Assembly: GCA_026125795.1 (NCBI GenBank)
Contig: JAHCKM010000002.1
Location: forward strand, 620,001 to 684,000
Direction of reading: 5' to 3'
From: Burkholderiaceae bacterium
GTDB taxonomy: Bacteria > Pseudomonadota > Gammaproteobacteria > Burkholderiales > Burkholderiaceae_C
Length of the DNA: 64,000 nt
The position numbers and the translations under genes are program-made. Shown here piece after piece: positions 1 through 64,000 of this stretch; within the stretch, counting starts at the first letter, position 1, and each line of letters begins with the position of its first letter. The notes beneath the pieces were generated by a model. It saw nothing but the letters and a program-made list of their open reading frames with translations, did no database searches and was not told where the DNA came from.

Positions 1-816
1 CGGCTGGGCCACTTTGTGGTGATCGGCGGCGGCTTCTCCGGTGTGGAGGTGGCCGGCGAGCTGGAAGACTTTCTGCACGGTGCGTTGCGCTTCTACCCGC
101 GGGTGCAGCGCAGCGAGCTGCGCGTGACGCTGCTGCACGATCAGGACCGGCTGCTGCCCGAGCTGCCCGAGTCGCTCGGCCGTGCGGCCGCGCGCTCGCT
201 GGCGGGTCGTGGCATCGACGTGCGGCTGGGCACACGCGCCAGCGAGGTCACGGCCCAGGGCGTGACGCTGTCCAACGGCGAGGCGCTGGCGGCCGGCACG
301 GTGATCTGCACCATCGGCACGCGCCCCAACCCGTTGGTGGAGCGCCTGGGCGTGGCTCTGCAGCGCGGCCGCATCGAAACCGAGACCGACCTGCGGGTGC
401 GCGGCGCGAGCGACCTGTGGGCCATCGGTGACTGTGCGTTCGTGCGCAACCAGGCGGCCGACGGCGCCGTGGCGCCGCCCACCGCGCAGTTCGCCATCGC
501 CCAGGCGCACCAGCTGGCGCGCAACCTCGTCGACGTGCTGGCCAGCCGGCCCACACGCGCGTTCGGCCACGTGTCGAAAGGCATGATGGCCACCACCGGC
601 CACCTGAAGGGTGTGGCCCAGGCCTACGGCTTGCGCCTGAGCGGCCTGCCGGCGTGGCTGCTGTGGCGCGCCTACTACCTTTCACGCATGCCCACGCTCG
701 GGCGCAAGTTCCGCATCTGGGTCGAGTGGACCTGGGGCATGTTCTTTGCAGCCGACATCACCCACCTGCGCTTCACGCGCACGCAAGACGCCGAGCGCGA
801 AGCCCTCGCGCCTTGA
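1..816 (+). CDS. Type II NADH dehydrogenase-like FAD oxidoreductase, 5'-truncated by window edge
   Basis: The reading frame is open from base 1, so the N-terminus lies outside the window. The visible part starts with a Rossmann dinucleotide motif, VVIGGGFSGVEVAGEL, the second (NADH-binding) fold of NDH-2/pyridine nucleotide-disulphide oxidoreductases. Further on come the ICTIGTRPNP strand and the C-terminal FAD contact LWAIGDCAFV. The tail is aromatic and amphipathic (IWVEWTWGMFFAADITHLRF), as in membrane-associated NDH-2. About 270 residues are visible; the FAD-binding N-terminal fold is missing. Family knowledge: non-proton-pumping NADH:quinone oxidoreductase. Inference: peripheral inner-membrane enzyme. 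The exact electron acceptor cannot be read from this. Confidence 0.8.
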   Translation, partial: RLGHFVVIGGGFSGVEVAGELEDFLHGALRFYPRVQRSELRVTLLHDQDRLLPELPESLGRAAARSLAGRGIDVRLGTRASEVTAQGVTLSNGEALAAGTVICTIGTRPNPLVERLGVALQRGRIETETDLRVRGASDLWAIGDCAFVRNQAADGAVAPPTAQFAIAQAHQLARNLVDVLASRPTRAFGHVSKGMMATTGHLKGVAQAYGLRLSGLPAWLLWRAYYLSRMPTLGRKFRIWVEWTWGMFFAADITHLRFTRTQDAEREALAP

Positions 817-850
817 GACCCTTCAACGATTCAACCCCGGAGTCCACACC

Positions 851-1633
851 ATGCTCAAACAGAAGTCCGCCATCGTCACCGGATCCACCAGCGGCATCGG
901 CCTCGGCATCGCGCGCGGTCTGGCCGAACAGGGCGCCGACATCCTGCTCAACGGCTTCGGCAACGCCGACGAGATCGAGTTCACGCGCGCCGAGCTGCAG
1001 CGCCAGTACGGCGTGAAGGTGCGCTACTCGGGCGCCGACATGAGCCGACCCGATCAGATCCGGGCCATGGCCGAGCTGGCGCGCACCGAGTTCGGCAAGG
1101 TGGACATCGTGGTCAACAACGCCGGCATCCAGCACGTGGCGCCGATCGAGGAATTTCCGGAGGAGAAGTGGAACGCCATCATGGCGATCAACCTGTTCGC
1201 CGCCTTCCACCTCATCAAGGCCGTGGTGCCGGACATGAAGGCGCGGCGCTTCGGCCGCATCATCAACGTGGCGTCGGCGCACGGCCTGACGGCCTCGCCG
1301 TTCAAGGCGGCGTACGTCTCGGCCAAGCACGGGCTGATCGGTCTGTCGAAGACGGTGGCCGTCGAGGTGGCCGAGTTCGGCATCACCTGCAACACCATCT
1401 GTCCCGGCTACGTGAAGACGCCGCTGGTGGACAAGCAGATCGCCGACCAGGCCAAGGCGCACAACATCTCGCCGGCCGACGTGGTGCGCGACGTGATGCT
1501 GGTGCACCAGGCGCGCAAGGAGTTCGTGAAGGTCGAGGAGCTCGCCGCGCTGGCGGCGTTCCTCGCCTCCGACGCCGCCGCGTCGATGACGGCCAACGCG
1601 ATTCCGATGGACGGCGGCTGGACGCAGCATTGA
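851..1633 (+). CDS. bdhA: 3-hydroxybutyrate dehydrogenase (SDR family)
   Basis: A 260-residue classical SDR that interconverts D-3-hydroxybutyrate and acetoacetate with NAD, linking PHB mobilisation to central metabolism. The NAD motif TGSTSGIG is at residues 10-17, NNAG follows, and the catalytic Tyr155-x3-Lys159 lies in YVSAKHG. The C-terminal MDGGWTQH is characteristic of bacterial 3-hydroxybutyrate dehydrogenases. The frame is open further upstream, but ATG 851 gives a standard N-terminus (MLKQKSAIVTGS) and the longer version would overlap the preceding gene. A patatin-like gene follows after 17 bases, an arrangement often seen in Burkholderiales. Assignment is fairly secure; substrate is inferred from family likeness. 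Confidence 0.88.
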   Translation: MLKQKSAIVTGSTSGIGLGIARGLAEQGADILLNGFGNADEIEFTRAELQRQYGVKVRYSGADMSRPDQIRAMAELARTEFGKVDIVVNNAGIQHVAPIEEFPEEKWNAIMAINLFAAFHLIKAVVPDMKARRFGRIINVASAHGLTASPFKAAYVSAKHGLIGLSKTVAVEVAEFGITCNTICPGYVKTPLVDKQIADQAKAHNISPADVVRDVMLVHQARKEFVKVEELAALAAFLASDAAASMTANAIPMDGGWTQH

Positions 1634-1650
1634 TTTCACAGGGAGTTGCC

Positions 1651-2829
1651 GTGACCACCACCCGAACCCACCCGCGTCGCGCCAACCGCCAGCGCACGCG
1701 CACGGCGGCCCCGTCGCCCGTGCCCGATCTCGTGATCGGCAAGCCTGCATTGCCCGGCCAGGTCGTGCTGGTGCTGCAAGGCGGCGGCGCGCTCGGCGCC
1801 TACCAGGTCGGCGTCTACCAGGCGCTGCACGAGGCGGGCATCGAGCCTGATTGGGTGATCGGCACGTCGATCGGCGCCATCAACGCGGCGCTGATCAGCG
1901 GCAACCGGCCCGAGGACCGCCTGGCGCGGCTCAATGAGTTCTGGCATCGCGTGGAGCAGCAATGGCCCGTCACCGGGCTGTTCGACTGGTTCGGCCTGGG
2001 CAACTTCCTGCCCAACTTCAACACCGTGGCGCGCGGCATCCCGGCGTTCTTCAAGCCGAACCAGCTCGCCATTGGCGGCGGCAAGGCCGAAGTGGGCGTG
2101 GAGTCGGCGTCGTACTACAGCACCGCGCCGCTGCGCGAGACGCTCAACGACCTGGTCGACTTCGACTACCTGTGCCAATGCAAGACCCGGCTCACGGTGG
2201 GCGCGGTCAACGCCTGCAGCGGCCACATGCGCTACTTTGACAACCGCCATGAGCCGCTGAATGCCGACCACGTGATGGCCTCGGGCGCGCTGCCGCCGGC
2301 CTTTGGCGCCATCCGCATCGATGGCGAGCCGTACTGGGACGGCGGCATCTACTCCAACACGCCGATCGAGGCCGTGCTCGACGACAAGCCGCGCCGCGAT
2401 TCGCTGATCTTCGCGGTCAACGTCTGGCACCAGACCGGCCCCGAGCCGGCATCGATCTGGCAGGTGATGAGCCGGCAGAAGGACATCCAGTACGCCAGCC
2501 GCGCCGACAGCCACATCGCGCGCCAGAAGCAGATCCACCGCCTGCGTCACGTGATCCGCGAGCTGTACCAGCAGGTCCCGCGCAACCGGCAGACCGATGC
2601 CAAGGTGAAGGAGCTCGCCTCGTGGGGCTGCGGCACCACCATGCACGTGGCGCACCTGCTGGCCCCGCGCGTGGACGGCGAGGACCACACCAAGGACATT
2701 GACTTCACCAGCGCCGGCATCCACGCGCGCCGCAGCGCGGGCTACGCCGACACCATGCGCATGGTGGAGCGCTCGCCGTGGAAGACGGCCACCGTCGACC
2801 CGATGGAAGGTGTGATCGAGCACGTGTGA
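1651..2829 (+). CDS. Patatin-like phospholipase, DUF3734 type
   Basis: A 392-residue serine lipid acyl hydrolase. The oxyanion loop GGGALGAYQ is followed by the nucleophile elbow GTSIG (Ser73) and the catalytic Asp in WDGGIYSNTP (Asp230), so the Ser-Asp dyad is intact. The extra C-terminal portion after the dyad, with RQKQIHRLRHVIRELY, is typical of the DUF3734 extension. The chosen start is GTG 1651, preceded by AGGGAG; the frame stays open upstream but overlaps bdhA. There is no signal peptide; the first 30 residues are basic. Being 17 bases after bdhA suggests cotranscription and a possible role in lipid or PHB-granule turnover, which is inference. Confidence 0.85.
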   Translation: MTTTRTHPRRANRQRTRTAAPSPVPDLVIGKPALPGQVVLVLQGGGALGAYQVGVYQALHEAGIEPDWVIGTSIGAINAALISGNRPEDRLARLNEFWHRVEQQWPVTGLFDWFGLGNFLPNFNTVARGIPAFFKPNQLAIGGGKAEVGVESASYYSTAPLRETLNDLVDFDYLCQCKTRLTVGAVNACSGHMRYFDNRHEPLNADHVMASGALPPAFGAIRIDGEPYWDGGIYSNTPIEAVLDDKPRRDSLIFAVNVWHQTGPEPASIWQVMSRQKDIQYASRADSHIARQKQIHRLRHVIRELYQQVPRNRQTDAKVKELASWGCGTTMHVAHLLAPRVDGEDHTKDIDFTSAGIHARRSAGYADTMRMVERSPWKTATVDPMEGVIEHV

Positions 2830-2855
2830 GCCGCCTGGCGGCCGGGAGCCCTGTG

Positions 2856-3521
2856 ATGATCTCGCGCATTGAAGAACTGCTGCGCAACAACCGCGCGTTC
2901 GTCGAGCAGCAGCTGCAGCTCGACCCGGGCTACTTCGGCAAGCTGGCCGAAGGCCAGCACCCGGGGTTCCTGTGGGTCGGCTGCTCCGACAGCCGCGTGC
3001 CGCCCGATCGCATCACGGGCACCAGCCCGGGCGACATGTTCGTCCACCGCAACATCGCCAACCTGGTGGTGCAGACCGACATGAACTTCCTGTCGGTGCT
3101 GCAGTACGCGGTGGAGGTGCTGCAGGTGCAGCACGTGATCGTCTGCGGCCACTACGGCTGCGGCGGCGTGAAGGCGGCGATGGGCCACGAGCACCACGGC
3201 CTGATCGACAACTGGCTGCGCACCGTCAAGGATACGCAGCAGTACTTCTGGCACGAGCTGAAAGACCTCGGCGAGGCCGCGCGTTTCGACCGATTGGTGG
3301 AGCTCAACGTGATCGAGCAGGTCTACAACCTCGGCAAGACCCACACCATCCAGGCCGCCTGGGCGCGCAACCGGCGGCCCTACATCCACGGCTGGGTGTT
3401 CGACCTGCGCAACGGCTACATCCGGCCGCAGACCGGCATGATCAACGACAACGACAAGATCGGCGAGGTCTGCAAGTTCACCAACGGCATCGTCGGCGGC
3501 GCGCTGCGCGCCGCGGCGTGA
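2856..3521 (+). CDS. can: Beta-class carbonic anhydrase
   Basis: A 221-residue enzyme for reversible CO2 hydration to bicarbonate. All zinc ligands and the Asp-Arg dyad of beta-carbonic anhydrases are visible: Cys43, Asp45 and Arg47 in GCSDSRV, then His99 and Cys102 in CGHYGCGG. Length and the VHRNIANLV segment match the Can/CynT-type enzymes of proteobacteria. ATG 2856 directly follows an in-frame GTG (2853); both are downstream of GGGAG. It lies 26 bases after the patatin gene. It is not next to the cyanase locus at 32.5 kb, so it is more likely the housekeeping enzyme than CynT. Confidence 0.92.
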   Translation: MISRIEELLRNNRAFVEQQLQLDPGYFGKLAEGQHPGFLWVGCSDSRVPPDRITGTSPGDMFVHRNIANLVVQTDMNFLSVLQYAVEVLQVQHVIVCGHYGCGGVKAAMGHEHHGLIDNWLRTVKDTQQYFWHELKDLGEAARFDRLVELNVIEQVYNLGKTHTIQAAWARNRRPYIHGWVFDLRNGYIRPQTGMINDNDKIGEVCKFTNGIVGGALRAAA

Positions 3522-3537
3522 AGAAGGCACAGCAGCC

Positions 3538-4542
3538 ATGCAACCGATGCTGCTCAGCGCAGCCGTGATCGTGTCGGTGCTGTGCGCCGGCTTGATGGGT
3601 TATGCGATCCAGCGCGGCGCCACCTGCACCGTGGCGGCGGTGGACGAGCTGCTCACCAAGCGCACCGCCAAGCGCCTGGTCGCGATGCTGGAGGCCTCGC
3701 TTTGGGTGGCCGGCGGACTGGCGCTGGCCGCGCTGCTGGGCGTGCTGCCCACGATGCCGGCGGCGTATCCGGTCAGCGCCTGGATCTTCGCGGGCGGCGC
3801 GTTGCTCGGATTTGGCGCGTGGCTCAACGGCGCTTGCGTGTTCGGCGCGATCGCGCGCTTTGGCTCTGGCGACGTCAACTACCTCGCCACGCCGCTCGGC
3901 TTCTTCCTGGGCTGCCTGACGGTGGGCGTGTTCGGTGCGCCGACCCCGCATCCGCTTGAGACCGCGTCGCCGGTGCTGGACAGCGCCGGCGTGGTCGTTG
4001 CGTTGTTTCTCGCCTTTGCGGCGTGGCGCCTCGCGCCGGCGCTGTGGGATGCGCTGCGGGCACCGCGCGAGCACGGTATTGCCCGCGCGCTGGCCGCGCG
4101 GGTCTGGGCGCCGCACGCCGCCACCGGTGTCATCGGCGTGACCTTCGTCGTGATCCTGCTGCTGGTCGGCGTTTGGGCCTACACCGACGTGCTGGCGCAG
4201 CTAGCGCAAGGCCGATCGACCCGGCTGGCGCTCGGTGTGCTGTGCCTGCTGGCGCTGTACGCCGGCGCCTGGCTCGGCGGCTGGACGGCGGGGCGCCTGA
4301 GCGCCGTGCGTCTCACGGCCGCTGCATCGGCCAAGTGCCTGGCGGGCGGCGTGCTGATGGCCTGGGGCTCGCTGCTGATCCCGGGCAGCAACGACGGCCT
4401 CATCCTGATCGGCATTCCGTTGCTGCGGCCATACGCCTGGCTCGCCTTCGCGACCATGTGCATCACGGTGGCCGCGGCGCTGTGGCTGCGCCGCGTGTGG
4501 ATGCGCCTGCCGCAGCGTCACGCGGACGAGCACGTGTCATAG
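3538..4542 (+). CDS. YeeE/YedE-family integral membrane protein (putative sulfur-compound transporter)
   Basis: A 334-residue polytopic membrane protein with about nine hydrophobic segments. The N-terminal GYAIQRGATCTVAAVDE and the later LNGACVFGAIARFGSGD are the paired cysteine-bearing signature loops of the YeeE/YedE family, some members of which import thiosulfate. A second half contains GRLSAVRLTAAASAKCLAGG and GSNDGLI, so the two-repeat architecture is present. Starts 16 bases after the carbonic anhydrase stop, suggesting an operon. No rhodanese or TusA partner is adjacent, so the substrate is uncertain. Confidence 0.8.
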   Translation: MQPMLLSAAVIVSVLCAGLMGYAIQRGATCTVAAVDELLTKRTAKRLVAMLEASLWVAGGLALAALLGVLPTMPAAYPVSAWIFAGGALLGFGAWLNGACVFGAIARFGSGDVNYLATPLGFFLGCLTVGVFGAPTPHPLETASPVLDSAGVVVALFLAFAAWRLAPALWDALRAPREHGIARALAARVWAPHAATGVIGVTFVVILLLVGVWAYTDVLAQLAQGRSTRLALGVLCLLALYAGAWLGGWTAGRLSAVRLTAAASAKCLAGGVLMAWGSLLIPGSNDGLILIGIPLLRPYAWLAFATMCITVAAALWLRRVWMRLPQRHADEHVS

Positions 4543-4997
4543 CCGCACATCACGCCAGCGGCTCGACACAGCCGCCGCGCGTCGACTTCAGCGTCAGGTC
4601 ACTACTGCCACTGCCTTTCGCCGCCGGCACCCTGGCGCCTGCGCCAGTCCAGCGCTGTGGCGCCCGAAGCGCGGCTTTCGCAGCGGGTGCCGTCAATGAC
4701 CGCCAAGACCGGTGCTCACAGTCTCGGCCCTGTTGCGGTCATCCGTCCGAGATAGGCGCGTCGGCCCGGATGACCGCTATCGAGGTGCGCTGCCACCAGT
4801 CGGTGCGCAGGCGATGCCAGAACGCGACGATCGCTAGTCGATTGCTCCACCGTGGCCACCTGATCCACTCGACAAGCCGCTGGCTGCGTTGACGCCGATC
4901 AACGCCGCTCGCGGTTGACTGCCTAGCATCGTCGGACGATCAGTTCCGTTCGGGAACTGGCGGTCCCCGTAGCCTGCAAGCGCCTCGATCCAGCGGC
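4543..4997. other. Intergenic stretch without a supported gene
   Basis: About 455 bases between the YeeE gene and the lipoprotein hydrolase. Reading frames here are unconvincing in composition and have no recognisable motif. The only structure seen is an 11-bp perfect inverted repeat at 4735-4777. Probably decayed or non-coding DNA. Confidence 0.5.
4735..4777. repeat. Inverted repeat, 11-bp perfect arms
   Basis: GCGGTCATCCG (4735-4745) and CGGATGACCGC (4767-4777) are exact reverse complements separated by 21 bases. No T-run follows on either strand, so it is not a standard intrinsic terminator. The GGATGAC/GTCATCC core also occurs in the gene-free stretch near 8115-8120, and a GGAATGACC variant near 61320. 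It may be a copy of a degenerate intergenic repeat. Confidence 0.5.
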
Positions 4998-5006
4998 GTG
5001 ACGGTC

Positions 5007-6890
5007 ATGCGCGCAACCCGCAAGCTCCTGCTGCTTCTCGTGTCTTCTTCTCTGCTTGCGGGCTGCACCCTGGTCAAGCTGAAGGAAGAATCGCGGTCTT
5101 TCTATTCGTCGACCGTGTTGGTCGGCCGAATCGACGCTCCACCCAATTGGGACGGCGCGATCATCGTGGCCGCGTTCACCCGCACCTTGGGGCGCATCGA
5201 GACCGCTCATCAAGCCCTTCTGCACGAGGCCGGCGGGTACGAGCTGATCGTCGAGAAGGGAGAGTACGGGCTGTTTGCCTTTGGCGACCGCAACAACAAC
5301 CGGATCTACGACCCCGGCGAGCCGGCGGGTGAGTATCCGGGCAGCGGGCCAGTGGTCGCATCCGGCCAAGGCGTCATCGCCGGTCTCGACATCGCGCTGA
5401 TCGAGAGCCCGCAGCGCAGTCTGTCGCTCGCGCCTGGCACCGCGTTCGACGTGCGGCTCGGTCACAGCACCCAGGCTGGCGCGCTCGCCAATCTGGATGC
5501 GCCGGTGTTTTCGGCAGCCAACGGCAACCGCGCGTACTGGGCGCCGATGGAGTTCTTCAAAGAGACGGGCGGGAACATCTACTTCCTCGGGCCCTACGAC
5601 CCGCAGCGCATTCCGGTCCTGTTCGTGCACGGCGCGGCGGGCTCGCCGCAGGATTGGCGCTACTTCTTCGACCATCTCGATCGCACGCGCTATCAGCCGT
5701 GGTTCTTCTTCTACCCGTCGGGCGCATCGCTCGATTCGATGGCCTATCTGCTGTTCTGGAAGCTCTTCAATCTGCAGGCCAGGTATCCCTTCGAGAGGAT
5801 CCATCTGACCGCACACAGCATGGGCGGACTGGTCGTGCGCACCTTCCTGCTCAACCACGGCTCGCAGTTTCCGCAAGCGAAGCTGTTCGTGACGCTGTCC
5901 ACCCCGTGGGCCGGCGAACCGTCGGCGGAGATCGGCGTCAAGCACTCGCCGGCCGTGGTGCCGTCGTGGAACGACATGCAGCCCGACGGGCGCTTCATGA
6001 AGACGCTGTTCGAGCGCCCGCTGCCATCGGGTATCGATCACTACCTGCTGTTCGGCCACAAGGGCGGCTACAGCATGCTGCGGCCGAACAACGACGGCAC
6101 GGTCACACTCGCGAGCCAGCTCAGAAGCCCGGCGCAGGCGGAAGCCCGCATGGTCTTCGGCTTCGACGAGGATCACGTCAGCATCCTGTCGTCGGCACAG
6201 GTTTTTGCGCACTACCAGACCATCCTGGCCGGCGCCGACAAACGCGACAGCGGCGCACCATCGGGCCGCTTGCGTGTGGACTTCAGGTTCGACGGCAACG
6301 ACACCGGGCCGAAAGCGCTTCCGCTGCTCGTGCTGGATCCTGTCGGTGGCGCCGCGCAACCCGTGAAGTCACGTCTGACCATCACGCTCAGCCCCGACGG
6401 CAACGGGCGCGACATCGGACCGGTTCCGGCAGGGGATTACGAGGCAGCCATGTTCGCCGGCTCGTTCCGCACCGAACCGCGACGCCTGCGCGTGCGGATC
6501 GATCCGGGCCGCGTGCCGTCCGCCAGCTTTCGGTTGATCGCGCAGGGCGCGTTGAGCGGCTATGTCGGCGCCGACGTCGCGCCGGCGGACAACCCTGCCG
6601 GCAGCTTGCTTCCACCGCACAAGACGATCCGGATCGTTTCGATCACGCTCGCCGGCAGCGCCGGCAAACGCACGCTGACACCGCGCACCGGCGGCGGCGA
6701 CGACTTGATCGACGCGTATCTCGACGGGCGCGACGATGCCCGCGGCGCGTTCTTCTCCTTCGTGGACCTGGCGCCCGGCAACTACGAACTCACGATCATC
6801 GCGGACGGGTATCGGCCCCACCGTTCGAGCCACACGGTGGAGCCGGGCCGGCCCGCGCAACTGAGCCCGATCGCAATGACGCCGCTTTAG
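5007..6890 (+). CDS. Outer-membrane-type lipoprotein with alpha/beta hydrolase domain
   Basis: About 627 residues. The N-terminus is a lipoprotein signal peptide, basic then LLLLLVSSSLLAGC, with the lipidated Cys at residue 20 from ATG 5007 (GTG 4998 in the same frame is an alternative). Residues about 30-150 form a beta-rich region; then a hydrolase core starts at VPVLFVHGAAGSPQDW-like residues (IPVLFVHG), with the nucleophile elbow HSMGG and a lid-like region. The C-terminal 200 residues look like carboxypeptidase-regulatory or beta-sandwich domains (APGNYELTIIADGYRP). Inferred role: cell-surface esterase or lipase; substrate unknown. No operon partner is obvious. Confidence 0.75.
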   Translation: MRATRKLLLLLVSSSLLAGCTLVKLKEESRSFYSSTVLVGRIDAPPNWDGAIIVAAFTRTLGRIETAHQALLHEAGGYELIVEKGEYGLFAFGDRNNNRIYDPGEPAGEYPGSGPVVASGQGVIAGLDIALIESPQRSLSLAPGTAFDVRLGHSTQAGALANLDAPVFSAANGNRAYWAPMEFFKETGGNIYFLGPYDPQRIPVLFVHGAAGSPQDWRYFFDHLDRTRYQPWFFFYPSGASLDSMAYLLFWKLFNLQARYPFERIHLTAHSMGGLVVRTFLLNHGSQFPQAKLFVTLSTPWAGEPSAEIGVKHSPAVVPSWNDMQPDGRFMKTLFERPLPSGIDHYLLFGHKGGYSMLRPNNDGTVTLASQLRSPAQAEARMVFGFDEDHVSILSSAQVFAHYQTILAGADKRDSGAPSGRLRVDFRFDGNDTGPKALPLLVLDPVGGAAQPVKSRLTITLSPDGNGRDIGPVPAGDYEAAMFAGSFRTEPRRLRVRIDPGRVPSASFRLIAQGALSGYVGADVAPADNPAGSLLPPHKTIRIVSITLAGSAGKRTLTPRTGGGDDLIDAYLDGRDDARGAFFSFVDLAPGNYELTIIADGYRPHRSSHTVEPGRPAQLSPIAMTPL

Positions 6891-6938
6891 TCGAATCATG
6901 GCTGCTGATCGCTCCGACCCAATCAACCGGAGGCATCG

Positions 6939-7826
6939 GTGACCACCTCACATTGGGTCGACGCGGAGCACCGAGACGCGTACTGGCGGGCCTACGATGT
7001 TGCGCTGGATCTCTGGCCGATACCGCGCTCGTCCTTGTATGTCGAGACGCCCTACGGCACGACGCATGTCGTCGTGTCAGGTGCCGCGGCCGGCGCCCCT
7101 GTCGTGCTGGTCCACGCGGCGTCGCTCTCCGCCACGCAGTGGTATCTACAAGCTGCAGACCTCGGAGCGCGCCACAGGCTCTAGGCCGTGGACATCATGG
7201 GCGACATCGGGCGCTCGACGCAAACGAGTCCGATGCACACGCGTGTCGACGCGTCGAACTGGCTGGCCGCCGTGCTGGATGTGCTGGCGCTTTCCAGCGC
7301 GCACTTGATCGGCGCATCGTTTGGTGGCTTCCTGTCCGCGAATCTGGCTGTGTTGCAGCCGCATAGGGTTCGCTCGCTCGTCCTGCTTGCGCCGGCAGCG
7401 ACGCTGCAGCCCTTTTCCTTGATGGCCAAGCTGTTCATCCGGCTGGGTAGCCTGGTTCCGCTTCCGTCCACGGTACGGCCGGGACTCCGAGCGATGATGT
7501 GCGGTGGCCTGCCTGACGAGCGGCTGGTACGCCAGATGGAAGTTGGGGTTGCGGGCTTCCGCTACGACCACGACGGCATCTTCCCGAGCGAGATCCCCGA
7601 CGAGGAACTGCGCACGTTGCGGTGTCCCACGTTGATACTGGTCGGCGATCAGGAGCGCATCTATGCGCCTGAGTCAGCCGTGTCGCGCGCGGCCAAACAG
7701 ATGCCGCATGCGGTTTGCGAAGTCCTGCACGGTCTCGGGCATCTGCTCGGCATGCAAGACCCTCTTGCAGTCAACTCGAGAATCACCGGGTTCCTCGCGC
7801 AGATCGATCCAGTCCTTCGGTATTGA
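6939..7826 (+). pseudogene. Alpha/beta hydrolase interrupted by one in-frame amber codon
   Basis: GTG 6939, preceded by CCGGAGG, opens a frame that stops at TAG 7182-7184 and continues in the same frame to 7826. Joined, the parts make one complete hydrolase of about 295 residues: cap region, VVLVHAASLS oxyanion strand, then RL-stop-AVDIMGDIGRS, nucleophile elbow GASFGG, acid residue in LVGDQERIY and base in HGLGHLLG. Homologous hydrolases usually read YAVD at the stop position, so TAC/TAT to TAG is the simplest explanation. The catalytic triad is all in the 3' part, so the gene is probably inactive unless the stop is suppressed or is a sequencing error. Confidence 0.82.
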
Positions 7827-8369
7827 TCTGGTCGACAGGACAGCAGCGGTGGCTGACTGTCGATCCCGATCACCGAAGTCACCGTATCGGCCGCATCGCG
7901 TTCATTCACGTGCTTGGCAAGGTGCCGTGCGAACGACCGTTCCTGAAGGTGCTGCCGACGGTCACTCGGCAACCCGGCAGCGTGTCGAGTAGTGCATCGA
8001 TCAAACGACCGCTGCTTCGCGGCGCCTACTCAGCCTCCCGACCCTCGGCTGCCGTTCTCAGTTCTCCGAACCTGCCGGACGCCAAAGCTCGGCTTGACGC
8101 GCTTCGCGTCCATGGATGACAGGATTCCGGCGTCGAGTCCAAGGCTCTCTGCGGCTCGACCCGGCCATGGAGGAAAGTTCGACTCTTCTTCCGTAAGCGG
8201 GCGCTGCCGGTGACAGAGGCGACATCGCCCAGGTGATCGGCCAACGGCCACTTTCCTGCCACGCACGCGAACGCTTCCGAAGTCTTGCTTGATCGATCCC
8301 GGCCGCGTCGGCCCAATGCTTTAGCGGCACGGGAGCTTCGACCCACCCGTGCTTCCTAAGAGAGCACCG
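7827..8369. other. Intergenic stretch without a supported gene
   Basis: About 540 bases. Short frames exist on both strands, but none shows a recognisable domain, and composition is less biased than in neighbouring genes. It contains CCATGGATGACAGG near 8110-8123, reminiscent of the inverted repeat at 4735-4777. Probably degraded DNA; consistent with the adjacent broken hydrolase. Confidence 0.5.
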
Positions 8370-9194
8370 ATGCCTACCTTGCAGACCGTACGAAGTGGAC
8401 TCAACTACCTCAAACCCACGCACGAAGTGCCGTGCAGCTATGCCTTCGAGCCGCCGGCGGGAACGCCCTGGGAGAACTGCGAGTACGAGTTGCTGGACGT
8501 GGACATCCGCGACGGCCGCCACACCGCAAGCTCCCTCGACCGCGAAGGCTTCGCGCTCCACACAGCCCCCAGCCGCGTGGCCTCCTTCGCCGCCGAGGAG
8601 CAGATCCGATCCGTCTACTATGCCGAGTGCGAAGCCCTGGCGCTGCAACTCACCGGCGGTCGCCGCGCTCTCGTGTTCGACCACCTGCTGCGCCGCGCCG
8701 ACCGCGCGCAGCTGAACTTCGGCCGCCGCCGCAAGGGCGAGCCCGCCGCGGCCAACGGGCGCATCCACAACGACTACACCGAGGCCTCCGGCAAGCGCCG
8801 CCTCGCGATGGTGCTCGGCGACCCTGCCGAAGTGGCCACCGTCGGGCGCTACTGCATCCTCAATTTCTGGCGCTCTGTCGCGGGGCCGGTGCGCGACATG
8901 CCGCTGGCCGTGTGCGATGCGCGCAGCATCCAGGCCGCTGAGCTGGTGGCCGGCCAGGTGCGCTACCCGCGCCGCACGGGCGAGATCTACTATCTGCTGC
9001 ACTCGACGCGGCATCGCTGGAGCTACTTCTCCGAGATGCAGCGCGACGAGGTACTGGTTTTCAAGCAGTACGACTCGCAGGTCAGCGGCACCACGCGCTT
9101 CACGCCGCACGCCGCCTTCACGCTGCCCGACATTGCGCCCGACACGCCGCCGCGCGAGAGCATCGAGCTGCGCTGCCTGGTGGTGCTCGATTGA
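8370..9194 (+). CDS. CmcJ/NvfI-family (AsaB-like) oxidoreductase or methyltransferase-like protein
   Basis: About 274 residues. The N-terminal LNYLKPTHEVPCSYAFEPPAG, followed by NCEYELLDVDIRDGR, FALHTAPS and later GRIHNDYTE, is the conserved pattern of the CmcJ/NvfI family, whose fungal members act in antibiotic and meroterpenoid biosynthesis and which resembles non-haem iron enzymes. The HNDYT motif and later PLAVCDARSI and LVFKQYDS are conserved family positions. ATG 8370 is chosen for its purine-rich AAGAGAG upstream; GTG 8349 is in frame. A DsbA-like isomerase starts 11 bases after the stop, suggesting cotranscription. Substrate unknown; catabolic use of an aromatic or terpenoid is a guess. 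Confidence 0.72.
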   Translation: MPTLQTVRSGLNYLKPTHEVPCSYAFEPPAGTPWENCEYELLDVDIRDGRHTASSLDREGFALHTAPSRVASFAAEEQIRSVYYAECEALALQLTGGRRALVFDHLLRRADRAQLNFGRRRKGEPAAANGRIHNDYTEASGKRRLAMVLGDPAEVATVGRYCILNFWRSVAGPVRDMPLAVCDARSIQAAELVAGQVRYPRRTGEIYYLLHSTRHRWSYFSEMQRDEVLVFKQYDSQVSGTTRFTPHAAFTLPDIAPDTPPRESIELRCLVVLD

Positions 9195-9205
9195 GAAGCT
9201 TGGCC

Positions 9206-9847
9206 ATGACAACGCCTGTGCCCCCCACCGCCACCGGCAACGCGCCCGAGATCGAGTTCTGGTTCGATTTCGGCAGCAACTACAGCTACCTTTCGGCCAT
9301 GCGCATCGAAGCCGCCGCGGCCGATGCAGGCTGCCGCGTGCGCTGGCGCCCATTCGTGCTCGGGGCCATCTTCCGCTCCTTCGGCTGGGCCACCTCGCCC
9401 TTCGTGCTGCAGGAACGCAAGGGCGCCTACGTCTGGAAGGACATGGAGCGACAGTGCCGCAAGGCCGGCATTGCGTGGGCCCGCCCGAGCGTCTTTCCGC
9501 GCAGCGCGATGCTGCCGCACCGGGTGGCGCTGCTGTGTGCCGAAGAACCTTGGATCGGCGCCTTCTGCCGTCACGTGATGCAGATGAACTTCGTCGAGGA
9601 CCGCGACTTTGATGACGCCGAGGCAGTGATCGAGGCCTTTACTGCCGTCGGCGTCGCCGAGCCGGGCAGCATCATCGAGCGTGCCCTGAGCGACGCCAAC
9701 AAGTCGCGTCTGCGCGAGCAGACCAACGAGGCGGCGGCGCGCGGCATCTTCGGTGCGCCGACCTTCTTCGTCGGCACAGAGATGTTCTGGGGCAACGACC
9801 GGCTGAACGATGCCCTGGCCTGTACACGGGAGGCAAGCCGATGCTGA
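9206..9847 (+). CDS. DsbA/2-hydroxychromene-2-carboxylate isomerase family protein
   Basis: About 213 residues of the kappa-GST/HCCA-isomerase branch of the thioredoxin fold. The N-terminal EFWFDFGSNYSYLS carries the characteristic serine-containing glutathione-site turn in place of a CxxC. The middle RWRPFVLGAIFRSFGW and the C-terminal GIFGAPTFFVGTEMFWGNDRL are diagnostic of this family. Members isomerise HCCA in naphthalene breakdown using glutathione. The last few residues (ACTREASRC) run into the next damaged gene, which begins inside it at 9841. Specific substrate not assignable. Confidence 0.82.
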   Translation: MTTPVPPTATGNAPEIEFWFDFGSNYSYLSAMRIEAAAADAGCRVRWRPFVLGAIFRSFGWATSPFVLQERKGAYVWKDMERQCRKAGIAWARPSVFPRSAMLPHRVALLCAEEPWIGAFCRHVMQMNFVEDRDFDDAEAVIEAFTAVGVAEPGSIIERALSDANKSRLREQTNEAAARGIFGAPTFFVGTEMFWGNDRLNDALACTREASRC

Positions 9848-10130
9848 CCTTCGTAAACCCCTCCAAAGAGCAGTTCAAACAGCTCTGCCCGAGGCGCGGC
9901 CGATCGTGATGCTCAACCTGATCCGCTTCGTGGAACGGGTCATCGGCGCAGCCGGGGTTGATCCTGCACTGGTCGGCATGCCGGGCCGCGCGGCCTACGA
10001 GCGGTACAGCGCCGCTGCGGAAGAACCCTTTCGCGAGGCAGGCGGCCGGCAGCTTCGGATCGGTCGTCCCGTTGCGGGCTTGATCGGTCCGGCAGACGAG
10101 TCGTGGGACTTGGCCTTCGCGGCTGCGCGG
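9841..10130 (+). pseudogene. DUF1330-like protein, frameshifted and 3'-truncated
   Basis: ATG 9841 starts MLTFVNPSKEQFKQ, then the frame fails after 22 codons. Shifting frame near 9885 continues as [34 protein letters not shown] and [13 protein letters not shown], a coherent DUF1330-type ferredoxin-like fold sequence. Homology stops near 10125-10130, where ABC ATPase sequence begins in another frame. Two lesions, a frameshift and a deletion junction, make this a pseudogene. The family name is recalled from motif pattern only. Confidence 0.65.
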
Positions 10131-10501
10131 TGGCGCACCGATGGATCGCCGCGCTCAACCTGCAGCCGCCCGATCCGGCCAAGGCAGTGCGGCAGCTCTC
10201 CGGCGGCAACCAGCAGAAGGTGCTGCTCGGCAAGTGGCTGGAGCTGCGGCCGCGCGTGCTGATCCTCGACGAGCCGACGGTCGGCGTCGATGTCGGCGCC
10301 AAGGCCGAGATCTACGCCAGCCTGCGCGCCGAGCGCGAAAAGGGCATGGCGATCCTGGTGGTTTCCTCCGACCTGGAGGAGGTGATGGCGATCGCCGATC
10401 GCGTCGTCGTCATGGCCGAGGGCCGCATCGTGCGCACCTGCGACGTCCACGAGACCTCGCTGGGCGATCTCGTGCGGTCCTTCAGCGCCGCACCCGCATG
10501 A
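10131..10501 (+). pseudogene. Sugar ABC transporter ATP-binding protein, C-terminal remnant (RbsA/MglA-like)
   Basis: Only the last 120 or so residues survive: the ABC signature [18 protein letters not shown], Walker B with [15 protein letters not shown], and the H-loop region in altered form [16 protein letters not shown]. This is the C-terminal nucleotide-binding domain of an RbsA/MglA-type tandem ATPase normally about 500 residues long. The N-terminal domain and the Walker A of the second domain are absent, so it cannot bind ATP normally. A frame is open from 10103 but the first residues there have no family match. Its stop overlaps the permease start by 4 bases, the original operon junction. 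Confidence 0.8.
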
Positions 10502-11460
10502 TGGCGCAGGCACTCGGCCGCTGGCAGCGCGCGGTGCACCGCAGGCACGGTGCCAATCTCGGCCTGCCGCTGGCGCTGGCTCTGGCGCTTGGCGTGTTTG
10601 CATGGGTGCAGCCGGCGTTCCTCAGCGCCGACAACCTGATCGGCATCCTGCGCCAGGTGGCCATCGTGGGCATCATGGCCGCCGCGATGACCTTCGTCAT
10701 CATGACCGGCGGCATCGATCTGTCGGTCGGCCCCGTGCTCGCGCTGGCGGGACTGGTGGCGGTGCTGTCGCTCGACGCCGGCCTGGGCCTGCCGCTGGCG
10801 CTGGGCCTGGCGCTCGGTTGCGGGCTGGCGATCGGGCTGCTCAACGGAGGCCTGATTGCGCTCGGCGGACTGCCGCCGATCATCGTGACGCTGGCGATGC
10901 TCAGCATCGTGCGCGGCTCGGCGCTGCTGCTCGGTGGCCCCGACCTGCACGCCGTGCGCACGCAGCCGGCGTTCTCGTTCATCGGCACCGGCACTGTCGC
11001 CGGCGTGCCGTTCTCGGTGTGGCTGTTCGCCGCCGTGTCGGCGCTGCTGTGGTTCGTGCAGCGGCGCACGCCGCTCGGCCTGATGGTGGCGGCGGTCGGC
11101 GACAACGAACGCGCCGCCTGGCTCAGCGGCCATCGCACGCGGCTCATCACCTGGTCGTTGTACGGGGCGAGCGGCCTGTGCGCGGCGCTGGCCGGCGTGA
11201 TCCAGGCCTCGCAGGTGCACACCGGCTCGGCCACCTACGGCGAATTCGGCACCGAGCTCGACGTCATCGCGGCCGTGGTGCTCGGCGGCACGCAGCTCAG
11301 CGGCGGGCGCGGCTCGGTGCTGCGCACGGTGGTCGGCGTGCTGTTCCTGGGCACGCTGAACAACGCGATGAACATCCTCAACGTGCCGATCGACATCCAG
11401 CTCATCGCCAAGGGACTCATCATCGCGCTGGCGTTGGGGCTGGGACAGCGGCGCGCATGA
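10498..11460 (+). CDS. Sugar ABC transporter permease (RbsC-like), orphaned
   Basis: A 320-residue inner-membrane permease with about nine hydrophobic segments. [20 protein letters not shown] and [14 protein letters not shown], plus [16 protein letters not shown] near the C-terminus, are signatures of the ribose/xylose/autoinducer-2 permease family (BPD_transp_2). ATG 10498 overlaps the ATPase stop (ATGA). Although the reading frame is intact, the upstream ATPase is truncated and no periplasmic binding protein is nearby, so the transporter is probably non-functional unless another ATPase substitutes. It converges with the next gene. Confidence 0.85.
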
Positions 11461-11516
11461 GGCGCACGGCCGCTCCGAAGGCGAATTCCGGAGCGCGGAG
11501 CCGCGAAGGAGCCGCC

Positions 11517-11819
11517 TCAGACCGCCCGATTCAGCAGCCGGTTGTTCATCGAGCGGATCATCGGCCGCACCTGCTCCAGGTAGCGCTGCCACGCGGGGTT
11601 CGCCGCCAGGGCGTCACGCCGCCGCCGCCGCTCCTCGAAACTCGGATACTCCCACAGGCTCACGATCGCGTTGAGCTCGCCCACCTCGGTGGTGAAGTAG
11701 CCGATCAGACCCCGCAGCGTCTGCCGCTGGATCTCCAGCCCATCGCGGTACAAGACCTCGAGGTAGTCGTTCACCGTGACGGTGGCGTGCAGCACGTAGC
11801 AGCGTTCCTCGACGATCAT
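11517..11819 (-). CDS. NIPSNAP-family small protein
   Basis: A 100-residue protein with the ferredoxin-like NIPSNAP pattern: ERCYVLHATVTVNDYLEVL, GYFTTEVGELNAIVSLWEYPSFEERRRRRDAL and AWQRYLEQVRPMI. ATG 11819 has GAGG about 8 bases upstream; ATG 11825 is also in frame. Its promoter region is shared with the divergent SDR at 11912, which starts the catabolic block, so coregulation is plausible. Biochemical role unknown; NIPSNAP proteins often sit in aromatic or terpenoid degradation clusters. Confidence 0.8.
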   Translation of the reverse strand: MIVEERCYVLHATVTVNDYLEVLYRDGLEIQRQTLRGLIGYFTTEVGELNAIVSLWEYPSFEERRRRRDALAANPAWQRYLEQVRPMIRSMNNRLLNRAV

Positions 11820-11831
11820 GAGCATGGCCTC

Positions 11832-11860
11832 GCGACATCACCGATGGAGATGCGTATTAT
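11832..11860 (+). promoter_or_regulatory. Candidate sigma70 promoter for the SDR at 11912
   Basis: GCGACA (11832-11837; 4 of 6 to TTGACA) is 17 bases before TATTAT (11855-11860; 5 of 6 to TATAAT). The predicted transcription start falls on the inverted repeat at 11867-11883. Confidence 0.45.
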
Positions 11861-11866
11861 CGGATG

Positions 11867-11883
11867 GCGTTTGCGAGAAACGC
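11867..11883. promoter_or_regulatory. Candidate operator, inverted repeat GCGTTT-N5-AAACGC
   Basis: The 17-base GCGTTTGCGAGAAACGC has perfect 6-bp arms. It covers the expected start of transcription of the SDR gene, a place where a repressor would act. A further TCTCATATCGAGA lies at about 11893-11905. Confidence 0.45.
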
Positions 11884-11911
11884 ACAGACCGTCTCATATC
11901 GAGAGAACTGC

Positions 11912-12760
11912 ATGCAAGCGCCTCACAACCCCCACGCCGCTGCAGCGGCGGACCTGCGCCTCGACGGGCGTGTCGCCGTCGTCACCGGCGCGGCCGGCGG
12001 CATCGCGCGCGGCATCGTCGAACGGCTGGCGCTGCTGGGCGCCGATCTGGTCCTGCTCGACATCAACGACGCGGGCCTGGCGGCGCTGCCGCAGTGGCTG
12101 GCCGTGCACGGCCGGCGTGTGCTGGCGCTGCATTGCGACGTGTCGGATCCGCACCAGGTCGGCGCCGCCGCCGCGCGCGTGGCGCAGGCGTTCGACGGCT
12201 GCGACTTCCTGGTGAACAACGCGGGCGTGCTGCCGGCCGCGAGCTCCATCGAGGACCAAAGCCTGCAGGTCTGGGACGACTCGATGGCCGTCAACGTGCG
12301 CGGCGTGTTCCTCTGCACGCAGACCTTTGGCCGCTTCATGCTGCGGCGCCGCAGCGGCAGTATCGTGAACATCGCATCGATCGGCGCGCAGGCGCCCAAT
12401 GCGTCGCCGCCGTACGCGGCCGCCAAGGCGGCGGTGATCGCGTTCACGCGCCAGACCGCGGTGGAGTGGGGGCCGGAAGGCGTGCGGGCGAATTCGGTCA
12501 GCCCGGGCTTCGTGCGTACGCCGCTGTCGGAGCACATGTATGCCACGACCGACATGGCGCAGGTGCGCAGCGCGATGGTGCCGGTGCGGCGTCTCGGCAT
12601 GCCGATGGACATCGCCGGCGTCGTCGCCTTCCTGCTCAGCGATGCGGCCGCCTATGTGAACGGCCAGGACATGCAGGTCGACGGCGGTTTCATGCAGTCC
12701 ACGCTGATGCGCGCCCAGCCACCGCGGGGGCAGCACGGCGGCACCGGTCGCGGTCGTTGA
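11912..12760 (+). CDS. Short-chain dehydrogenase/reductase
   Basis: A 282-residue classical SDR. The cofactor motif is TGAAGGIA, near the start of the fold, with one residue off the usual TGxxxGIG ending. DLVLLDIND ends in Asp, indicating NAD(H) preference; NNAGVLP follows and the catalytic Tyr-x3-Lys is YAAAKAA. The tail VNGQDMQVDGGFMQSTLM resembles that of the SDR at 19019 (VNGQEIVVDGGFLHTSLM), so the two are probably paralogues acting on related substrates. ATG 11912 follows GAGAGAACTGC. It faces the IclR regulator gene convergently, 9 bases apart. Alcohol/ketone substrate unknown. Confidence 0.85.
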   Translation: MQAPHNPHAAAAADLRLDGRVAVVTGAAGGIARGIVERLALLGADLVLLDINDAGLAALPQWLAVHGRRVLALHCDVSDPHQVGAAAARVAQAFDGCDFLVNNAGVLPAASSIEDQSLQVWDDSMAVNVRGVFLCTQTFGRFMLRRRSGSIVNIASIGAQAPNASPPYAAAKAAVIAFTRQTAVEWGPEGVRANSVSPGFVRTPLSEHMYATTDMAQVRSAMVPVRRLGMPMDIAGVVAFLLSDAAAYVNGQDMQVDGGFMQSTLMRAQPPRGQHGGTGRGR

Positions 12761-12769
12761 CCGGCCGCA

Positions 12770-13702
12770 TCACGTCGAAGCGCGGCGGGCTGCCGCACGT
12801 CGTGCGGCAGCCGTGTCCGATGCACGGCGCGGGCTGTTTCTTTTGGGCCGTGCCGTGGCCAGGCTCTTGGGCGCGCGCGATGCCACCGCGCGCAGCGGCT
12901 TGTGCAGCCGGCTCGTGATCTCCGCCGCCGCACGCTTGGCCATCTCACCCAGCGGCGGCAAGTCGGCCTCGCCAACCTCCTTGCGCAGCTTCACCAGGCA
13001 CAGGCTCGCCGTGACGTCGCCTGAAGGCAAGAAGATCGGCGCCGAGATGCCGACCAGCGTCTTGTCGATGTCGCTCGCAACCGCGTAGCCGCGTTTGCTC
13101 ACCACGCGCATGTTCTCGCGGAACTCCAGCCAGTTGTGCCCCAGGCCGGCGCTGGCGATCTCGTGCGGATGGTGCAGGAACAGGCGCTGCAGCTGCTGCA
13201 TGCGCAGATTGGCCAGGATGATGCGCGACGGCGCGCCAAGAAAGAGCGGAAACGGCCGGCCACGGTCGAAGCTGCTCTTGATGCGCGGATCGGTCTTGTC
13301 GACATAGATGCTGAGCACGCGCAGCCCGTAGAACCGGCACAACAACTGGTCACCGTCGAGCGCAGGCCGGATCCTCTCCATCACCTCCGGCGCGACCTGC
13401 AGCAGCGGATCCGCCAGCCGGATCTGCCGGTCCATTTCAATGAAGCGCGGCCCCAGCGAGTAGGCCCCTCCGCCGTCGGGGGTGAGGAAGCCGGTCTCCA
13501 CCAGTGCGCGCAGGTAGCGGTACATCGTGGCCCGGGCGACGCCGAGCCGCTCGATCAGCAGATCGGTGGTCCACAGCGGCTGGTCCTCGGTGAACAGGTC
13601 CAGGATGCTCAACACGCGGTCGGTGCTGCTGTCGGCACGCTGACCCGGTCTGGTGGTGACGGTCTTGTTTCCACTGGCCATGACACGCTTTCTCAGGCTC
13701 AT
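12770..13702 (-). CDS. IclR-family transcriptional regulator
   Basis: A 310-residue regulator. The N-terminal winged helix (STDRVLSILDLFTEDQPLWTTDLLIERLGVARATMYRYLRALVETGFL) is followed by an effector domain with RPALDGDQLLCRFYGLRVL and GYAVASDIDKTLVGISAPIF, the usual IclR ligand domain. ATG 13702 is chosen because GAGGG is 5 bases upstream, and because a 25-bp palindrome (13720-13744) would otherwise be inside the coding region; ATG 13783 is in frame but unlikely. The C-terminal 45 residues are Ala/Arg-rich and atypical. Divergent from the catabolic block, so probably its local regulator, responding to a pathway intermediate. Confidence 0.85.
   Translation of the reverse strand: MSLRKRVMASGNKTVTTRPGQRADSSTDRVLSILDLFTEDQPLWTTDLLIERLGVARATMYRYLRALVETGFLTPDGGGAYSLGPRFIEMDRQIRLADPLLQVAPEVMERIRPALDGDQLLCRFYGLRVLSIYVDKTDPRIKSSFDRGRPFPLFLGAPSRIILANLRMQQLQRLFLHHPHEIASAGLGHNWLEFRENMRVVSKRGYAVASDIDKTLVGISAPIFLPSGDVTASLCLVKLRKEVGEADLPPLGEMAKRAAAEITSRLHKPLRAVASRAPKSLATARPKRNSPRRASDTAAARRAAARRAST
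12788..12812. repeat. 25-bp perfect palindrome in the 3' end of the IclR gene
   Basis: GGCTGCCGCACG (12788-12799) and CGTGCGGCAGCC (12801-12812) pair perfectly about a single T. It could form a strong hairpin in transcripts from the convergent SDR gene (stop at 12760), and it encodes part of the odd Ala/Arg-rich tail of the regulator. No immediate U-run follows, so termination would be imperfect. Confidence 0.6.
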
Positions 13703-13719
13703 GGCCCTCAAAAGGCCGA

Positions 13720-13744
13720 CGAGGTCTCGAACTTCGAGACCTCG
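13720..13744. promoter_or_regulatory. Probable IclR operator, 25-bp perfect palindrome
   Basis: CGAGGTCTCGAA (13720-13731) and TTCGAGACCTCG (13733-13744) are exact reverse complements around one C. It sits 18-42 bases before the chosen start of the divergent IclR gene, an expected position for autoregulation. The core TCTCGAACTTCGAGA resembles a 15-base site at 24878-24892 in front of the tannase-family gene. Confidence 0.65.
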
Positions 13745-13781
13745 CATGTTAGCAATGGGCCTCGATAGAGTGGGGATATTC

Positions 13782-13796
13782 ATGAGCTCTTCTCAT
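13782..13796. promoter_or_regulatory. Inverted repeat upstream of the catabolic operon promoter
   Basis: ATGAGCTCTTCTCAT has 5-bp perfect arms (ATGAG/CTCAT) and lies 11 bases upstream of the -35 box at 13808. An activator or IclR site is possible; the sequence differs from the 25-bp palindrome. Confidence 0.35.
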
Positions 13797-13807
13797 AAGA
13801 AACTCGA

Positions 13808-13836
13808 TTGACAGCGTCTCCATGCGACACTAGATT
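13808..13836 (+). promoter_or_regulatory. Strong sigma70 promoter of the catabolic operon
   Basis: TTGACA (13808-13813, perfect -35) is separated by 17 bases from TAGATT (13831-13836, 4 of 6). The start of transcription should be near 13843. This leaves no room for a ribosome site before ATG 13848 and therefore favours ATG 13866 as the first start codon. Confidence 0.65.
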
Positions 13837-13865
13837 GCAAGTCGCGCATGGTGAGACTGAGCAAC

Positions 13866-14708
13866 ATGGCGGAACCGCATCCCCCGCTGATCGTCGAGCA
13901 TGACGCCGGGCGCACCCTGGTGTTCGATTCGGCGACGCACGTCGAGGCCTACGTCGCGCGCACGCCGTGCAGCGGCGACGTGATCGTTGCCGCCTCCTAT
14001 GCCGGGGTTCTGTGTGCCCGCATGGTCATGCTCGCCAGGCCGCGCGCCGCGATCGGGCTCGACTGCGGCATCGGCAAGGATGGCGCCGGAGTTGCCGGCC
14101 TCTGGTACTACGAGGCGCTCGACGTGCCTGCCGCCGCCGTCGACTCGGGCACCGCCGAGATGGGCAATGGCCAGGACATGTTCTCCCACGGCGTGCTGAG
14201 CCGCGTCAACGAGTGTGCGCAGCGACTGGGCGTGGAGGCCGGACTTCCGGTGCAGCAGGCAGCGGACGCGCTGCTGAGCGGATCGCGCAAGCCGGCACGA
14301 TTCGATCCCGCTCGACGGCTCGTGGTCCAGGAGGGTCCGCAAGGGCGTTGCATCGTGTGCACCGACTCGATCGCCTTCGCGCTGCCGGAGGACCGCGAGC
14401 GCAACGTGCTGTGCACCGCCGGCCATACCGGGCGCAGCGTGGTCGAGTACTTTCGCCGCTTTCGCCCATGGGGCTTCATCTGCTCCGACGGCGGCATCGG
14501 CAAGAACCGCAGCGGCATCGCCGCGCTCGAGGTGGTCGACGCCGACGGCATCGCCGGCGCAGCCGTGGATGCGATGACGGCGCGCATGGGCGACGGCCGG
14601 AGCACGTATTTCGATGGCGTGATCAGCGCGGTCAATCGCACCGCGCATGCAAAGGGCGTGCGCGTCGGCCAGTCGGCTCGCGAGGCCGCGGCGCTGTTGT
14701 TGAACTGA
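13866..14708 (+). CDS. Protein of unrecognised family made of two homologous halves
   Basis: About 280 residues, no signal peptide, no membrane segment, not assignable to a known family by eye. The two halves align with each other: half one has GLDCGIGKDGAGVAGLWYYE, AAAVDSGTAEMGNGQDMFS and GVLSRVNECAQRLGV; half two has CSDGGIGKNRSGIAALEVV, AAVDAMTARMGDGRSTYFD and GVISAVNRTAHAKGV. Each begins with a beta-strand of cysteine- and glycine-containing residues. The conserved D/G-GIGK, MG(N/D)G and S.VN positions are presumably structural or ligand-binding. ATG 13866 is chosen because of the promoter at 13808-13836 and GGTGAG 10 bases before; ATG 13848 is in frame. First gene of the catabolic operon, 16 bases before a cupin gene. 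Confidence 0.75.
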   Translation: MAEPHPPLIVEHDAGRTLVFDSATHVEAYVARTPCSGDVIVAASYAGVLCARMVMLARPRAAIGLDCGIGKDGAGVAGLWYYEALDVPAAAVDSGTAEMGNGQDMFSHGVLSRVNECAQRLGVEAGLPVQQAADALLSGSRKPARFDPARRLVVQEGPQGRCIVCTDSIAFALPEDRERNVLCTAGHTGRSVVEYFRRFRPWGFICSDGGIGKNRSGIAALEVVDADGIAGAAVDAMTARMGDGRSTYFDGVISAVNRTAHAKGVRVGQSAREAAALLLN

Positions 14709-14724
14709 AAAGCGAGGAACACGC

Positions 14725-15123
14725 ATGGCCCGTACCCCCCACCTTCGCGGAGAGGAGACGCTTTCCGAGCTCGCCTCCCGTTATGTTTCCGTCGATCAGC
14801 TGCCGTGGAAGCCCACGCCCACACCCGGCATTGACATGAAGATCCTGCTGGAAGACAAGGACAGCGGCTTGCTGACGGCGCTGTTCCGCTGGCAGCCCGG
14901 CACCGCGCTCGACCTGCATGAACACGTGGAGATCGAGCAGACCTACGTGCTGGAGGGCAGCATCGTCGACGACGAAGGCGAGGTGACCGCCGGCAACTAC
15001 GTGTGGCGCCCCAAGGGCAATCAGCACCTGGCGCGCTCGCCGGACGGCGCGCTGGTCATCTCGTTCTTCCTCAAGCCGAACAAGTTCCTCACCGGCAAGG
15101 CGGCGGGTCAGGAGCTGCGTTGA
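14725..15123 (+). CDS. Cupin-domain protein (acetylacetone dioxygenase/ChrR-like)
   Basis: A 132-residue single-cupin protein. The metal motif is visible as LDLHEHVEIEQTYVLEG (two His, then Glu) followed by AGNYVWRPKGNQH, whose final His completes a 3-His/1-Glu site. Small Fe(II) cupins of this type cleave beta-diketones or serve as metal-dependent isomerases. Lies inside the catabolic operon between the two-half protein and the flavoprotein, so a C-C cleaving or isomerising step in the pathway is a reasonable guess. Confidence 0.82.
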   Translation: MARTPHLRGEETLSELASRYVSVDQLPWKPTPTPGIDMKILLEDKDSGLLTALFRWQPGTALDLHEHVEIEQTYVLEGSIVDDEGEVTAGNYVWRPKGNQHLARSPDGALVISFFLKPNKFLTGKAAGQELR

Positions 15124-15146
15124 CAGCCGTGCCCGAGTCTCACGGG

Positions 15147-16883
15147 ATGGCCACGACCGCGTGCGACGTGATCGTGGTCGGCTCGGGCGCCGGCGGTCTG
15201 GCCGCGGCGGTCACGGCCGCGAAAGGCGGCCTGAAGGTCATCGTGCTGGAGAAGGAGCCGCTGTACGGCGGCACCACCGCGCGCTCGGGCGGCGTGTTGT
15301 GGATCCCGTGCAACCCGAAGTCGCAGGAGCTCGGCATCGACGACAGCGTGGAGCAGGCGCGCCGCTACCTGCGGCACGAAGCCGCGGCGCACTACGACGC
15401 CGCGCGCGTCGACGCCTTCCTAGACAACGGTCCGCGCATGGTGCGCTTCTTCGAGAGCGAGACCGCGGTGCGTTTCGTCGCGGTGCCCGAGTTTCCCGAC
15501 TACCACCCCGACGTTCCCGGCGCCAGGGCCGGCGGGCGCTCGATCGTTGCCGCGCCGTATGACGCGGGCGCGTTGGGCCCGGACGTGAAGCGCCTGCGTC
15601 CGCCGCTGCGCGAGATCACGTTCGTCGGGATGATGTTCAACGCCAACCAGGAGATCGCGCACTTCTTCAACGTCACGCGCTCGCTGTCGTCGGCCGCGTA
15701 CGTCGTGCGCCGGCTGTTGCAGCACGCGCTGGAGATGCTTCGCCACGGGCGCGCGCAGCGTCTGACCAATGGCAACGCGCTGGTCGCACGCCTGGCGCGC
15801 AGCGCGCTCGATGCCGGCGTCGAGGTTCGAACTGGAGCGCGCGTCGAGAGGCTGCTGCTGGAAGGCGGCCGCATCCGCGGGGTTGAGTGTGCGGTGGGCG
15901 GGCGCTCGGAGTCCGTGCACGCGCGCCACGGCGTCGTGCTGGCAACGGGCGGCTTTCCGCAGGACCCTGAGTTGCGCACGCGCCTGTTTGCGCATGCACC
16001 CCATGTCTCGCCGGCGCCACCCGGCAACACAGGCGACGGCTGGCGCCTCGCGCAGCAGGCCGGCGGACAGACCGTGGCTTCGTTGCCGAACAACGCGGCC
16101 TGGATCCCGGTGTCGATCGTGCCGCGCCGGCGAGAGCCGCACGGCGTCTTTCCGCATCTGCTCGATCGCTACAAGCCCGGCGTCATCGCGGTGGACCCGA
16201 ACGGCAGGCGCTTCACCAACGAAGCCAATTCCTACCACGACGTGGGTCAGGCCATGCAGGCGGCGTGCGCGAACCACTCGGAGACGTTTGCCTGGCTGGT
16301 GGCGGACCATCGGGCCATCGGCCGCTACGGTCTCGGCCACGTGAAGCCGTTTCCCCTGCCGTTGTGGCCGCATCTGCGTTCGGGCTATTTGAAGCGCGGC
16401 CGCACGCCGGCCCAACTCGCCGCGGCGATCGGCGTCGACGCGACGACGTTCACGCAAACGATCCAAGCGTTCAACCGGGCCGCGCAGGACGGACTGGATC
16501 CTGCTTTCGGCAAGGGATCGACGGCCTACAACCGCTACCTCGGTGACCAGAACCATCGCCCCAATCCCTGCGTGGCGCCGCTCGATCGAGCGCCGTACTA
16601 CGCGGTGAAGCTGCTGATGGGTGACCTGGGCACCTTCGCCGGCATCCGCACCGACGACCGCGCTCGTGTGGTCGGTGCGGACGGGGTGCCCGTTGCGGGC
16701 CTGTATGCGGTGGGCAACGACGCCCTCAGCGTGATGGGCGGCAGCTACCCCGGTGGCGGCATCACGTTGGGGCCCGCGATGACCTTCGGCTACATCGCCG
16801 GGCGCCATCTCGTCGCGCAGGCGCATCTGCCGCAATCGTCCGAGCCACGTCGTCAATACCAGATGGAAGGAGACATCGCATGA
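15147..16883 (+). CDS. FAD-dependent dehydrogenase, 3-ketosteroid-delta1-dehydrogenase-like
   Basis: About 578 residues of the fumarate reductase/KstD flavoprotein superfamily. The N-terminal VIVVGSGAGGLAAAVTAAKGG is the FAD Rossmann motif, continued by TTARSGGVLWIP. The C-terminal GLYAVGNDALSVMGGSYPGG and ITLGPAMTFGYIAGRH closely match the KstD pattern, in which the Tyr of SYPG is part of the active site. Family chemistry: introduces a double bond next to a ring ketone. ATG 15147 is used; GTG 15129 is in frame. It ends in a 4-base ATGA overlap with the Bug receptor gene. Ring-ketone substrate inferred. Confidence 0.85.
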   Translation: MATTACDVIVVGSGAGGLAAAVTAAKGGLKVIVLEKEPLYGGTTARSGGVLWIPCNPKSQELGIDDSVEQARRYLRHEAAAHYDAARVDAFLDNGPRMVRFFESETAVRFVAVPEFPDYHPDVPGARAGGRSIVAAPYDAGALGPDVKRLRPPLREITFVGMMFNANQEIAHFFNVTRSLSSAAYVVRRLLQHALEMLRHGRAQRLTNGNALVARLARSALDAGVEVRTGARVERLLLEGGRIRGVECAVGGRSESVHARHGVVLATGGFPQDPELRTRLFAHAPHVSPAPPGNTGDGWRLAQQAGGQTVASLPNNAAWIPVSIVPRRREPHGVFPHLLDRYKPGVIAVDPNGRRFTNEANSYHDVGQAMQAACANHSETFAWLVADHRAIGRYGLGHVKPFPLPLWPHLRSGYLKRGRTPAQLAAAIGVDATTFTQTIQAFNRAAQDGLDPAFGKGSTAYNRYLGDQNHRPNPCVAPLDRAPYYAVKLLMGDLGTFAGIRTDDRARVVGADGVPVAGLYAVGNDALSVMGGSYPGGGITLGPAMTFGYIAGRHLVAQAHLPQSSEPRRQYQMEGDIA

Positions 16884-17854
16884 GAGCCCATCGTTGGATT
16901 CAAGCGGTCACGTTGTTCGCGGCCGCTGCGCTTGCGGCTTTCACCGCCGCAGCCGACTCGTTTCCGAGCAAGCCGATACGTATCCTCGTGGCCTATGCAG
17001 CTGGCGGTGCCACCGATAGCCTGGCGCGTCACCTGAGCGTGCCGGCCGGCGAGATGCTCGGCCAGTCGGTGGTGGTGGACAACAAGCCCGGCGGGGCCAC
17101 GGTGATCGCGGCCCAGGCACTGATCCAGTCGGCGCCCGACGGCTACACGATGGCGTTCTTCGATCCGTCGACGGTGGCGATGAACCAGTACCTGTTCAAG
17201 AAGCCGCCGTACGACCCCGCGAAGGCCATCGCGCCGGTGACGATGCTGACCAAGATCCCGTTCGGCATCATGGTGCGCACCGACCACCCGGTGAAGTCGC
17301 TCGGCGAATTCGTGGCGCAGGTCAAGGCCAAGACGGCCGTGACCTATGGGCACTCGGGCGCCGGCAACCCGGTGCACTTGGCGATGGAGCGTTTCCTGGC
17401 CCAGGCCGGCTTGCAGATGACGCACGTGCCGTACCGCGGCGGCGCGCCGGCGCTGGCCGACCTGATCGGCGGTCAGGTGGGCTATCTGATGATGGACATC
17501 CCGAGCGCCATGCCGTTCATCAAGGACGGCAAGGTGCGCGTGCTGGCGGTCACGTCGGCCAAGCGCACCGACATGCTGCCCGACGTGCCGACGATCGCCG
17601 AGTTGGGCTACGCCGGCTATGAGGCAAGCAGCTGGTTCGGTGCCTTCGTGCCGGCCGGCACGCCGCCCGACGTGATCGCCAAGCTGAACAAGACCTTGCG
17701 CGACGCGGTGGCCAAGCCGGACGTCACGGCCTGGATCAAGGGCCGGACGCTCGAGCCCGCCACATCGACCCCGGGAGAACTGGCGGCGGTGATCAAGAGC
17801 GACGAAGTGAAGTACGCTCAAATCATTAAGCAACTTAACTTCTCGCTGGACTGA
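16880..17854 (+). CDS. Bug-family (TctC) periplasmic solute receptor
   Basis: A 324-residue exported protein with signal peptide (basic RAHRW, hydrophobic AAAALAAFTAAA, cleavage near ADS). FPSKPIRILVAYAAGGATD and QSVVVDNKPGGATVIAAQ are the Bug-family carboxylate-binding motifs; YRGGAPALADLIGGQV and EVPTIAE-like DVPTIAELGY follow. Bug proteins bind carboxylates or amino acids for tripartite transporters, but no TctA/TctB membrane genes are nearby, so it is an orphan receptor. Start overlaps the flavoprotein stop. Inside this operon it probably senses or delivers the pathway substrate. Confidence 0.9.
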   Translation: MRAHRWIQAVTLFAAAALAAFTAAADSFPSKPIRILVAYAAGGATDSLARHLSVPAGEMLGQSVVVDNKPGGATVIAAQALIQSAPDGYTMAFFDPSTVAMNQYLFKKPPYDPAKAIAPVTMLTKIPFGIMVRTDHPVKSLGEFVAQVKAKTAVTYGHSGAGNPVHLAMERFLAQAGLQMTHVPYRGGAPALADLIGGQVGYLMMDIPSAMPFIKDGKVRVLAVTSAKRTDMLPDVPTIAELGYAGYEASSWFGAFVPAGTPPDVIAKLNKTLRDAVAKPDVTAWIKGRTLEPATSTPGELAAVIKSDEVKYAQIIKQLNFSLD

Positions 17855-17879
17855 TCCCTGTACGGCGGCCCCAGAATCC

Positions 17880-19022
17880 ATGAAGGACCTTTTCGATCGC
17901 TACGACTTCCACGGCCATCGTCTCGCCAACCGAATCGTGATGGCGCCGATGACGCGATCGCGCGCGGCCGACGACGGCACGCCGCGGCCGATGATGGTGG
18001 AGTACTACGCGCAGCGTTCGGAAGCGGGGCTGATCGTTTCGGAAGGGACCAACATCTCGGCGCAGGCCCAGGGCTTCTTGTACACGCCAGGCATCTTCAC
18101 GGAAGCGCACATCGAAGCATGGCGGCGCGTGACGGCCGCGGTGCACGCTCAGGGCAGCACGTTCTTCCTTCAGCTCTGGCACGTTGGCCGCATCGGGCAC
18201 CCGGACAACATGGAAGCGGGCCTGCACCCGGTGGCGCCGAGCGCACTGGCACATCCGCGCACGATCGTCACGCGCAGCGGCCCGCAGCCCACGGTGGTGC
18301 CGCGCGCGATGAACCTCGACGAGGTGAAGCAGGCGATCGCGCAGTACGCCACGGCGGCGCGCAACGCCATCCGGGCCGGTTGCGACGGTGTGGAGATCCA
18401 CGCCGCCAACGGCTACCTGCCGAGCCAGTTCCTGCACTCGAGCTCCAACCTGCGAGCCGATCGCTACGGCGGCGGCATCGCCGATCGCATCCGTTTCCTG
18501 GTGGAGGTGGCCCAGGCCTGTGCCGCCGCGATCGGTGCGCATCGGGTCGGCGTGCGGATCACGCCGTTCAGCGCATTCAATGGAGCGACCAGCCCTGACG
18601 ACGAAGCCGGCCTGTACGACCAGCTGCTTGCGGCTCTCGAGGACCTCGAACTGGGCTATCTGCATGCGGTCACTGCAGAGGTCTCGGGCAACGTCACCCT
18701 CGCCGAGGCCGAGCGCCAGAAGGTCGCCGACGTGCTGGGTTTCGTCCGGCCCCGTTGGCGGCGCACTTTGATCGCCGCGGGCAACTTCGATCTTGAGCGG
18801 GCCCGGGCAACCATCCGCGACGGGCGAGCCGACCTCGTCGCGTTCGGTCGCGACTTCATTTCCAACCCCGACCTCGTCATCCGCCTGCGCCACGGTTATC
18901 CGCTGGCGCGGCGCGATCCCGCCGAGTGGTATGGCGCCGGCGCCGAAGGCTATACCGACTACCCGCGCTGGGGCGTCACCCCTTCGGCAGGTGCCGCGGC
19001 GCAACTCGAGAGCGCGGAGTGA
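17880..19022 (+). CDS. Old Yellow Enzyme-family alkene (ene) reductase
   Basis: A 380-residue FMN-dependent TIM-barrel enzyme that reduces activated C=C bonds using NAD(P)H. Motifs in order: NRIVMAPMTRSRA at the N-terminus, QLWHVGRIGHP, GCDGVEIHAANGYLPSQFL (the conserved substrate-binding His/Asn pair in HAAN), NLRADRYGG, and the C-terminal GRADLVAFGRDFISNPDL. All standard NemA/OYE positions are intact. ATG 17880 follows the Bug gene by 25 bases, and the stop overlaps the next SDR gene by 4 bases (GTGA). Together with the KstD-like enzyme this suggests redox chemistry on a cyclic enone. Confidence 0.92.
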   Translation: MKDLFDRYDFHGHRLANRIVMAPMTRSRAADDGTPRPMMVEYYAQRSEAGLIVSEGTNISAQAQGFLYTPGIFTEAHIEAWRRVTAAVHAQGSTFFLQLWHVGRIGHPDNMEAGLHPVAPSALAHPRTIVTRSGPQPTVVPRAMNLDEVKQAIAQYATAARNAIRAGCDGVEIHAANGYLPSQFLHSSSNLRADRYGGGIADRIRFLVEVAQACAAAIGAHRVGVRITPFSAFNGATSPDDEAGLYDQLLAALEDLELGYLHAVTAEVSGNVTLAEAERQKVADVLGFVRPRWRRTLIAAGNFDLERARATIRDGRADLVAFGRDFISNPDLVIRLRHGYPLARRDPAEWYGAGAEGYTDYPRWGVTPSAGAAAQLESAE

Positions 19023-19795
19023 GCGCCTTTGCAGATCGGGTGTTGGCTGGCCGTACGGCCGCCGTCACCGGTGCCGGCGGCGGACTGGGCCGCGCGATCC
19101 TCGACCAGTTGGCGGCAATGGGTGCGAACGTGGTCGCGCTCGACCTGCACGAGGTCGCGCTCGATCTGCCGGGCGAGCACCTGTCATTGGCGTGCGACAT
19201 CACGCTCGACGATGCCGTCGCGCGTGCCGCTCGCGCGGCGGCTGAGCGTTTCGGGCGTTGCGACGTGCTGATCAACAACGCCGCCATCCTGCCCAAGCCG
19301 GTGCCGCTGGAGGACACGAGCGAGCAGCTCTGGGCCGAGGTGCTCGATGTCAACCTCAAGGGCGCATTCCTGTGCAGCCGGCACTTCGGCGCCCAGATGC
19401 TCGAGGCCGGCCGCGGCAGCATCGTCAACCTCGCGTCGATCGCGGCCAGCGCGCCGAACGCCGTCGGCGTGTACGGTGTCAGCAAGGCGGCCGTGCTGGC
19501 GTTGACGCGGCAGATGGCCGTCGAATGGGGACCGCGCGGCCTGCGCGCCAACGCCGTCAGCCCGGGATTGGTCCGCACGCCGATGTCCGAGCCGTTTTAT
19601 GCCGACCCCGAGAACTGCGCGACACGCATGTCCATGGTCGCGTCGCGCCGCATCGGCGTGCCGGGCGACGTGGCGTCGGTCGTGGCGTTTCTCGCCTGCG
19701 ACGCGTCGGCCTATGTGAACGGACAGGAGATCGTCGTCGACGGCGGCTTCCTGCACACCAGCCTGATGAGCCTGCAGAACCGGGACAAGGCGTGA
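19019..19795 (+). CDS. Short-chain dehydrogenase/reductase
   Basis: A 258-residue classical SDR: TGAGGGLG cofactor loop, VVALDLHE (acidic end, NAD preference), NNAAILPKP, and catalytic YGVSKAA. The tail VNGQEIVVDGGFLHTSLM is shared with the SDR at 11912. GTG 19019 overlaps the ene reductase stop, and its own stop overlaps the next SDR, so translation is coupled. Likely oxidises a ring alcohol or reduces a ketone of the pathway substrate; specific reaction unknown. Confidence 0.86.
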   Translation: MSAFADRVLAGRTAAVTGAGGGLGRAILDQLAAMGANVVALDLHEVALDLPGEHLSLACDITLDDAVARAARAAAERFGRCDVLINNAAILPKPVPLEDTSEQLWAEVLDVNLKGAFLCSRHFGAQMLEAGRGSIVNLASIAASAPNAVGVYGVSKAAVLALTRQMAVEWGPRGLRANAVSPGLVRTPMSEPFYADPENCATRMSMVASRRIGVPGDVASVVAFLACDASAYVNGQEIVVDGGFLHTSLMSLQNRDKA

Positions 19796-20556
19796 ACGCA
19801 GCGGCTCCTCAACTGCTGCGTCAGCAGATCGCGCTGGTCACCGGCGGCGGCGGTGGCATTGGGACGGCGATCGCGCGTGGCCTGGCGGACCATGGCGCCG
19901 CCGTGGTCGTCGTCGGCACCACGCCGAACAAGCTGCAGCACAGCGTCGATGACATCGCGCTGCGCGGCGGGCGCGCGTGGGCCTATACGCTCGACGTGGC
20001 CGACGGTGCGGCGTGTCAGACGCTCGCCAGGCAGGTCGGGCGCGACGTCGGGCCGGTGTCGATCCTGGTCAACAACGCAGGCGTCATCCGCTATGCGACG
20101 CTGGAAGACCCAGAGGTCGACCCGGCGTGGTCCGAAGTCATCGGGACCAACCTGACCGGGCCGTTCAACATGGTGCGCGCCTTTCTCGAGCCGCTCAAGG
20201 CGACCCGCGGCACGGTCATCAACGTGGGTTCGATCGCCGGCTTCATCTACACCAACAACACCGTGGCCTACACCGCATCGAAAGGCGGCCTGCACGCCCT
20301 GACAGCGGCGATGGCGCGCGAACTGGGGGTGCACGGCATCCGCGTCAATGCGGTCGCGCCGGGCGCGGTGAACACGTCGATGTCGCCGTCGGCCGGCGAT
20401 GCGAACCGGCTCGCCAGCCTGCTCAAGCGCGTGCCGCTCGGGCGCATCGGTCAACCCGACGACATCGCCGGACCGGTCGTCTTCCTGGCGTCGGCGATGT
20501 CGGCCTATGTCACCGGCGCCACGCTGGTCGTCGACGGCGGCTATCTGACCAACTGA
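19792..20556 (+). CDS. Short-chain dehydrogenase/reductase (FabG-like)
   Basis: A 254-residue SDR with TGGGGGIG, VVVVGTTPNK (no acidic residue, NADP preference likely), NNAGVIRY, GSIAGF and catalytic YTASKGG; C-terminal VTGATLVVDGGYLTN. GTG 19792 overlaps the previous stop by 4 bases. More FabG-like than the two other SDRs of the operon, so a hydroxyacyl or ring-hydroxyl step is possible. 17 bases separate it from the thiolase-like gene. Confidence 0.86.
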   Translation: MNAAAPQLLRQQIALVTGGGGGIGTAIARGLADHGAAVVVVGTTPNKLQHSVDDIALRGGRAWAYTLDVADGAACQTLARQVGRDVGPVSILVNNAGVIRYATLEDPEVDPAWSEVIGTNLTGPFNMVRAFLEPLKATRGTVINVGSIAGFIYTNNTVAYTASKGGLHALTAAMARELGVHGIRVNAVAPGAVNTSMSPSAGDANRLASLLKRVPLGRIGQPDDIAGPVVFLASAMSAYVTGATLVVDGGYLTN

Positions 20557-20573
20557 GTTGAAGCGAGACCCGG

Positions 20574-21737
20574 ATGGGAACCCGAGCCAAGGCCTGCATC
20601 GTCGGTGCCTTCGAGCACCCGACACGCAAGGCCGAGGACAAGTCGCTCGCGCAGCTGCATGCCGAGGTGGCCAAGGGAGCACTGGACGATGCGGGCCTGT
20701 CGAAGCACGACGTCGACGGCTACTTCTGCGACACCGAAGCGCCGGGCCTGGGGCCGCTGTCGATGGTGGACTACCTCGGGCTGAAGGTCCGCCACATGGA
20801 CAACACCGACACCGGCGGCTCGGCATACCTGCTGCATGTGGCCCACGCGGCGCAGGCGATTTCCGCGGGGAAATGCCGCGTCGCATTGATCACGCTCGCG
20901 GGCCGGCCCCGCTCGGCCGGCCAGTCGGCCGAGCCGCGCGTCGACTACAACGTGCCCGACATGCCCTTCGAGATGCCTTATGGACCGACGGTGGTGAACA
21001 CCTACGGCATGTGCGCGATGCGCCACATGCACGAGTTTGGCACCACGTCCGAACAGCTGGCGTGGATCAAGGTCGCGGCATCGCACCATGCGCAACACAA
21101 CCCGCATGCGACGCTGCGCAAGCCGGTCACGGTCGACGAAGTGCTGGCCTCGCCGATGATCTCCGATCCGCTGCATCGGCTCGACTGTTGCGTGGTCAGC
21201 GACGGCGGTGGCGCGCTGGTGGTTGCCAGCACCGACGTGGCGCGCGAGCTGAAGCGGCCCGCGGTGCGCGTGATCGGCAGCGGCGAGGCTGCCAAGCACC
21301 CATCCGGCGGACGCGTCGACCTGAGCTTCTCGGCCGCTGCATGGGCGGGTCGGCAGGCCTTCGATGAAGCCGGCGTGGAGCCGTCGGACATCCAGTACGC
21401 GTCGATCTACGACAGCTTCACGATCACGGTGCTGATGCAACTCGAGGACCTGGGCTTCTGCGCCAAGGGGCAGGGCGGTCGTTTCGTCGCCGACGCCAAC
21501 TTGATCTCGGGCGTGGGCCGGTTGCCGTTCAACACCGACGGCGGTGGCCTGTGCAACAACCATCCGAGCAATCGCGGCGGCATGACCAAGGTGATCGAGG
21601 CCGTGCGCCAGCTGCGCGGCGAGGCCCACCCTGCGGTTCAGGTGAAGGGCTGCGCCCTGGCTCTGGCCAGCGGCATGGGCGGCTGGATGGGCAGCCGCCA
21701 TGGCAGCGGCGTGCTGATCCTCGAGAGGACGCACTGA
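20574..21737 (+). CDS. Thiolase-like protein (SCP-x/Ltp2 type), probable retro-aldolase subunit
   Basis: A 387-residue thiolase fold with a non-classical active site. Where biosynthetic and degradative thiolases have the nucleophilic Cys (xCxSG), this protein reads NTDTGGSAYLL, with Thr and Gly, so it lacks that cysteine. C-terminal NTDGGGLCNNHPSNRGG keeps the His-containing loop, and ASIYDSFTITV holds a Tyr like that of Ltp2 aldolases. Ltp2-type proteins partner with DUF35 proteins for retro-aldol cleavage of acyl-CoA side chains in steroid catabolism. The next gene, overlapping by one base, is exactly such a DUF35 protein. Cleavage chemistry is therefore inferred as retro-aldol, not thiolytic. 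Confidence 0.82.
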   Translation: MGTRAKACIVGAFEHPTRKAEDKSLAQLHAEVAKGALDDAGLSKHDVDGYFCDTEAPGLGPLSMVDYLGLKVRHMDNTDTGGSAYLLHVAHAAQAISAGKCRVALITLAGRPRSAGQSAEPRVDYNVPDMPFEMPYGPTVVNTYGMCAMRHMHEFGTTSEQLAWIKVAASHHAQHNPHATLRKPVTVDEVLASPMISDPLHRLDCCVVSDGGGALVVASTDVARELKRPAVRVIGSGEAAKHPSGGRVDLSFSAAAWAGRQAFDEAGVEPSDIQYASIYDSFTITVLMQLEDLGFCAKGQGGRFVADANLISGVGRLPFNTDGGGLCNNHPSNRGGMTKVIEAVRQLRGEAHPAVQVKGCALALASGMGGWMGSRHGSGVLILERTH

Positions 21738-22126
21738 TGGGCACCGAACGTGTCTTCCCGTGCCCGGAGGCCAACGTGGAGAACCGGGCGTACTGGGATG
21801 CGGCTGCCGAGGGCCGTTTGCTTTTGAAGCATTGCGCCGCATGCGGCCACAGTCATTTTTATCCTCGTGCAATCTGTCCGCACTGTCTCAGCGATGCCAC
21901 CGAGTGGCGCGACAGCCCCGGCATGGGGACCATTTATTCGTTCAGCGTGATGCGGCGTGTGGCGCAACCGTATGCCATCGCCTACGTCGCGCTCGACGAG
22001 GGCGTGACGATGATGAGCAACATCATCGACTGCGATCTCGACGCACTGGCGATCGGCCAGCGCGTCAAGGTGGCCTTTCGGCCGAGCGACGGCCCGCTCG
22101 CGATTCCGGTGTTTGTTCCGGCCTGA
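21737..22126 (+). CDS. DUF35 zinc-ribbon/OB-fold protein, partner of the thiolase-like protein
   Basis: A 129-residue protein. The N-terminal helix (NRAYWDAAAEGRLLLKHC) precedes a four-cysteine rubredoxin-like ribbon, CAACGHSHFYPRAICPHC, then an OB-fold (GTIYSFSVMRR, AIAYVALDEGVTMMSNI, GQRVKVAF). This is the standard DUF35 acyl-CoA-binding architecture. Start ATG 21737 shares its A with the previous stop (TGATG), so the two subunits are translationally coupled, as expected for a stoichiometric complex. Confidence 0.9.
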   Translation: MGTERVFPCPEANVENRAYWDAAAEGRLLLKHCAACGHSHFYPRAICPHCLSDATEWRDSPGMGTIYSFSVMRRVAQPYAIAYVALDEGVTMMSNIIDCDLDALAIGQRVKVAFRPSDGPLAIPVFVPA

Positions 22127-22131
22127 CTGTC

Positions 22132-23751
22132 GTGCACGCCGATCACGCCGCGCCACTGCGACGCCGTGAATTGCACTTTGGCAACCGCGTCGTGTGGTGC
22201 TTTGGCGACCGCATGCGTTGCGTCTACAGCGCGCTGCGCGGCGCCGTGCAGCAACACGGCGACCGCACGGCACTGGTGTTCGGCGAAGGGTCGTGGACCT
22301 ACGCGCAGGTGGAGGCTGAGGTGGGGCGCATCGCCGCGGGCTTGCGTTTGCTGGGCATCACGGCCGGTGATCGTATCGCGATGTGGGTGCGAAACCGGCC
22401 CGAGTTCGTCTTCATCTTCTTCGCGATCCAGCGGCTGCGCGCCGTTGCGGTGCCGGTGGACGTGCGGCTGCAGGCAGCGGAGGTTTCGCATGTGCTCGCC
22501 GACTCGGGTGCTCGTGTGCTCCTCCACGACGAGGAGCTGGCGGGCCGACTGCCGGTTGCGGGCGTGAACGCGCCGCACATGGTGCCGGTCGCGGTGCCGG
22601 AGCCGAAGGCGGGCGTGCTGTTCGCGCACGTGTCGGATCACAGCGCCCCGGAGCAGCAAGCGGCCGCGAGCGAGGACGACGTGGCCATCATCCTGTACAC
22701 CTCCGGCACCACCGGCAAGCCCAAGGGCGCGGCAATCACGCATTTCAACGTTGCGCACTCGGTGCTGCACCATGCCGGCAACCTTGGCCTCACCGCGGAC
22801 GATCGCTCACTGATCGCGCTGCCATTGAGCCATGTCACGGGGCTGCTGTGCGGCGTGATCGCTCCGTTCAACACGGGCGGCACGTTGATCCTTCTGCCGA
22901 ACTTCAAGGCGGCGGAGTTCCTGCGCACCGCCGCGGCCGCGCGCATGACCTACACGATCATGGTGCCGGCGATGTACCACCTGTGCCTTCGCGAGGCGGA
23001 CTTCGGCGCCCTCGATCTCTCGGCCTGGCGTCTCGGCCACTTTGGCGGCGCACCGATGCCGCAGGCCACGATCGACGCGCTCGCGCGCCGCCTGCCCGGT
23101 CTGCAACTGGTCAACGGGTACGGCGCAACCGAGCTCTGTTCGCCCGCCACGATGTGGCCCCTTGGTGAACCGCGCGTGCCGCTCGATTCGGTGGGCCGTG
23201 TGATGCCGTGCGCCGAGATCGTGGTCGTCGATCCGGAGACCGGCATTGAAGTGCCGAGCCAGCGCGCCGGTGAGTTGTGGATCCGCGGCCCGATGGTCAT
23301 CAAGGAGTACTGGAACGATCCGGCGGCAACGGCCGCGGGCATTGTCGACGGCTATTGGCGCTCGGGCGACCTCGGCAGCATCGACGCCGATGGCTGGGTC
23401 TACGTGCACGACCGGCTCAAGGACCTGATCAACCGCGGCGGATACAAGGTCTACAGCGCCGAGGTCGAGGCCTGCCTGCTGGAGTTTCCGGGCATCGTCG
23501 AGGCGGCCGTGGTCGCCAAGCGCGATCCCGTGCTGGGTGAACGGGTGCACGCGTTCGTCAGCGCACCGCAGCCGGTGAGCCCTTGCGAGCTGTCTGCCTT
23601 CTGCGCCGAGCGCCTTGCCGACTACAAGGTGCCGGAGGGCTGGACGATCGGATCCGATCCGCTGCCGCGCACGCACACCGGCAAGGTCGACAAGAAGGAT
23701 CTCAGGCTGCGCGCAGCCGCATGCCGACCCCTCATCGGAGCATCATCATGA
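22132..23751 (+). CDS. Acyl-CoA ligase (AMP-binding, ANL superfamily)
   Basis: A 539-residue ligase that activates a carboxylic acid with ATP and CoA. Motifs: AIILYTSGTTGKPKGA (P-loop-like A3), LVNGYGATELCSP (A5), YWRSGDLGSIDADGWVYVHDR (A7/A8) and GGYKVYSAEVEA, ending with the catalytic lysine region PLPRTHTGKVDKKDL. All core motifs are intact. Start GTG 22132 lies 5 bases after the DUF35 gene; the long frame upstream overlaps coding DNA. Stop overlaps the next SDR start (ATGA). Substrate presumably the carboxylate product of the esterase or ring cleavage steps. Confidence 0.9.
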   Translation: MHADHAAPLRRRELHFGNRVVWCFGDRMRCVYSALRGAVQQHGDRTALVFGEGSWTYAQVEAEVGRIAAGLRLLGITAGDRIAMWVRNRPEFVFIFFAIQRLRAVAVPVDVRLQAAEVSHVLADSGARVLLHDEELAGRLPVAGVNAPHMVPVAVPEPKAGVLFAHVSDHSAPEQQAAASEDDVAIILYTSGTTGKPKGAAITHFNVAHSVLHHAGNLGLTADDRSLIALPLSHVTGLLCGVIAPFNTGGTLILLPNFKAAEFLRTAAAARMTYTIMVPAMYHLCLREADFGALDLSAWRLGHFGGAPMPQATIDALARRLPGLQLVNGYGATELCSPATMWPLGEPRVPLDSVGRVMPCAEIVVVDPETGIEVPSQRAGELWIRGPMVIKEYWNDPAATAAGIVDGYWRSGDLGSIDADGWVYVHDRLKDLINRGGYKVYSAEVEACLLEFPGIVEAAVVAKRDPVLGERVHAFVSAPQPVSPCELSAFCAERLADYKVPEGWTIGSDPLPRTHTGKVDKKDLRLRAAACRPLIGASS

Positions 23752-24677
23752 CGATTCGATTCGACGGCCGCGTAGCCGTGGTGACCGGCGCCGGTGCCGG
23801 CCTGGGACGCAGCCACGCGCTGGCGCTGGCCGCGCGCGGTGCAAAGGTGGTGGTCAACGACCCCGCGATGTCACGTCGTCCCGGGGCTGGAAGCCAGCGG
23901 GCGGCCGACGACGCGGTGGCGGAGATCCGCGCGGCCGGCGGCGAAGCGATCGCCAACCATGACTCGATCGCCGAGGTGGCGGGCGCGCAGCGCCTGATCG
24001 ACCAGGCGGTGTCGCAGTACGGCCGCATCGACATCCTGGTCAACAACGCCGGCGTGCTGCGCGACAAGACGCTGGCCAAGATGGACATGGCCGACTGGGA
24101 CCTCGTGCTCAAGGTGCACCTGTCCGGCACCGCCTACTGCACGCGGGCAGCGTGGCCCGAGATGCAGAAGAACCGGTACGGCCGCATCGTGTTCACCACG
24201 TCCAATGCGGGCCTGTACGGCTCATTCGGGCAGGCGAACTATTCGGCGGCGAAGATGGGCATGCTCGGCCTGATGAATACGCTGAAGCAAGAAGGGCTGA
24301 AGCACAACATCCTCGTGAACACGGTCGCGCCGGTGGCGGCGACGAACATGACCGAAGGCATCCTGCCGGCGCAGATCGCGCCGCACTTTCGTCCGGAGCA
24401 TGCGTCCGCGGCGGTCATGGTGATGTGCAGCGAGACCTTCCCGCACAGCGGACAGGTGTGCTCGGCCGCGGCGGGGCACTATGCGCTGGTCTACGTCTCC
24501 TGCAGCATCGGCCGGCAGTTCGATCCGTCGTCGATCGTTTCACCCGAGGACCTGTGGGCGGCCTGGGAGGGCGTGGCCAATCGCAATGGCGTGCGCACCT
24601 TTCCCTCGGCGGCGTCGGAGACCGAGGCGATCGTGGAGTCCATCGGGCAGCTCCGGCGCGGCGCGGCCGCTCCATAA
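23748..24677 (+). CDS. SDR of the HSD17B4/multifunctional enzyme 2 type (3-hydroxyacyl-CoA dehydrogenase-like)
   Basis: A 309-residue protein: FDGRVAVVTGAGAGLGRSHAL, KVVVNDPAM, NNAGVLRDKTLAKM and YSAAKMGMLG. The DLVLKVHLSGTAYCTRAAW and RIVFTTSNAGLYGSFGQANYS segments are signatures of the dehydrogenase domain of peroxisomal multifunctional enzyme and steroid beta-oxidation enzymes, distinct from FabG. The hydratase and SCP2 domains of the eukaryotic enzyme are absent. Last gene of the 13.8-24.7 kb run; ATGA overlap with the ligase. Likely oxidises a hydroxyacyl-CoA before cleavage. Confidence 0.86.
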   Translation: MTIRFDGRVAVVTGAGAGLGRSHALALAARGAKVVVNDPAMSRRPGAGSQRAADDAVAEIRAAGGEAIANHDSIAEVAGAQRLIDQAVSQYGRIDILVNNAGVLRDKTLAKMDMADWDLVLKVHLSGTAYCTRAAWPEMQKNRYGRIVFTTSNAGLYGSFGQANYSAAKMGMLGLMNTLKQEGLKHNILVNTVAPVAATNMTEGILPAQIAPHFRPEHASAAVMVMCSETFPHSGQVCSAAAGHYALVYVSCSIGRQFDPSSIVSPEDLWAAWEGVANRNGVRTFPSAASETEAIVESIGQLRRGAAAP

Positions 24678-24877
24678 CGCTGTCCGCCGCGCGCCGCCGG
24701 CCGCCGGCGCAGGCAGGCGTTGAACACACTTCAGATCGTTGCGCAGCGGGCGTCCTCGCGGGACGGCGTCGCCTTTGCGTCAGCGAGTGAACGTCAGCAG
24801 GCGAGCTTGACGTTTCGTAGGGGTATCACCCATGTACAAAGCATCAATGCATCTCGAAACTCAGGACATTCATTGAA

Positions 24878-24892
24878 TCTCGAATTATGAGA
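24878..24892. promoter_or_regulatory. Possible second IclR-type operator
   Basis: TCTCGAATTATGAGA shares TCTC-N7-GAGA and the left half TCTCGAA with the core of the palindrome at 13720-13744 (TCTCGAACTTCGAGA). A TCTCGAA half-site also occurs at 24852-24858. It lies just before the ribosome site of the tannase-family gene. Confidence 0.45.
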
Positions 24893-24910
24893 TTGAATAG
24901 GAGAAGCGAA

Positions 24911-26527
24911 TTGAGGCCGAACCGATCCCTTCTCGTTTCCGCGTTGTTCGCCGGTCTGACCAGTGCATCGGCACATGCGTCCACCTATTGCGAGTCGATG
25001 GCGGCGGTGAACCTGCCCGACACAACCATCACGCTGGCGCAGCTGATTCCGGCTGGCACGTTCCAGCCACCCACCGGGGCAGCGCAGCAGAACCTGCCGG
25101 AGTTCTGTCGCATCGCCGGGCGGATCCAGAACCACCCCACCTCTCGGATCATGTTCGAGGTGTGGTTGCCGACCCAGACCGCCAACCAGCGGCTCGTGCA
25201 GGTGGGCAACGGCGGATTCGCCGGCAACATCCAGTACGGCGCGATGGCCACGCGACTGCGCGAGGGCTACGCGACCGCCAGCACCGACGATGGCACGTCC
25301 GCGGCGCCCGGCGTACCGGCCAGCGAACGCCTGACCTTCCTGGGTGACTTCGAGCGGCTCTACGACTTCAAGGGCCGTGCGGTCACGCTGACGGCGGTCA
25401 ACGCGAAGATGCTGTTTCGCACCTTCTACGGCCTCGCACCCGCGTATAGCTACTTCACCGGCTGCTCCAGCGGAGGCCTGGAGGGGCTGGCTGTCGTGCA
25501 ACGGCTCGGCGAGGCGTTTGACGGTGTGTCCGCCGGCAGCCCGGCCAACAACTCGGCCGGACTGTTCACACAGGCGATCTGGACTTTTCAGCACTACCAG
25601 AAGATCTCGACCAAGCTGCAGCTGGTGCACGACGCCGCTGTGGCCGCGTGCGACACGCTGGGCGACAGCGTCAGCGACGGCGTGATCGGCGACCCGCAGC
25701 GCTGCAGGTTCGATCCGCGCAAGCTGCTGTGCAAGGCCGCTGAAGGCCCCGAGTGCCTCACGGCCGAGCAGGTCGAGGCCGTGCGCAAGATCTACGAAGG
25801 TCCGGTGAATCCGCGCAACGACCGGAAGACGGGCGAACAGTACGCCCCCGGCATGCCGCGCGGCAGCGAGCTGACCTGGGGCGCCTCGCAAGGCCAGGCG
25901 CTGGGCGCGTCGCAGCCCTGGTACGGCATGGTGCTGCACAACACGCTGACCTTCGATCTCACGACGTTCAACTTCGACACCGACGTCGACCGCGCGCTGA
26001 GACTGACGCTGCCCTATGGCGCGCAGGTCACGAATCCTGACCTCTCCGCCTTCAGGAACCACGGTGCCAAGCTGTTGCTCTGGGCCGGCTGGAACGACCC
26101 GCTGTGGTCCCAGCAAAACATCGTCGACTACTACGAGGAAGTCGTGGCCCACAACACCAAGACCCATGGCCATTGGCGCTGGGACGCACGGCCGCCGGCC
26201 AGCCCGATCGACCGGACGCGGCGCTTTGCGCGCCTGTTCATGGGTCCCGGGATGGGTCACTGCGGAGGCGGCGACGGACCCAACGTGTTCGACACCTTTG
26301 CGCCGCTCGTGCAGTGGGTGGAGGCAGGGACCGCGCCGGATCAGATCATCGCCACGAAGTTCATCAACAACCAGCCGGCTCAGGGGATCGCGCAGACGAG
26401 GCCGCTGTGTGCCTATCCCGACGTGGCACGCTGGAACGGTACGGGGGATCCCAACAGCGCGGACAACTTCATCTGCACACGGCATCCGCAACGGGATCAC
26501 CACCACGATGGCCACGGCCGGCACTGA
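24911..26527 (+). CDS. Secreted tannase/feruloyl esterase-family hydrolase
   Basis: About 538 residues, exported (signal RPNRSLLVSALFAGLTSASAHA-type). The family CS-D-HC arrangement is complete: nucleophile in GCSSGG (Ser186, preceded by Cys), acid in WNDPLWS (Asp396), base in GMGHCGGG (His450, followed by Cys), so the two cysteines can bridge the triad. The family releases phenolic acids from esters. The start is TTG 24911, with AGGAG 7 bases upstream; ATG 24887 is in frame but lacks a ribosome site and lies inside the putative operator. His-rich C-terminus (HHHDGHGRH). Probably extracellular first step of the adjacent catabolic pathway. Confidence 0.85.
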   Translation: MRPNRSLLVSALFAGLTSASAHASTYCESMAAVNLPDTTITLAQLIPAGTFQPPTGAAQQNLPEFCRIAGRIQNHPTSRIMFEVWLPTQTANQRLVQVGNGGFAGNIQYGAMATRLREGYATASTDDGTSAAPGVPASERLTFLGDFERLYDFKGRAVTLTAVNAKMLFRTFYGLAPAYSYFTGCSSGGLEGLAVVQRLGEAFDGVSAGSPANNSAGLFTQAIWTFQHYQKISTKLQLVHDAAVAACDTLGDSVSDGVIGDPQRCRFDPRKLLCKAAEGPECLTAEQVEAVRKIYEGPVNPRNDRKTGEQYAPGMPRGSELTWGASQGQALGASQPWYGMVLHNTLTFDLTTFNFDTDVDRALRLTLPYGAQVTNPDLSAFRNHGAKLLLWAGWNDPLWSQQNIVDYYEEVVAHNTKTHGHWRWDARPPASPIDRTRRFARLFMGPGMGHCGGGDGPNVFDTFAPLVQWVEAGTAPDQIIATKFINNQPAQGIAQTRPLCAYPDVARWNGTGDPNSADNFICTRHPQRDHHHDGHGRH

Positions 26528-26593
26528 GGGCAGCATCGCGGCAGGCAGCTTGTTTGCCTGCTCCGGCCGGGCGCTTGTTCGCGCCGCGGCCCG

Positions 26594-26905
26594 ATGTCGT
26601 TTTCAACGCTTCTCTACCGCTATTTCTTCTACGACTGGCTGTTCCGCGACGCGAGCCGCGGCACGCTGTGGCAGCGCAGCGCGGCGTGGGGCCACAACCG
26701 CGCCCAGGCGCGTTGGCTGCCCACCTACATGCGGCGCTGGCTGGTCTCCGGAGGTCTGCTCTTCGCGGTGGCCTGGTGCATCGAGTCGATGACCGGCTGC
26801 ACGGTGTTGTCGGCCTTCCTGTACGTGCCGAGCGTGCTGGCGGTGCCTTTTAATGCCGTCACCGCACTGTGTTGGGCCTGTCTGGTGCACAACAGGCCCC
26901 TTTGA
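26594..26905 (+). CDS. Small membrane protein, function unknown
   Basis: 103 residues. N-terminal half is aromatic and basic (LYRYFFYDWLFRDASRG, WLPTYMRRWLVS); two hydrophobic segments follow, around residues 50-66 (GLLFAVAWCIESM) and 70-97 (LSAFLYVPSVLAVPFNAVTALCWACLV). ATG 26594 has no strong ribosome site. No family recognised. Separate from the esterase by 66 bases. Confidence 0.6.
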   Translation: MSFSTLLYRYFFYDWLFRDASRGTLWQRSAAWGHNRAQARWLPTYMRRWLVSGGLLFAVAWCIESMTGCTVLSAFLYVPSVLAVPFNAVTALCWACLVHNRPL

Positions 26906-26948
26906 CCCCTCGCGTCAACGCCAGAAATGTGCGATGCTGCGACGCAGC

Positions 26949-27236
26949 ATGAGTGACGATCTGCGCGTCCACCTCGGTCTCGACGACGTGCTCGGCGACC
27001 TGCAGCACGCGCGCCGGCGGGGCGATCTTGGCCGGCTCGCGCTGCTCGCGTACTGCGAGGTGCGCCGCTGGGCACGGCAAGCGGGCGAACCCGCACTGGC
27101 GGCCCGATCGCTGTCGTTGGTCACCGACAGCCCGCCTCCCAACCGCTTGGAGTTCCTGCATCGAGTCGATGCGCTGATCTCCGAGCTTGAAGCGACGCGC
27201 GCGCGCCGCACCGAGCAGGTGCGTCGGCTCGGATAG
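26949..27236 (+). CDS. Small helical protein of unknown function
   Basis: 95 residues, soluble, rich in Arg, Ala and Leu, predicted mostly helical (LDDVLGDLQHARRRGDLGRLALLAYCEVRRWARQ). ATG 26949 fits better than an earlier in-frame ATG (26934). It sits 33 bases before the sensor kinase gene of the cyanate locus; role unknown. Confidence 0.55.
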   Translation: MSDDLRVHLGLDDVLGDLQHARRRGDLGRLALLAYCEVRRWARQAGEPALAARSLSLVTDSPPPNRLEFLHRVDALISELEATRARRTEQVRRLG

Positions 27237-27269
27237 CCGCTTGGCACGCGCTTTGCGCGGGTGCGGGGC

Positions 27270-28475
27270 ATGTCTGCGTCCCCGCTGCCTGGCTCCGATG
27301 CGCACCACCGCCTGCAGTTGCTGCTGGAAAGCACCGGCGAGGGTATCTTCGGCATCGACCTGGCGGGCTGCTGCACCTTTGTCAACCGTGCGGCCGCACT
27401 GATGCTGGGCTGGCGCACCGAGGAGGTGCTCGGCCGCAACATGCATGAGCTGATCCACCATGCGCACGCCGACGGCCGGCACTACCCGGAGTCGGAATGC
27501 CCGATCTTCAATGCCTTCCGCCGCGGCCTGCCGTGCCGCATTGACGACGAGGTGCTCTGGCGCGCCGACGGCACGGCCTTCGCGGCCGAGTATTCGAGCT
27601 ACCCGATCATCGAGCACGGCCAGGTGCGCGGCGCGGTGGTGACGTTCGTCGACATCACCGAGCGGCGGCGCGCGCACGAGCTGCTGCGCGAGACCAACGA
27701 CGAGCTGGAGCGCCGGGTCGGCGAGCGCACGCGCGAGTTGCGAGCGCTGGCCAACCACATGGAAAGCCTGCGCGAGAACGAGCGCAAGCGCATCGCGCGC
27801 GAGATCCACGACGAGCTGGGCTCGCTCCTGGTCGCGCTGAAGATGGACACGCACTGGCTCGGCCATCGGCTGGCCGAGCGCCATGAGCTGGCCGCCAAGT
27901 GCCAGCGCATGGGGCGGCTGATCGACGCCGCAGTCGACAACGTGGGCCGCATCATCACCGACCTGCGGCCCAGCATCCTCGACCACCAGGGCTTGTGGGC
28001 CGCGCTGGAGTGGCAGGCGCAGGAGTTCATCGAGAACAGCGAGGTCGACGTGTCGCTGCAATGCCACGTGGCGGCCGGCGTGGCACCGCCGCAAGGCGGG
28101 CAGGCGATCGCGGTATTCCGCATCTTCCAGGAGATGCTGTCCAACGTGGCACGCCATGCGCAGGCGCGTTGCGTGCAGATCCGCATTGCCGTCGACGATC
28201 CGCCGCAGCCCACGCTTTACCTCGACGTGCGCGACGACGGCATCGGCGCAACGCCGCGGGCGCTGAACGATCCGCGCAGCTGGGGCGTCATCGGCATGCG
28301 CGAACGCGCGGCGCAGTTCGGCGGCCGCATGCAGATCGACGGTGCGTCGGGACAGGGCACGCTGGCGCGGCTGGTCATGCCGCTGGAACAAGCCTCCCAG
28401 GCGCCGGAGCCGCCACCCTCCGAGGGAGCCGCAGCCAGTGGCAAGGCCACGTGGACCCCGGAGCCGCTGCAGTGA
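27270..28475 (+). CDS. PAS-domain sensor histidine kinase, NarL-type (HisKA_3)
   Basis: A 401-residue soluble sensor. A PAS domain occupies about residues 12-130 (LLESTGEGIFGIDLAGCCTFVN ... TFVDITERRR), then a short coiled coil (LLRETNDELERRVGERTRELR) leads to the HisKA_3 dimerisation helix with phosphoacceptor His180 (REIHDELGS), and the HATPase domain (FQEMLSNVARHAQA, DDGIG, GVIGMRERAAQFGG). No membrane segments, so it senses a cytoplasmic signal. Stop overlaps the response regulator start by 4 bases. Upstream of the cyanate transport and cyanase genes. Confidence 0.9.
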   Translation: MSASPLPGSDAHHRLQLLLESTGEGIFGIDLAGCCTFVNRAAALMLGWRTEEVLGRNMHELIHHAHADGRHYPESECPIFNAFRRGLPCRIDDEVLWRADGTAFAAEYSSYPIIEHGQVRGAVVTFVDITERRRAHELLRETNDELERRVGERTRELRALANHMESLRENERKRIAREIHDELGSLLVALKMDTHWLGHRLAERHELAAKCQRMGRLIDAAVDNVGRIITDLRPSILDHQGLWAALEWQAQEFIENSEVDVSLQCHVAAGVAPPQGGQAIAVFRIFQEMLSNVARHAQARCVQIRIAVDDPPQPTLYLDVRDDGIGATPRALNDPRSWGVIGMRERAAQFGGRMQIDGASGQGTLARLVMPLEQASQAPEPPPSEGAAASGKATWTPEPLQ

Positions 28476-29104
28476 TCCGCGTGCTGGTGTGCGACGACCA
28501 CCAGATCGTGCGTGAAGGCATCCGTCAGATCCTGGCCGACGCGAGCGATGTTGCGCTGGCCGGTGAGGCGGCCAACGGCGCTGACGCGCTGGCGCGTGCC
28601 CGCGCCGGCGGCATCGACGTCGTGCTGCTCGACATTGCGATGCCGCAGCGCGACGGGCTCGACGTGCTGAAGCAGTTGCGCGCCCAGCTGCCCGAATTGC
28701 CGGTGCTGGTGCTGTCCACCTACCCCGACCGGCAGTACGCGGTGCGCTGTCTGAAGCTCGGCGCGGCCGGCTATCTGAACAAGAGTGCCGACTCCGAGCA
28801 GCTGGTGGAGGCGATCCGGCGTGCCGCGAGCGGGCGTCTATTCATCACGCCGGCTGTGGCCGAGCTGCTGGCCGGCGCGCTCGGTGAGCCGGAGGCGCCC
28901 TTGCACGAGCGCCTGTCGCACCGCGAATACCAGGTGTTCCGTCAGCTGGCGGCCGGCCGCAGCGTCGGCGAGATCGCCGAGGCACTGCACATCGCGCCCA
29001 ACACGGTGAGCACCTACCGCGCACGCATCCTGGACAAGACCGGCGTGCGCAACGACGTGGAGCTGGCGCTGTATGCGGTGCGGCACGACATCGCGGCGAT
29101 GTAG
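28472..29104 (+). CDS. NarL/LuxR-type response regulator
   Basis: A 210-residue two-domain regulator. The receiver has the acidic pair in VCDDHQ, phosphoacceptor Asp54 in VLLDIAMP, and Lys104 in LNKSA; a GerE/LuxR helix-turn-helix follows (LSHREYQVFRQLAAGRSVGEIAEALHIAPNTVSTYRARIL). GTG 28472 overlaps the kinase stop. An 18-bp palindrome of GacA-like design begins 9 bases after its stop codon and precedes the cyanate transporter, so autogenous or downstream control is likely. Confidence 0.92.
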   Translation: MIRVLVCDDHQIVREGIRQILADASDVALAGEAANGADALARARAGGIDVVLLDIAMPQRDGLDVLKQLRAQLPELPVLVLSTYPDRQYAVRCLKLGAAGYLNKSADSEQLVEAIRRAASGRLFITPAVAELLAGALGEPEAPLHERLSHREYQVFRQLAAGRSVGEIAEALHIAPNTVSTYRARILDKTGVRNDVELALYAVRHDIAAM

Positions 29105-29112
29105 CCGCGCTT

Positions 29113-29130
29113 TGTAGGGCTGGCCCTACA
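29113..29130. promoter_or_regulatory. Candidate response-regulator site TGTAGG-N6-CCTACA
   Basis: TGTAGGGCTGGCCCTACA has perfect 8-bp arms around TG. It follows the spacing of the GacA/UvrY consensus TGTAAG-N6-CTTACA, recognised by a NarL-type regulator, and lies between the NarL-type regulator gene and the cyanate transporter genes. Confidence 0.55.
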
Positions 29131-29181
29131 GGCGATTCACGGCGGCGTCGATGGTCGGCGTCGCGCCGCTTTCCTAGCATG

Positions 29182-29258
29182 CGTGTCAGCACCGCCCGGC
29201 CGCCCGAAGGTGCTGACGCGCCCCCCCGGGGGGCAGCGAACGCAGTGAGCGCGGGGGC
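29182..29258. repeat. Hairpin plus dispersed palindromic repeat before the cyanate transporter
   Basis: GTCAGCACC (29185-29193) pairs with GGTGCTGAC (29209-29217). Directly after it, 29221-29258 carries a dispersed repeat of the form CCCCCCGGGGGG plus GCGAACGCAGTGAGCGC, seen in opposite orientation at 44554-44626 and in related form at 57897-58041. It forms the leader of the transporter gene that starts at 29287. Confidence 0.65.
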
Positions 29259-29286
29259 TTCAATTCACAACGGGAGGACTTTCACG

Positions 29287-30645
29287 ATGAGCCGCGCGCC
29301 GGACCCCTACGATGCCGATCGCCCGCTGATGCTGCGCTGCGCGTGCGGTGCGCACGGCTCGGCCGCCGAACACGACGCTGCGGTGCAGGCCGACGTGCAG
29401 GCTGAATCGGATGCCTTCGTCGAAGCCAGCCTGGTCAAGGCGCTGTTCCCGCACGATGGCCTGCGACGGCGCTTTCTCAAGGCGGTGGGCCGCCGCAGCG
29501 CGATGGCGGCGATTGGCAGCGTGCTTCCCATCAGCGCGCTGCAGGCGATGGCGCAGGACAAGGGCGCGCTGGAGAAGAAGGATCTGAAGATCGGCTTCAT
29601 CCCCATCACCTGCGCCACGCCGCTGATCATGGCGCACCCGCTGGGCTTCTATGCGAAGCAGGGGCTCAGCGTCGAGGTGGTCAAGACCGCGGGCTGGGCG
29701 CTGATCCGCGACAAGATGCTCAACAAGGAGTACGACGCCACGCATTTCCTGAGCCCGATGCCGCTCGCGATCTCGCTCGGCCTGGGCTCCACCGCCACGC
29801 CGATGCACGTGGCGACGATCCAGAACACCAACGGCCAGGCGATCACACTGGCCATGAAGCACAAGGACAAGCGCGATCCCAAGAACTGGAAGGGCTTCAA
29901 GTTCGCGGTGCCCTTCGAGTACTCGATGCACAACTTCCTGCTGCGCTACTACGTGGCGGAGGCGGGGCTCGATCCGGACAAGGACATCCAGATTCGCGTG
30001 GTGCCGCCGCCGGAGATGGTGGCCAACCTGCGCGCCGGCAACATCGACGGCTTTCTCGGCCCCGATCCGTTCAATCAACGGGCGGTGTTCGAGGAGGCCG
30101 GCTTCATCCACATCCTCACCAAGGATCTGTGGAACGGGCACCCCTGCTGCGCCTTCGGTACCAGCGCCGAGTTCATCCAGAAGCACCCCAACACGTTTGC
30201 CGCGCTGTACCGCGCGGTGCTCAACGCCGCGGCGATGGCGCGCGAGGCCAAGAACCGCGAGCTGATCGCCAAGGTGATCGCGCCGCAGCAGTACCTGAAC
30301 CAGCCGGAGACGGTGATCGCGCAGGTGCTGACCGGCAAGTTCGCCGACGGCTTGGGGCAAGTGAAGAACGTACCGGACCGCGCCGATTTCGACCCGATCC
30401 CGTGGCAGAGCATGGCGGTGTGGATGCTCACGCAGATGAAGCGATGGGGCTACCTGAAGGGCGACGTCAACTACAAGCAGGTGGCCGAGAAGGTGTTCCT
30501 GCTCACCGACGCCAAGAAGCAGATGAAGGCGCTGGACATGAAGGCGCCCGAGGGGGCGTACCCAAGATTCACCGTGATGGGCAAGGTGTTCGACCCCGAG
30601 AAGGCCGATGCGTATGCCGCCAGCTTCGCGATCAAGCGGGTCTGA
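29287..30645 (+). CDS. Tat-exported ABC transporter binding protein, CmpA/NrtA family (cyanate/nitrate type)
   Basis: A 452-residue periplasmic binding protein. ATG 29287 follows GGGAGG. An unusual 60-residue N-terminal extension containing CACGAHGS precedes a twin-arginine-like export signal, RRRFLKAVGRRSAMAAIG, with cleavage near QAMAQD. The mature part has the NrtA/CmpA pattern: KIGFIPITCATPLIMA, HFLSPMPLAISLGLGS, NGFLGPDPFNQ-like IDGFLGPDPFNQ, and LWNGHPCCAFGTSAEFI. Followed by a cognate permease and ATPase and by cyanase, so it is most likely a cyanate-binding CynA. Nitrate or bicarbonate binding remains possible from family alone. Confidence 0.86.
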   Translation: MSRAPDPYDADRPLMLRCACGAHGSAAEHDAAVQADVQAESDAFVEASLVKALFPHDGLRRRFLKAVGRRSAMAAIGSVLPISALQAMAQDKGALEKKDLKIGFIPITCATPLIMAHPLGFYAKQGLSVEVVKTAGWALIRDKMLNKEYDATHFLSPMPLAISLGLGSTATPMHVATIQNTNGQAITLAMKHKDKRDPKNWKGFKFAVPFEYSMHNFLLRYYVAEAGLDPDKDIQIRVVPPPEMVANLRAGNIDGFLGPDPFNQRAVFEEAGFIHILTKDLWNGHPCCAFGTSAEFIQKHPNTFAALYRAVLNAAAMAREAKNRELIAKVIAPQQYLNQPETVIAQVLTGKFADGLGQVKNVPDRADFDPIPWQSMAVWMLTQMKRWGYLKGDVNYKQVAEKVFLLTDAKKQMKALDMKAPEGAYPRFTVMGKVFDPEKADAYAASFAIKRV

Positions 30646-30714
30646 TTTGTCTGCTTCGAGAGAGTGCGGCGTGGGACGGTGCCTCTCTCGGATCCGCCGC
30701 TCGAGAGCAGCTGA

Positions 30715-31605
30715 ATGACCGCCTTCGCACGCACCCTGGGCTTTCGCGCCGCGCTGCTGTCGCTGCTGCTGCTCGCAGTCGTGCTGGGCGTGTGGCATCT
30801 CGCGACGCTGTCGAGCCCCCCGGTGCAGGCCGCCGCGGCACCAGCACTCACGCCGGAACAGATCGAGTACGCCAAGCTGATGGGCAAGGATCCGACGGCC
30901 GGCGCGAATGCAGCGCCAGCCAAATCCGGGTTCCCGACGCTGGCGCAGATGGGTGCCGCGGCCATCAAGCACCTGTCGCAACCGTTCTACGACAACGGGC
31001 CCAACGACAAGGGCGTCGGGCTGCAACTCGCCTTTTCGCTCGGCCGGGTGGGCCTGGGCTACGGCCTCGCGGCGCTGATCGCGATCCCGCTCGGCTTCGT
31101 GATCGGCATGAGTCCGCTCGTGTACCGTGCGCTCGATCCGTTCATCCAGGTGCTCAAGCCCATCTCGCCGCTCGCCTGGATGCCGCTGGCGCTCTACACG
31201 ATCAAGGACTCGAACATCTCGGGCGTGTTCGTGATCTTCATCTGCTCGATCTGGCCGATGCTGATCAACACCGCGTTCGGCGTGGCCAGCGTGCGGCGCG
31301 AGTGGCTCAACGTGGCTCGCACGCTCGAGGTGCGGCCGCTGCGGCGCGCCTTCGAGGTGGTGCTGCCGGCGGCGGCGCCGACCATCCTGACCGGCATGCG
31401 CATCAGCATGGGCATCGCCTGGCTGGTGATCGTGGCCGCCGAGATGCTGGTGGGCGGCACCGGCATCGGCTACTTCGTGTGGAACGAGTGGAACAACCTG
31501 TCGCTGCCCAATGTGATCTTCGCGATCCTGGTGATCGGCGTGGTCGGCATGGCGCTCGACTTGCTGTTCGCGCGGCTGCAGAAAGCGGTGACGTATGCAG
31601 ACTGA
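30715..31605 (+). CDS. ABC transporter permease, NrtB/CynB-like
   Basis: A 296-residue membrane protein. One N-terminal hydrophobic segment (residues 12-28) is followed by a periplasmic loop of about 70 residues and five more segments; the EAA-type coupling loop is in EWLNVARTLEVRPLRRAFEVVLPAAAPTILTGMR. Matches the NrtB/SsuC permease family. Its stop is inside the next gene (11-base overlap), so permease and ATPase are coupled. Confidence 0.88.
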   Translation: MTAFARTLGFRAALLSLLLLAVVLGVWHLATLSSPPVQAAAAPALTPEQIEYAKLMGKDPTAGANAAPAKSGFPTLAQMGAAAIKHLSQPFYDNGPNDKGVGLQLAFSLGRVGLGYGLAALIAIPLGFVIGMSPLVYRALDPFIQVLKPISPLAWMPLALYTIKDSNISGVFVIFICSIWPMLINTAFGVASVRREWLNVARTLEVRPLRRAFEVVLPAAAPTILTGMRISMGIAWLVIVAAEMLVGGTGIGYFVWNEWNNLSLPNVIFAILVIGVVGMALDLLFARLQKAVTYAD

Positions 31606-32497
31606 CGGCGCCGTGGCGTTCCTGCAAGTGGAGGGGCTGGCCAAACGTTTCGCCGGCGCCGCCGAGCCGGTGTTCGACGAGGTCAACTTCTCGATCGCGC
31701 AGGGCGAGTTCGTCTGCATCATCGGCCACAGCGGCTGCGGCAAGACCACCATCCTGAACGTGCTGGCCGGGCTCGACAGCGCCAGCGCGGGCCATGTGTT
31801 CATGGACCGGCGCGAGGTGGCCGGCCCGAGTCTGGAACGCGGAGTGGTGTTCCAGGGCCACGCGCTGATGCCGTGGCTGAGCGTGCGCAGCAACATCGGG
31901 TTCGCGGTGCGCAGCAAGTGGCCCGACTGGAACCGTGCGCAGGTCAACGAGCACGCAGAGCGCTACGTGGCGATGGTGGGCCTGTCGAGCGCCATCGACA
32001 AGAAGCCGGCGCAGCTTTCGGGCGGCATGAAGCAGCGCGTGGGCATCGCGCGCGCGTTCGCGATCCAGCCGCGCATGCTGTTGCTCGACGAGCCGTTCGG
32101 TGCGCTCGACGCGCTGACGCGCGGCACGATCCAGGACGAGCTGCTGCGCATCTGCGCCGAGACGCACCAGACGGTGTTCATGATCACGCACGACGTCGAC
32201 GAGGCGATCCTGCTGGCCGACCGCATCCTGTTGATGAGCAACGGCCCGCAGGCGCGCGTCGCCGAGATCGTGCGCAACACGATGCCGCGCGAGCGCCAGC
32301 GCGCCACGCTGCACCACGACCCGCAGTACTACCGCATCCGCAACCACCTGGTGGACTTCCTGGTGTCGCGCAGCGCCGGCCTGGCGCACGGGCGCGCGCC
32401 GGCGCAGCCGATCGAGGTGAGCCCGGGACTGCAAGACGACCCCACGCCGCCGGCCGACACGAGGCCGCAACCCGCACCGCTGAGGAGAATCGCATGA
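31595..32497 (+). CDS. ABC transporter ATP-binding protein, NrtD/CynD-like
   Basis: A 300-residue ATPase: Walker A GHSGCGKTT, Q-loop VVFQGHALMPWLS, signature QLSGGMKQRVGIARAFA, Walker B MLLLDEPFGALD, and switch His in MITHDVDEA. The last 40 residues form a Pro-rich tail. Starts inside the permease gene and ends on ATGA shared with a 24-codon mini-gene that leads into cynS. Confidence 0.9.
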   Translation: MQTDGAVAFLQVEGLAKRFAGAAEPVFDEVNFSIAQGEFVCIIGHSGCGKTTILNVLAGLDSASAGHVFMDRREVAGPSLERGVVFQGHALMPWLSVRSNIGFAVRSKWPDWNRAQVNEHAERYVAMVGLSSAIDKKPAQLSGGMKQRVGIARAFAIQPRMLLLDEPFGALDALTRGTIQDELLRICAETHQTVFMITHDVDEAILLADRILLMSNGPQARVAEIVRNTMPRERQRATLHHDPQYYRIRNHLVDFLVSRSAGLAHGRAPAQPIEVSPGLQDDPTPPADTRPQPAPLRRIA

Positions 32498-32568
32498 GCA
32501 CGAACGGCCGCCCGGAGGGCGAATTCCCCCTTGGGGGGACGGCGCGCAGCGCCAAGGGGGCTCTATGA
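32494..32568 (+). CDS. 24-codon mini-gene bridging the ATPase gene and cynS
   Basis: ATG 32494 has TGAGGAGA about 7 bases upstream and overlaps the ATPase stop; the TGA at 32566-32568 overlaps the cynS ATG (ATGA). The 24-residue product is encoded mostly by a palindromic repeat, so the peptide itself is unlikely to matter. Inference: translating it would melt the hairpin covering the cynS ribosome site and couple cynS translation to the transporter genes. Confidence 0.4.
   Translation: MSTNGRPEGEFPLGGTARSAKGAL
32526..32560. repeat. Repeat hairpin masking the cynS ribosome-binding site
   Basis: CCCCCTTGG (32526-32534) pairs exactly with CCAAGGGGG (32552-32560) around a 17-base loop containing ACGGCGCGCAGCG. 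AAGGGGG of the right arm is the only Shine-Dalgarno-like sequence before cynS, ending 4 bases before its ATG. Confidence 0.6.
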
Positions 32569-33008
32569 GCCGTATCGACGTGACCGAGAAGATCGTGGCC
32601 ACCAAAGTGGCCAAGGGCCTGAAGTGGTCCGACGTCGCCGACAAGGTCGGCCAGAGCAAGGAGTGGGTCACCGCCGCATGCCTCGGCCAGATGACGCTCA
32701 GCGCCGAGCAGGCCGGCGTGGTGGCCGAGATCTTCGGCCTCACGGCCGAGGAGAAGAAGTGGCTGATGGTGGTGCCGTACAAGGGCTCGTTGCCGAGCAG
32801 CGTGCCCACCGATCCGCTGATCTACCGCTTCTACGAACTCGTCAACGTGTACGGCACCACGTTCAAGGAGCTGATCCACGAGGAGTTCGGCGACGGCATC
32901 ATGAGTGCGATCGACTTCAAGATGGACCTGCAGCGTGAGCCCGACCCGAAGGGTGACCGCGTCGCGATCACCATGTCGGGCAAGTTCCTGCCCTACAAGA
33001 CGTACTGA
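32565..33008 (+). CDS. cynS: Cyanate hydratase (cyanase)
   Basis: A 147-residue enzyme that converts cyanate and bicarbonate to ammonia and CO2. The helical N-terminal domain (KGLKWSDVADKVGQSKEWVTAACLGQ) is followed by the catalytic domain; Arg88 and Glu91 in YRFYELVNVYG and Ser114 in DGIMSAIDF correspond to the E. coli Arg96, Glu99 and Ser122 triad. C-terminal VAITMSGKFLPYKTY is diagnostic. Last gene of the cyanate operon. Its ATG sits just after the palindromic repeat, and its translation is probably coupled to the mini-gene at 32494. Confidence 0.97.
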   Translation: MSRIDVTEKIVATKVAKGLKWSDVADKVGQSKEWVTAACLGQMTLSAEQAGVVAEIFGLTAEEKKWLMVVPYKGSLPSSVPTDPLIYRFYELVNVYGTTFKELIHEEFGDGIMSAIDFKMDLQREPDPKGDRVAITMSGKFLPYKTY

Positions 33009-33059
33009 GCAAGCCTCGGCGGGCGTTCGGCGATCAGCCGATAACTCGCCGGAGGCCGG

Positions 33060-33266
33060 TCAGGTCGCGCTCGAGCATGCGGGGGCGCAGACCATCTCGA
33101 TGCGGCCCAGGATGCGCTTGGATTTCAGCGCGGAGCTTTGCCGATGCGCGCCGCACAGGAAGCACGAGCGGGTGTGCCCGACGCCGGCAAAGGGCGATCC
33201 GGGGGTCTTGTTCGAATAGCGCAGGCCGTCTGCGGAAACACGGGTCGAGGGTTCGGGCTTGTTCAT
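33060..33266 (-). CDS. Small putative zinc-ribbon protein
   Basis: 68 residues with two cysteine pairs, CFLCGAHR and VCAPAC, 28 residues apart, suggestive of one zinc site. The N-terminal SADGLRYSNKTPGSPFAGVGHTR block is a pattern recalled from small Burkholderiales hypothetical proteins. ATG 33266 has GGG directly in front. Function unknown; convergent with cynS. Confidence 0.6.
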   Translation of the reverse strand: MNKPEPSTRVSADGLRYSNKTPGSPFAGVGHTRSCFLCGAHRQSSALKSKRILGRIEMVCAPACSSAT

Positions 33267-33330
33267 CCCTATATTGTCGCCGGCTTACGTCTTGATACGG
33301 GTGCCGGCCGGGGCACGGCCAGACCGCCGG

Positions 33331-33615
33331 TCACCGCGGCTGCAAGCCCAGGTTGGAGGACTTGTCCGCGTCGGCCGCGCGCGTGGGACTCGGGGCCAGG
33401 TAGCCATGGAACTTGGACAGCACGTCCTTCGGCACGTCCACTCGGTATTCATCCAGCAGGGCGCACAACTCGATGGCCGTCGGCAGTTCGGCGGCAATGA
33501 CCGCATCGAGTGCGCTGTCCTGCGCGGCACTGATGGCCGCTAGCGCCCGATCCAGCAACCACTGAGATCGGGCGGCAGAGTTGCTCGATCGGGCACACAG
33601 TTCGGTCCAGTTCAT
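33331..33615 (-). CDS. Small hypothetical protein
   Basis: 94 residues, helical, acidic in the middle (AISAAQDSALDAVIAAELPTAIELCALLDEYRVDVPKDVLSKFHGYL). ATG 33615 is preferred over an upstream in-frame start. No family recognised; 169 bases separate it from the divergent SDR gene. Confidence 0.5.
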   Translation of the reverse strand: MNWTELCARSSNSAARSQWLLDRALAAISAAQDSALDAVIAAELPTAIELCALLDEYRVDVPKDVLSKFHGYLAPSPTRAADADKSSNLGLQPR

Positions 33616-33784
33616 GCGGGTCGGTCTCTGTAAAAAGTGCTGATTGGCCATTTTCAGGGCAAATGGCAATCCGGGTCGGCAGTCCAGGTCTTCGCGCGGC
33701 CGCGGCGGGCCGCGCAGGGCGGCGCCGCTTGGCGATCCGCGTCGCGGCGCTGGCTAACATGCGAGCCACCCGCAGGAGCACCGC

Positions 33785-34558
33785 TTGGAATCGAGCCTCG
33801 ACCGCTTCAATCTCGCCGGCCGCACGGCCCTCGTCACCGGTTCCAGCGCCGGCATCGGGCTTGCGTTGGCGCGCGGTCTGGCCGGCGCGGGCGCCGGCCT
33901 GATCCTGAATGCGCGCAACGACAACAAGCTGCAGCAGGCGGCGCGCGCGCTGCGCGACGGGGGCGCCACGGTGCACGCGCTGGCGTTCGACGTGACCGAT
34001 GCGTCGGCGGTCAGCGCCGCGATCGACCGCATCGAGCGCGAGATCGGCGCGATCGACATCCTGGTCAACAACGCCGGCCTGCAGCGCCGTGCACCGTTGG
34101 AGGAGTTTCCCCATGCGCAATGGCACGAGCTGATGAAGACCAACGTCGACAGCGTGTTCTTTGTCGGCCAGGCCGTGGCGCGCCACATGATCGAGCGCAG
34201 GCGCGGCAAGATCATCAACATCTGCTCGGTGCAAAGCGAGCTGGGCCGGCCCCACATCGCGCCCTACACCGCGACCAAAGGCGCGGTGAAGATGCTCACC
34301 AAGGGCATGGCGATCGACTGGGGCCCGCACGGCATCCAGGTCAATGGGCTGGGGCCGGGCTACTTCAAGACCGAGCTGACCCAGGCGCTGGTGAACAACC
34401 CGGACTTCAGCGCCTGGTTGACGGGGCGCACGCCGTCGCGGCGCTGGGGCGACGTCGACGACCTGGTGGGTGCCGCCGTGTTCCTGGCCAGCGACGCCTC
34501 CAACTTCGTCAACGGCCACATCCTCTACGTCGACGGCGGCGTCACCGCCACACTCTGA
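33785..34558 (+). CDS. Gluconate 5-dehydrogenase-like SDR
   Basis: A 257-residue SDR with FNLAGRTALVTGSSAGIGLA, NNAGLQRRAPLEEFP, NICSVQSELGR and catalytic YTATKGA; ending VNGHILYVDGGVTATL. The QRR-PLE-F pattern after NNAG and the C-terminus match IdnO/Gno enzymes that interconvert 5-ketogluconate and gluconate. TTG 33785 is the start, with AGGAG 7 bases ahead. An L-idonate dehydrogenase follows after 18 bases, which supports the assignment. Confidence 0.82.
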   Translation: MESSLDRFNLAGRTALVTGSSAGIGLALARGLAGAGAGLILNARNDNKLQQAARALRDGGATVHALAFDVTDASAVSAAIDRIEREIGAIDILVNNAGLQRRAPLEEFPHAQWHELMKTNVDSVFFVGQAVARHMIERRRGKIINICSVQSELGRPHIAPYTATKGAVKMLTKGMAIDWGPHGIQVNGLGPGYFKTELTQALVNNPDFSAWLTGRTPSRRWGDVDDLVGAAVFLASDASNFVNGHILYVDGGVTATL

Positions 34559-34576
34559 GAACCACAAGAGTCATCC

Positions 34577-35611
34577 ATGGACGCACTCGTCATCCACGCT
34601 CCCAACGACCTGCGCATCGAGCAGGTGCCGACGCCCGAGATGCGGCCGCACCAGCTGCAGGTGCGCGTGCGCTGCGGCGGCATCTGCGGCTCGGACCTGC
34701 ACTACTACCAGCACGGCGGCTTCGGCACCGTGCGCATCCAGGAGCCGATGGTGCTCGGCCACGAGGTGGCCGGCGTGATCGAGGCGGTGGGTGCCGATGT
34801 GCCGGGCTTTCAGCCCGGCGAGCGCGTGGCCATCAGCCCGAGCCGGCCGTGCGGCGTTTGCCGCTATTGCCAGCAAGGCCTGCAGAACCATTGCCTCGAC
34901 ATGCGTTACTACGGCAGCGCCATGCGCACGCCGCACGTGCAGGGCGCATTTCGCCAGCGCATCGTGATCGAGCCGGCGCAGGCGTACCGCCTGGCCGACA
35001 ACGTCAGCGATGCCGAAGGCGCGATGGCCGAGCCGCTGTCGGTGGCCCTGCACGCGGTGCGGCGCGCCGGGCCGCTGCTCGGCCAGCACGTGCTGGTGAC
35101 GGGCTGCGGGCCGATCGGCGCGCTGCTGGTGGTGGCGGCGCGCCGCGCCGGCGCGACGCGCATCGTGGCCACCGACGTGAACAACGCACCGCTGCGCAGC
35201 GCGGCCAAGGTCGGCGCCGACGAGACGGTCAATGTCGCCGAGAACCCCAAGGCGCTCGAGCGCTTCGCCGCCCACAAGGGCAGCTTCGACGTGCTGTTCG
35301 AAGCCAGCGGCAACGAGCTTGCGCTGCGCGGCGCGTTCGATGCGCTGCGCCCGCGCGGCGTGATCGTGCAGGTGGGCCTGGGCGGCGAAATGACGCTGCC
35401 GATCAACACCATCGTCGCCAAGGAGTTCGACCTGCGCGGCGCGTTTCGCTTCCACCAGGAGTTCGAGACCGCGGTGGCGTTGCTCAACAGCGGCCTGGTG
35501 GATCTGAAGCCGCTGATCTCGGCCACCTTGCCCTACCGCGATGCGGCGCGTGCCTTTGCGCTCGCGGCGGACCGGTCGCAGGCGATGAAGGTGGTGCTGA
35601 ACTTCGATTGA
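34577..35611 (+). CDS. idnD: L-idonate 5-dehydrogenase (zinc MDR family)
   Basis: A 344-residue zinc alcohol dehydrogenase. Catalytic zinc ligands in CGGICGSDLHYYQHGG and GHEVAG; structural zinc cysteines in CGVCRYCQQGLQNHC; Rossmann motif VLVTGCGPIGALL. The HYYQHGGFGTVRIQEPMVLGHE stretch is typical of IdnD. Oxidises L-idonate to 5-ketogluconate, which the preceding gluconate 5-dehydrogenase reduces. No idonate permease or gluconokinase is adjacent. Confidence 0.88.
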   Translation: MDALVIHAPNDLRIEQVPTPEMRPHQLQVRVRCGGICGSDLHYYQHGGFGTVRIQEPMVLGHEVAGVIEAVGADVPGFQPGERVAISPSRPCGVCRYCQQGLQNHCLDMRYYGSAMRTPHVQGAFRQRIVIEPAQAYRLADNVSDAEGAMAEPLSVALHAVRRAGPLLGQHVLVTGCGPIGALLVVAARRAGATRIVATDVNNAPLRSAAKVGADETVNVAENPKALERFAAHKGSFDVLFEASGNELALRGAFDALRPRGVIVQVGLGGEMTLPINTIVAKEFDLRGAFRFHQEFETAVALLNSGLVDLKPLISATLPYRDAARAFALAADRSQAMKVVLNFD

Positions 35612-35623
35612 TCGGCGCGCGGC

Positions 35624-35851
35624 CTACGCGCGCCGCAATCGCTTGCCGGTGCGCACCACCACGAACGACCCATCGGACTGCACGTTGCAGGGGTCGTCGC
35701 CGAGGCGGTACTCGCGCAGGCCGACCAGTTCGGCGCCGGGGAAGGACACCGTGCCTTCTTCGAGCACCTCGGTGTATTCGTCGACCACCAGGCGCCGTCC
35801 GCCTTCGTCGACCACCTTGACCATCCCGGTGCGTAGAACGTCGTGCCGCAT
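35624..35851 (-). CDS. Small beta-rich protein of unknown function
   Basis: 75 residues (RHDVLRTGMVKVVDEGGRR, VDEYTEVLEEGTVSFPGAEL), predicted all-beta. ATG 35851 has GGAG 6 bases ahead and is preferred over GTG 35863. Converges with idnD. A pattern seen in Burkholderiales hypothetical proteins; no function known. Confidence 0.6.
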   Translation of the reverse strand: MRHDVLRTGMVKVVDEGGRRLVVDEYTEVLEEGTVSFPGAELVGLREYRLGDDPCNVQSDGSFVVVRTGKRLRRA

Positions 35852-35949
35852 CGCATTCTCCACTTACCCTGGAGCCGGTCGTCAGCGTACGCCGAAAGCG
35901 CGCAATGTGCACACCTGGGTCGCAGCCTCGTTGGCTAGAGTGGCCTTCG

Positions 35950-36171
35950 ATGGCTTCGCTGCACTGCGCCCACTGCACCCGCCGGATCTTCCTGCGGCCG
36001 CAGCAGTTGCCGCCGCTGTCGGGCCTGTGCGTGCCGTGCGGTCACAAGGCTGCCGAGCGACAGAGTCTCGACAGGGCCTGGCGGCGCTTCCGCGAAGGTC
36101 TGCTGCAGCCGGCCCAAGCACCGCTGCGGCCAGCGCCGCTGCTGCCGGCTGCCGACCTGCGGCACCTCTGA
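35950..36171 (+). CDS. Possible small zinc-ribbon protein
   Basis: 73 residues beginning MASLHCAHCTRRIFLRPQQLPPLSGLCVPCGHKAAE, with CxxC...CxxC spacing (17 residues between pairs) that could bind zinc; the rest is Leu/Pro-rich. No ribosome site. Accept with caution. Confidence 0.4.
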   Translation: MASLHCAHCTRRIFLRPQQLPPLSGLCVPCGHKAAERQSLDRAWRRFREGLLQPAQAPLRPAPLLPAADLRHL

Positions 36172-36232
36172 GCCGGCCCGCGCAAGGCGCGTGGCCGCTT
36201 CGGGCGCATGATCGCGCCCAGGTGAACAAGTG

Positions 36233-37216
36233 ATGCGCCGCCTCCTGCGCTGGATCACGCTCGGCCTGCTGGCGCTGGTGCTCGCGGGCGTCACCTACGT
36301 CTGGGTGCAGGCCAATCGCCGCCCGTCGCTCGAAGGGTATGCGCAGGTGCCGCCGGCGCCCGCCGGCGCGGCGATCCGGATCCGATACGCCGGCGTCGCG
36401 ACGCTGCTGTTCGACGATGGCCAGACCGCCTGGATGACCGATGGCTTCTTCACCCGGCCGTCGCTGGCTCGCACGGCGTTCCTGCAGATCGAGCCCGATC
36501 CGGCGGCCATCGAGGCCGGTCTCAGGAGCCTCGGCGTCGACCGGCTGGCGGCGGTCGTTCCGGTGCACTCGCACTACGACCACGCGATGGACGCTCCGCT
36601 GGTGGCGATGCAGACCGGCGCGTTGCTGGTGGGCTCGGAGTCCACGCTGAACGTCGGGCGCGGCCTCGGGCTCCCCGACGCACGCATGCGGCGCGTGCAG
36701 CCGGGTGAGCAACTGAGGTTCGGGCGCTGGACCCTGACCTTCATCGCCTCCAGCCACGTGCCGCTGCCCTTTGCGCGCGCCGGCGTGGTGGAGACCATCG
36801 ACGCGCCGCTGGTACCGCCCGCGCACAGCCTGAAGTGGCGCGAGGGCCAGACCTGGGCCATCGTGGTAGAGCATCCGGCGGGCGCACCGATGCTGGTGCT
36901 GGGCAGCGCCGGCTTCATCCCCGGCGGCCTGCAGGGCGTGCAAGCCGGCACCGTCTTCCTCGGCGTGGGAGGTGCCGGCAAGCAGCCGCCGGCGTACTTG
37001 AGCCAGTGGTGGGACGAGAGCGTCAAGCGCGTCGGTGCGAAGCGCGTGATCCCGATCCATTGGGACGACTTCGGCGAACCGCTGGACAAGCCGCTGCTGG
37101 CGTTTCCGTACCTGATCGACGATCTCGGCGTGACGATGAAGCATCTGACCGCGTGGGCGGCGCGCGATCGGGTGGAGCTGAAGATGCCGCTGCTGTTGAC
37201 GCCGTTCGCGCCCTGA
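36233..37216 (+). CDS. Metallo-beta-lactamase-fold hydrolase with N-terminal membrane anchor
   Basis: About 327 residues. An N-terminal hydrophobic segment (RWITLGLLALVLAGVTYVWV) anchors or exports it. The zinc motif VPVHSHYDHAMD (HxHxDH) is complete, and RYAGVATLLFDDGQTAWMTDGFF precedes it. Late His in SSHVPLPF and IPIHWDDFG supply the remaining ligands. Resembles UlaG/NAPE-PLD-like periplasmic hydrolases; substrate unknown. ATG 36233 (GTG 36230 alternative) follows AGGTGAA. Confidence 0.85.
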   Translation: MRRLLRWITLGLLALVLAGVTYVWVQANRRPSLEGYAQVPPAPAGAAIRIRYAGVATLLFDDGQTAWMTDGFFTRPSLARTAFLQIEPDPAAIEAGLRSLGVDRLAAVVPVHSHYDHAMDAPLVAMQTGALLVGSESTLNVGRGLGLPDARMRRVQPGEQLRFGRWTLTFIASSHVPLPFARAGVVETIDAPLVPPAHSLKWREGQTWAIVVEHPAGAPMLVLGSAGFIPGGLQGVQAGTVFLGVGGAGKQPPAYLSQWWDESVKRVGAKRVIPIHWDDFGEPLDKPLLAFPYLIDDLGVTMKHLTAWAARDRVELKMPLLLTPFAP

Positions 37217-37223
37217 TACCGCG

Positions 37224-39158
<1,935 letters not shown>

Positions 39159-39448
39159 CTTGCCGTTGCCAGGCTTGACCCCCTGGCCGGCGCCATCGCG
39201 ACGCGGCGCATCGAGCGGGGAAGGGTGAGCCGGCTTCAACGTGCTTCGTCGGCCAAATGCCGCGCAGCGACGATCATCGAGTCGAAATCGGCGCGCCCGA
39301 CGCGATAGCAGCCGCAAGCCGTGCGCTGCGATGCTCGAGCGTGGCCGGCAGGCGGTTCGGACACTTGGTTGGGGCTGACAGTGGGATACGGCATGGCGGT
39401 TGCCGCGCAAGAGGCGCCCCCACACGCGGGGACCAGGAGCACATCGAG

Positions 39449-39931
39449 GTGGCTGACGCCGGACTGGCAAGTGGCATGCCCCCGCTGATTGCGGCGGATG
39501 GCCCGGCCGGCGCAGCGGGCGCGGTGCTCTGGCTCGCATCGGGACTGCCGCGCAGCCCCTCGGCTTCGATCGCCGTGTGCCGGGGGATGCCACAGGCACC
39601 GGCGCTGGCACTCTGCACGGCGCTGCAGGCTCGCACCGACTGGCGTGTGCGGTGGGCGCAGGACGGTCAGCGCATGATGCGTCGGCCGATCCATGCGGTG
39701 GCGCCGGGACGCGTCGCACGCCTCGAGGGCGACGGCAATTTCCGCAGGTTGCCGCAATCCGCTCCGGCGCAGCAGCGCATGGCGCGCCCACTCGGCACCC
39801 GGGTACGGCCCGCCTCGCGCAGCACGGCGGCCGCCGCAACGCTGATCCACGCGCCCGACGCGATGGCCCGGTGTCGTGGGCGGCCCGCACCTGGCGACCC
39901 GGAGACCCGGTCACAGCGGGCACGCCCATGA
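39449..39931 (+). CDS. Degenerate CheB methylesterase-like protein
   Basis: About 160 residues from GTG 39449, which has AGGAG 9 bases upstream. It aligns with the first two thirds of a CheB catalytic domain: PLIAADGPAGAAGAVLWLASGLP where CheB has a GASAGG turn, then SASIAVCRGMP for VVVVQHMP, and VRWAQDGQRMMRRPIHAVAPG for the PG-x-VYVAPGG strand. The catalytic Ser and His positions are Pro and Gly, and the region with the Asp is missing. Its stop overlaps the PAS kinase start (ATGA), showing coupled translation. So it is probably expressed but not an esterase. The family link is my own alignment by eye. Confidence 0.5.
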   Translation: MADAGLASGMPPLIAADGPAGAAGAVLWLASGLPRSPSASIAVCRGMPQAPALALCTALQARTDWRVRWAQDGQRMMRRPIHAVAPGRVARLEGDGNFRRLPQSAPAQQRMARPLGTRVRPASRSTAAAATLIHAPDAMARCRGRPAPGDPETRSQRARP

Positions 39932-41061
39932 CACGTTCGAACGCACCGCCGTCCAGCGGGGTCGGCGCGATCCTCGGCCAATCCAACGAATACGCGGTGG
40001 TCGCGCTGTCGGCCGATGGGCGCATCACCGGTTGGTACGGGGCGGCCTCGCGCCTGTTCGGCCACCGCGAGGAAGAGATCATCGGCCGGCCCTTCTCGGT
40101 GCTGTTCACCGAGGCGGACATCGAGAAGGGCATTCCCGAGGTCGAGTTGGAGCTGGCGCGGCACAACGGCCGATCGGAGGACGATCGCTGGCACGCGCGC
40201 AGCGACGGCAGCCGCTTCTGGAGCCACGGCATCGTCAATCGCCACGACGGACCCGGCGCCAAGCTGGTCGGCTTTGTGAAGGTGCTGCGCGACCGCACCG
40301 ACATCCGCATCCGCGAGGAGGCCCTGCGCAACCGCGCCGAACGGCTGACGCAGCAGCTGAGCGAGCAGCGCAACGCGCTGCGCATGCTGGTGCACGAGCT
40401 GCGCAACTCGATGGCGCCGATGGTCAACGCCGCGCACGTGGTGGCCTCGGAGGCGGATGCCGAGCTGAGAGCGCGCATGCACGCCGTGATCGCCCGGCAG
40501 ATCGAGGTCATGCAGCGCGTGCTGCAGGAGGCCGTCGAGGGTCAGTCTCGGCAAGCCGAGGCCCTGCGCGTGGAGCCGGTGGTGATGCAGGACGCCTTGC
40601 GCAGCGTGATCGACGCGCTCGGACCCGATGCGCGCGCCAAGGAACAGTCGTTGGTGCTGGTCTGCCCCGAGGTGCCGCTGACGATCGAGGTGGACCCGCC
40701 GCGCCTGCAGCAGATGGTGCTCAACCTGCTGTCCAACGCCATCAAGTACACGCCGCCGCACGGGCACATCGCGGTCAGCGGCGGCATCGAGGGCGACATG
40801 GCGGTGATCCGCGTCGAGGACGACGGCAGCGGCATCGCGCACGAGAACCTGGAGCGTGTGTTCGACCTGTTCACGCGCGAGAGCGATCAGGATCTGGTGC
40901 CGGGCCTGGGCATCGGCTTGGCGGTGGTCAAGCGCCTGGCATGGCTGCACGGCGGCTTGGTGCAGGCGCGCAGTCCGGGCAAAGGCAAGGGCAGCCAGTT
41001 CGCGCTGCAGTTGCCGCTGCAGCAGCTGCCCCATGCCAGAGCCGCGGACGGCGACCAGTGA
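39928..41061 (+). CDS. PAS-domain sensor histidine kinase
   Basis: A 377-residue soluble kinase. PAS domain at about 15-125 (YAVVALSADGRITGWYGAASRLFGHREEEIIGRPFSVLF ... VLRDRTDIRIREEAL), then a HisKA domain with His156 in LVHELRNSMAP, and an HATPase domain with LLSNAIKYTPP, VEDDGSGI and GLGIGLAVVKRLAWLHGG. This PAS type commonly follows CheB/CheR domains in hybrid sensors, which agrees with the CheB-like gene in front. No receiver gene adjacent. Confidence 0.9.
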   Translation: MTRSNAPPSSGVGAILGQSNEYAVVALSADGRITGWYGAASRLFGHREEEIIGRPFSVLFTEADIEKGIPEVELELARHNGRSEDDRWHARSDGSRFWSHGIVNRHDGPGAKLVGFVKVLRDRTDIRIREEALRNRAERLTQQLSEQRNALRMLVHELRNSMAPMVNAAHVVASEADAELRARMHAVIARQIEVMQRVLQEAVEGQSRQAEALRVEPVVMQDALRSVIDALGPDARAKEQSLVLVCPEVPLTIEVDPPRLQQMVLNLLSNAIKYTPPHGHIAVSGGIEGDMAVIRVEDDGSGIAHENLERVFDLFTRESDQDLVPGLGIGLAVVKRLAWLHGGLVQARSPGKGKGSQFALQLPLQQLPHARAADGDQ

Positions 41062-41366
41062 CCTCGTTCAGGGTCGCCCCCTCGTTCGTGCGTGGCCACG
41101 GACCGCTCGGCACGCGCCGTCGTGCGTGCGATGGCCATGCTCGGCCGGCAAGCAGCAGCCTGGCGCCACGGCGCTGCGAGCGGGCCTGAACCAGCTGCCG
41201 CATGAGGCGCAGGACGTGCAGCAAGCGCCCAGCGCGCAAGTCGGTCGCATCGTGGCGTCTGTGGCCGTGTCGCCCGGCCCGGTATGCGGCTTGCCATACG
41301 TCGCCGATGACCGCGTCTCCTTGGCAAGGGGCCGCGTCACACCGAGTACCACATCAGGAGACGATC
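41062..41366. other. Intergenic stretch without a supported gene
   Basis: About 305 bases between the kinase and hemerythrin genes. A GTG-initiated frame of about 43 codons overlaps the kinase stop but has no recognisable content. The only clear signal is CAGGAGA, the ribosome site for the next gene. Confidence 0.5.
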
Positions 41367-41855
41367 ATGGCAACACGGAACGAAAAGGACGCATGCGACT
41401 TGCTCGACGCCGACCACCGCGCGGTCAAGAAGCTGTTCAACCAGTATGAGGAGCTGGCGGGTTCGTCGGCCCAGCGCTCGATGAAGCAGCGCGTGGAGCT
41501 GGCGCGCGAGATCTGCACGCAGCTTGCAGTGCACGCGCAGATCGAGGAAGAAATCTTCTACCCGCGTCTGCGCGCGGCATTCAAGAAGACCGACCTGCTG
41601 GCAGAAGCCGCGGTCGAGCATGCGAGCGCCAAGGAACTGATCGCGCAGATCGAATCGGGCGACGAGCCCGACGAGGCGTTCGACGCCAAGGTGAAGGTGT
41701 TGGGCGAGTACATCGATCACCACGTGAAGGAAGAGCGCAACGAGATCTTTCCCAAGGCACGCTCCACGCGCGGGCTCGATCTGGTGGCCATGCGAGAGGA
41801 GCTCGCCGCACGCAAGGAAGAGCTGCTGGCCGAGCACAACCAGCTGGCCGCCTGA
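41367..41855 (+). CDS. Hemerythrin HHE-domain protein
   Basis: A 162-residue four-helix protein. Iron ligands of the HHE type are seen in DADHRAVKKLF, LAVHAQIEEEIFYPRL and YIDHHVKEERNEIFP, matching H-HxxxE-H-HxxxE. Binds a di-iron centre; used in O2/NO sensing or iron storage. ATG 41367 is preceded by CAGGAGA. Monocistronic appearance. Confidence 0.92.
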   Translation: MATRNEKDACDLLDADHRAVKKLFNQYEELAGSSAQRSMKQRVELAREICTQLAVHAQIEEEIFYPRLRAAFKKTDLLAEAAVEHASAKELIAQIESGDEPDEAFDAKVKVLGEYIDHHVKEERNEIFPKARSTRGLDLVAMREELAARKEELLAEHNQLAA

Positions 41856-41908
41856 CGCAAGCGGCACCGCTGGCGCGGCGCAAGCCCAGCGGCCCCGGGC
41901 GCCGCGGC

Positions 41909-42679
41909 CTAAGGCTTGCGCGGCGAACCGGCGAGGGACATGGGCCCCGGTTGCACCACCCAGCGGCCGTCGACCAGCACCTCGTGCGGGTTGAAATGGG
42001 CCTTGTAGGCCATCTTCGGGCTCTGGGCGATCCAATAGCCGAGGTACACGTGCGGCAGTTTCAGCAGCTTGGTCTGCTCGATCTGCCACAAGACGCTGTA
42101 GGTGCCGTAACTGCTGCTCTGGTCGGGCTCGTAGAAGGTGTACACCGCCGACAGGCCGTCGTTCAGCACGTCGAGGATCGATACCATGCGCAAGGCGCCC
42201 GAGCCGTCGCTCGACGGCTCGCGAAACTCCACCAAGCGCGAGTTGACGCGGCTTTGCAGCAGGAACTGCGTGTACTGGTCGACCGAGTCGTGGTCCATGC
42301 CGCCGCCGGAGTGCCGGCCCGACTGGTAGCGCAGGTAGAGCTGGTAGTGCTCCGGCAGGAAGCACAGACGCAGCACGCGCGCCTGCAGGTTGCGGTGCGC
42401 CTTCCAGGCGCGGCGCTGGCTGCGCGACGCCTTGAAGCGCTGCACCGGCACGCGCAGCGGCACGCAGGCGCGGCAGCTGTCGCAATACGGCCGGTAGGTG
42501 AACATGCCGCTGCGCCGGAAGCCGTTGGCCACCAGGCCGGAATACGCATCGGCATGGATCAGGTGGCTCGGCGTGGCCACCTGCGAGCGCGCCAGGCGGT
42601 CGGGCAGGTAGCTGCAGGGATAGGGCGCCGTCGCATAGAACTGCAGCGACGACAGCGGGAGCTCTTTCGGGTGCGTCAC
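41909..42679 (-). CDS. bpt: Aspartate/glutamate leucyltransferase (Bpt)
   Basis: A 256-residue transferase that adds leucine to N-terminal Asp/Glu for N-end-rule degradation. Motifs: [15 protein letters not shown] near the N-terminus, the Cys-bearing [25 protein letters not shown], and [22 protein letters not shown] near the C-terminus. GTG 42679 overlaps the stop of aat (GTGA), the usual aat-bpt order. The open frame continues upstream but is not coding. Confidence 0.95.
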
Positions 42680-43449
42680 GGCGTGGTGGTTTCCTCGGGC
42701 GCGTGGCGCGGCTGGAGACCGAGCTGCGCCCACATCGCAGGATCATAGGTCCAGCGCCTGGGCGTCGCTTGATCCAGGGCGACGGCAAGGTGTTTTTCGA
42801 AAGCGGCGCGCGGCACCTCGCGCGCGCCGAACGATGCCAGGTGGCGCGTGTGCTGCTGGCAGTCGATCAGCTCGATGCCGTGCACCCGGCAAAACGCCAC
42901 CAGCGCCGCGAGCGCGATCTTGGAGGCGTCGGTGCGCCAGCTGAACATCGATTCGCCGAAGAACATGCGGCCGATGCACACGCCGTACAGGCCACCGACG
43001 AGTTCGCCGTCGATCCAGGTCTCGAAGCTGTGCACGCGTCCTTCGTCGTGCCACTCGCTGTAGGCGCGCACCATCGCCGGCACGATCCAGGTGCCGTGCT
43101 GGCCCTCGCGCGGCACCTGAGCGCACGCGCCGATCACGCGGTAGGCGTCGTGGTCGATGCGGATCTCGCACCCGGGTGTGGCGATGAACCGGCGCAGCGT
43201 CTTGGTCAGCGAGCGCGACAGCCTGAACTCGCGCACCGGCAGCACCATGCGAGGATCGGGCGTCCACCACAGCACGGGCTGGCCGTTGCCGTACCAGGGG
43301 AAGACGCCGCGGCGGTAGGCCTCTTCGAGGCGCTGGGTGTTCAGGCGGCCGCCCGCGCACAACAGCCCGGGCGCGTCGCTGCCGGGACCGAGGGCACGGC
43401 GCGTCGCAGGCAGCGGCGCCGTGTCGTCGATCCAGGTCAGCTCGTGCAT
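42676..43449 (-). CDS. aat: Leucyl/phenylalanyl-tRNA--protein transferase (Aat)
   Basis: A 257-residue enzyme transferring Leu or Phe from tRNA to N-terminal Arg/Lys. Motifs: [23 protein letters not shown], and [21 protein letters not shown]; the Cys/Gln-rich [18 protein letters not shown] follows. All typical of Aat. ATG 43449 (GGGG before it) or ATG 43458 is the start. Upstream of bpt in the same operon. Confidence 0.95.
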
Positions 43450-43587
43450 GGTCCCCATGATGCTCAGGCCGGTCGCACCGGCGTGCGGCCGTGCGAACGG
43501 GCCCCAGTCCCCCCGGTGTTCCACCAACAGCAGGTTTGACGCCCAGCCGCGATGATGCACTCAGCCGCAGCCCGCAGGGGAGCCCTC

Positions 43588-44547
43588 ATGTGCAGGACCT
43601 GGATCATCGCATTGGCGCTGTGCTGGAGCGCTGTTTCAGCGCCCGCGCAGGACTATCCGACGCGCCCGGTGCGCATCATCGTGCCGTTCGCCACCGGCGG
43701 CCCGGCCGACGTCTATGCGCGCTACCTCGGGCAGCGCCTGCAGACCGCATTGGGCCAGCCGTTCGTGGTGGACAACAAGCCGGGCGCCGGCGCGCTCACC
43801 GGCACGCAGGAGGCGGCGCAGGCCGCGCCCGACGGCTACACGCTGTTGATGATGTCCAACACCCACACCGTCAACGAAACGCTGATCGCGAACCGGCCGT
43901 ACCAGTTGATGCGCGACTTCGCTCCGGTGGCGCCGGTCAACTACTCCGACCTCGTACTGGTGGTGCACCCGAGCGCGGGGGTCAACAACGTGGTCGAGCT
44001 GCTCACGCTCGCGCGCGCCAAGCCGGGCCAGCTCAACTACGCATCGTCGGGTCCTGGCACGCCCTATCACATGGCCGGCGAGCTGTTCAAGTCGATGGCG
44101 TCGATCGACGTGCTGCACGTGCCGTACAAGGGCAGCTCGGGTGCACGCACCGACGTGTTGGCCGGCCATGTGCAGATGATGTTCGATGCCGTCACCGCGA
44201 TGGCGCCGCAGGTCAAGGCCGGCAAGGTGAAGGCGCTGGCCACCAGCGGGCGCACGCGCTCGAGCATCCTGCCCGAGGTGCCGACCGTGGCGGAGTCGGG
44301 CGTACCGGGCTACGAGGCGGTGATCTGGCTCGGCCTGATGGCACCGGCCAAGACGCCGCCTGCCGTGCTGCGCAAGCTCAACGCCGAAGTGAGCAGGATC
44401 GTGAGCCAGCCCGACGTGCAGAAAGAGTGGGCCGCTCAGGGGGCCACCCCCATGAGCCAGAGCGTCGAGGAGTTCGATCGTTACCTGCGCGGCGACATCG
44501 AGAAGTGGGCGCAGATCGTGCGCAAGGCCGGCATCAAGGCCGAGTGA
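43588..44547 (+). CDS. Bug-family (TctC) periplasmic solute receptor
   Basis: A 319-residue exported receptor. ATG 43588 with GGGGAGC ahead gives a clean signal peptide (CRTWIIALALCWSAVSAPAQ); in-frame ATG 43552 would spoil it. Bug signatures: YPTRPVRIIVPFATGGPADV, QPFVVDNKPGAGALTGTQ, YASSGPGTPYHMAGELFK, YKGSSGARTDVLAGHV. Divergent from aat; no tripartite membrane partners. Solute unknown. Confidence 0.92.
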   Translation: MCRTWIIALALCWSAVSAPAQDYPTRPVRIIVPFATGGPADVYARYLGQRLQTALGQPFVVDNKPGAGALTGTQEAAQAAPDGYTLLMMSNTHTVNETLIANRPYQLMRDFAPVAPVNYSDLVLVVHPSAGVNNVVELLTLARAKPGQLNYASSGPGTPYHMAGELFKSMASIDVLHVPYKGSSGARTDVLAGHVQMMFDAVTAMAPQVKAGKVKALATSGRTRSSILPEVPTVAESGVPGYEAVIWLGLMAPAKTPPAVLRKLNAEVSRIVSQPDVQKEWAAQGATPMSQSVEEFDRYLRGDIEKWAQIVRKAGIKAE

Positions 44548-44553
44548 TATGAG

Positions 44554-44626
44554 GCCCCCACGCTCACTGCGTTCGCTGCCCCCCGAGGGGGCCCAGTCGG
44601 CTTGGGAGCGGCCCCGCGCCGACTGA
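44554..44626. repeat. Dispersed palindromic intergenic repeat
   Basis: Contains CGCTCACTGCGTTCGCTG, CCCCCGAGGGGG and a right part CAGTCGGCTTGGGAGCGGCC-like ending in GACTGA, matching in order the two copies at 57897-58041 and, inverted, the element at 29221-29258. It lies between the Bug stop and the next gene, where it could act as a terminator-like hairpin. Confidence 0.75.
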
Positions 44627-44633
44627 CCTCGCG

Positions 44634-45338
44634 GTGACGAACCTGCACGTGTTGAGCGCCGGTGCGGCCAAGGGGCTGGTGCAGGGTGTGCAGTCGGAGT
44701 TCGAACGCGACACCGGCCTCACGCTGCAATGCACCTTCGGTGCGGTCGGTGCGATGCTCGAGCGCCTGAACGCCGGCGCGCCGTGCGACGCCATCGTGCT
44801 GACGCGCGCCATGCTCGATGCGCTGGCGCGCGAGCAGCGCATCGACGCCTCGAGCATCGCCGACCTCGGCTGGGTGCACACCGGCGTCGCGGGCGCCGGC
44901 GCTGCGCAGGCCGGTGCGGTGTCTGACGTGGCGTCGCTGCTGTCGGTGCTGCGGCCCGCCGCATCGATCTTCGTGCCCGACCCGCAGCGCGCCACTGCCG
45001 GCATCCACGCGCTGCGCGTGCTCCAGGCGCTGCAGTTGCCTGACATCGAGCCGCGCCTGCGCGCCTTTCCCAACGGGGCCAGCGCGATGGCGGCGCTGGC
45101 GCAGCAGGCCGACCCGCATGCGGTGGGCATCACGCAGGTCAGTGAGATTCTCTACACGCCCGGCGTGCGACTGCTCGGCGTGTTGCCGCCGCCGCACGGC
45201 CTGGCCACGCTGTACAGCGCCGCGGTCGTGCAGGCGGCGCCGAACGCGCAGGGCGCGATCCAGCTCATCAAGCGGCTTGCGGCGCCGGCGCGCGCGCATT
45301 GGCGCCGACAGGCCGGCTTCGAGGCCGCGGCATCATGA
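44634..45338 (+). CDS. ModA-like substrate-binding protein without a signal peptide
   Basis: A 234-residue periplasmic-binding-protein fold starting directly at the mature sequence: NLHVLSAGAAKGLVQGVQSEF, GAVGAMLERLNAGAPCDAIVLT, and IFVPDPQRATAGIHAL, as in molybdate-binding ModA-type proteins. No export signal is present in front of GTG 44634, where a repeat element lies instead. Either the protein works in the cytoplasm or its signal region was lost. Stop overlaps cysQ (ATGA). Confidence 0.75.
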   Translation: MTNLHVLSAGAAKGLVQGVQSEFERDTGLTLQCTFGAVGAMLERLNAGAPCDAIVLTRAMLDALAREQRIDASSIADLGWVHTGVAGAGAAQAGAVSDVASLLSVLRPAASIFVPDPQRATAGIHALRVLQALQLPDIEPRLRAFPNGASAMAALAQQADPHAVGITQVSEILYTPGVRLLGVLPPPHGLATLYSAAVVQAAPNAQGAIQLIKRLAAPARAHWRRQAGFEAAAS

Positions 45339-46081
45339 CGCACGGGCTCGACGACGCCGCGCTGGCCGCGCTGGCTGCCGAGCAGGCGGGTCAGCGCCTG
45401 CTCGAGCTGCGCGCGTCGGGCCTGCGCGGCGACGAACTGGGGCGCGCCGGCGACCAGCAGGCCAACGCCATCATCGTCAAGCTGCTGCGCGAGCACCGGC
45501 CGGGCGACGCGCTGTTGTCCGAGGAACAGGCCCCCGATGAGACGCGCCTGCAGTGCAGCCGGGTGTGGATCGTCGATCCGCTCGACGGCACGCGCGAATA
45601 CAGCGAGCCCGGCAACCGCACCGATTGGGCGGTGCACGTGGCGCTGTGCATCGACGGTGCGCCGGCGGCCAGCGCGGTGGCGCTGCCGGCGTTGAAGCAG
45701 TTGTGGCGCAGCGACTCCCCCGTGGCCCCGGGCCGGCCTTATGACGGCAAGCCGCGCATCGTGGTCAGCCGCACGCGGCCGCCGGCGCTGGCCGCGGCGC
45801 TGGCCCAGCAGCTCGATGGCACGCTGCTGCGCATCGGCTCGGCCGGTGCCAAGGCGATGGCGGTGTTGCGCGGAGACGCCGAGCTTTACGTGCATGCCGG
45901 CGGCATGAACGAGTGGGACGCCTGCGCACCGGTCGGCGTGGCGCTGGCGCACGGGCTGCAGGCGTGCCGCTTCGACGGCAGCGCCTGCCGTTTCAACCAG
46001 AGCGACCCGAAGACGCCGGACCTGCTGATCGGCCGCGCCCAGTGGGTCGAGCGGGCGCGCGCGTTGCTGCCGTCGCTGTGA
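45335..46081 (+). CDS. cysQ: 3'(2'),5'-bisphosphate nucleotidase CysQ-like
   Basis: A 248-residue inositol-monophosphatase-fold enzyme. Metal sites: Glu in LLSEEQAPDE, the WIVDPLDGTREYSEPG motif (DPLDGT) and the second-metal Asp in GGMNEWDACAP. CysQ hydrolyses PAP in sulfate assimilation; other members dephosphorylate sugar or inositol phosphates. Coupled to the ModA-like gene by ATGA overlap, an unusual pairing (molybdate and sulfate chemistry). Confidence 0.88.
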   Translation: MTHGLDDAALAALAAEQAGQRLLELRASGLRGDELGRAGDQQANAIIVKLLREHRPGDALLSEEQAPDETRLQCSRVWIVDPLDGTREYSEPGNRTDWAVHVALCIDGAPAASAVALPALKQLWRSDSPVAPGRPYDGKPRIVVSRTRPPALAAALAQQLDGTLLRIGSAGAKAMAVLRGDAELYVHAGGMNEWDACAPVGVALAHGLQACRFDGSACRFNQSDPKTPDLLIGRAQWVERARALLPSL

Positions 46082-46122
46082 GCGCCGCGCTCGAACCATT
46101 CGGGTTCAAGAATGTTTGTGAT

Positions 46123-46156
46123 TATTCGCTTCACGGAATATAGTCACGATATTCCG
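46123..46156. promoter_or_regulatory. Probable HipB-type operator cluster
   Basis: Two overlapping inverted repeats in an AT-rich island: TATTC-N8-GAATA (46123-46140) and CGGAATAT-N7-ATATTCCG (46134-46156). The first has the same layout as the E. coli HipB operator TATCC-N8-GGATA. They end 14 bases before the start of the HipB-like gene, fitting autoregulation. Confidence 0.65.
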
Positions 46157-46169
46157 GATCGAAACTGAC

Positions 46170-46418
46170 TTGACTGCAAACACACCGGTGCGCGCCGCGG
46201 GCCAGCTCGGCCCGGCGCTCAAGGCGCTGCGCCAGGCCCACGGCTGGTCGCAGACCGAACTCGGGCGGCGCGTCGGCTTGTCACAGGAACGCATCTCGGC
46301 GATCGAGCGCCAGCCCGAGCGCATGAACGTCGGGCAGCTGCTGACCGTGCTGATGGCACTCGACGCCCAGTTGAGCGTCGAGCCGCGCGCGCGTGCCCCG
46401 CAGCCGGAGCCTTGGTGA
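46170..46418 (+). CDS. HipB-like Xre-family antitoxin
   Basis: An 82-residue helix-turn-helix protein: ALKALRQAHGWSQTELGRRVGLSQERISAIERQPERMNVGQLLTVLMAL. The fold and the C-terminal beta-strand LDAQLSVEPR match HipB, which dimerises on DNA and neutralises HipA. TTG 46170 is the first possible start in frame; no ATG precedes the domain. Stop overlaps hipA (TGATG), so both are coupled. Preceded by the operator cluster at 46123-46156. Confidence 0.85.
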   Translation: MTANTPVRAAGQLGPALKALRQAHGWSQTELGRRVGLSQERISAIERQPERMNVGQLLTVLMALDAQLSVEPRARAPQPEPW

Positions 46419-47743
46419 TGGTCGGGCGCCCGCGGCTGCAGCGTTCGCTCGGCGTGTGGACCAACGGGCACCGGGTGGGGCGCTGGAGCGTCGGCAGCCA
46501 GGGCGACCACAGCCTGACCTACGAACGAGACTGGGTCGAGTCGCCACTAGGCCGCCCGCTGTCGCTGTCGTTGCCGTTCACCGTCGCCGGCAAGCCGCAC
46601 CGCGGTGCGCGTGTGCAGTGGTACTTCGAGCACCTGCTGCCCACCGCACCGGCGGCACGGCAGCGACTGCAGGCGTTGTGCGGCGTGGCGTCTCCGGCCG
46701 CGTTCGATCTGCTGGCCGTGCTGGGCCGCGACTGCGCCGGCGCGGTGCAGCTGCTGCCCGACGACGCCGAGCCCGGCGACGCTCAGCGTGTCGCTGGCGA
46801 GGCGCTCGACGAGCGCGACCTGCGGCGCCTGTTCGATGCGCTGGCCGCCGAGCCGGGCACGGCAGCCGATGCCGGGGTGCGCGTGCCGCCGGTGGCCCTG
46901 GCGGGCGCACGAGCCAAGACGGCGCTGCTTTGGCATCGCGGCCGCTGGTGCATGCCGGAGGGCGCCACGCCCAGCACGCACATCCTAAAGCTGCCGCTGG
47001 GCGCCAGGGCGGGCGCCGCACCGGCCTACAACACCTCGCTTGAAAACGAGTGGCTGTGCGTCCGCCTGCTTGCCGAGTTTGGCTTCGAGGTGCCTGTGCT
47101 GCGCATCGACACCGTGGGTGACCACAAGCTGCTCGTGATCGAGCGCACCGACCGCCGCTGGGTCGACGAGCGCTGGTGGGCGCGCCTGCCGGGCGAGGAC
47201 CTGGCGCAGGCCACCGGCACGCCGCCCGACCAGGTGGCCGAGTCGGCGGGCGGTCCGGGCCTGGCGCGCCTGCTCGAGTTGCTGCGCCGCTCGGACGAGG
47301 CGGCGCACGATCGCGAGCGCCTGCTCGCCGCCGCCGTGCTGATGTGGATGCTGGCCGTGCCCGATGTCAGCGCCAAGCGCTTTCGGCTGCGGCTTCTGCC
47401 GGCCGGGCGCTGCGTGCTCGGTGCATTGACCGGCGTGATGTCGGCGTGGCCGCTGGTGGGGCGGCAGCCGTCGCCGGCCTCGCTGAGGCGCCTGCCGGTG
47501 GGCTTGTCGCCCGATGGCCAGGCGATCGGCCACGACGGCGTCACGCTGCAGGCCTGGCAGCGTGCCGCACGACGCCATGCGTTGGGTGCCGGCTTCGACA
47601 CGGTGCTGAGCGGCCTGGCCGCCTGGGCCGAGCGTGCGGTCGAGCGCGTGAGCGCCGAGCTTCCGGAGCGTTTCCCCACCTCGGTGAGCGGCCCCATCTT
47701 CGACGGACTGCGTCGTTGCGCGCGCGTGCTTGCGTCCGGCTGA
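46418..47743 (+). CDS. HipA-like protein with degenerate kinase site (probable pseudokinase)
   Basis: A 441-residue HipA fold: N-terminal Couple_hipA domain (LGVWTNGHRVGRWSVG, SLSLPFTVAGKPH, VQWYFEHLLPT), then the kinase with GARAKTALLWHRG, THILKLP, ENEWLCVRLLAEFGFEVP, VIERTDRRW, LPGEDLAQATGTPPD and SAGGPGL. The catalytic loop reads LAVPDVSAKRFRL (Asp316) where active HipA has N-x-D-x-H-x-K-N, and the metal Asp of the YDV-S segment is replaced in LTGVMSAWP (Thr338-Gly339). So the Asn and second Asp that hold Mg are gone. Active HipA phosphorylates GltX; this one probably does not. Confidence 0.85.
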   Translation: MVGRPRLQRSLGVWTNGHRVGRWSVGSQGDHSLTYERDWVESPLGRPLSLSLPFTVAGKPHRGARVQWYFEHLLPTAPAARQRLQALCGVASPAAFDLLAVLGRDCAGAVQLLPDDAEPGDAQRVAGEALDERDLRRLFDALAAEPGTAADAGVRVPPVALAGARAKTALLWHRGRWCMPEGATPSTHILKLPLGARAGAAPAYNTSLENEWLCVRLLAEFGFEVPVLRIDTVGDHKLLVIERTDRRWVDERWWARLPGEDLAQATGTPPDQVAESAGGPGLARLLELLRRSDEAAHDRERLLAAAVLMWMLAVPDVSAKRFRLRLLPAGRCVLGALTGVMSAWPLVGRQPSPASLRRLPVGLSPDGQAIGHDGVTLQAWQRAARRHALGAGFDTVLSGLAAWAERAVERVSAELPERFPTSVSGPIFDGLRRCARVLASG

Positions 47744-47860
47744 AGGCGCGCACGGCGGCGTTGCACCTGAAACCGCATCGCGGCGCGATGCAACGGGGCC
47801 GAAACCGGTGGCCTTCACGATGCATGCGTGTTCAAGACACGCTTGCCCAGGAGGCCTTCC

Positions 47861-48274
47861 ATGAGCCATGCACTGCCCCAACCTTTGACCGATCTGTCAC
47901 GCGACGCCACGCTGCGCATTGCCGATGGCCGTCCGCACGTGGTCGACGTGTTCGAAGGCCAGATCTGGCTCACGCAAGACGGCGACGAGCGCGACATCTT
48001 CCTCGAGGGCGGCGACAGCTTCAGCGTCAGCGGCGCCGGCCTGACGCTGGTGCAGGCGCTGCGCGATACACGGCTGCTGGTGTCGGAACGGGCGTCGTTC
48101 GAGCGCACGTTCGATGCCCAGGCGTTGCACCGCGAGGCGCGCGCGCTGCGCGATGCCGCAGTGGCGGCGCTGATCGTGCGCGCCGTCGGTGCCGTGGAGT
48201 CAGTGCTCCTCAGGCTGGCGCGGCGCGCGTTCGTGTTCAGGGGTCCGCGCACGCAGCTGCTGCGCGCGCACTGA
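47861..48274 (+). CDS. DUF2917-family protein
   Basis: A 137-residue protein. LSRDATLRIADGRPHVVDVFEGQIWLTQDGDERDIFLEGGDSFSV is a cupin-like DUF2917 block; the C-terminal half is helical and Ala/Arg-rich. ATG 47861 has CAGGAGG in front. Function unknown. Confidence 0.8.
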   Translation: MSHALPQPLTDLSRDATLRIADGRPHVVDVFEGQIWLTQDGDERDIFLEGGDSFSVSGAGLTLVQALRDTRLLVSERASFERTFDAQALHREARALRDAAVAALIVRAVGAVESVLLRLARRAFVFRGPRTQLLRAH

Positions 48275-48372
48275 CTTCAATTGAAACCCAGCCGCCCGGG
48301 CCGCGACACGCGGCTGCAAGGTTCCGAGACCAGCATCGACATATCGATCACAAACCAAGAAGGACACACACC

Positions 48373-48609
48373 ATGGCGCCTTCCATCCCGACGCACCGTC
48401 CGCTGGTGACCCCCACGCGCGTCTCGGTGTCGATCGCCATCGCGGCCTGCGCGAGCAGTCTGTACCTGGCGTTCGGCTCGGCTTGGGCGGTGACCACCCT
48501 TCCCACCGGAGGCAACACCGCGGCGGCGATCTGTCCGGTCGCCAGCCACGAAACGGGCGCCGTCAGCGCCCCGGCGGGTGTTCGCGACGAGCGGGCCTCG
48601 CTCCAGTAA
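48373..48609 (+). CDS. Small protein with one hydrophobic segment
   Basis: 78 residues. Basic-polar start (APSIPTHRPLVTPTR), then a hydrophobic stretch at about 18-40 (VSVSIAIAACASSLYLAFGSAWA) which may be a signal peptide or membrane anchor, then a short polar tail. ATG 48373 has AAGGA 8-12 bases upstream. Followed after 24 bases by a secreted DUF4148 protein. No family recognised. Confidence 0.55.
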   Translation: MAPSIPTHRPLVTPTRVSVSIAIAACASSLYLAFGSAWAVTTLPTGGNTAAAICPVASHETGAVSAPAGVRDERASLQ

Positions 48610-48633
48610 CCCTCAACCTTGGACCCTTTGATC

Positions 48634-49092
48634 ATGCGCAGCATTCCTTTCCTTCCCGTGCTTGCTCTGCTTGGCGCCGTGGCGCTGAGCGCCCAGGCGC
48701 AGACCACCACCGACCCGGCACAACGGCGCGCCCAGGTGCGCGCCGAGGCGGCTGCCGCCGTGGCTGCCGGCCAGACCCCTCGTGGCGAGACGCCGTTCGG
48801 CGACGTGCGCGCGCCGGTGTCGACGCGCGCACGCGACGCTGTGCAGCGCGAGACCCGGATCGCCGTGGCCCACGGCGACATCGTGCAGGGCGAGGGCAGC
48901 GGCGATCGCAGCCAACCGGCCGTGTCGGTGAAGTCACGCGTCGAAGTGGCCGCCGAGACGCGCGAGGCGATGCGCCTCGGCCTGATCCCGCGCGGCGAAC
49001 TCTACGTCGTGCCCACCGAGAGGCAGCTCGAGCTGGTGCGCCTGGCCGGAGAACGCGCGGTGGCCCAGAGCGGCGCCGTGGCGTCGCGCTGA
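48634..49092 (+). CDS. Secreted DUF4148-type protein
   Basis: A 152-residue exported protein: signal RSIPFLPVLALLGAVALSAQAQ with cleavage after AQA. The mature part carries three spaced V/T-R-A-E-x-A repeats (RRAQVRAEAAAAVAAG, TRARDAVQRETRIAVAHG, KSRVEVAAETREAMRLG), each followed by a Gly and a short loop, the arrangement of DUF4148. Envelope function unknown. Confidence 0.75.
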   Translation: MRSIPFLPVLALLGAVALSAQAQTTTDPAQRRAQVRAEAAAAVAAGQTPRGETPFGDVRAPVSTRARDAVQRETRIAVAHGDIVQGEGSGDRSQPAVSVKSRVEVAAETREAMRLGLIPRGELYVVPTERQLELVRLAGERAVAQSGAVASR

Positions 49093-49239
49093 TCGACCCC
49101 GCGGCCGCGGGCCGCGCCGTGTTTCAAACGTAATACGGCGCAGGGCCGCGGAAACCCGACGGTAGCGCGCGGCCGCGATCGTCGATCCGAAAATCTGCTT
49201 CTGCTCCAGTTGAGCACCACCCACGCCTGACGGCACTCG

Positions 49240-49677
49240 ATGAACGCCATCCCTGACGACGCCAACCCCTGCGGCGCGGACCAACCCCCCGCCGTCGCAA
49301 GGCGTTCGGATCTCAGGGGCCCGTTCCGCGTCTGTGTGATCGACGGCGACGACGCCTGGCGCACGCTGCTGGAGCAATGGCTGCAAGGCCTCGGCTGTGA
49401 GGTGGTTCAAGAGCCGAGCGATGCCTCCGCGCAGGCGCCGACGGTGAACCTCGTGATCGTCGACCTGCCGTTCCCGCGCCAGGGCGGCGTAGACTTGGTC
49501 AAGCGCATCAGCAGCCGACACCCGGCAACGCCCATCTTGGCCCTGTCATCGAACTTCTTCTCGCGCATCGAGTGCTGCGGCCCGGTGGCGCGCGACCTCG
49601 GCGTGGACTGCGTGCTGCCCAAGCCTGCAACGCGCGAGGCGATCGCGGCCGCCGTGCGCCGGGTCTTGCCGGTCTGA
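49240..49677 (+). CDS. Stand-alone response regulator (receiver only)
   Basis: A 145-residue protein. After a 28-residue disordered N-terminus comes a receiver domain: acidic pair in VIDGDDAWR, phosphoacceptor Asp75 in VIVDLPFPRQGG, Ser/Thr in ILALSSN and Lys128 in LPKPA. No output domain. It lies 20 bases ahead of the six-PAS hybrid kinase, so it is probably its target or a competitor for phosphate. Confidence 0.85.
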   Translation: MNAIPDDANPCGADQPPAVARRSDLRGPFRVCVIDGDDAWRTLLEQWLQGLGCEVVQEPSDASAQAPTVNLVIVDLPFPRQGGVDLVKRISSRHPATPILALSSNFFSRIECCGPVARDLGVDCVLPKPATREAIAAAVRRVLPV

Positions 49678-49697
49678 CGCGCGAGTCCCGGTGCCCC

Positions 49698-52600
49698 ATG
49701 ACCGGCACGGCTGCCGACGCACCCGCCGCGCAGCGCCCCCACGCATCGTGGCGCGGCATCCCATGGATGGGCGGCCTGTTCATCATCGCCATCGCGGCGC
49801 TGGCGGCCTACGACATCTATCGCAACTACCACGCGGCGGCTGCCGAGACCGCGCGTGAGCTCGATACCCAGGCGCGTGTGCTGGCCGAACAGACCGCGCG
49901 CTCGGTGCAGGCGATCGACCTGGTGCTGCGCCACGTGGCCGAGCAGCGCCGCACCGGCGCCCTGGCCGGGCAGCAACGGGGCGACCTGCACGCCTACCTG
50001 AAGGACCAGGCGGTCGGCCTGGTGCAGTCCGAGGGGCTGATGCTGTTCGATGCCGACGGCAAGCTGGTGGCGAGTTCGGAGACCGCCACGCCGCCGCCCC
50101 ACGATGCATCGAACGACCCGCTCTATCCGGCGTTGAAGTACGGCGGCTCCGAGTTGGTGGTGGGCGGCCTGCGCCGGGGCATTCTGTACCCCGACAAGTG
50201 GGTCATGCCGATCGCGCGCCGGCTGCAGGACCCGAACGGCCAGTTCGCCGGCGCCGTTGTCGCCGGTGGGCGCGTCGAATACTTCGAGAAGTTCTACAGC
50301 GACGTCAAGCCCGATGCGGGCAACGCGATCGTGCTGATCCACCGCAACGGGTCGCTGATCGCGCGCCACCCGCCGATGGCCTCGGCGAGGGGGCAGCGCT
50401 TCCCGGTGGTCGAGAACCTGCTTGCGCAGCGCCAGGGCAACCCCGAGCCGATGCGCGGCGTGAGTCCGATCGACGGCGTCGACCGCTTCGGCGCGATCGC
50501 GCTGGTGCCGATCCACCCGCTGGTCGTGATCGTCACGCGCGACGCCGACGTGGCCATGGCCAGCTGGCGCCAGCAGTCGATCGGCACCATCGCGCGCACG
50601 CTGGCGCTCGGCGTGCTTGCTGCGCTGCTGCTGGCGATGCTGCGACGCCAGTTCCTGCGCCTGGACAAGACGCGGGCGTCGCTGGAGCTGTCGCGCGAGC
50701 GCTTCGCACTCGCCGCGGCAGGCTCCGACGAGGGGATCTGGGACTGGGACGTGAACAACGACAGCGTCTATGCGTCGGCGCGCGCACGCGAGATCTTCGG
50801 TCTGCCGCCGGGGCCGGACACACAATCGCGCGAGCAATGGTTTGCCGAGTTGCGCCTGCACCCCGACGACGTGGCGGTGCGCAACAAGGCGATGCAGGCG
50901 CACATGGGCGGCAACACGCCGGTGTATGAAGGCGAGTACCGCGTCTGGTGCCACGGCGACTGGCGCTGGGTGCGCGTGCGAGGCCTTTGCGTGCGCAACG
51001 CCGCCGGCGCGCCGCTGCGCATGGCCGGTTCGGTCACCGACATCGATGCGCGCCGCCGCGCCGAGGACGCGCGCCGCCTGTCGGAAGAGCGGTATGCGCT
51101 GGCGATGGCCGGCCTTACCGGCGGCCACTGGGTGTGGGAGACCGAGACCGATGCGCTGTTCGTCTCCGACAGCGTGCACCAGCTGTTCGGCCTAGGGCCG
51201 GACACGCCGGTGACGACGCGCACCGAGTACTTCCGCAATGTGCGCGTGCACCCCGACGATTGGGCCGGGCTGGCCAAGATCAACGAAGACGTGGTGTCCG
51301 GCGCCGCCCCGCGCGTGGACTACGAGTTCCGCATCCTGCTGCCCGGCAGCAACGCGATCCGCTGGGTGTTGACGCGCGCGCATTCGTTCCGCGATGCCGA
51401 GGGCCGCACCGTGCGCGTGGCCGGCGTCAGCATCGACATCTCGGAGCGCAAGCGCACCGAGGAGGCGCTGCGCCTGAGCGAAGAGCGCTTCGCGCTCGCG
51501 GTGCTCGGGTCGGATGACGGCGTGTGGGACTTCGACTACGTGAACAACCGCGTGTTCGGCTCGCGCCGCGCGCGCGAGATCCTCGGCGTGCCGCTGGAGC
51601 CCGAGGTGCAGAGCCTCGACGAATGGTTCGGCAGCCTGCAGCTGCATCCCGACGACGCCAAGCTGCGCGAGAGCGCGATGCAGGCCCATCTGAACGGCCT
51701 GACGCCGGCCTACGAAGGCGAGTGGCGGGTCTGGCATCCCAATGGCCACTACCGTTGGGTGCGCGTGCGCGGCATGTGCGTGCGCGACGCCAACGGCAAG
51801 CCGCTGCGAATGGCGGGCTCGGTGTCCGACATCGACGCGCGCAAACGCGCCGAGGACTCGTTGCGCCGGTCGGAGGAGCGGTACGCGCTGGCGGTGGCCG
51901 GCTCCGACGACGGCGTGTGGGACTGGGATCTCACCACGGGCATGGCGTTCGAATCGGCGCGCGCGCGCGAGCTGCAGGGGCTGGAGCCGGGACCTGAGCT
52001 GCAGCGGCTCGACGACCTGCTCAGTTCGCTGCGCGTGCACCCTGAAGACGCGCCACGTCGCGCCGAGGGCATCCGCGCGCACCTGGCCGGCGAGACGCCG
52101 GCCTACGAATGCGAGTACCGCGTGCGGCGCGACGACGGCCGCTACCAGTGGATCCGCGTGCGCGCGCTGTGCATCCGCGATGCCAACGGCAAGCCCTACC
52201 GCATGGCCGGCTCGGTCAGCGACGTGCACGCGCGCAAGGAGGCCGAGGAGCAGTCACGGCGCTCGCAGGAGCGCTTCGAGCTGGCGGTGGCCGGCTCCAA
52301 CGACGGCATCATCGACTGGGACATCGTCCACGACCGCGTGTTCGCGTCGCCGCGCGCGCTGCGCATCATCGGCGCGCCGTCGGAGCAGACGTTCTACACG
52401 ATGGCCGAGTGGCTCAAGCTGCTGCGCACCCATCCGGACGACATGGCACGCCACGCCGCCGAGACGCAGCGTCGCATCGACGGCGACACCACGATGCGCG
52501 AGAACGAATACCGCGTGCTGCACCCGAACGGCGAATACCGCTGGGTGCGCGTGCGCGGCAGCGCGGTGGCCGGGGCCGACGGCAAGGCGATCCGCTGGGC

Positions 52601-54206
52601 CGGCTCGGTGAGCGACATCGACGAACAAAAGCGCACCGAAGAAGCGTTGCGTCGTTCCGAGGAGCGCTACCAGCTTGCGGTGCAGGGTTCCAACGAGGGT
52701 CTGTGGGACTGGGACCTGGCGAGCGACAACCTGTTCATGTCGGCACGTGCGCAGGAGCTGATGTGGGCCAGCGCCGGCGAGCCGCTGCGCCCGCGTCGCG
52801 AGTGGATCGAGCTGACGCGCTATCACCCCGAAGACCGCGAGATGATGAGGCGCGAGCTGTCGGCGCACCTGCGCGGGCAGACGCGCCACTACAAGGTGGA
52901 GTACCGCGTGCTGCACCACAGCGGCCAGTGGCACTGGTACCGCCAGCGCGGCGTGGCGGTGCGCGACGTGCACGGCCGGCCCACGCGGATGGCCGGCTCG
53001 ATGGAAGACATCACCGATCGCAAGAACGCCGAGGCCGAACGCGAGCGCCTCGAGACGCAGCTGCGGCAGGCACAGAAGCTCGAGGCGATCGGCACGCTGG
53101 CCGGTGGCATCGCGCACGACTTCAACAACATCCTGGCGGCCATCCTCGGTTATGGCGAGATGGCTCAGAAGGATGCGCCCGATGGTTCGGCGCAGCGCCG
53201 TCACATCGATGCCGCCATCTCGGCCGGCATGCGCGCCAAGTCGCTGGTGGAACGCATCCTCGCGTTCAGCCGCAGCGGCATGGGAGAGCGCGTGCCGGTG
53301 CATGTGCAGTCGGTGGTGGTCGAGGCGCTGGAGCAGCTGGCCGCGTCTCTGCCGGGGGGCATCACGCTGGAGCGGCGCCTCGAAGCCGGCGATGCAGCCG
53401 TGCTCGGCGATCCGACGCAGGTGCATCAGGTGGTGATGAACCTGTGCGCCAACGCCGTGCAGGCGATGAAGGCACACGGCACGCTGACGGTGATGCTCGA
53501 CCGCGTCGAGCTGAGCGCGCTGAACGCGCCGCGCTGCGCCACCAGCCTGTTGCCCGACGGCGCCTACGTGCGCCTGTGCGTGCGCGACACCGGCACCGGC
53601 ATCGCGCCGCAGGTGATCGAGCGCATCTTCGATCCGTTCTTCACCACCAAGGAAGTCGGCGTCGGCACGGGCCTGGGTTTGTCGCTGGTGCACGGCATCG
53701 TCACCGACCTTGGCGGCGGCATCGACGTGCAGAGCGCGCCGGGCGAGGGCTCCAGCTTCACGGTGTACCTGCCGTGGAACACCACGATGCAGGCGCCCGA
53801 GGCGGTGGAAGAGACGGTGGTCGGCGGTGACGGCGAGACCGTGCTGCTGGTCGATGACGAAGAGGCGCTGGTGCGCCTCGGTGAAGAAATGATCGCCGGC
53901 CTGGGCTACGAGCCGGTGGGCTTCACGTCGAGCACCGCGGCACTGGAGGCCTTCCGCGCCGAGCCGGGCCGCTTCGACGCCGTGCTGTCCGACGAGTCGA
54001 TGCCCGAGATGACGGGCTCCGAGCTGGCCCGGGCCATCCGCGCCATCCGCGATGACATCCCGATCGTGCTGATGAGCGGCTACGTGACGGCCGCACTGGC
54101 CCACCGTGCGCGCGACGCCGGTGTGCTCGACGTGTTGGCCAAGCCGCTGGTGGCGCGCGACATCGCACGCAGCCTCGCCGACGCATTGCAGCGCCAGCAG
54201 GCCTGA
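49698..54206 (+). CDS. Six-PAS hybrid histidine kinase with dCache sensor and receiver
   Basis: A 1502-residue membrane sensor. TM1 at about 25-42, a periplasmic dCache-like domain to about 290, TM2 at about 296-316. Six consecutive PAS_3 domains begin near residues 331, 462, 593, 725, 855 and 986, each starting SxERxxLA and ending with a D-I/V-xxRK/RxxE linker; they are 130 residues apart. Then HisKA with His1140 (GIAHDFNNILAAILGYGEM), HATPase (GTGLGLSLVHGIV) and a C-terminal receiver (VLLVDDEEAL, Asp1432 in LSDESMPEMTG, AKPL). No DNA-binding output. Follows a receiver-only gene, suggesting a phosphorelay. Confidence 0.93.
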   Translation: MTGTAADAPAAQRPHASWRGIPWMGGLFIIAIAALAAYDIYRNYHAAAAETARELDTQARVLAEQTARSVQAIDLVLRHVAEQRRTGALAGQQRGDLHAYLKDQAVGLVQSEGLMLFDADGKLVASSETATPPPHDASNDPLYPALKYGGSELVVGGLRRGILYPDKWVMPIARRLQDPNGQFAGAVVAGGRVEYFEKFYSDVKPDAGNAIVLIHRNGSLIARHPPMASARGQRFPVVENLLAQRQGNPEPMRGVSPIDGVDRFGAIALVPIHPLVVIVTRDADVAMASWRQQSIGTIARTLALGVLAALLLAMLRRQFLRLDKTRASLELSRERFALAAAGSDEGIWDWDVNNDSVYASARAREIFGLPPGPDTQSREQWFAELRLHPDDVAVRNKAMQAHMGGNTPVYEGEYRVWCHGDWRWVRVRGLCVRNAAGAPLRMAGSVTDIDARRRAEDARRLSEERYALAMAGLTGGHWVWETETDALFVSDSVHQLFGLGPDTPVTTRTEYFRNVRVHPDDWAGLAKINEDVVSGAAPRVDYEFRILLPGSNAIRWVLTRAHSFRDAEGRTVRVAGVSIDISERKRTEEALRLSEERFALAVLGSDDGVWDFDYVNNRVFGSRRAREILGVPLEPEVQSLDEWFGSLQLHPDDAKLRESAMQAHLNGLTPAYEGEWRVWHPNGHYRWVRVRGMCVRDANGKPLRMAGSVSDIDARKRAEDSLRRSEERYALAVAGSDDGVWDWDLTTGMAFESARARELQGLEPGPELQRLDDLLSSLRVHPEDAPRRAEGIRAHLAGETPAYECEYRVRRDDGRYQWIRVRALCIRDANGKPYRMAGSVSDVHARKEAEEQSRRSQERFELAVAGSNDGIIDWDIVHDRVFASPRALRIIGAPSEQTFYTMAEWLKLLRTHPDDMARHAAETQRRIDGDTTMRENEYRVLHPNGEYRWVRVRGSAVAGADGKAIRWAGSVSDIDEQKRTEEALRRSEERYQLAVQGSNEGLWDWDLASDNLFMSARAQELMWASAGEPLRPRREWIELTRYHPEDREMMRRELSAHLRGQTRHYKVEYRVLHHSGQWHWYRQRGVAVRDVHGRPTRMAGSMEDITDRKNAEAERERLETQLRQAQKLEAIGTLAGGIAHDFNNILAAILGYGEMAQKDAPDGSAQRRHIDAAISAGMRAKSLVERILAFSRSGMGERVPVHVQSVVVEALEQLAASLPGGITLERRLEAGDAAVLGDPTQVHQVVMNLCANAVQAMKAHGTLTVMLDRVELSALNAPRCATSLLPDGAYVRLCVRDTGTGIAPQVIERIFDPFFTTKEVGVGTGLGLSLVHGIVTDLGGGIDVQSAPGEGSSFTVYLPWNTTMQAPEAVEETVVGGDGETVLLVDDEEALVRLGEEMIAGLGYEPVGFTSSTAALEAFRAEPGRFDAVLSDESMPEMTGSELARAIRAIRDDIPIVLMSGYVTAALAHRARDAGVLDVLAKPLVARDIARSLADALQRQQA

Positions 54207-54278
54207 CCGGTCGCGCGCCCGGGACGAGCCGCGCGGTGCGCGTTTCATCTGAAACCCGTACCGCGCGTTCGTGCAACG

Positions 54279-55604
54279 TCACTGCAGTGGCATCAACGTG
54301 TACTGCAGCGCGTGCCGGCCGACCTGCTCACCCATCTGCAATCCCGCCGTCGCCGCAAAACGGAAATGGATGCCGGCGTGCACGCGCGAATCGGCGTTTT
54401 CGCGCGCGGCTTCGCTGAAGCTCGTGAAGCGCCGCGTCGGGTTGGCCGGCAAGGCGCTGCTCGAGGCGGCCTCGAACGTGATGCGGTCGGCGCCGAAGGC
54501 GTGCGCCAGCACGGTTGCCGCAGCGGCGCCGAGCACGCTGTGCGTGGACGGGTAGTCCTGCACCGGCGGGGTCGGCAGCAGCGGCACGAACGCTGCGTCA
54601 GGCAGCGTGTGGCGGTTGCCGTCGCTGTCGGCCAGGTGGATCGCGGTGACCGGACGCCAGAAGTTGTAGTGCATCTTCGAATCCCATCCGGCGATGTACG
54701 AGTCGGCCATCGCCACGTTGAGCAGCGCGAACGTGCGCGCGCGTTGCCACAGGTCCTGCGCACGGTCGCGTGCCACGGTACGGGCGATGCGGTTCCAGCC
54801 GATGTCGGAGAACTCGTACCACCACGCCGCGTAGTGGGTCTGGTCGGGCGTGCGCTTGGCGCTGTTCTTGTTGCCGGTGTCCTTCACTTCGACGAAGTCG
54901 CGCGTGTACTCGCTGCTGCCCAGTGCCGGGGGCGGTGCGCTGCGGTACTGGCTCGGCGTGGTCAGCGCAAAGGGCTGCACATGGCGCCAGTGCGGCGCGG
55001 CCAGGAAATCGAACCCCGGCGTGTAGCGGTATTCGCCGGGCCGGGTGCCGGGCTGGTAGGGCAGCGTGGCGTTGGCGCCGTCGGCGGCGCGTTTGTGCAG
55101 CACGGCCGCGGCGACGCGCTTGCCGAGCGCGCTGCCGCGCGCGACCGAGGTGCCGATGCCGGCATCGAACAAAGTCTGGTCGAGCGCGGCCTTCAGCAAC
55201 GGGGCGGCCTGCTCATTCGGGTAGAGCGCGGCCAGCACGTCGTGCGCGGCGTTGACGGCGGCCACCGCCGGATCGGCCGCGGCATCGCCCTGCACGGCGC
55301 TGTAGGTGGCATAACGCGGCCGCGTGGCGTTGACGGCGTCGTGCATCGCCAGGTGCACCATGGCCAGCGAACGCGAAGCCGCCATCGGATTGACGTAGCC
55401 GTCGCTGGCCTTGATCACCTGGTACGCGACCGCGTTCCAGTCGATCACGACCTGATCGCAGCGGTCGGCGCACCAGGGCGCGGCGTCGCGCCGCTCGTGC
55501 GCTTGCGCCGCGCCGGCGGCGAGCGCACAGGCGGCGATCGCCACCGCACGCAGTGCGTGGCGCGAGCGCTTTGTGTCCACAGACAAAAGGGTGAGGGAAG
55601 ACAT
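54279..55604 (-). CDS. Vanadium-dependent haloperoxidase/PAP2-family secreted protein
   Basis: A 441-residue exported protein (signal ending AAGAAQA). The vanadate/phosphate pocket of the VHPO/PAP2 superfamily is present: Lys and Arg in SKMHYNFWRPVTAI, PSTHSVLGAA (PSxH), and SRVHAGIHFRFAA with the final Arg/His. Members oxidise halides or dephosphorylate lipids. ATG 55604 has GAAGGAG 7 bases ahead. Divergent from an AraC regulator whose start codon overlaps this one, so the two are probably coregulated. Confidence 0.85.
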   Translation of the reverse strand: MSSLTLLSVDTKRSRHALRAVAIAACALAAGAAQAHERRDAAPWCADRCDQVVIDWNAVAYQVIKASDGYVNPMAASRSLAMVHLAMHDAVNATRPRYATYSAVQGDAAADPAVAAVNAAHDVLAALYPNEQAAPLLKAALDQTLFDAGIGTSVARGSALGKRVAAAVLHKRAADGANATLPYQPGTRPGEYRYTPGFDFLAAPHWRHVQPFALTTPSQYRSAPPPALGSSEYTRDFVEVKDTGNKNSAKRTPDQTHYAAWWYEFSDIGWNRIARTVARDRAQDLWQRARTFALLNVAMADSYIAGWDSKMHYNFWRPVTAIHLADSDGNRHTLPDAAFVPLLPTPPVQDYPSTHSVLGAAAATVLAHAFGADRITFEAASSSALPANPTRRFTSFSEAARENADSRVHAGIHFRFAATAGLQMGEQVGRHALQYTLMPLQ

Positions 55605-56709
55605 GCAAGACTCCTTCGATGAGATGAACGGGTTGGGGCACGGCAGTGTCGTCAGCGCCGCGTCGCCGCGGAATGACCGAGACCCCGCCGAACTTGCGCA
55701 AGCGTCCGCCGCAACACGCTGGCCGGATGCGCTGTCCGAGGTGTTGCGCCTGGTGCGCCTCACCGGTGCGGTATTCCTGAATGCCGAAATGAAAGCGCCG
55801 TGGACGGTGCGCACGCCGTCGGCGCGCCAACTGGCCGCCAAGCTGATGCCGCAGGCCGACTGGCTGGTCGAGTACCATCTGATCCTCGAGGGCCAGTGCT
55901 GGGTCCGCGTCGACGGCGACGAGGCGGTGCGCTTGAACGCCGGCGATCTGGTGATGCTGCCGCAGGGAGACCCGCATCGCCTGAGCAGCGAGCCGAACTT
56001 CGATGCGCCGGCGAGCGACGGCGCATCGTTCGAAGCACCGCCCTACGGCGAGATCGTGCACTATCGGCAGGGCGGCAGCGGCGCGCCCACGCGCATTGCA
56101 TGCGGCTACTTTGCGATCGACCGTCGCCTGTGCCGCGGCTTGCTGGCCGCCTTGCCACGCGTCGTGCGCATCGATGCCGCCCAAGGCGACCTGCGCAGCT
56201 GGCTCGACACCTACATGCAATTGCGCGATGCGGCGTCGCGCACCGGCTTCCAGCCCGGTGGCGCCTGCGTGCTCTCGAAGCTGTCGGAGCTGATGTTCAT
56301 CGAGGCGGTGCGCCGCCACGTCGAAGCGATGCCGCCAGGGCAGACCGGCTGGCTCGCTGGGCTGCGTGATCCGCATGTCGGGCTGGCTCTTGGCCTGCTG
56401 CACGAGGCGCCCGCGCGTCCGTGGACCGTGCAGAGCCTGGGCCGCGCGGTCGGACTGTCGCGCTCGGCGCTGGCTGAGCGCTTCAGCGAGACGATCGGCC
56501 AGCCCCCGATGCAGTACCTGACGCAATGGCGCCTGGCGCTGGCCGCGCACCGTCTGCAGGTGTCGCAGCGGCCGGCCGGATCGGTGGCCGAGGAGGTGGG
56601 CTATGACTCCGAAGCCGCCTTCAGCCGTGCGTTCAAGCGTGAGTTCGGCATGCCGCCGGCCGCCTGGCGCCGCCGCACCGACGCCGCGCAAAGCGTCGCC
56701 CTGCGTTGA
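55603..56709 (+). CDS. AraC-family transcriptional regulator with cupin sensor
   Basis: About 368 residues. A cupin_6-type ligand domain fills about residues 40-200 (WLVEYHLILEGQCWVRVDGDEAVRLNAGDLVMLPQGDPHRL), then two helix-turn-helix motifs (WTVQSLGRAVGLSRSALAERF and SVAEEVGYDSEAAFSRAFKREFG). ATG 55603 has AGGGA 6 bases upstream; ATG 55624 is a fall-back. Its start codon overlaps that of the divergent haloperoxidase gene (shared CATG), leaving no separate intergenic region; each promoter must lie inside the other gene. Confidence 0.85.
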   Translation: MQDSFDEMNGLGHGSVVSAASPRNDRDPAELAQASAATRWPDALSEVLRLVRLTGAVFLNAEMKAPWTVRTPSARQLAAKLMPQADWLVEYHLILEGQCWVRVDGDEAVRLNAGDLVMLPQGDPHRLSSEPNFDAPASDGASFEAPPYGEIVHYRQGGSGAPTRIACGYFAIDRRLCRGLLAALPRVVRIDAAQGDLRSWLDTYMQLRDAASRTGFQPGGACVLSKLSELMFIEAVRRHVEAMPPGQTGWLAGLRDPHVGLALGLLHEAPARPWTVQSLGRAVGLSRSALAERFSETIGQPPMQYLTQWRLALAAHRLQVSQRPAGSVAEEVGYDSEAAFSRAFKREFGMPPAAWRRRTDAAQSVALR

Positions 56710-56798
56710 ATTTCATTCGCAACGCGCGCCACCGCAGGGCGAAACGGCGCGGCAACACGCGGCGCCTTCAATCGCGGTACCAAGCTGGGAGCGATGCC

Positions 56799-57029
56799 AT
56801 GAACACAGCCGCCGCCTTTGCCGATACCGTGCCGGCGCACTGGAACGCCCACGATGATGCGCCGGTTGCCGGTTGGTGGGTCAGCGCGTCGAACGTGCTG
56901 GTGCGCTGGCTCGACGCATCGCGCTCGCGCCAAACGCTGCACGAACTCGACGAGCATCTGCTGCGCGACATCGGAATCACGCGCGACCAAGCGCGCCGCG
57001 AGGCCAGCAAGTTCTTCTGGCAGATCTAA
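56799..57029 (+). CDS. DUF1127-family protein
   Basis: A 76-residue protein ending in the DUF1127 motif RQTLHELDEHLLRDIGITRDQARREASKFFW. Such small basic proteins bind RNA or modulate phosphate/arginine metabolism in alphaproteobacteria. ATG 56799 is chosen; GGGAGC ends 7 bases ahead. Followed by an OmpR-type regulator. Confidence 0.85.
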   Translation: MNTAAAFADTVPAHWNAHDDAPVAGWWVSASNVLVRWLDASRSRQTLHELDEHLLRDIGITRDQARREASKFFWQI

Positions 57030-57138
57030 GGTTTGTTGCGACATGAACTTCATGCAGGCCGATCTGCGGGCGCCCGGCTGGCGGGATAATGGCGCGCTCC
57101 GGCCGCTCGCGGCCGGCCATCACCGCGCTGCCACGTCC

Positions 57139-57891
57139 ATGTCCGAGCTGCCGAACCAGATGTCGAATGCCCTTGCCCCGCACGTGCTGGTGCTCGACGA
57201 CGACCCGTCGGTGCGCCACCTCGTGCGCGACTACCTGATCGAGAACGAGCTGCGCGTCAGCGCGGTGGCCACCGGTGCCGAGTTCACTGCCGTGATGGGC
57301 AGCGAGACCATCGACCTGGTCGTGCTCGACCTGCGGCTGCAGGGCGAAGACGGCATGCAGATCGCGCGCCGCCTGCGCGAGACCTCGTCGGTGCCGATCC
57401 TGATGCTCACCGGCCGCGTCGACGAGGCCGACCGCGTGATGGGGCTGGAGCTCGGCGCTGACGATTACCTCACCAAGCCGTTCAGCCCGCGCGAGCTGCT
57501 GGCACGCATCCGCGCGCTGCTGCGGCGCGCACGCGCCCAGGCCACCGTGGCCGACGCGATCTCGCGCGTACGCGCCTATCGATTCGGCGGTTGGGAGCTC
57601 AACATCGGCCTGCGCCGTCTCAAGTCGTCCGAAGGGCGCACCGTCGAGCTGACCAACGGCGAGTTCAGCCTGTTGGCGGCTTTTGTGTCGGCGCCGCAGC
57701 GTGTGTTGTCGCGCGACCAGCTACTCGATCTTTCGCGCCTGCACAACGCCGAGGTGTACGACCGCTCGATCGACGTGCAGATCCTGCGTCTGCGTCGCAA
57801 GATCGAAGCCGATCCGGCACAACCGCAGTTCATCAAGACCGAACGCGGCGCGGGCTACTTCTTTGACGCCACCGTCGAAGTCGTGAGCTGA
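57139..57891 (+). CDS. OmpR-family response regulator
   Basis: About 250 residues from ATG 57139 (an earlier in-frame ATG 57043 would add a non-homologous 32-residue N-terminus). Receiver: VLDDDPSVR, Asp64 in VVLDLRLQGEDG, Lys113 in LTKPFSPRELL; winged-helix output with ELTNGEFSLLAAFVSAPQRVLSRDQLL and RLRRKIEADPAQPQFIKTERGAGYFF. No partner kinase adjacent. The coding region is followed directly by the 71-bp tandem repeat. Confidence 0.9.
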   Translation: MSELPNQMSNALAPHVLVLDDDPSVRHLVRDYLIENELRVSAVATGAEFTAVMGSETIDLVVLDLRLQGEDGMQIARRLRETSSVPILMLTGRVDEADRVMGLELGADDYLTKPFSPRELLARIRALLRRARAQATVADAISRVRAYRFGGWELNIGLRRLKSSEGRTVELTNGEFSLLAAFVSAPQRVLSRDQLLDLSRLHNAEVYDRSIDVQILRLRRKIEADPAQPQFIKTERGAGYFFDATVEVVS

Positions 57892-57896
57892 CGGAT

Positions 57897-58041
57897 CCCC
57901 TTGCTCGCTGCGCTCGTGTCCCCCCGAGGGGGATCAGTCGGCTTGGGGCGGCCCGGCGCCAACTGATGGCCCCCTTGCTCGCTGCGCTCGTGTCCCCCCG
58001 AGGGGGATCAGTCGGCTTGGGGCGGCCCGGCGCCAACTGAT
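57897..58041. repeat. 71-bp identical tandem repeat of the dispersed intergenic element
   Basis: Two identical 71-base copies, 57897-57967 and 57971-58041, separated by GGC. Each contains CTCGCTGCGCTCG, CCCCCCGAGGGGG, CAGTCGGCTTGGGGCGGCC and CGGCGCCAACTGAT. Perfect identity implies a recent duplication or ongoing gene conversion. Located just after the OmpR-type regulator stop. Confidence 0.9.
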
Positions 58042-58156
58042 CGGGCCATCCACAAGGCCGCGATAGGCGGCCCACGGCGCGGTGCAGTTTCAGGCGTAAT
58101 GACACTTCGCGTCGCGGTAACCGCGCCGCAACGGCATGGCGGCGTAATGCCATGCC

Positions 58157-59719
58157 ATGAACCGCACCCCAGCTTCCACGCACCTGCCGCGCTGGCTCGT
58201 CAGCGCCGCGGCATGGCTGCTGCTGTGGGTGCTGTCGGCGTGTGCGGCGTTGCCCGAAGGCGTGCAGCGCGAACCCTCACAGGCGCTGACCGACGTCGCG
58301 GCCACGCCGCTGGCGCGCGAGGCCACACTGGCCACGCCGGACGACAAGCGCCACCTGTCGGGCCTGCGCCTGCTGCCCAACGGCCCGGAAGCGATGGACA
58401 CGCGCGTGTCGCTGGCCCGCCGCGCGCACAAGTCGCTCGACGTCCAGTACTACCTCATCGCCGGCGACGACACAGGCCGGCAGTTCCTGCGTGAACTGCG
58501 CGACGCGGCGCAGCGCGGCGTGCGCGTGCGGCTGCTGATCGACGACCTGCACGTGTCGGAGCAGGACGAGCGCCTGATGGCGCTGGCCGCGCACGACAAC
58601 ATCGAAGTGCGCTACTTCAATCCGTTGCCGGTGCGCGGCAGCGCGTTCGAGACGCGCCTGCTGCTGTCGCTGCACCAGTTCACGCGCGTGAACCGGCGCA
58701 TGCACAACAAGATGTTCATCGCCGACAACACCGTCGCGGTAACCGGCGGACGCAACATTGCCAACGAATACTTCATGCGCGCCACGGCTGCCAACTTCAT
58801 CGACATGGACGTGCTGTCGGTGGGGCCGGTGGTGCGCGGGCTGTCGGAAGTGTTCGACCGCTACTGGAACAGCGAGCTGTCGTATCCGGTACAGACGCTG
58901 GTGCGGTCGTCCGCATCGCGTGCCGACGCGCGCGCCTGGTTTGCCGCCTGGGCCGATGGCGCGAAGGTCGCGGAGCCGAGCCCCACGGCCACCGAGCGGC
59001 TGTTGACCGAACCGCGTGCGCTGGAGTTCGCCGCGGTGCAGGTGATGGCCGACGACCCGGCCAAGGCCAACGGCGGCGCTGCGCGTCCCGGCGGCACGGC
59101 GATGGACGGCACGCTGCTGATGCTGCGCTCGGCGCAGTCCGAGGTGATGGTGGTGTCGCCGTACTTCATCCCGGGTGAGGGCGGCCTCAAGCTGATGCGC
59201 AGCGCGGTCGACCGCGGCATCAAGGTGTCGGTGATGACCAACTCGCTGGCTGCCACCGACGAGCCGCTGGCGTACTGGGCCTACGTGCCCTATCGCGACG
59301 CGATGCTGAAGATGGGCGTCACGCTGTCGGAGTTGAGCCCGGTGGCCAACCGCAAGTTCGACATGCTGGGCGACTTTCGTTCCTCGTTCGGTGCGCTGCA
59401 CGCCAAGGTCGCGGTCGCCGACCGGCGCTGGCTGCTGGTGGGCTCCATGAACATGGATGGCCGCTCCACGCACAGCAACACGGAGGTGGGCCTGGTCATC
59501 GACAGCGCCGACCTTGCCGAGGAAGCGTTGGCGCTGATGAACGAACACTGGGCCGTGAGCCACTACCGGTTGCGCCTGGCCGAAAGCGATCAGCGTGTCG
59601 AATGGCTGGCGCCTGGCGCCGCCATCGGCACGGTGCACCGTGCCGAACCGCACGTGAGCTGGTTCAAGCGCGTGCGCGTGGGGCTGATGTCGATGCTGAT
59701 CGACGAGGAACTCCTGTAG
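58157..59719 (+). CDS. Phospholipase D-family lipoprotein (ClsC-like cardiolipin synthase)
   Basis: A 520-residue protein with lipoprotein signal WLLLWVLSAC (lipid Cys29). Two HKD motifs: MHNKMFIADNTVAVTGG (His183) and LHAKVAVADRRWLLVGS (His415), both HxKx4D with following GG/GS-xN. This is the ClsC/YmdC arrangement, which joins phosphatidylglycerol and phosphatidylethanolamine head groups; periplasmic lipoprotein location is unusual for ClsC but common for related PLD proteins of this order. Confidence 0.88.
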   Translation: MNRTPASTHLPRWLVSAAAWLLLWVLSACAALPEGVQREPSQALTDVAATPLAREATLATPDDKRHLSGLRLLPNGPEAMDTRVSLARRAHKSLDVQYYLIAGDDTGRQFLRELRDAAQRGVRVRLLIDDLHVSEQDERLMALAAHDNIEVRYFNPLPVRGSAFETRLLLSLHQFTRVNRRMHNKMFIADNTVAVTGGRNIANEYFMRATAANFIDMDVLSVGPVVRGLSEVFDRYWNSELSYPVQTLVRSSASRADARAWFAAWADGAKVAEPSPTATERLLTEPRALEFAAVQVMADDPAKANGGAARPGGTAMDGTLLMLRSAQSEVMVVSPYFIPGEGGLKLMRSAVDRGIKVSVMTNSLAATDEPLAYWAYVPYRDAMLKMGVTLSELSPVANRKFDMLGDFRSSFGALHAKVAVADRRWLLVGSMNMDGRSTHSNTEVGLVIDSADLAEEALALMNEHWAVSHYRLRLAESDQRVEWLAPGAAIGTVHRAEPHVSWFKRVRVGLMSMLIDEELL

Positions 59720-59864
59720 CGGCTTGGCCGGTAGGAAAAGAACTACAGCACCATCCGTCGTCGTCCGCTGTGTTCTGTCCGTGCTTGTCGAGAGCATGGC
59801 GCAAGGCACGGCTGGTAGCCATGCCAAGGCAATACCGCCAAGACAGCATGGAAAGGAATCGACC

Positions 59865-60299
59865 ATGACGACGTTCAAACCGGGCCGCTGGTTGGCCCTG
59901 CTGGGTTGCAGCGTGGCTCTGAGCGCCGCTCAAGCGGCCAACATGACCAAGGAAGAGGCCTCGGCCGAGAAGGCGCGCATCGATGCCGAGTACAAGGCCG
60001 ACCGCAAGGCCTGCGATGCGATGAACGGCAACGCCAAGGACGTGTGCCTCGAGCAGGCCAAGGGCAAGGAGAAGGTCGCTCGCGCCGAGCTCGACTTCAA
60101 GCAAGACCCCAGCGAGCGCCATCGCGCCAAGCTCGCCGAGGCCAAGGCGGACGCGCAGTACGCGGTGGCCAAGGAGAAGTGCGATGACCTGACCGGTGAG
60201 CAGAAGGACGTTTGCGTCAAGGACGCCAAGGCGGCCAAGTCGCGCGCCGATGCAGACCTGAGGGCGGCGCGCAAGAGCGGCGCGCCCCAGACGAACTGA
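59865..60299 (+). CDS. Secreted charged repeat protein, function unknown
   Basis: A 144-residue exported protein (signal ...LALLGCSVALSAAQA, cleavage before ANM). The mature part is Lys/Glu/Ala-rich and helical, with two similar cysteine-bearing units: YKADRKACDAMNGNAKDVC and YAVAKEKCDDLTGEQKDVC. Each pair of Cys is spaced the same (10 residues), so disulfides within each unit are likely. ATG 59865 has AAAGGAA ahead. Possibly an envelope protein; no family name. Confidence 0.65.
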   Translation: MTTFKPGRWLALLGCSVALSAAQAANMTKEEASAEKARIDAEYKADRKACDAMNGNAKDVCLEQAKGKEKVARAELDFKQDPSERHRAKLAEAKADAQYAVAKEKCDDLTGEQKDVCVKDAKAAKSRADADLRAARKSGAPQTN

Positions 60300-60370
60300 C
60301 GCCGACAGCGCGACAGGCGCGACCGCGGATCCCGGGCGGCCGCCGGCGCGCCATGTTTGCGCGAGCCGAG

Positions 60371-60399
60371 AAAAAAGAAGCCGCCCCGAGAGGGGCGGC
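60371..60399 (-). terminator. Intrinsic terminator (minus strand)
   Basis: GCCGCCCC (60380-60387) pairs with GGGGCGGC (60392-60399) around GAGA, and the plus strand has AAAAAAGAA before it, i.e. a U-run after the hairpin on the minus strand. It lies downstream of the minus-strand gene that ends at 60489. Confidence 0.75.
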
Positions 60400-60488
60400 G
60401 AGGTTCGCGTCGCAGGGAGGGACGCGGCGCGAAGGGGAAACCGGCAGAGGCAGATTCTTCCGAGAACTGCCTCTTCTGACAGTAAAAC

Positions 60489-60719
60489 CTACAGATTCGG
60501 CGGGGCGAATCGTTCGCCGTCGTCGATTCCCGGGACACCAAGCAATTGCCGTTCCGCCGGTGATTCGGGGCACATGCGCAGCTCGCGCGAGTCTTCAAGG
60601 CAGGTCGCTCCGGGCCACGCAACTGCTTGCCAGCGCGTGAGTTTGAGGCGAGAGGGGGTGGGCTTGCCGCCTTGTTGGTCGCTGGGCAGCAGGTAGGTGA
60701 AGAACTCGATCGACCGCAT
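60489..60719 (-). CDS. Small hypothetical protein conserved in Burkholderiales
   Basis: 76 residues: IEFFTYLLPSDQQGGKPTPS, LTRWQAVAWPGATCLEDSRELRMCPESPAER. I recall the same F-TYL...R-K-T-R..MT...A....PGA...E.SRE.R..P..P.E pattern in many short Burkholderiales proteins. ATG 60719 is used; an intrinsic terminator follows the stop at 60371-60399. Function unknown. Confidence 0.6.
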   Translation of the reverse strand: MRSIEFFTYLLPSDQQGGKPTPSRLKLTRWQAVAWPGATCLEDSRELRMCPESPAERQLLGVPGIDDGERFAPPNL

Positions 60720-61018
60720 GAAGACCCCGGTACAACTGGTGATGCGGGCCGCCTGGAGGCGGGACAGGAGCGGGCCAGCTGCAATTTGCACGCCAGTGGC
60801 GTGACGGCAACGCCGGCGCGCCGCCGACCGGCCGCTGTGGCGTCGCGCGCGCCCGGATCGCCGGCCTTGGCCGTGAACGTTGCCGGCCGAAGCTCCTTGT
60901 TGGACTTGCGGGACCGGCCACTGACTTCAACCCACAGATGACCGGCCTCGAGCCAACCGCGTGCACCGCGTATCGCGTTGCCGCGAGCGTCGACGCGTGC
61001 ACTCGAAAAACGAGTTGG
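60720..61018. other. Intergenic stretch without a supported gene
   Basis: About 300 bases between two small minus-strand genes. Only short frames without recognisable motifs are seen. Confidence 0.45.
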
Positions 61019-61213
61019 CTACCGAGCGACCAACCGGACGGTCGCGTCGTCAAGCGACCAGGTGTGCATCTCCTCGCACGCCGGGCACTTGAAGCTGAAG
61101 TCGTCAGCCGGCTTTGGGCTGGCCTCGATCCGATCCTGCTTCAGCACGTACCCCGTGGGCACCAGTCGCCCGGTCTTCTCGCAGACCACAAAAGCCTCGA
61201 ACTGGATTCCCAT
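61019..61213 (-). CDS. Small hypothetical protein with single CxxC
   Basis: 64 residues: GIQFEAFVVCEKTGRLVPTGYVL, then FKCPACEEMHTWSLDDA. The CPAC-x3-HTWS pattern resembles the terminal part of short zinc-ribbon proteins; with Cys10 it may bind a metal. ATG 61213 lacks a strong ribosome site. Function unknown. Confidence 0.55.
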   Translation of the reverse strand: MGIQFEAFVVCEKTGRLVPTGYVLKQDRIEASPKPADDFSFKCPACEEMHTWSLDDATVRLVAR

Positions 61214-61515
61214 TTGTTTGCTCGCCAGCGCACCGTTTGCGCAACTCTACCCCGCGAGTCCCCATGAGGTGCAAGCGATGCAAGAAGGGCTCGGGACGGA
61301 TTGAGACGCCTCGCTCCGGAATGACCAAGGGGGGCTCTGGCGACCGGATCACCATCGCAGCGTCTACGCCAATCTGGCGCTGTTCGACACCGACGAGATG
61401 ATGGCACCAGCAGGCCCAGGTGCTTCAGGAGAGCTTCGACGCGCACTGGGCACCGCCGTTCCGGCCGAAGGACGGCATCGCGGGTGAAGGCGTGTGGGGC
61501 CGTGGCGTCGGGATT
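61214..61515. other. Intergenic stretch without a supported gene
   Basis: About 300 bases; no convincing reading frame on either strand. CTCCGGAATGACC near 61314-61326 resembles the degenerate intergenic motif noted at 4735-4777. Confidence 0.45.
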
Positions 61516-62859
61516 TCAGGGCAGGGGCGCGTCCTCGTCCAGCGCCCAGATGCGCGCGATGAGCGCACGTGCGACCGGCTCGCCGATCGCCGGCGCGGCG
61601 AGTTCGACCAGCTTGTCCTCGAGGTCGGTGTCGCTGAGCGGCAATTGGGGATCGCCCTTGCGGTCGGACTGCAGTCGGACGAAGCGGCGTCCGTCGCACA
61701 GGTCCACCTCGACGCGTGCGCCGCGCCGGCCGGGGAAGGCGGCGTCGACCGCCGGGTCGAGCGCCTTGGTGATGCGGCCCATCAGCGCGCGTGTGGCCGC
61801 GTCGTTCAGCCGCGCCGGCTCGAAGGCGGCCAGCCGCACGCTGCCGTGCACCAGCGCCGTGGCCACCATGTAGTGCAGGCTGAACTTGGCCTGATCCGCC
61901 TCACGCGGCTCGACGTGCGGCGCGATGTCGAGCGTGGGCCGGTAGACGCCCAGGTGCACGCGTTCGATGTCTGCGTGCGTGAAGCCGTGCTCGCGCCGCA
62001 GCGCGAGCGCGCCGTCGATCGCGGCAAAAGTGTGGCCGCATCCCACGTGGTTCTTGAAGGTGAGGCGCGTGATGTGGAACTCCCGCCCCAGGGTCGCACC
62101 GATGGTCGACCAGTTCGGCCCGTCGCTCATCGCCCGGCCGAGGCCGGCCTCGCCGTCCAGCATGTCCAGCGTGCTGCGCATGCCGCGGGCGGCGAGCTGC
62201 GCCGCCAGCACGCCGGCTTCGGCCGCACGGCCGGCGTGCAGCGGCTTGGCCATGCTCTCGTACCGGAAGGCCTGCTGCAGCCCGGCGGTGAAGGTCGCCG
62301 CGAGTGCCAGCGCGTGCGCGGTGGCCAGCTCGTCCAACTGCAGCAGGCTCGCGGCGGCCGCGGCCGCGCCGAAGCTGCCCACTGTGCCGGTGTTGTGCCA
62401 GTGTCGGTAGTGCGCAGGGCCCATCACGACACCGATGCGGGTCGAGATTTCGTAGCCCAGCACCACCGCGCGCAGGAACGCGGGGCCGCGCGCGTTCGTC
62501 GCCTGCGCCACTGCGAGCGCCGCGGCGATGGTCGAAGCGCCGGGGTGAATCATCGCGTCGCGAAAACTGTCGTCGAGCTCCGCCGCATGCGCCGCGGTGC
62601 CGTGATACAGCGCTGCGGCGCGGGCCGTGGCGGCGCGGCCTGCACCTTTGCCCACCAGGTGGCACGCGCCACGGTCGAAGTCCTCCGACAGCGTGCGTTC
62701 CAGCAGCTGCACGGCCGGCATGTCCAGTCCGGGGTAGAGCGAGGCGTACCAATCGATCACCGCGCGCTGTGCCGCGTGCGCCACCGCCCGCGGCATCGGG
62801 GTCGTCGCGAAGCCCGCGGCGAACCGCGCAAGGGTCTCGATGGCGTTGGTGGGCCTCAC
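61516..62859 (-). CDS. MmgE/PrpD-family protein (2-methylcitrate dehydratase-like)
   Basis: A 447-residue protein of the MmgE/PrpD fold: ALYHGTAAHAAELDDSFRDAMIHPGASTIAAALA (PrpD signature), YEISTRIGVVMGPAHYRHWHNTGTVGSFGAAAAAASLL, and the FKNHVGCGHTFAAIDGALAL segment. Members dehydrate 2-methylcitrate or isomerise cis-aconitate-like acids. GTG 62859 overlaps the preceding acyl-CoA synthetase stop (GTGA). No prpB/prpC nearby, so probably a different substrate of a CoA-linked degradation pathway. Confidence 0.88.
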   Translation of the reverse strand: MRPTNAIETLARFAAGFATTPMPRAVAHAAQRAVIDWYASLYPGLDMPAVQLLERTLSEDFDRGACHLVGKGAGRAATARAAALYHGTAAHAAELDDSFRDAMIHPGASTIAAALAVAQATNARGPAFLRAVVLGYEISTRIGVVMGPAHYRHWHNTGTVGSFGAAAAAASLLQLDELATAHALALAATFTAGLQQAFRYESMAKPLHAGRAAEAGVLAAQLAARGMRSTLDMLDGEAGLGRAMSDGPNWSTIGATLGREFHITRLTFKNHVGCGHTFAAIDGALALRREHGFTHADIERVHLGVYRPTLDIAPHVEPREADQAKFSLHYMVATALVHGSVRLAAFEPARLNDAATRALMGRITKALDPAVDAAFPGRRGARVEVDLCDGRRFVRLQSDRKGDPQLPLSDTDLEDKLVELAAPAIGEPVARALIARIWALDEDAPLP

Positions 62860-64000
62860 GGAGCGTCCGCCAGCACGGCGACGCCGTCGGCCGCGCGCAC
62901 GCCCTGGCCCTGCGGCAGCACGAAGACCGGGTTGATCTCCGCCTCCAGCAGGCGCTCGCCGAGCTGCGCGACCATGTTGGAGAACGCGACGATCGTGTCG
63001 ACCAGCGCGTCCACATCGGCCTTCGGTCGGCCGCGGAATCCGTCGAGCAGCGGCCAGGTTCTGAGCTCCTGCGCCATGGCCAGCGCCTCGCCACGGGTGA
63101 GGCCGCCGTGCGTGGGCAGCAGGCGCATCGTCGTGTCCTTGAACAGCTCGGCCGTCACGCCCCCCATGCCCAGCAACACCGCGGTGCCCAGGGCGTCGCG
63201 GTGCATGCCGAGGATCAGCTCGTTGCCTCCGTCCACCATCTCCTGCACGAGGAAGGCGTCGGGCCGCACACCCGACTTGGCTTCGACATCGGCCGCCATC
63301 TGCACGAGCCGGTCGGCGATGGTTTGCGGCGTGAGCCCCACGGCCACACCGCCCACGTCGCTCTTGTGGGTGATCTGCGACGACAGGATCTTCAGCACGA
63401 CCCGCCCGCCGAGTGCCTGCGCCGCGGCCGGGGCCTGGGCCGGCGTGTGCACGATGCGCTCGGCCGCGCACGCGACGCCGAAGCGGCCGAAGAGCTGCTT
63501 GGCCTGCGCCTCGTCCAGCGAACCGCGCGGCAGCGCACCGGTGGCGACATCGGCCGCAGGTGCCGCGTCGCCCTGCGCATGGAAGCGCTCGACGCGCAGC
63601 ATGCCGTCGAGCGCCGCGGTGCAGCTCTCGGCGTCGGCAAAGGCCGGCACGCCACGGCGCGTCAGCAGCGCGCCGATGTCCGGTGCGTGCGGGCTCACGT
63701 AGGCGAGCACCGGCTTGTCGGTCTCGGGGAGACAGTCCTGGATCGCTCCGGCCATCAGCTCGGGCTGAGCGAGGCTCGACGAGCCGACGATGATGACCAA
63801 AGCGTCGTAGCCGGGGCTTGCGAGCAACGAGCGGATGGCGCCGCGCAGCAGGTCGGGGCGCAGGCCGGCCAGCGTGACATCGATCGGGTTGCGGTTGAGC
63901 ACCGCTTCGCTGCCGGTCTGCAGCGCGCGCAGCGCATTGGCCGTCGCAGCGTCGGGCGGAGGCGTCTCGAAGCCGGCCACGCCGAGGTCGTCGGAGACCA
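62856..64000 (-). CDS. ADP-forming acyl-CoA synthetase, C-terminal part (truncated by window edge)
   Basis: The frame is open to base 64000, reading VSDDLGVAGFETPPPD before the first GTG at 63980, so the N-terminal CoA-binding domain is outside. Visible: the central succinyl-CoA ligase-like domain (NPIDVTLAG, ALVIIVGSSSLAQPEL) and a C-terminal ATP-grasp domain (GRVVLKILSSQITHKSDVGGVAVGL, FLVQEMVDGGNELILG, LLEAEINPVFVLPQGQ). Family: acetyl-CoA synthetase (ADP-forming)/acyl-CoA synthetase. Coupled to the PrpD gene by 4-base overlap. Confidence 0.88.
   Translation of the reverse strand, partial: VSDDLGVAGFETPPPDAATANALRALQTGSEAVLNRNPIDVTLAGLRPDLLRGAIRSLLASPGYDALVIIVGSSSLAQPELMAGAIQDCLPETDKPVLAYVSPHAPDIGALLTRRGVPAFADAESCTAALDGMLRVERFHAQGDAAPAADVATGALPRGSLDEAQAKQLFGRFGVACAAERIVHTPAQAPAAAQALGGRVVLKILSSQITHKSDVGGVAVGLTPQTIADRLVQMAADVEAKSGVRPDAFLVQEMVDGGNELILGMHRDALGTAVLLGMGGVTAELFKDTTMRLLPTHGGLTRGEALAMAQELRTWPLLDGFRGRPKADVDALVDTIVAFSNMVAQLGERLLEAEINPVFVLPQGQGVRAADGVAVLADAP

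Follow-up and report, generated by a model that had tools for sequence, protein, structure and literature searches.

The window analysed here, a stretch of 64,000 nucleotides from a Burkholderiaceae bacterium, contains a run of eleven adjacent genes on the + strand (13866–24677), adjoined by a divergent gene for an IclR-family regulator. Operon-like packing, gene content, a gene order found in three genomes and the catalytic motifs are shown by the sequence, and the gene set is a new assembly of known families. We tentatively read the run as a catabolic operon beside an IclR gene, and its product as a pathway for alicyclic (non-aromatic ring) carboxylic acids, in which a CoA-activated side chain would be lost by retro-aldol cleavage and the resulting cyclic ketone would pass to a KstD-like dehydrogenase, an Old Yellow Enzyme (OYE, an ene reductase) and SDR enzymes.

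The gene block, its relatives and its neighbours

The existence of a same-strand gene block, reported in the initial annotation, is borne out by the list of open reading frames, the spacing and the family matches, and the enzyme families named there agree, with corrections, with Pfam and NCBIfam profile matches. The annotation had described ten genes on one strand with mostly 1–4 base overlaps; the single strand is correct, but the genes number eleven, and the description of the overlaps is half right, as five of the ten junctions overlap (four by 4 bases, one by 1 base) and at the remaining five the genes stand 5, 16, 17, 23 and 25 bases apart. The junctions range from a 4-base overlap to a 25-base gap. 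A sigma-70-like promoter match (TTGACA-17-TAGATT; 13808..13836, +) lies between iclR and dup, the first gene of the run, and is weak because two such motifs were seen in the region compared with 1.0 expected.

The same gene order, which the annotation had proposed to look for in other Burkholderiales, was found in Hydrogenophaga sp. IBVHS1 (locus L048) and in a Burkholderiales MAG (loci L047 and L190–L191). Both share the order cupin, kstD, bug, oye, sdr2, sdr3, thiolase-like gene, DUF35 gene, ligase, sdr4, and the operon proteins are 62–87% identical between the window and both orthologous loci. On this comparison the block is a conserved unit, one gene cluster. The outer neighbours of the orthologous loci, compared by eye, differ from those in the window. 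A SnoaL_4 protein, an acyl-CoA dehydrogenase (ACAD) and a MaoC hydratase are present in both orthologous loci and missing from the window block, with MaoC located between sdr3 and the thiolase-like gene (Pfam domains from the L048 copy). The earlier statement that MaoC is lacking holds for the window block, but the cluster as it occurs in the two relatives includes a MaoC step, so that the enzyme set first listed is incomplete. No close counterparts of the relatives' ACAD and MaoC were found in this genome, the best matches being 51% and 46% identical, respectively, and the side-chain steps are consequently incomplete at the locus, which counts against the alicyclic-acid reading.

The first gene, dup (13866..14708, +), encodes an uncharacterised 280-aa protein composed of two homologous halves (35% identical). 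Its Pfam matches are all sub-threshold, including a weak resemblance to DUF1805; a search of solved structures with E up to 10 gave no relative, and the AlphaFold model, built on a two-row alignment, has a mean pLDDT of 32.3. The gene heads the operon in the Burkholderiales MAG as well (79–81% identical in L190 and L047) and is absent between nips and cupin in Hydrogenophaga sp. IBVHS1. The Bug/TctC solute-binding receptor (16880..17854, +; PF03401, 244.2 bits) has a signal-peptide-like N-terminus by eye and is 63–69% identical in the orthologous loci. Its link with the block, suggested before, holds: it occurs in the same order in both orthologous loci, and because it is kept in the relatives' operon order, it is by this comparison part of the unit.

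The operon is rare and patchily distributed. Searches for further carriers of kstD in two overlapping sets of genomes drawn from the family, 299 and 399 in number and evidently without the Hydrogenophaga genome, led only to genome G399; at the orthologue level of 62–87%, a KstD was present in one of 398 other family genomes drawn. No plasmid record contained kstD at 60% identity or more, and among 399 genomes of the order sdr4 had no further carrier above 57% identity. Among the loci of the best 80 of at least 587 relatives of the thiolase-like protein, relatives of cupin and OYE occur only in the two orthologous loci, and a kstD match in four, two of them (L094 and L112) weak at 27–28%.

On the upstream side, the iclR gene (12770..13783, −; PF09339/PF01614) is divergent from the operon, and its product is 46% identical to that of L190 and 51% identical to that of L048 over the part that L048 holds. 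The gene for a NIPSNAP-family protein (nips; 11517..11825, −; PF07978, 74.7 bits; 60–63% identical in L048 and L190) lies outside iclR here and between iclR and the operon in the relatives, the order of the two genes being swapped, a point against the alicyclic-acid reading. Between nips and iclR is sdr1 (11864..12760, +), an SDR 52% identical to sdr2, which has no counterpart at the corresponding place in the open reading frame lists of L190 and L048. On the downstream side, a tannase-family esterase (24887..26527, +; PF07519, 352.5 bits) is a neighbour that is probably outside the system. The initial annotation suggested that this secreted enzyme hydrolyses an external ester and that the Bug receptor takes up the freed carboxylate for the pathway. 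The gene is adjacent and on the same strand, and its signal-peptide-like N-terminus would suit such a role; yet it starts 209 bases past the end of the last run gene, tannase-family matches elsewhere in the genome comprise four of full length and a short one, and no tannase was found in the orthologous stretches L047, L048, L190 and L191 as far as these were fetched. The external-ester model is thus unsupported and highly improbable, and we rejected the tannase as a member of the system.

The thiolase-like protein and its DUF35 partner

The proposed aldolase is an Ltp-type thiolase-like protein (20574..21737, +; NF006010, 716.5 bits against a cut-off of 462). We know of no tested activity for NF006010 proteins, which also sit in other acyl-CoA gene contexts. 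The earlier label, an Ltp2-like thiolase with DUF35, is sound as to the families, but a thiolytic step is not to be assumed, as the alignment places Gly82 on the nucleophile Cys of the archaeal thiolase 7yvy, where a Claisen-type thiolase would have its own nucleophilic Cys. In the alignment to 6ok1, Tyr279 (YDSF) falls on the Tyr of the YDHF motif and His330 (NHP) on Tyr344, the two residues given as catalytic in TcLtp2 in a section of PMC12329534. The Tyr that acts as base in Ltp2 is kept as Tyr279, His330 occupies the column of the acid Tyr344, and Ser281 in YDSF stands in place of Cys304 in the YDCY of Sal. The lack of either second catalytic residue, Ltp2 Tyr344 or Sal Cys304, counts against the aldolase reading.

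Among the best 80 of at least 587 relatives, all above 65% identity, so that the counts describe close relatives only, YDSF, NHP and the Gly pair 81–82 are kept in 80 of 80, and all 80 have a Cys within 360–371. Five of these 80 have Cys83, right behind the Gly pair; the window protein does not, and has Cys 327 and Cys 360 near the motifs. Given these cysteines, the nucleophile may conceivably be displaced. The DUF35 partner (21737..22126, +; zf-ChsH2 and OB_ChsH2_C) combines a zinc motif, CAAC-x10-CPHC, with an OB fold. Its motif is of the C4 kind as in ChsH2, not the C3H1 of Shy, a distinction drawn in part of PMC12329534.

Cys 327, Cys 360 and the Cys83 of five of these 80 relatives also favour a rival explanation, ordinary thiolytic beta-oxidation, which we consider rather unlikely. 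It would employ the ligase, an ACAD and a hydratase acting in trans, sdr4 as dehydrogenase and a thiolase/DUF35 pair of the BbsAB kind, with ring reduction and desaturation after or before. The last gene, sdr4 (23748..24677, +), encodes an MFE-2/HSD17B4-type SDR resembling 3-hydroxyacyl-CoA dehydrogenases, with (3R)-hydroxyacyl-CoA dehydrogenase 2et6 as its best solved match (389.9 bits over two domains); being nearest to MFE-2 dehydrogenases, it would rather feed a thiolase, and to that extent counts against an aldolase. The thiolase-like protein and its partner also match BbsB and BbsA, weakly, at 130.2 and 26.5 bits compared with cut-offs of 750 and 250. Two observations oppose thiolysis: the Gly in the 7yvy nucleophile column in all of the best 80 of at least 587 relatives, and the Tyr of YDSF replacing the His of BbsB HDAF.

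The KstD-like flavoprotein and the ring enzymes

The kstD product (15147..16883, +) is a KstD-like FAD dehydrogenase, predicted to act on a cyclic ketone, that passes the NCBIfam PRK06134 subfamily model (759.1 bits against a cut-off of 747). All four KstD catalytic residues are kept (Tyr119, Tyr363, Tyr534 and Gly538, corresponding to Tyr119, Tyr318, Tyr487 and Gly491 of KstD1); these are the residues that in KstD polarise the ring ketone and remove the alpha-proton. The best solved match is 7p18, a 3-oxosteroid 1-dehydrogenase (331.2 bits). The KstD model has a single further strong match in the genome; adjoining this second kstD is an SDR similar to sdr3 (43%), and by eye the cluster of this second pair includes an FAD-monooxygenase-like gene.

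The active site and the match to 7p18, together with the DUF35/Ltp-like pair, favour steroid or bile-acid degradation, as does a single partial KshA_C match, just above the cut-off of 23.3, in each of the two other carriers (29.6 and 23.4 bits), which we do not count as a shown KshA. The genome as a whole speaks against it, and we regard it as very improbable. KshA_C (PF19298) had no match in this 98.9% complete genome, in a search without a positive control in that none of 14 control genomes passed the cut-off; the best match to TIGR03213, a stand-in for HsaC, is partial at 25.8 bits against a cut-off of 366.45; and apart from the one other strong KstD-model match the remainder score at most 38.4 bits. 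These genome-wide searches do not support a classical steroid pathway, which is unlikely, and they agree with the initial description of the set as steroid- or terpenoid-like but without KshAB and HsaC.

KstD-like proteins acting with an SDR could also aromatise a ring ketone to a phenol, as when 4-oxocyclohexanecarboxylate becomes 4-hydroxybenzoate; the CoA enzymes would then work on a side chain. The scores against the NCBIfam models ChcC2 (4-oxocyclohex-2-ene-1-carboxylate dehydrogenase) and ChcC1 (583.1 and 391 bits) and the surroundings of the second kstD–SDR pair lend some weight to aromatisation, but both scores are far under the cut-offs of 900 and 1000, and profile searches of the block genes turned up neither a hydroxylase nor a family that cleaves aromatic rings; we judge it unlikely. 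For the alicyclic-acid reading, ChcC2 and the proposed cyclohexanone dehydrogenase of Alicycliphilus K601 supply small-ring precedents for KstD-like enzymes, which supports it.

The remaining members are a Cupin_7 protein (14725..15123, +; PF12973, 78.3 bits) with what we take to be both cupin metal-ligand motifs, an OYE (17880..19022, +; PF00724, 267.3 bits) with a presumed His174/Asn177/Tyr179 pattern, the SDR dehydrogenases sdr2 (19019..19795, +; YGVSK) and sdr3 (19792..20556, +; YTASK), and an AMP-forming acyl-CoA ligase (22132..23751, +; PF00501, 317 bits), whose GTG start was inferred by comparison with L047 and L048. Among solved structures (E of 1 or less), the cupin matched ChrR and further cupins, none of them named as a Dke1-like diketone dioxygenase, an activity that it may conceivably have.

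Proposed route and comparison with known systems

In the alicyclic-acid pathway that we tentatively favour, the Bug receptor would bind the acid and the ligase would convert it to a CoA ester, from which an ACAD and a MaoC hydratase, here presumably supplied from elsewhere, would form a beta-hydroxyacyl-CoA. The Ltp-type protein with DUF35 could then cleave this by a retro-aldol reaction, the products being a cyclic ketone (or aldehyde) and either acetyl-CoA or propionyl-CoA. Ring alcohols and ketones would be interconverted by sdr2 and sdr3, the KstD-like enzyme would introduce a double bond beside the ring ketone, and OYE, the cupin and sdr4 may act on subsequent ring intermediates. A more speculative reading, which we consider doubtful, is that the pair represents a third catalytic type of acyl-CoA aldolase (Tyr and His, without the acid Tyr of Ltp2 or the Cys of Sal), one that is common across Proteobacteria but labelled "thiolase" there. 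It would take the side chain off alicyclic acids to give a cyclic ketone, and in this cluster would pass its product to a KstD-like desaturase of the ring. On the same doubtful reading, the block would be a compact pathway for naphthenic or natural cyclic acids that has no recognised oxygenase family unless the cupin counts, and it would hold a candidate gene for the hydroxycycloalkyl-acetyl-CoA lyase reaction.

If the pathway is as proposed, the breakdown of alicyclic acids, whether naphthenic or derived from terpenoids, gains a set of genes and an enzyme logic that can be tested, and the cluster suggests that members of a common "thiolase" family are better labelled probable aldolases. Knowledge of naphthenic-acid gene clusters is termed "quite limited" in a passage of PMC5906575. 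Should the substrate reading prove wrong, the block is still a catabolic unit, rare and conserved, which family annotation breaks up under generic names. The initial annotation knew of no described pathway with this exact set, and we recognised no description of the whole route or gene set in the literature searched, a weak indication given that subscription journals were thinly covered.

Among known systems, Ltp2–ChsH2(DUF35) and Sal–Shy(DUF35), with ChsE/ChsH-type steps, are alike in the logic of dehydrogenase, hydratase and thiolase-like aldolase with DUF35, as far as described in portions of PMC12329534 and PMC12502768, and the catalytic Tyr is kept. The second catalytic residue differs (His330 for Tyr344; Ser281 in YDxF), DUF35 is a separate protein here, and no KshA- or HsaC-type gene was found in the genome. 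The benzoylsuccinyl-CoA thiolase BbsAB of the anaerobic toluene pathway likewise consists of separate thiolase-like and zinc-OB subunits, but differs in the scores and the motif given above. (1-Hydroxycyclohexan-1-yl)acetyl-CoA lyase (EC 4.1.3.35) of cyclohexaneacetate degraders cleaves a ring beta-hydroxyacyl-CoA to a cyclic ketone and acetyl-CoA; to our knowledge it has no assigned gene, and its reaction is the one proposed here for the thiolase-like/DUF35 pair. The EC number appears in a table of PMC4591350. Cyclohexanecarboxylate aromatisation (the ChcB2, ChcC1 and ChcC2 models) is alike in pairing a KstD-like protein with SDR partners, with every match under its curated cut-off. The cyclohexanol pathway of Alicycliphilus denitrificans K601 includes MhyADH and a KstD-like flavoprotein, Alide2_4318, proposed in sections of PMC3692508 as a cyclohexanone dehydrogenase that desaturates a cyclic ketone; unlike that pathway, the block lacks the molybdenum hydratase family and has a CoA ligase, a thiolase-like/DUF35 pair and an OYE.

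Organisation and distribution of the gene block

The source genome spans 6.57 Mb and is 98.9% complete. From open reading frames, coding bias and family searches, we assign to the window a NIPSNAP gene, nips (11517–11825, minus strand), an SDR gene, sdr1 (11864–12760), and iclR (12770–13783, minus strand). These are followed at 13866–24677 by the plus-strand genes dup, cupin, kstD, bug (Bug/TctC solute-binding receptor), oye (Old Yellow Enzyme), sdr2, sdr3, the thiolase-like gene, DUF35, ligase and sdr4, in that order. The same-strand run described in the initial annotation is real, but it comprises eleven genes rather than ten, and the overlaps of 1–4 bases said to prevail occur at five of the ten junctions, the other five being gaps of 5–25 bases. 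A promoter-like match between iclR and dup (13808–13836, 10 of 12 positions) is weak because the region holds two such matches against 1.0 expected. A tannase-family gene (24887–26527) lies 209 bases past the end of sdr4. A 103-aa ORF (26594–26905) that shows coding bias and matches no Pfam family separates it from a PAS histidine kinase gene, and downstream of the kinase are genes for an NMT1-type ABC transporter (29179–32497; substrate-binding protein, permease and ATPase). A 630-aa coding ORF at 4998–6890 has no Pfam match at E 1e-8.

Using the thiolase-like protein as query, we kept the best 80 of at least 587 loci, in named genomes; in 10 of the 80, ORFs were judged by eye only. Their neighbourhoods are varied: DUF35 is present in 79 of these loci, and relatives of MaoC, of an acyl-CoA dehydrogenase (ACAD) and of the ligase in 15, 15 and 12, respectively. 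Two share the operon order, which the initial annotation proposed to look for in other Burkholderiales: one is in a Burkholderiales MAG and the other in Hydrogenophaga sp. IBVHS1, whose genome is reported to have been assembled from freshwater-lake metagenomes (PMC5571423). Operon proteins of the window are 62–87% identical to those of the two relatives. Both relatives carry a SnoaL_4 gene between bug and oye, and ACAD and MaoC genes between sdr3 and the thiolase-like gene, all missing in the window, and a further SDR gene closes the cluster in both. The claim that MaoC is absent is thus true of the window block but not of its relatives. Pfam searches with the Hydrogenophaga copies find an MFE-2 hydratase-2 N-domain in its MaoC, and what we take to be the hydratase-2 motif is present in both MaoC proteins. 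The regulator side differs: both relatives have nips placed between iclR and the first operon gene; in the window iclR adjoins the operon, with sdr1 and then nips beyond.

The gene dup (13866–14708) occupies the same place in the MAG as in the window and is lacking at that place in the Hydrogenophaga locus, where nips adjoins cupin. Its product is made up of two homologous halves, in which the patterns D-x-G-I-G-K and A-x-M-G-x-G occur. Matches at E ≤ 0.001 occur in 26 of 300 genomes of the order, own genome included, seven of them near full length at 34–40% identity; relatives at seven loci (L132–L138) stand, by eye, beside stomatin-like, TRAP-transporter or dehydrogenase-E1-like genes.

KstD at orthologue level (E ≤ 1e-230) was found in 2 of the 399 family genomes drawn, own genome included, and in none of the five other same-genus genomes listed. 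At E ≤ 1e-150, 42 of 299 drawn genomes have a relative, all at no more than 56% identity except the own genome and the MAG (74%). No other sdr4 above 57% identity was found in 399 genomes of the order, and no tannase in the fetched stretch of either relative. The outer neighbours of the block differ, by eye, among the three genomes. For a block that is rare, patchy and conserved in order within different surroundings, the best interpretation is an accessory catabolic module.

The KstD-like enzyme and the steroid question

A score of 759.1 bits places the KstD-like protein in NCBIfam PRK06134, whose cut-off is 747. The protein scores 583.1 bits against the ChcC2 model, under its cut-off of 900, and has as its best solved relative the 3-oxosteroid 1-dehydrogenase 7p18 (331.2 bits). 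Passages of PMC5348764 give Tyr487 and Gly491 as the ketone-activating pair of KstD1, and Tyr119 and Tyr318 as its proton acceptors. In the alignment from the 7p18 search these correspond to Tyr534, Gly538, Tyr119 and Tyr363 of the window protein, and none of the four varies among the KstDs of the three clusters and the second copy of the own genome. Their retention lends good support to a predicted desaturation next to a ring ketone; a steroid substrate is not supported.

Across the own genome PRK06134 has two strong matches (783 and 759 bits), all others scoring at most 38.4. The initial annotation noted KshAB and HsaC as lacking from the block; no HsaC-type enzyme exceeds 25.8 bits genome-wide, and KshA_C has no match, in a search without a positive control, as the control genomes also all fell under the cut-off. 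Each of the other two cluster carriers has one partial KshA_C match, barely above cut-off.

At about 8.7–11.3 kb of another locus of the same contig (L129, G000:C2:271500–291400), the second KstD-like gene (55% identical) stands immediately next to an SDR gene 43% identical to sdr3. Also seen there by eye are an FAD-monooxygenase-like gene and genes for a branched-chain-type ABC transporter, and the locus is possibly a second ring-ketone pathway.

The thiolase-like protein and its DUF35 partner

The thiolase-like protein is a member of NF006010 (716.5 bits), and DUF35 is a separate partner protein with a C-x2-C-x10-C-x2-C zinc motif. Beta-oxidation with a genuine thiolytic step would fit the cysteines that remain in the protein, as well as the presence of an MFE-2-like sdr4 in this operon. 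However, Gly82 stands opposite the cysteine that we take to be the nucleophile of the archaeal thiolase 7yvy, and we consider such a step rather unlikely. Among the best 80 of at least 587 relatives, all above 65% identity, the Gly pair 81–82 and the YDSF and NHP motifs are kept in every protein. Five of these 80 have a cysteine at position 83, beside the pair, and all 80 have one somewhere in 360–371.

In the alignment with 6ok1, Tyr279 lies opposite the YDHF base and His330 opposite Tyr344. We take 6ok1 to be TcLtp2 because this tyrosine bears the number given for TcLtp2 in passages of PMC12329534, where Sal is described as using Tyr302 and Cys304 instead. Compared with both, the NF006010 family retains the aldolase tyrosine without either known partner residue. 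From these alignments we infer a putative aldolase with a Tyr/His pair, against which the retained cysteines and sdr4 count. That NF006010/DUF35 pairs might constitute a third aldolase type, and that this one also removes a side chain to yield a cyclic ketone, is jointly improbable.

A candidate pathway and its known counterparts

Our preferred, though tentative, reading is that the operon could encode degradation of an alicyclic carboxylic acid whose side chain is removed by retro-aldol cleavage. The ligase, then ACAD and MaoC, and finally the aldolase would act on the side chain, and cleavage would give a cyclic ketone, the type of substrate that a KstD-like enzyme needs. The ring would be handled by OYE, sdr2, sdr3 and the cupin, presumably metal-competent from its motifs. 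In the source genome, other loci would have to supply ACAD and MaoC; the best matches there to the Hydrogenophaga proteins are 51% and 46% identical, respectively, the latter standing beside an SDR 40% identical to sdr4. A stretch of another contig (G000:C1, ~740–1060 kb) is dense in ACAD and Ltp-type thiolase matches and is probably a large acyl-CoA catabolic region.

In the mostly open-access literature covered, we recognised no description of the full gene set. All operon proteins except dup belong to known families, and the operon is therefore a new assembly within acyl-CoA based ring degradation, a variant rather than a new kind. The proposed succession of ligase, ACAD and MaoC, and aldolase resembles the steroid side-chain route, which follows the same logic in passages of PMC12502768 and PMC12329534 and yields a ketone when the side chain is cleaved off at a ring carbon. 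Alicycliphilus denitrificans K601 likewise has a KstD-like protein, proposed in passages of PMC3692508 as a cyclohexanone dehydrogenase.
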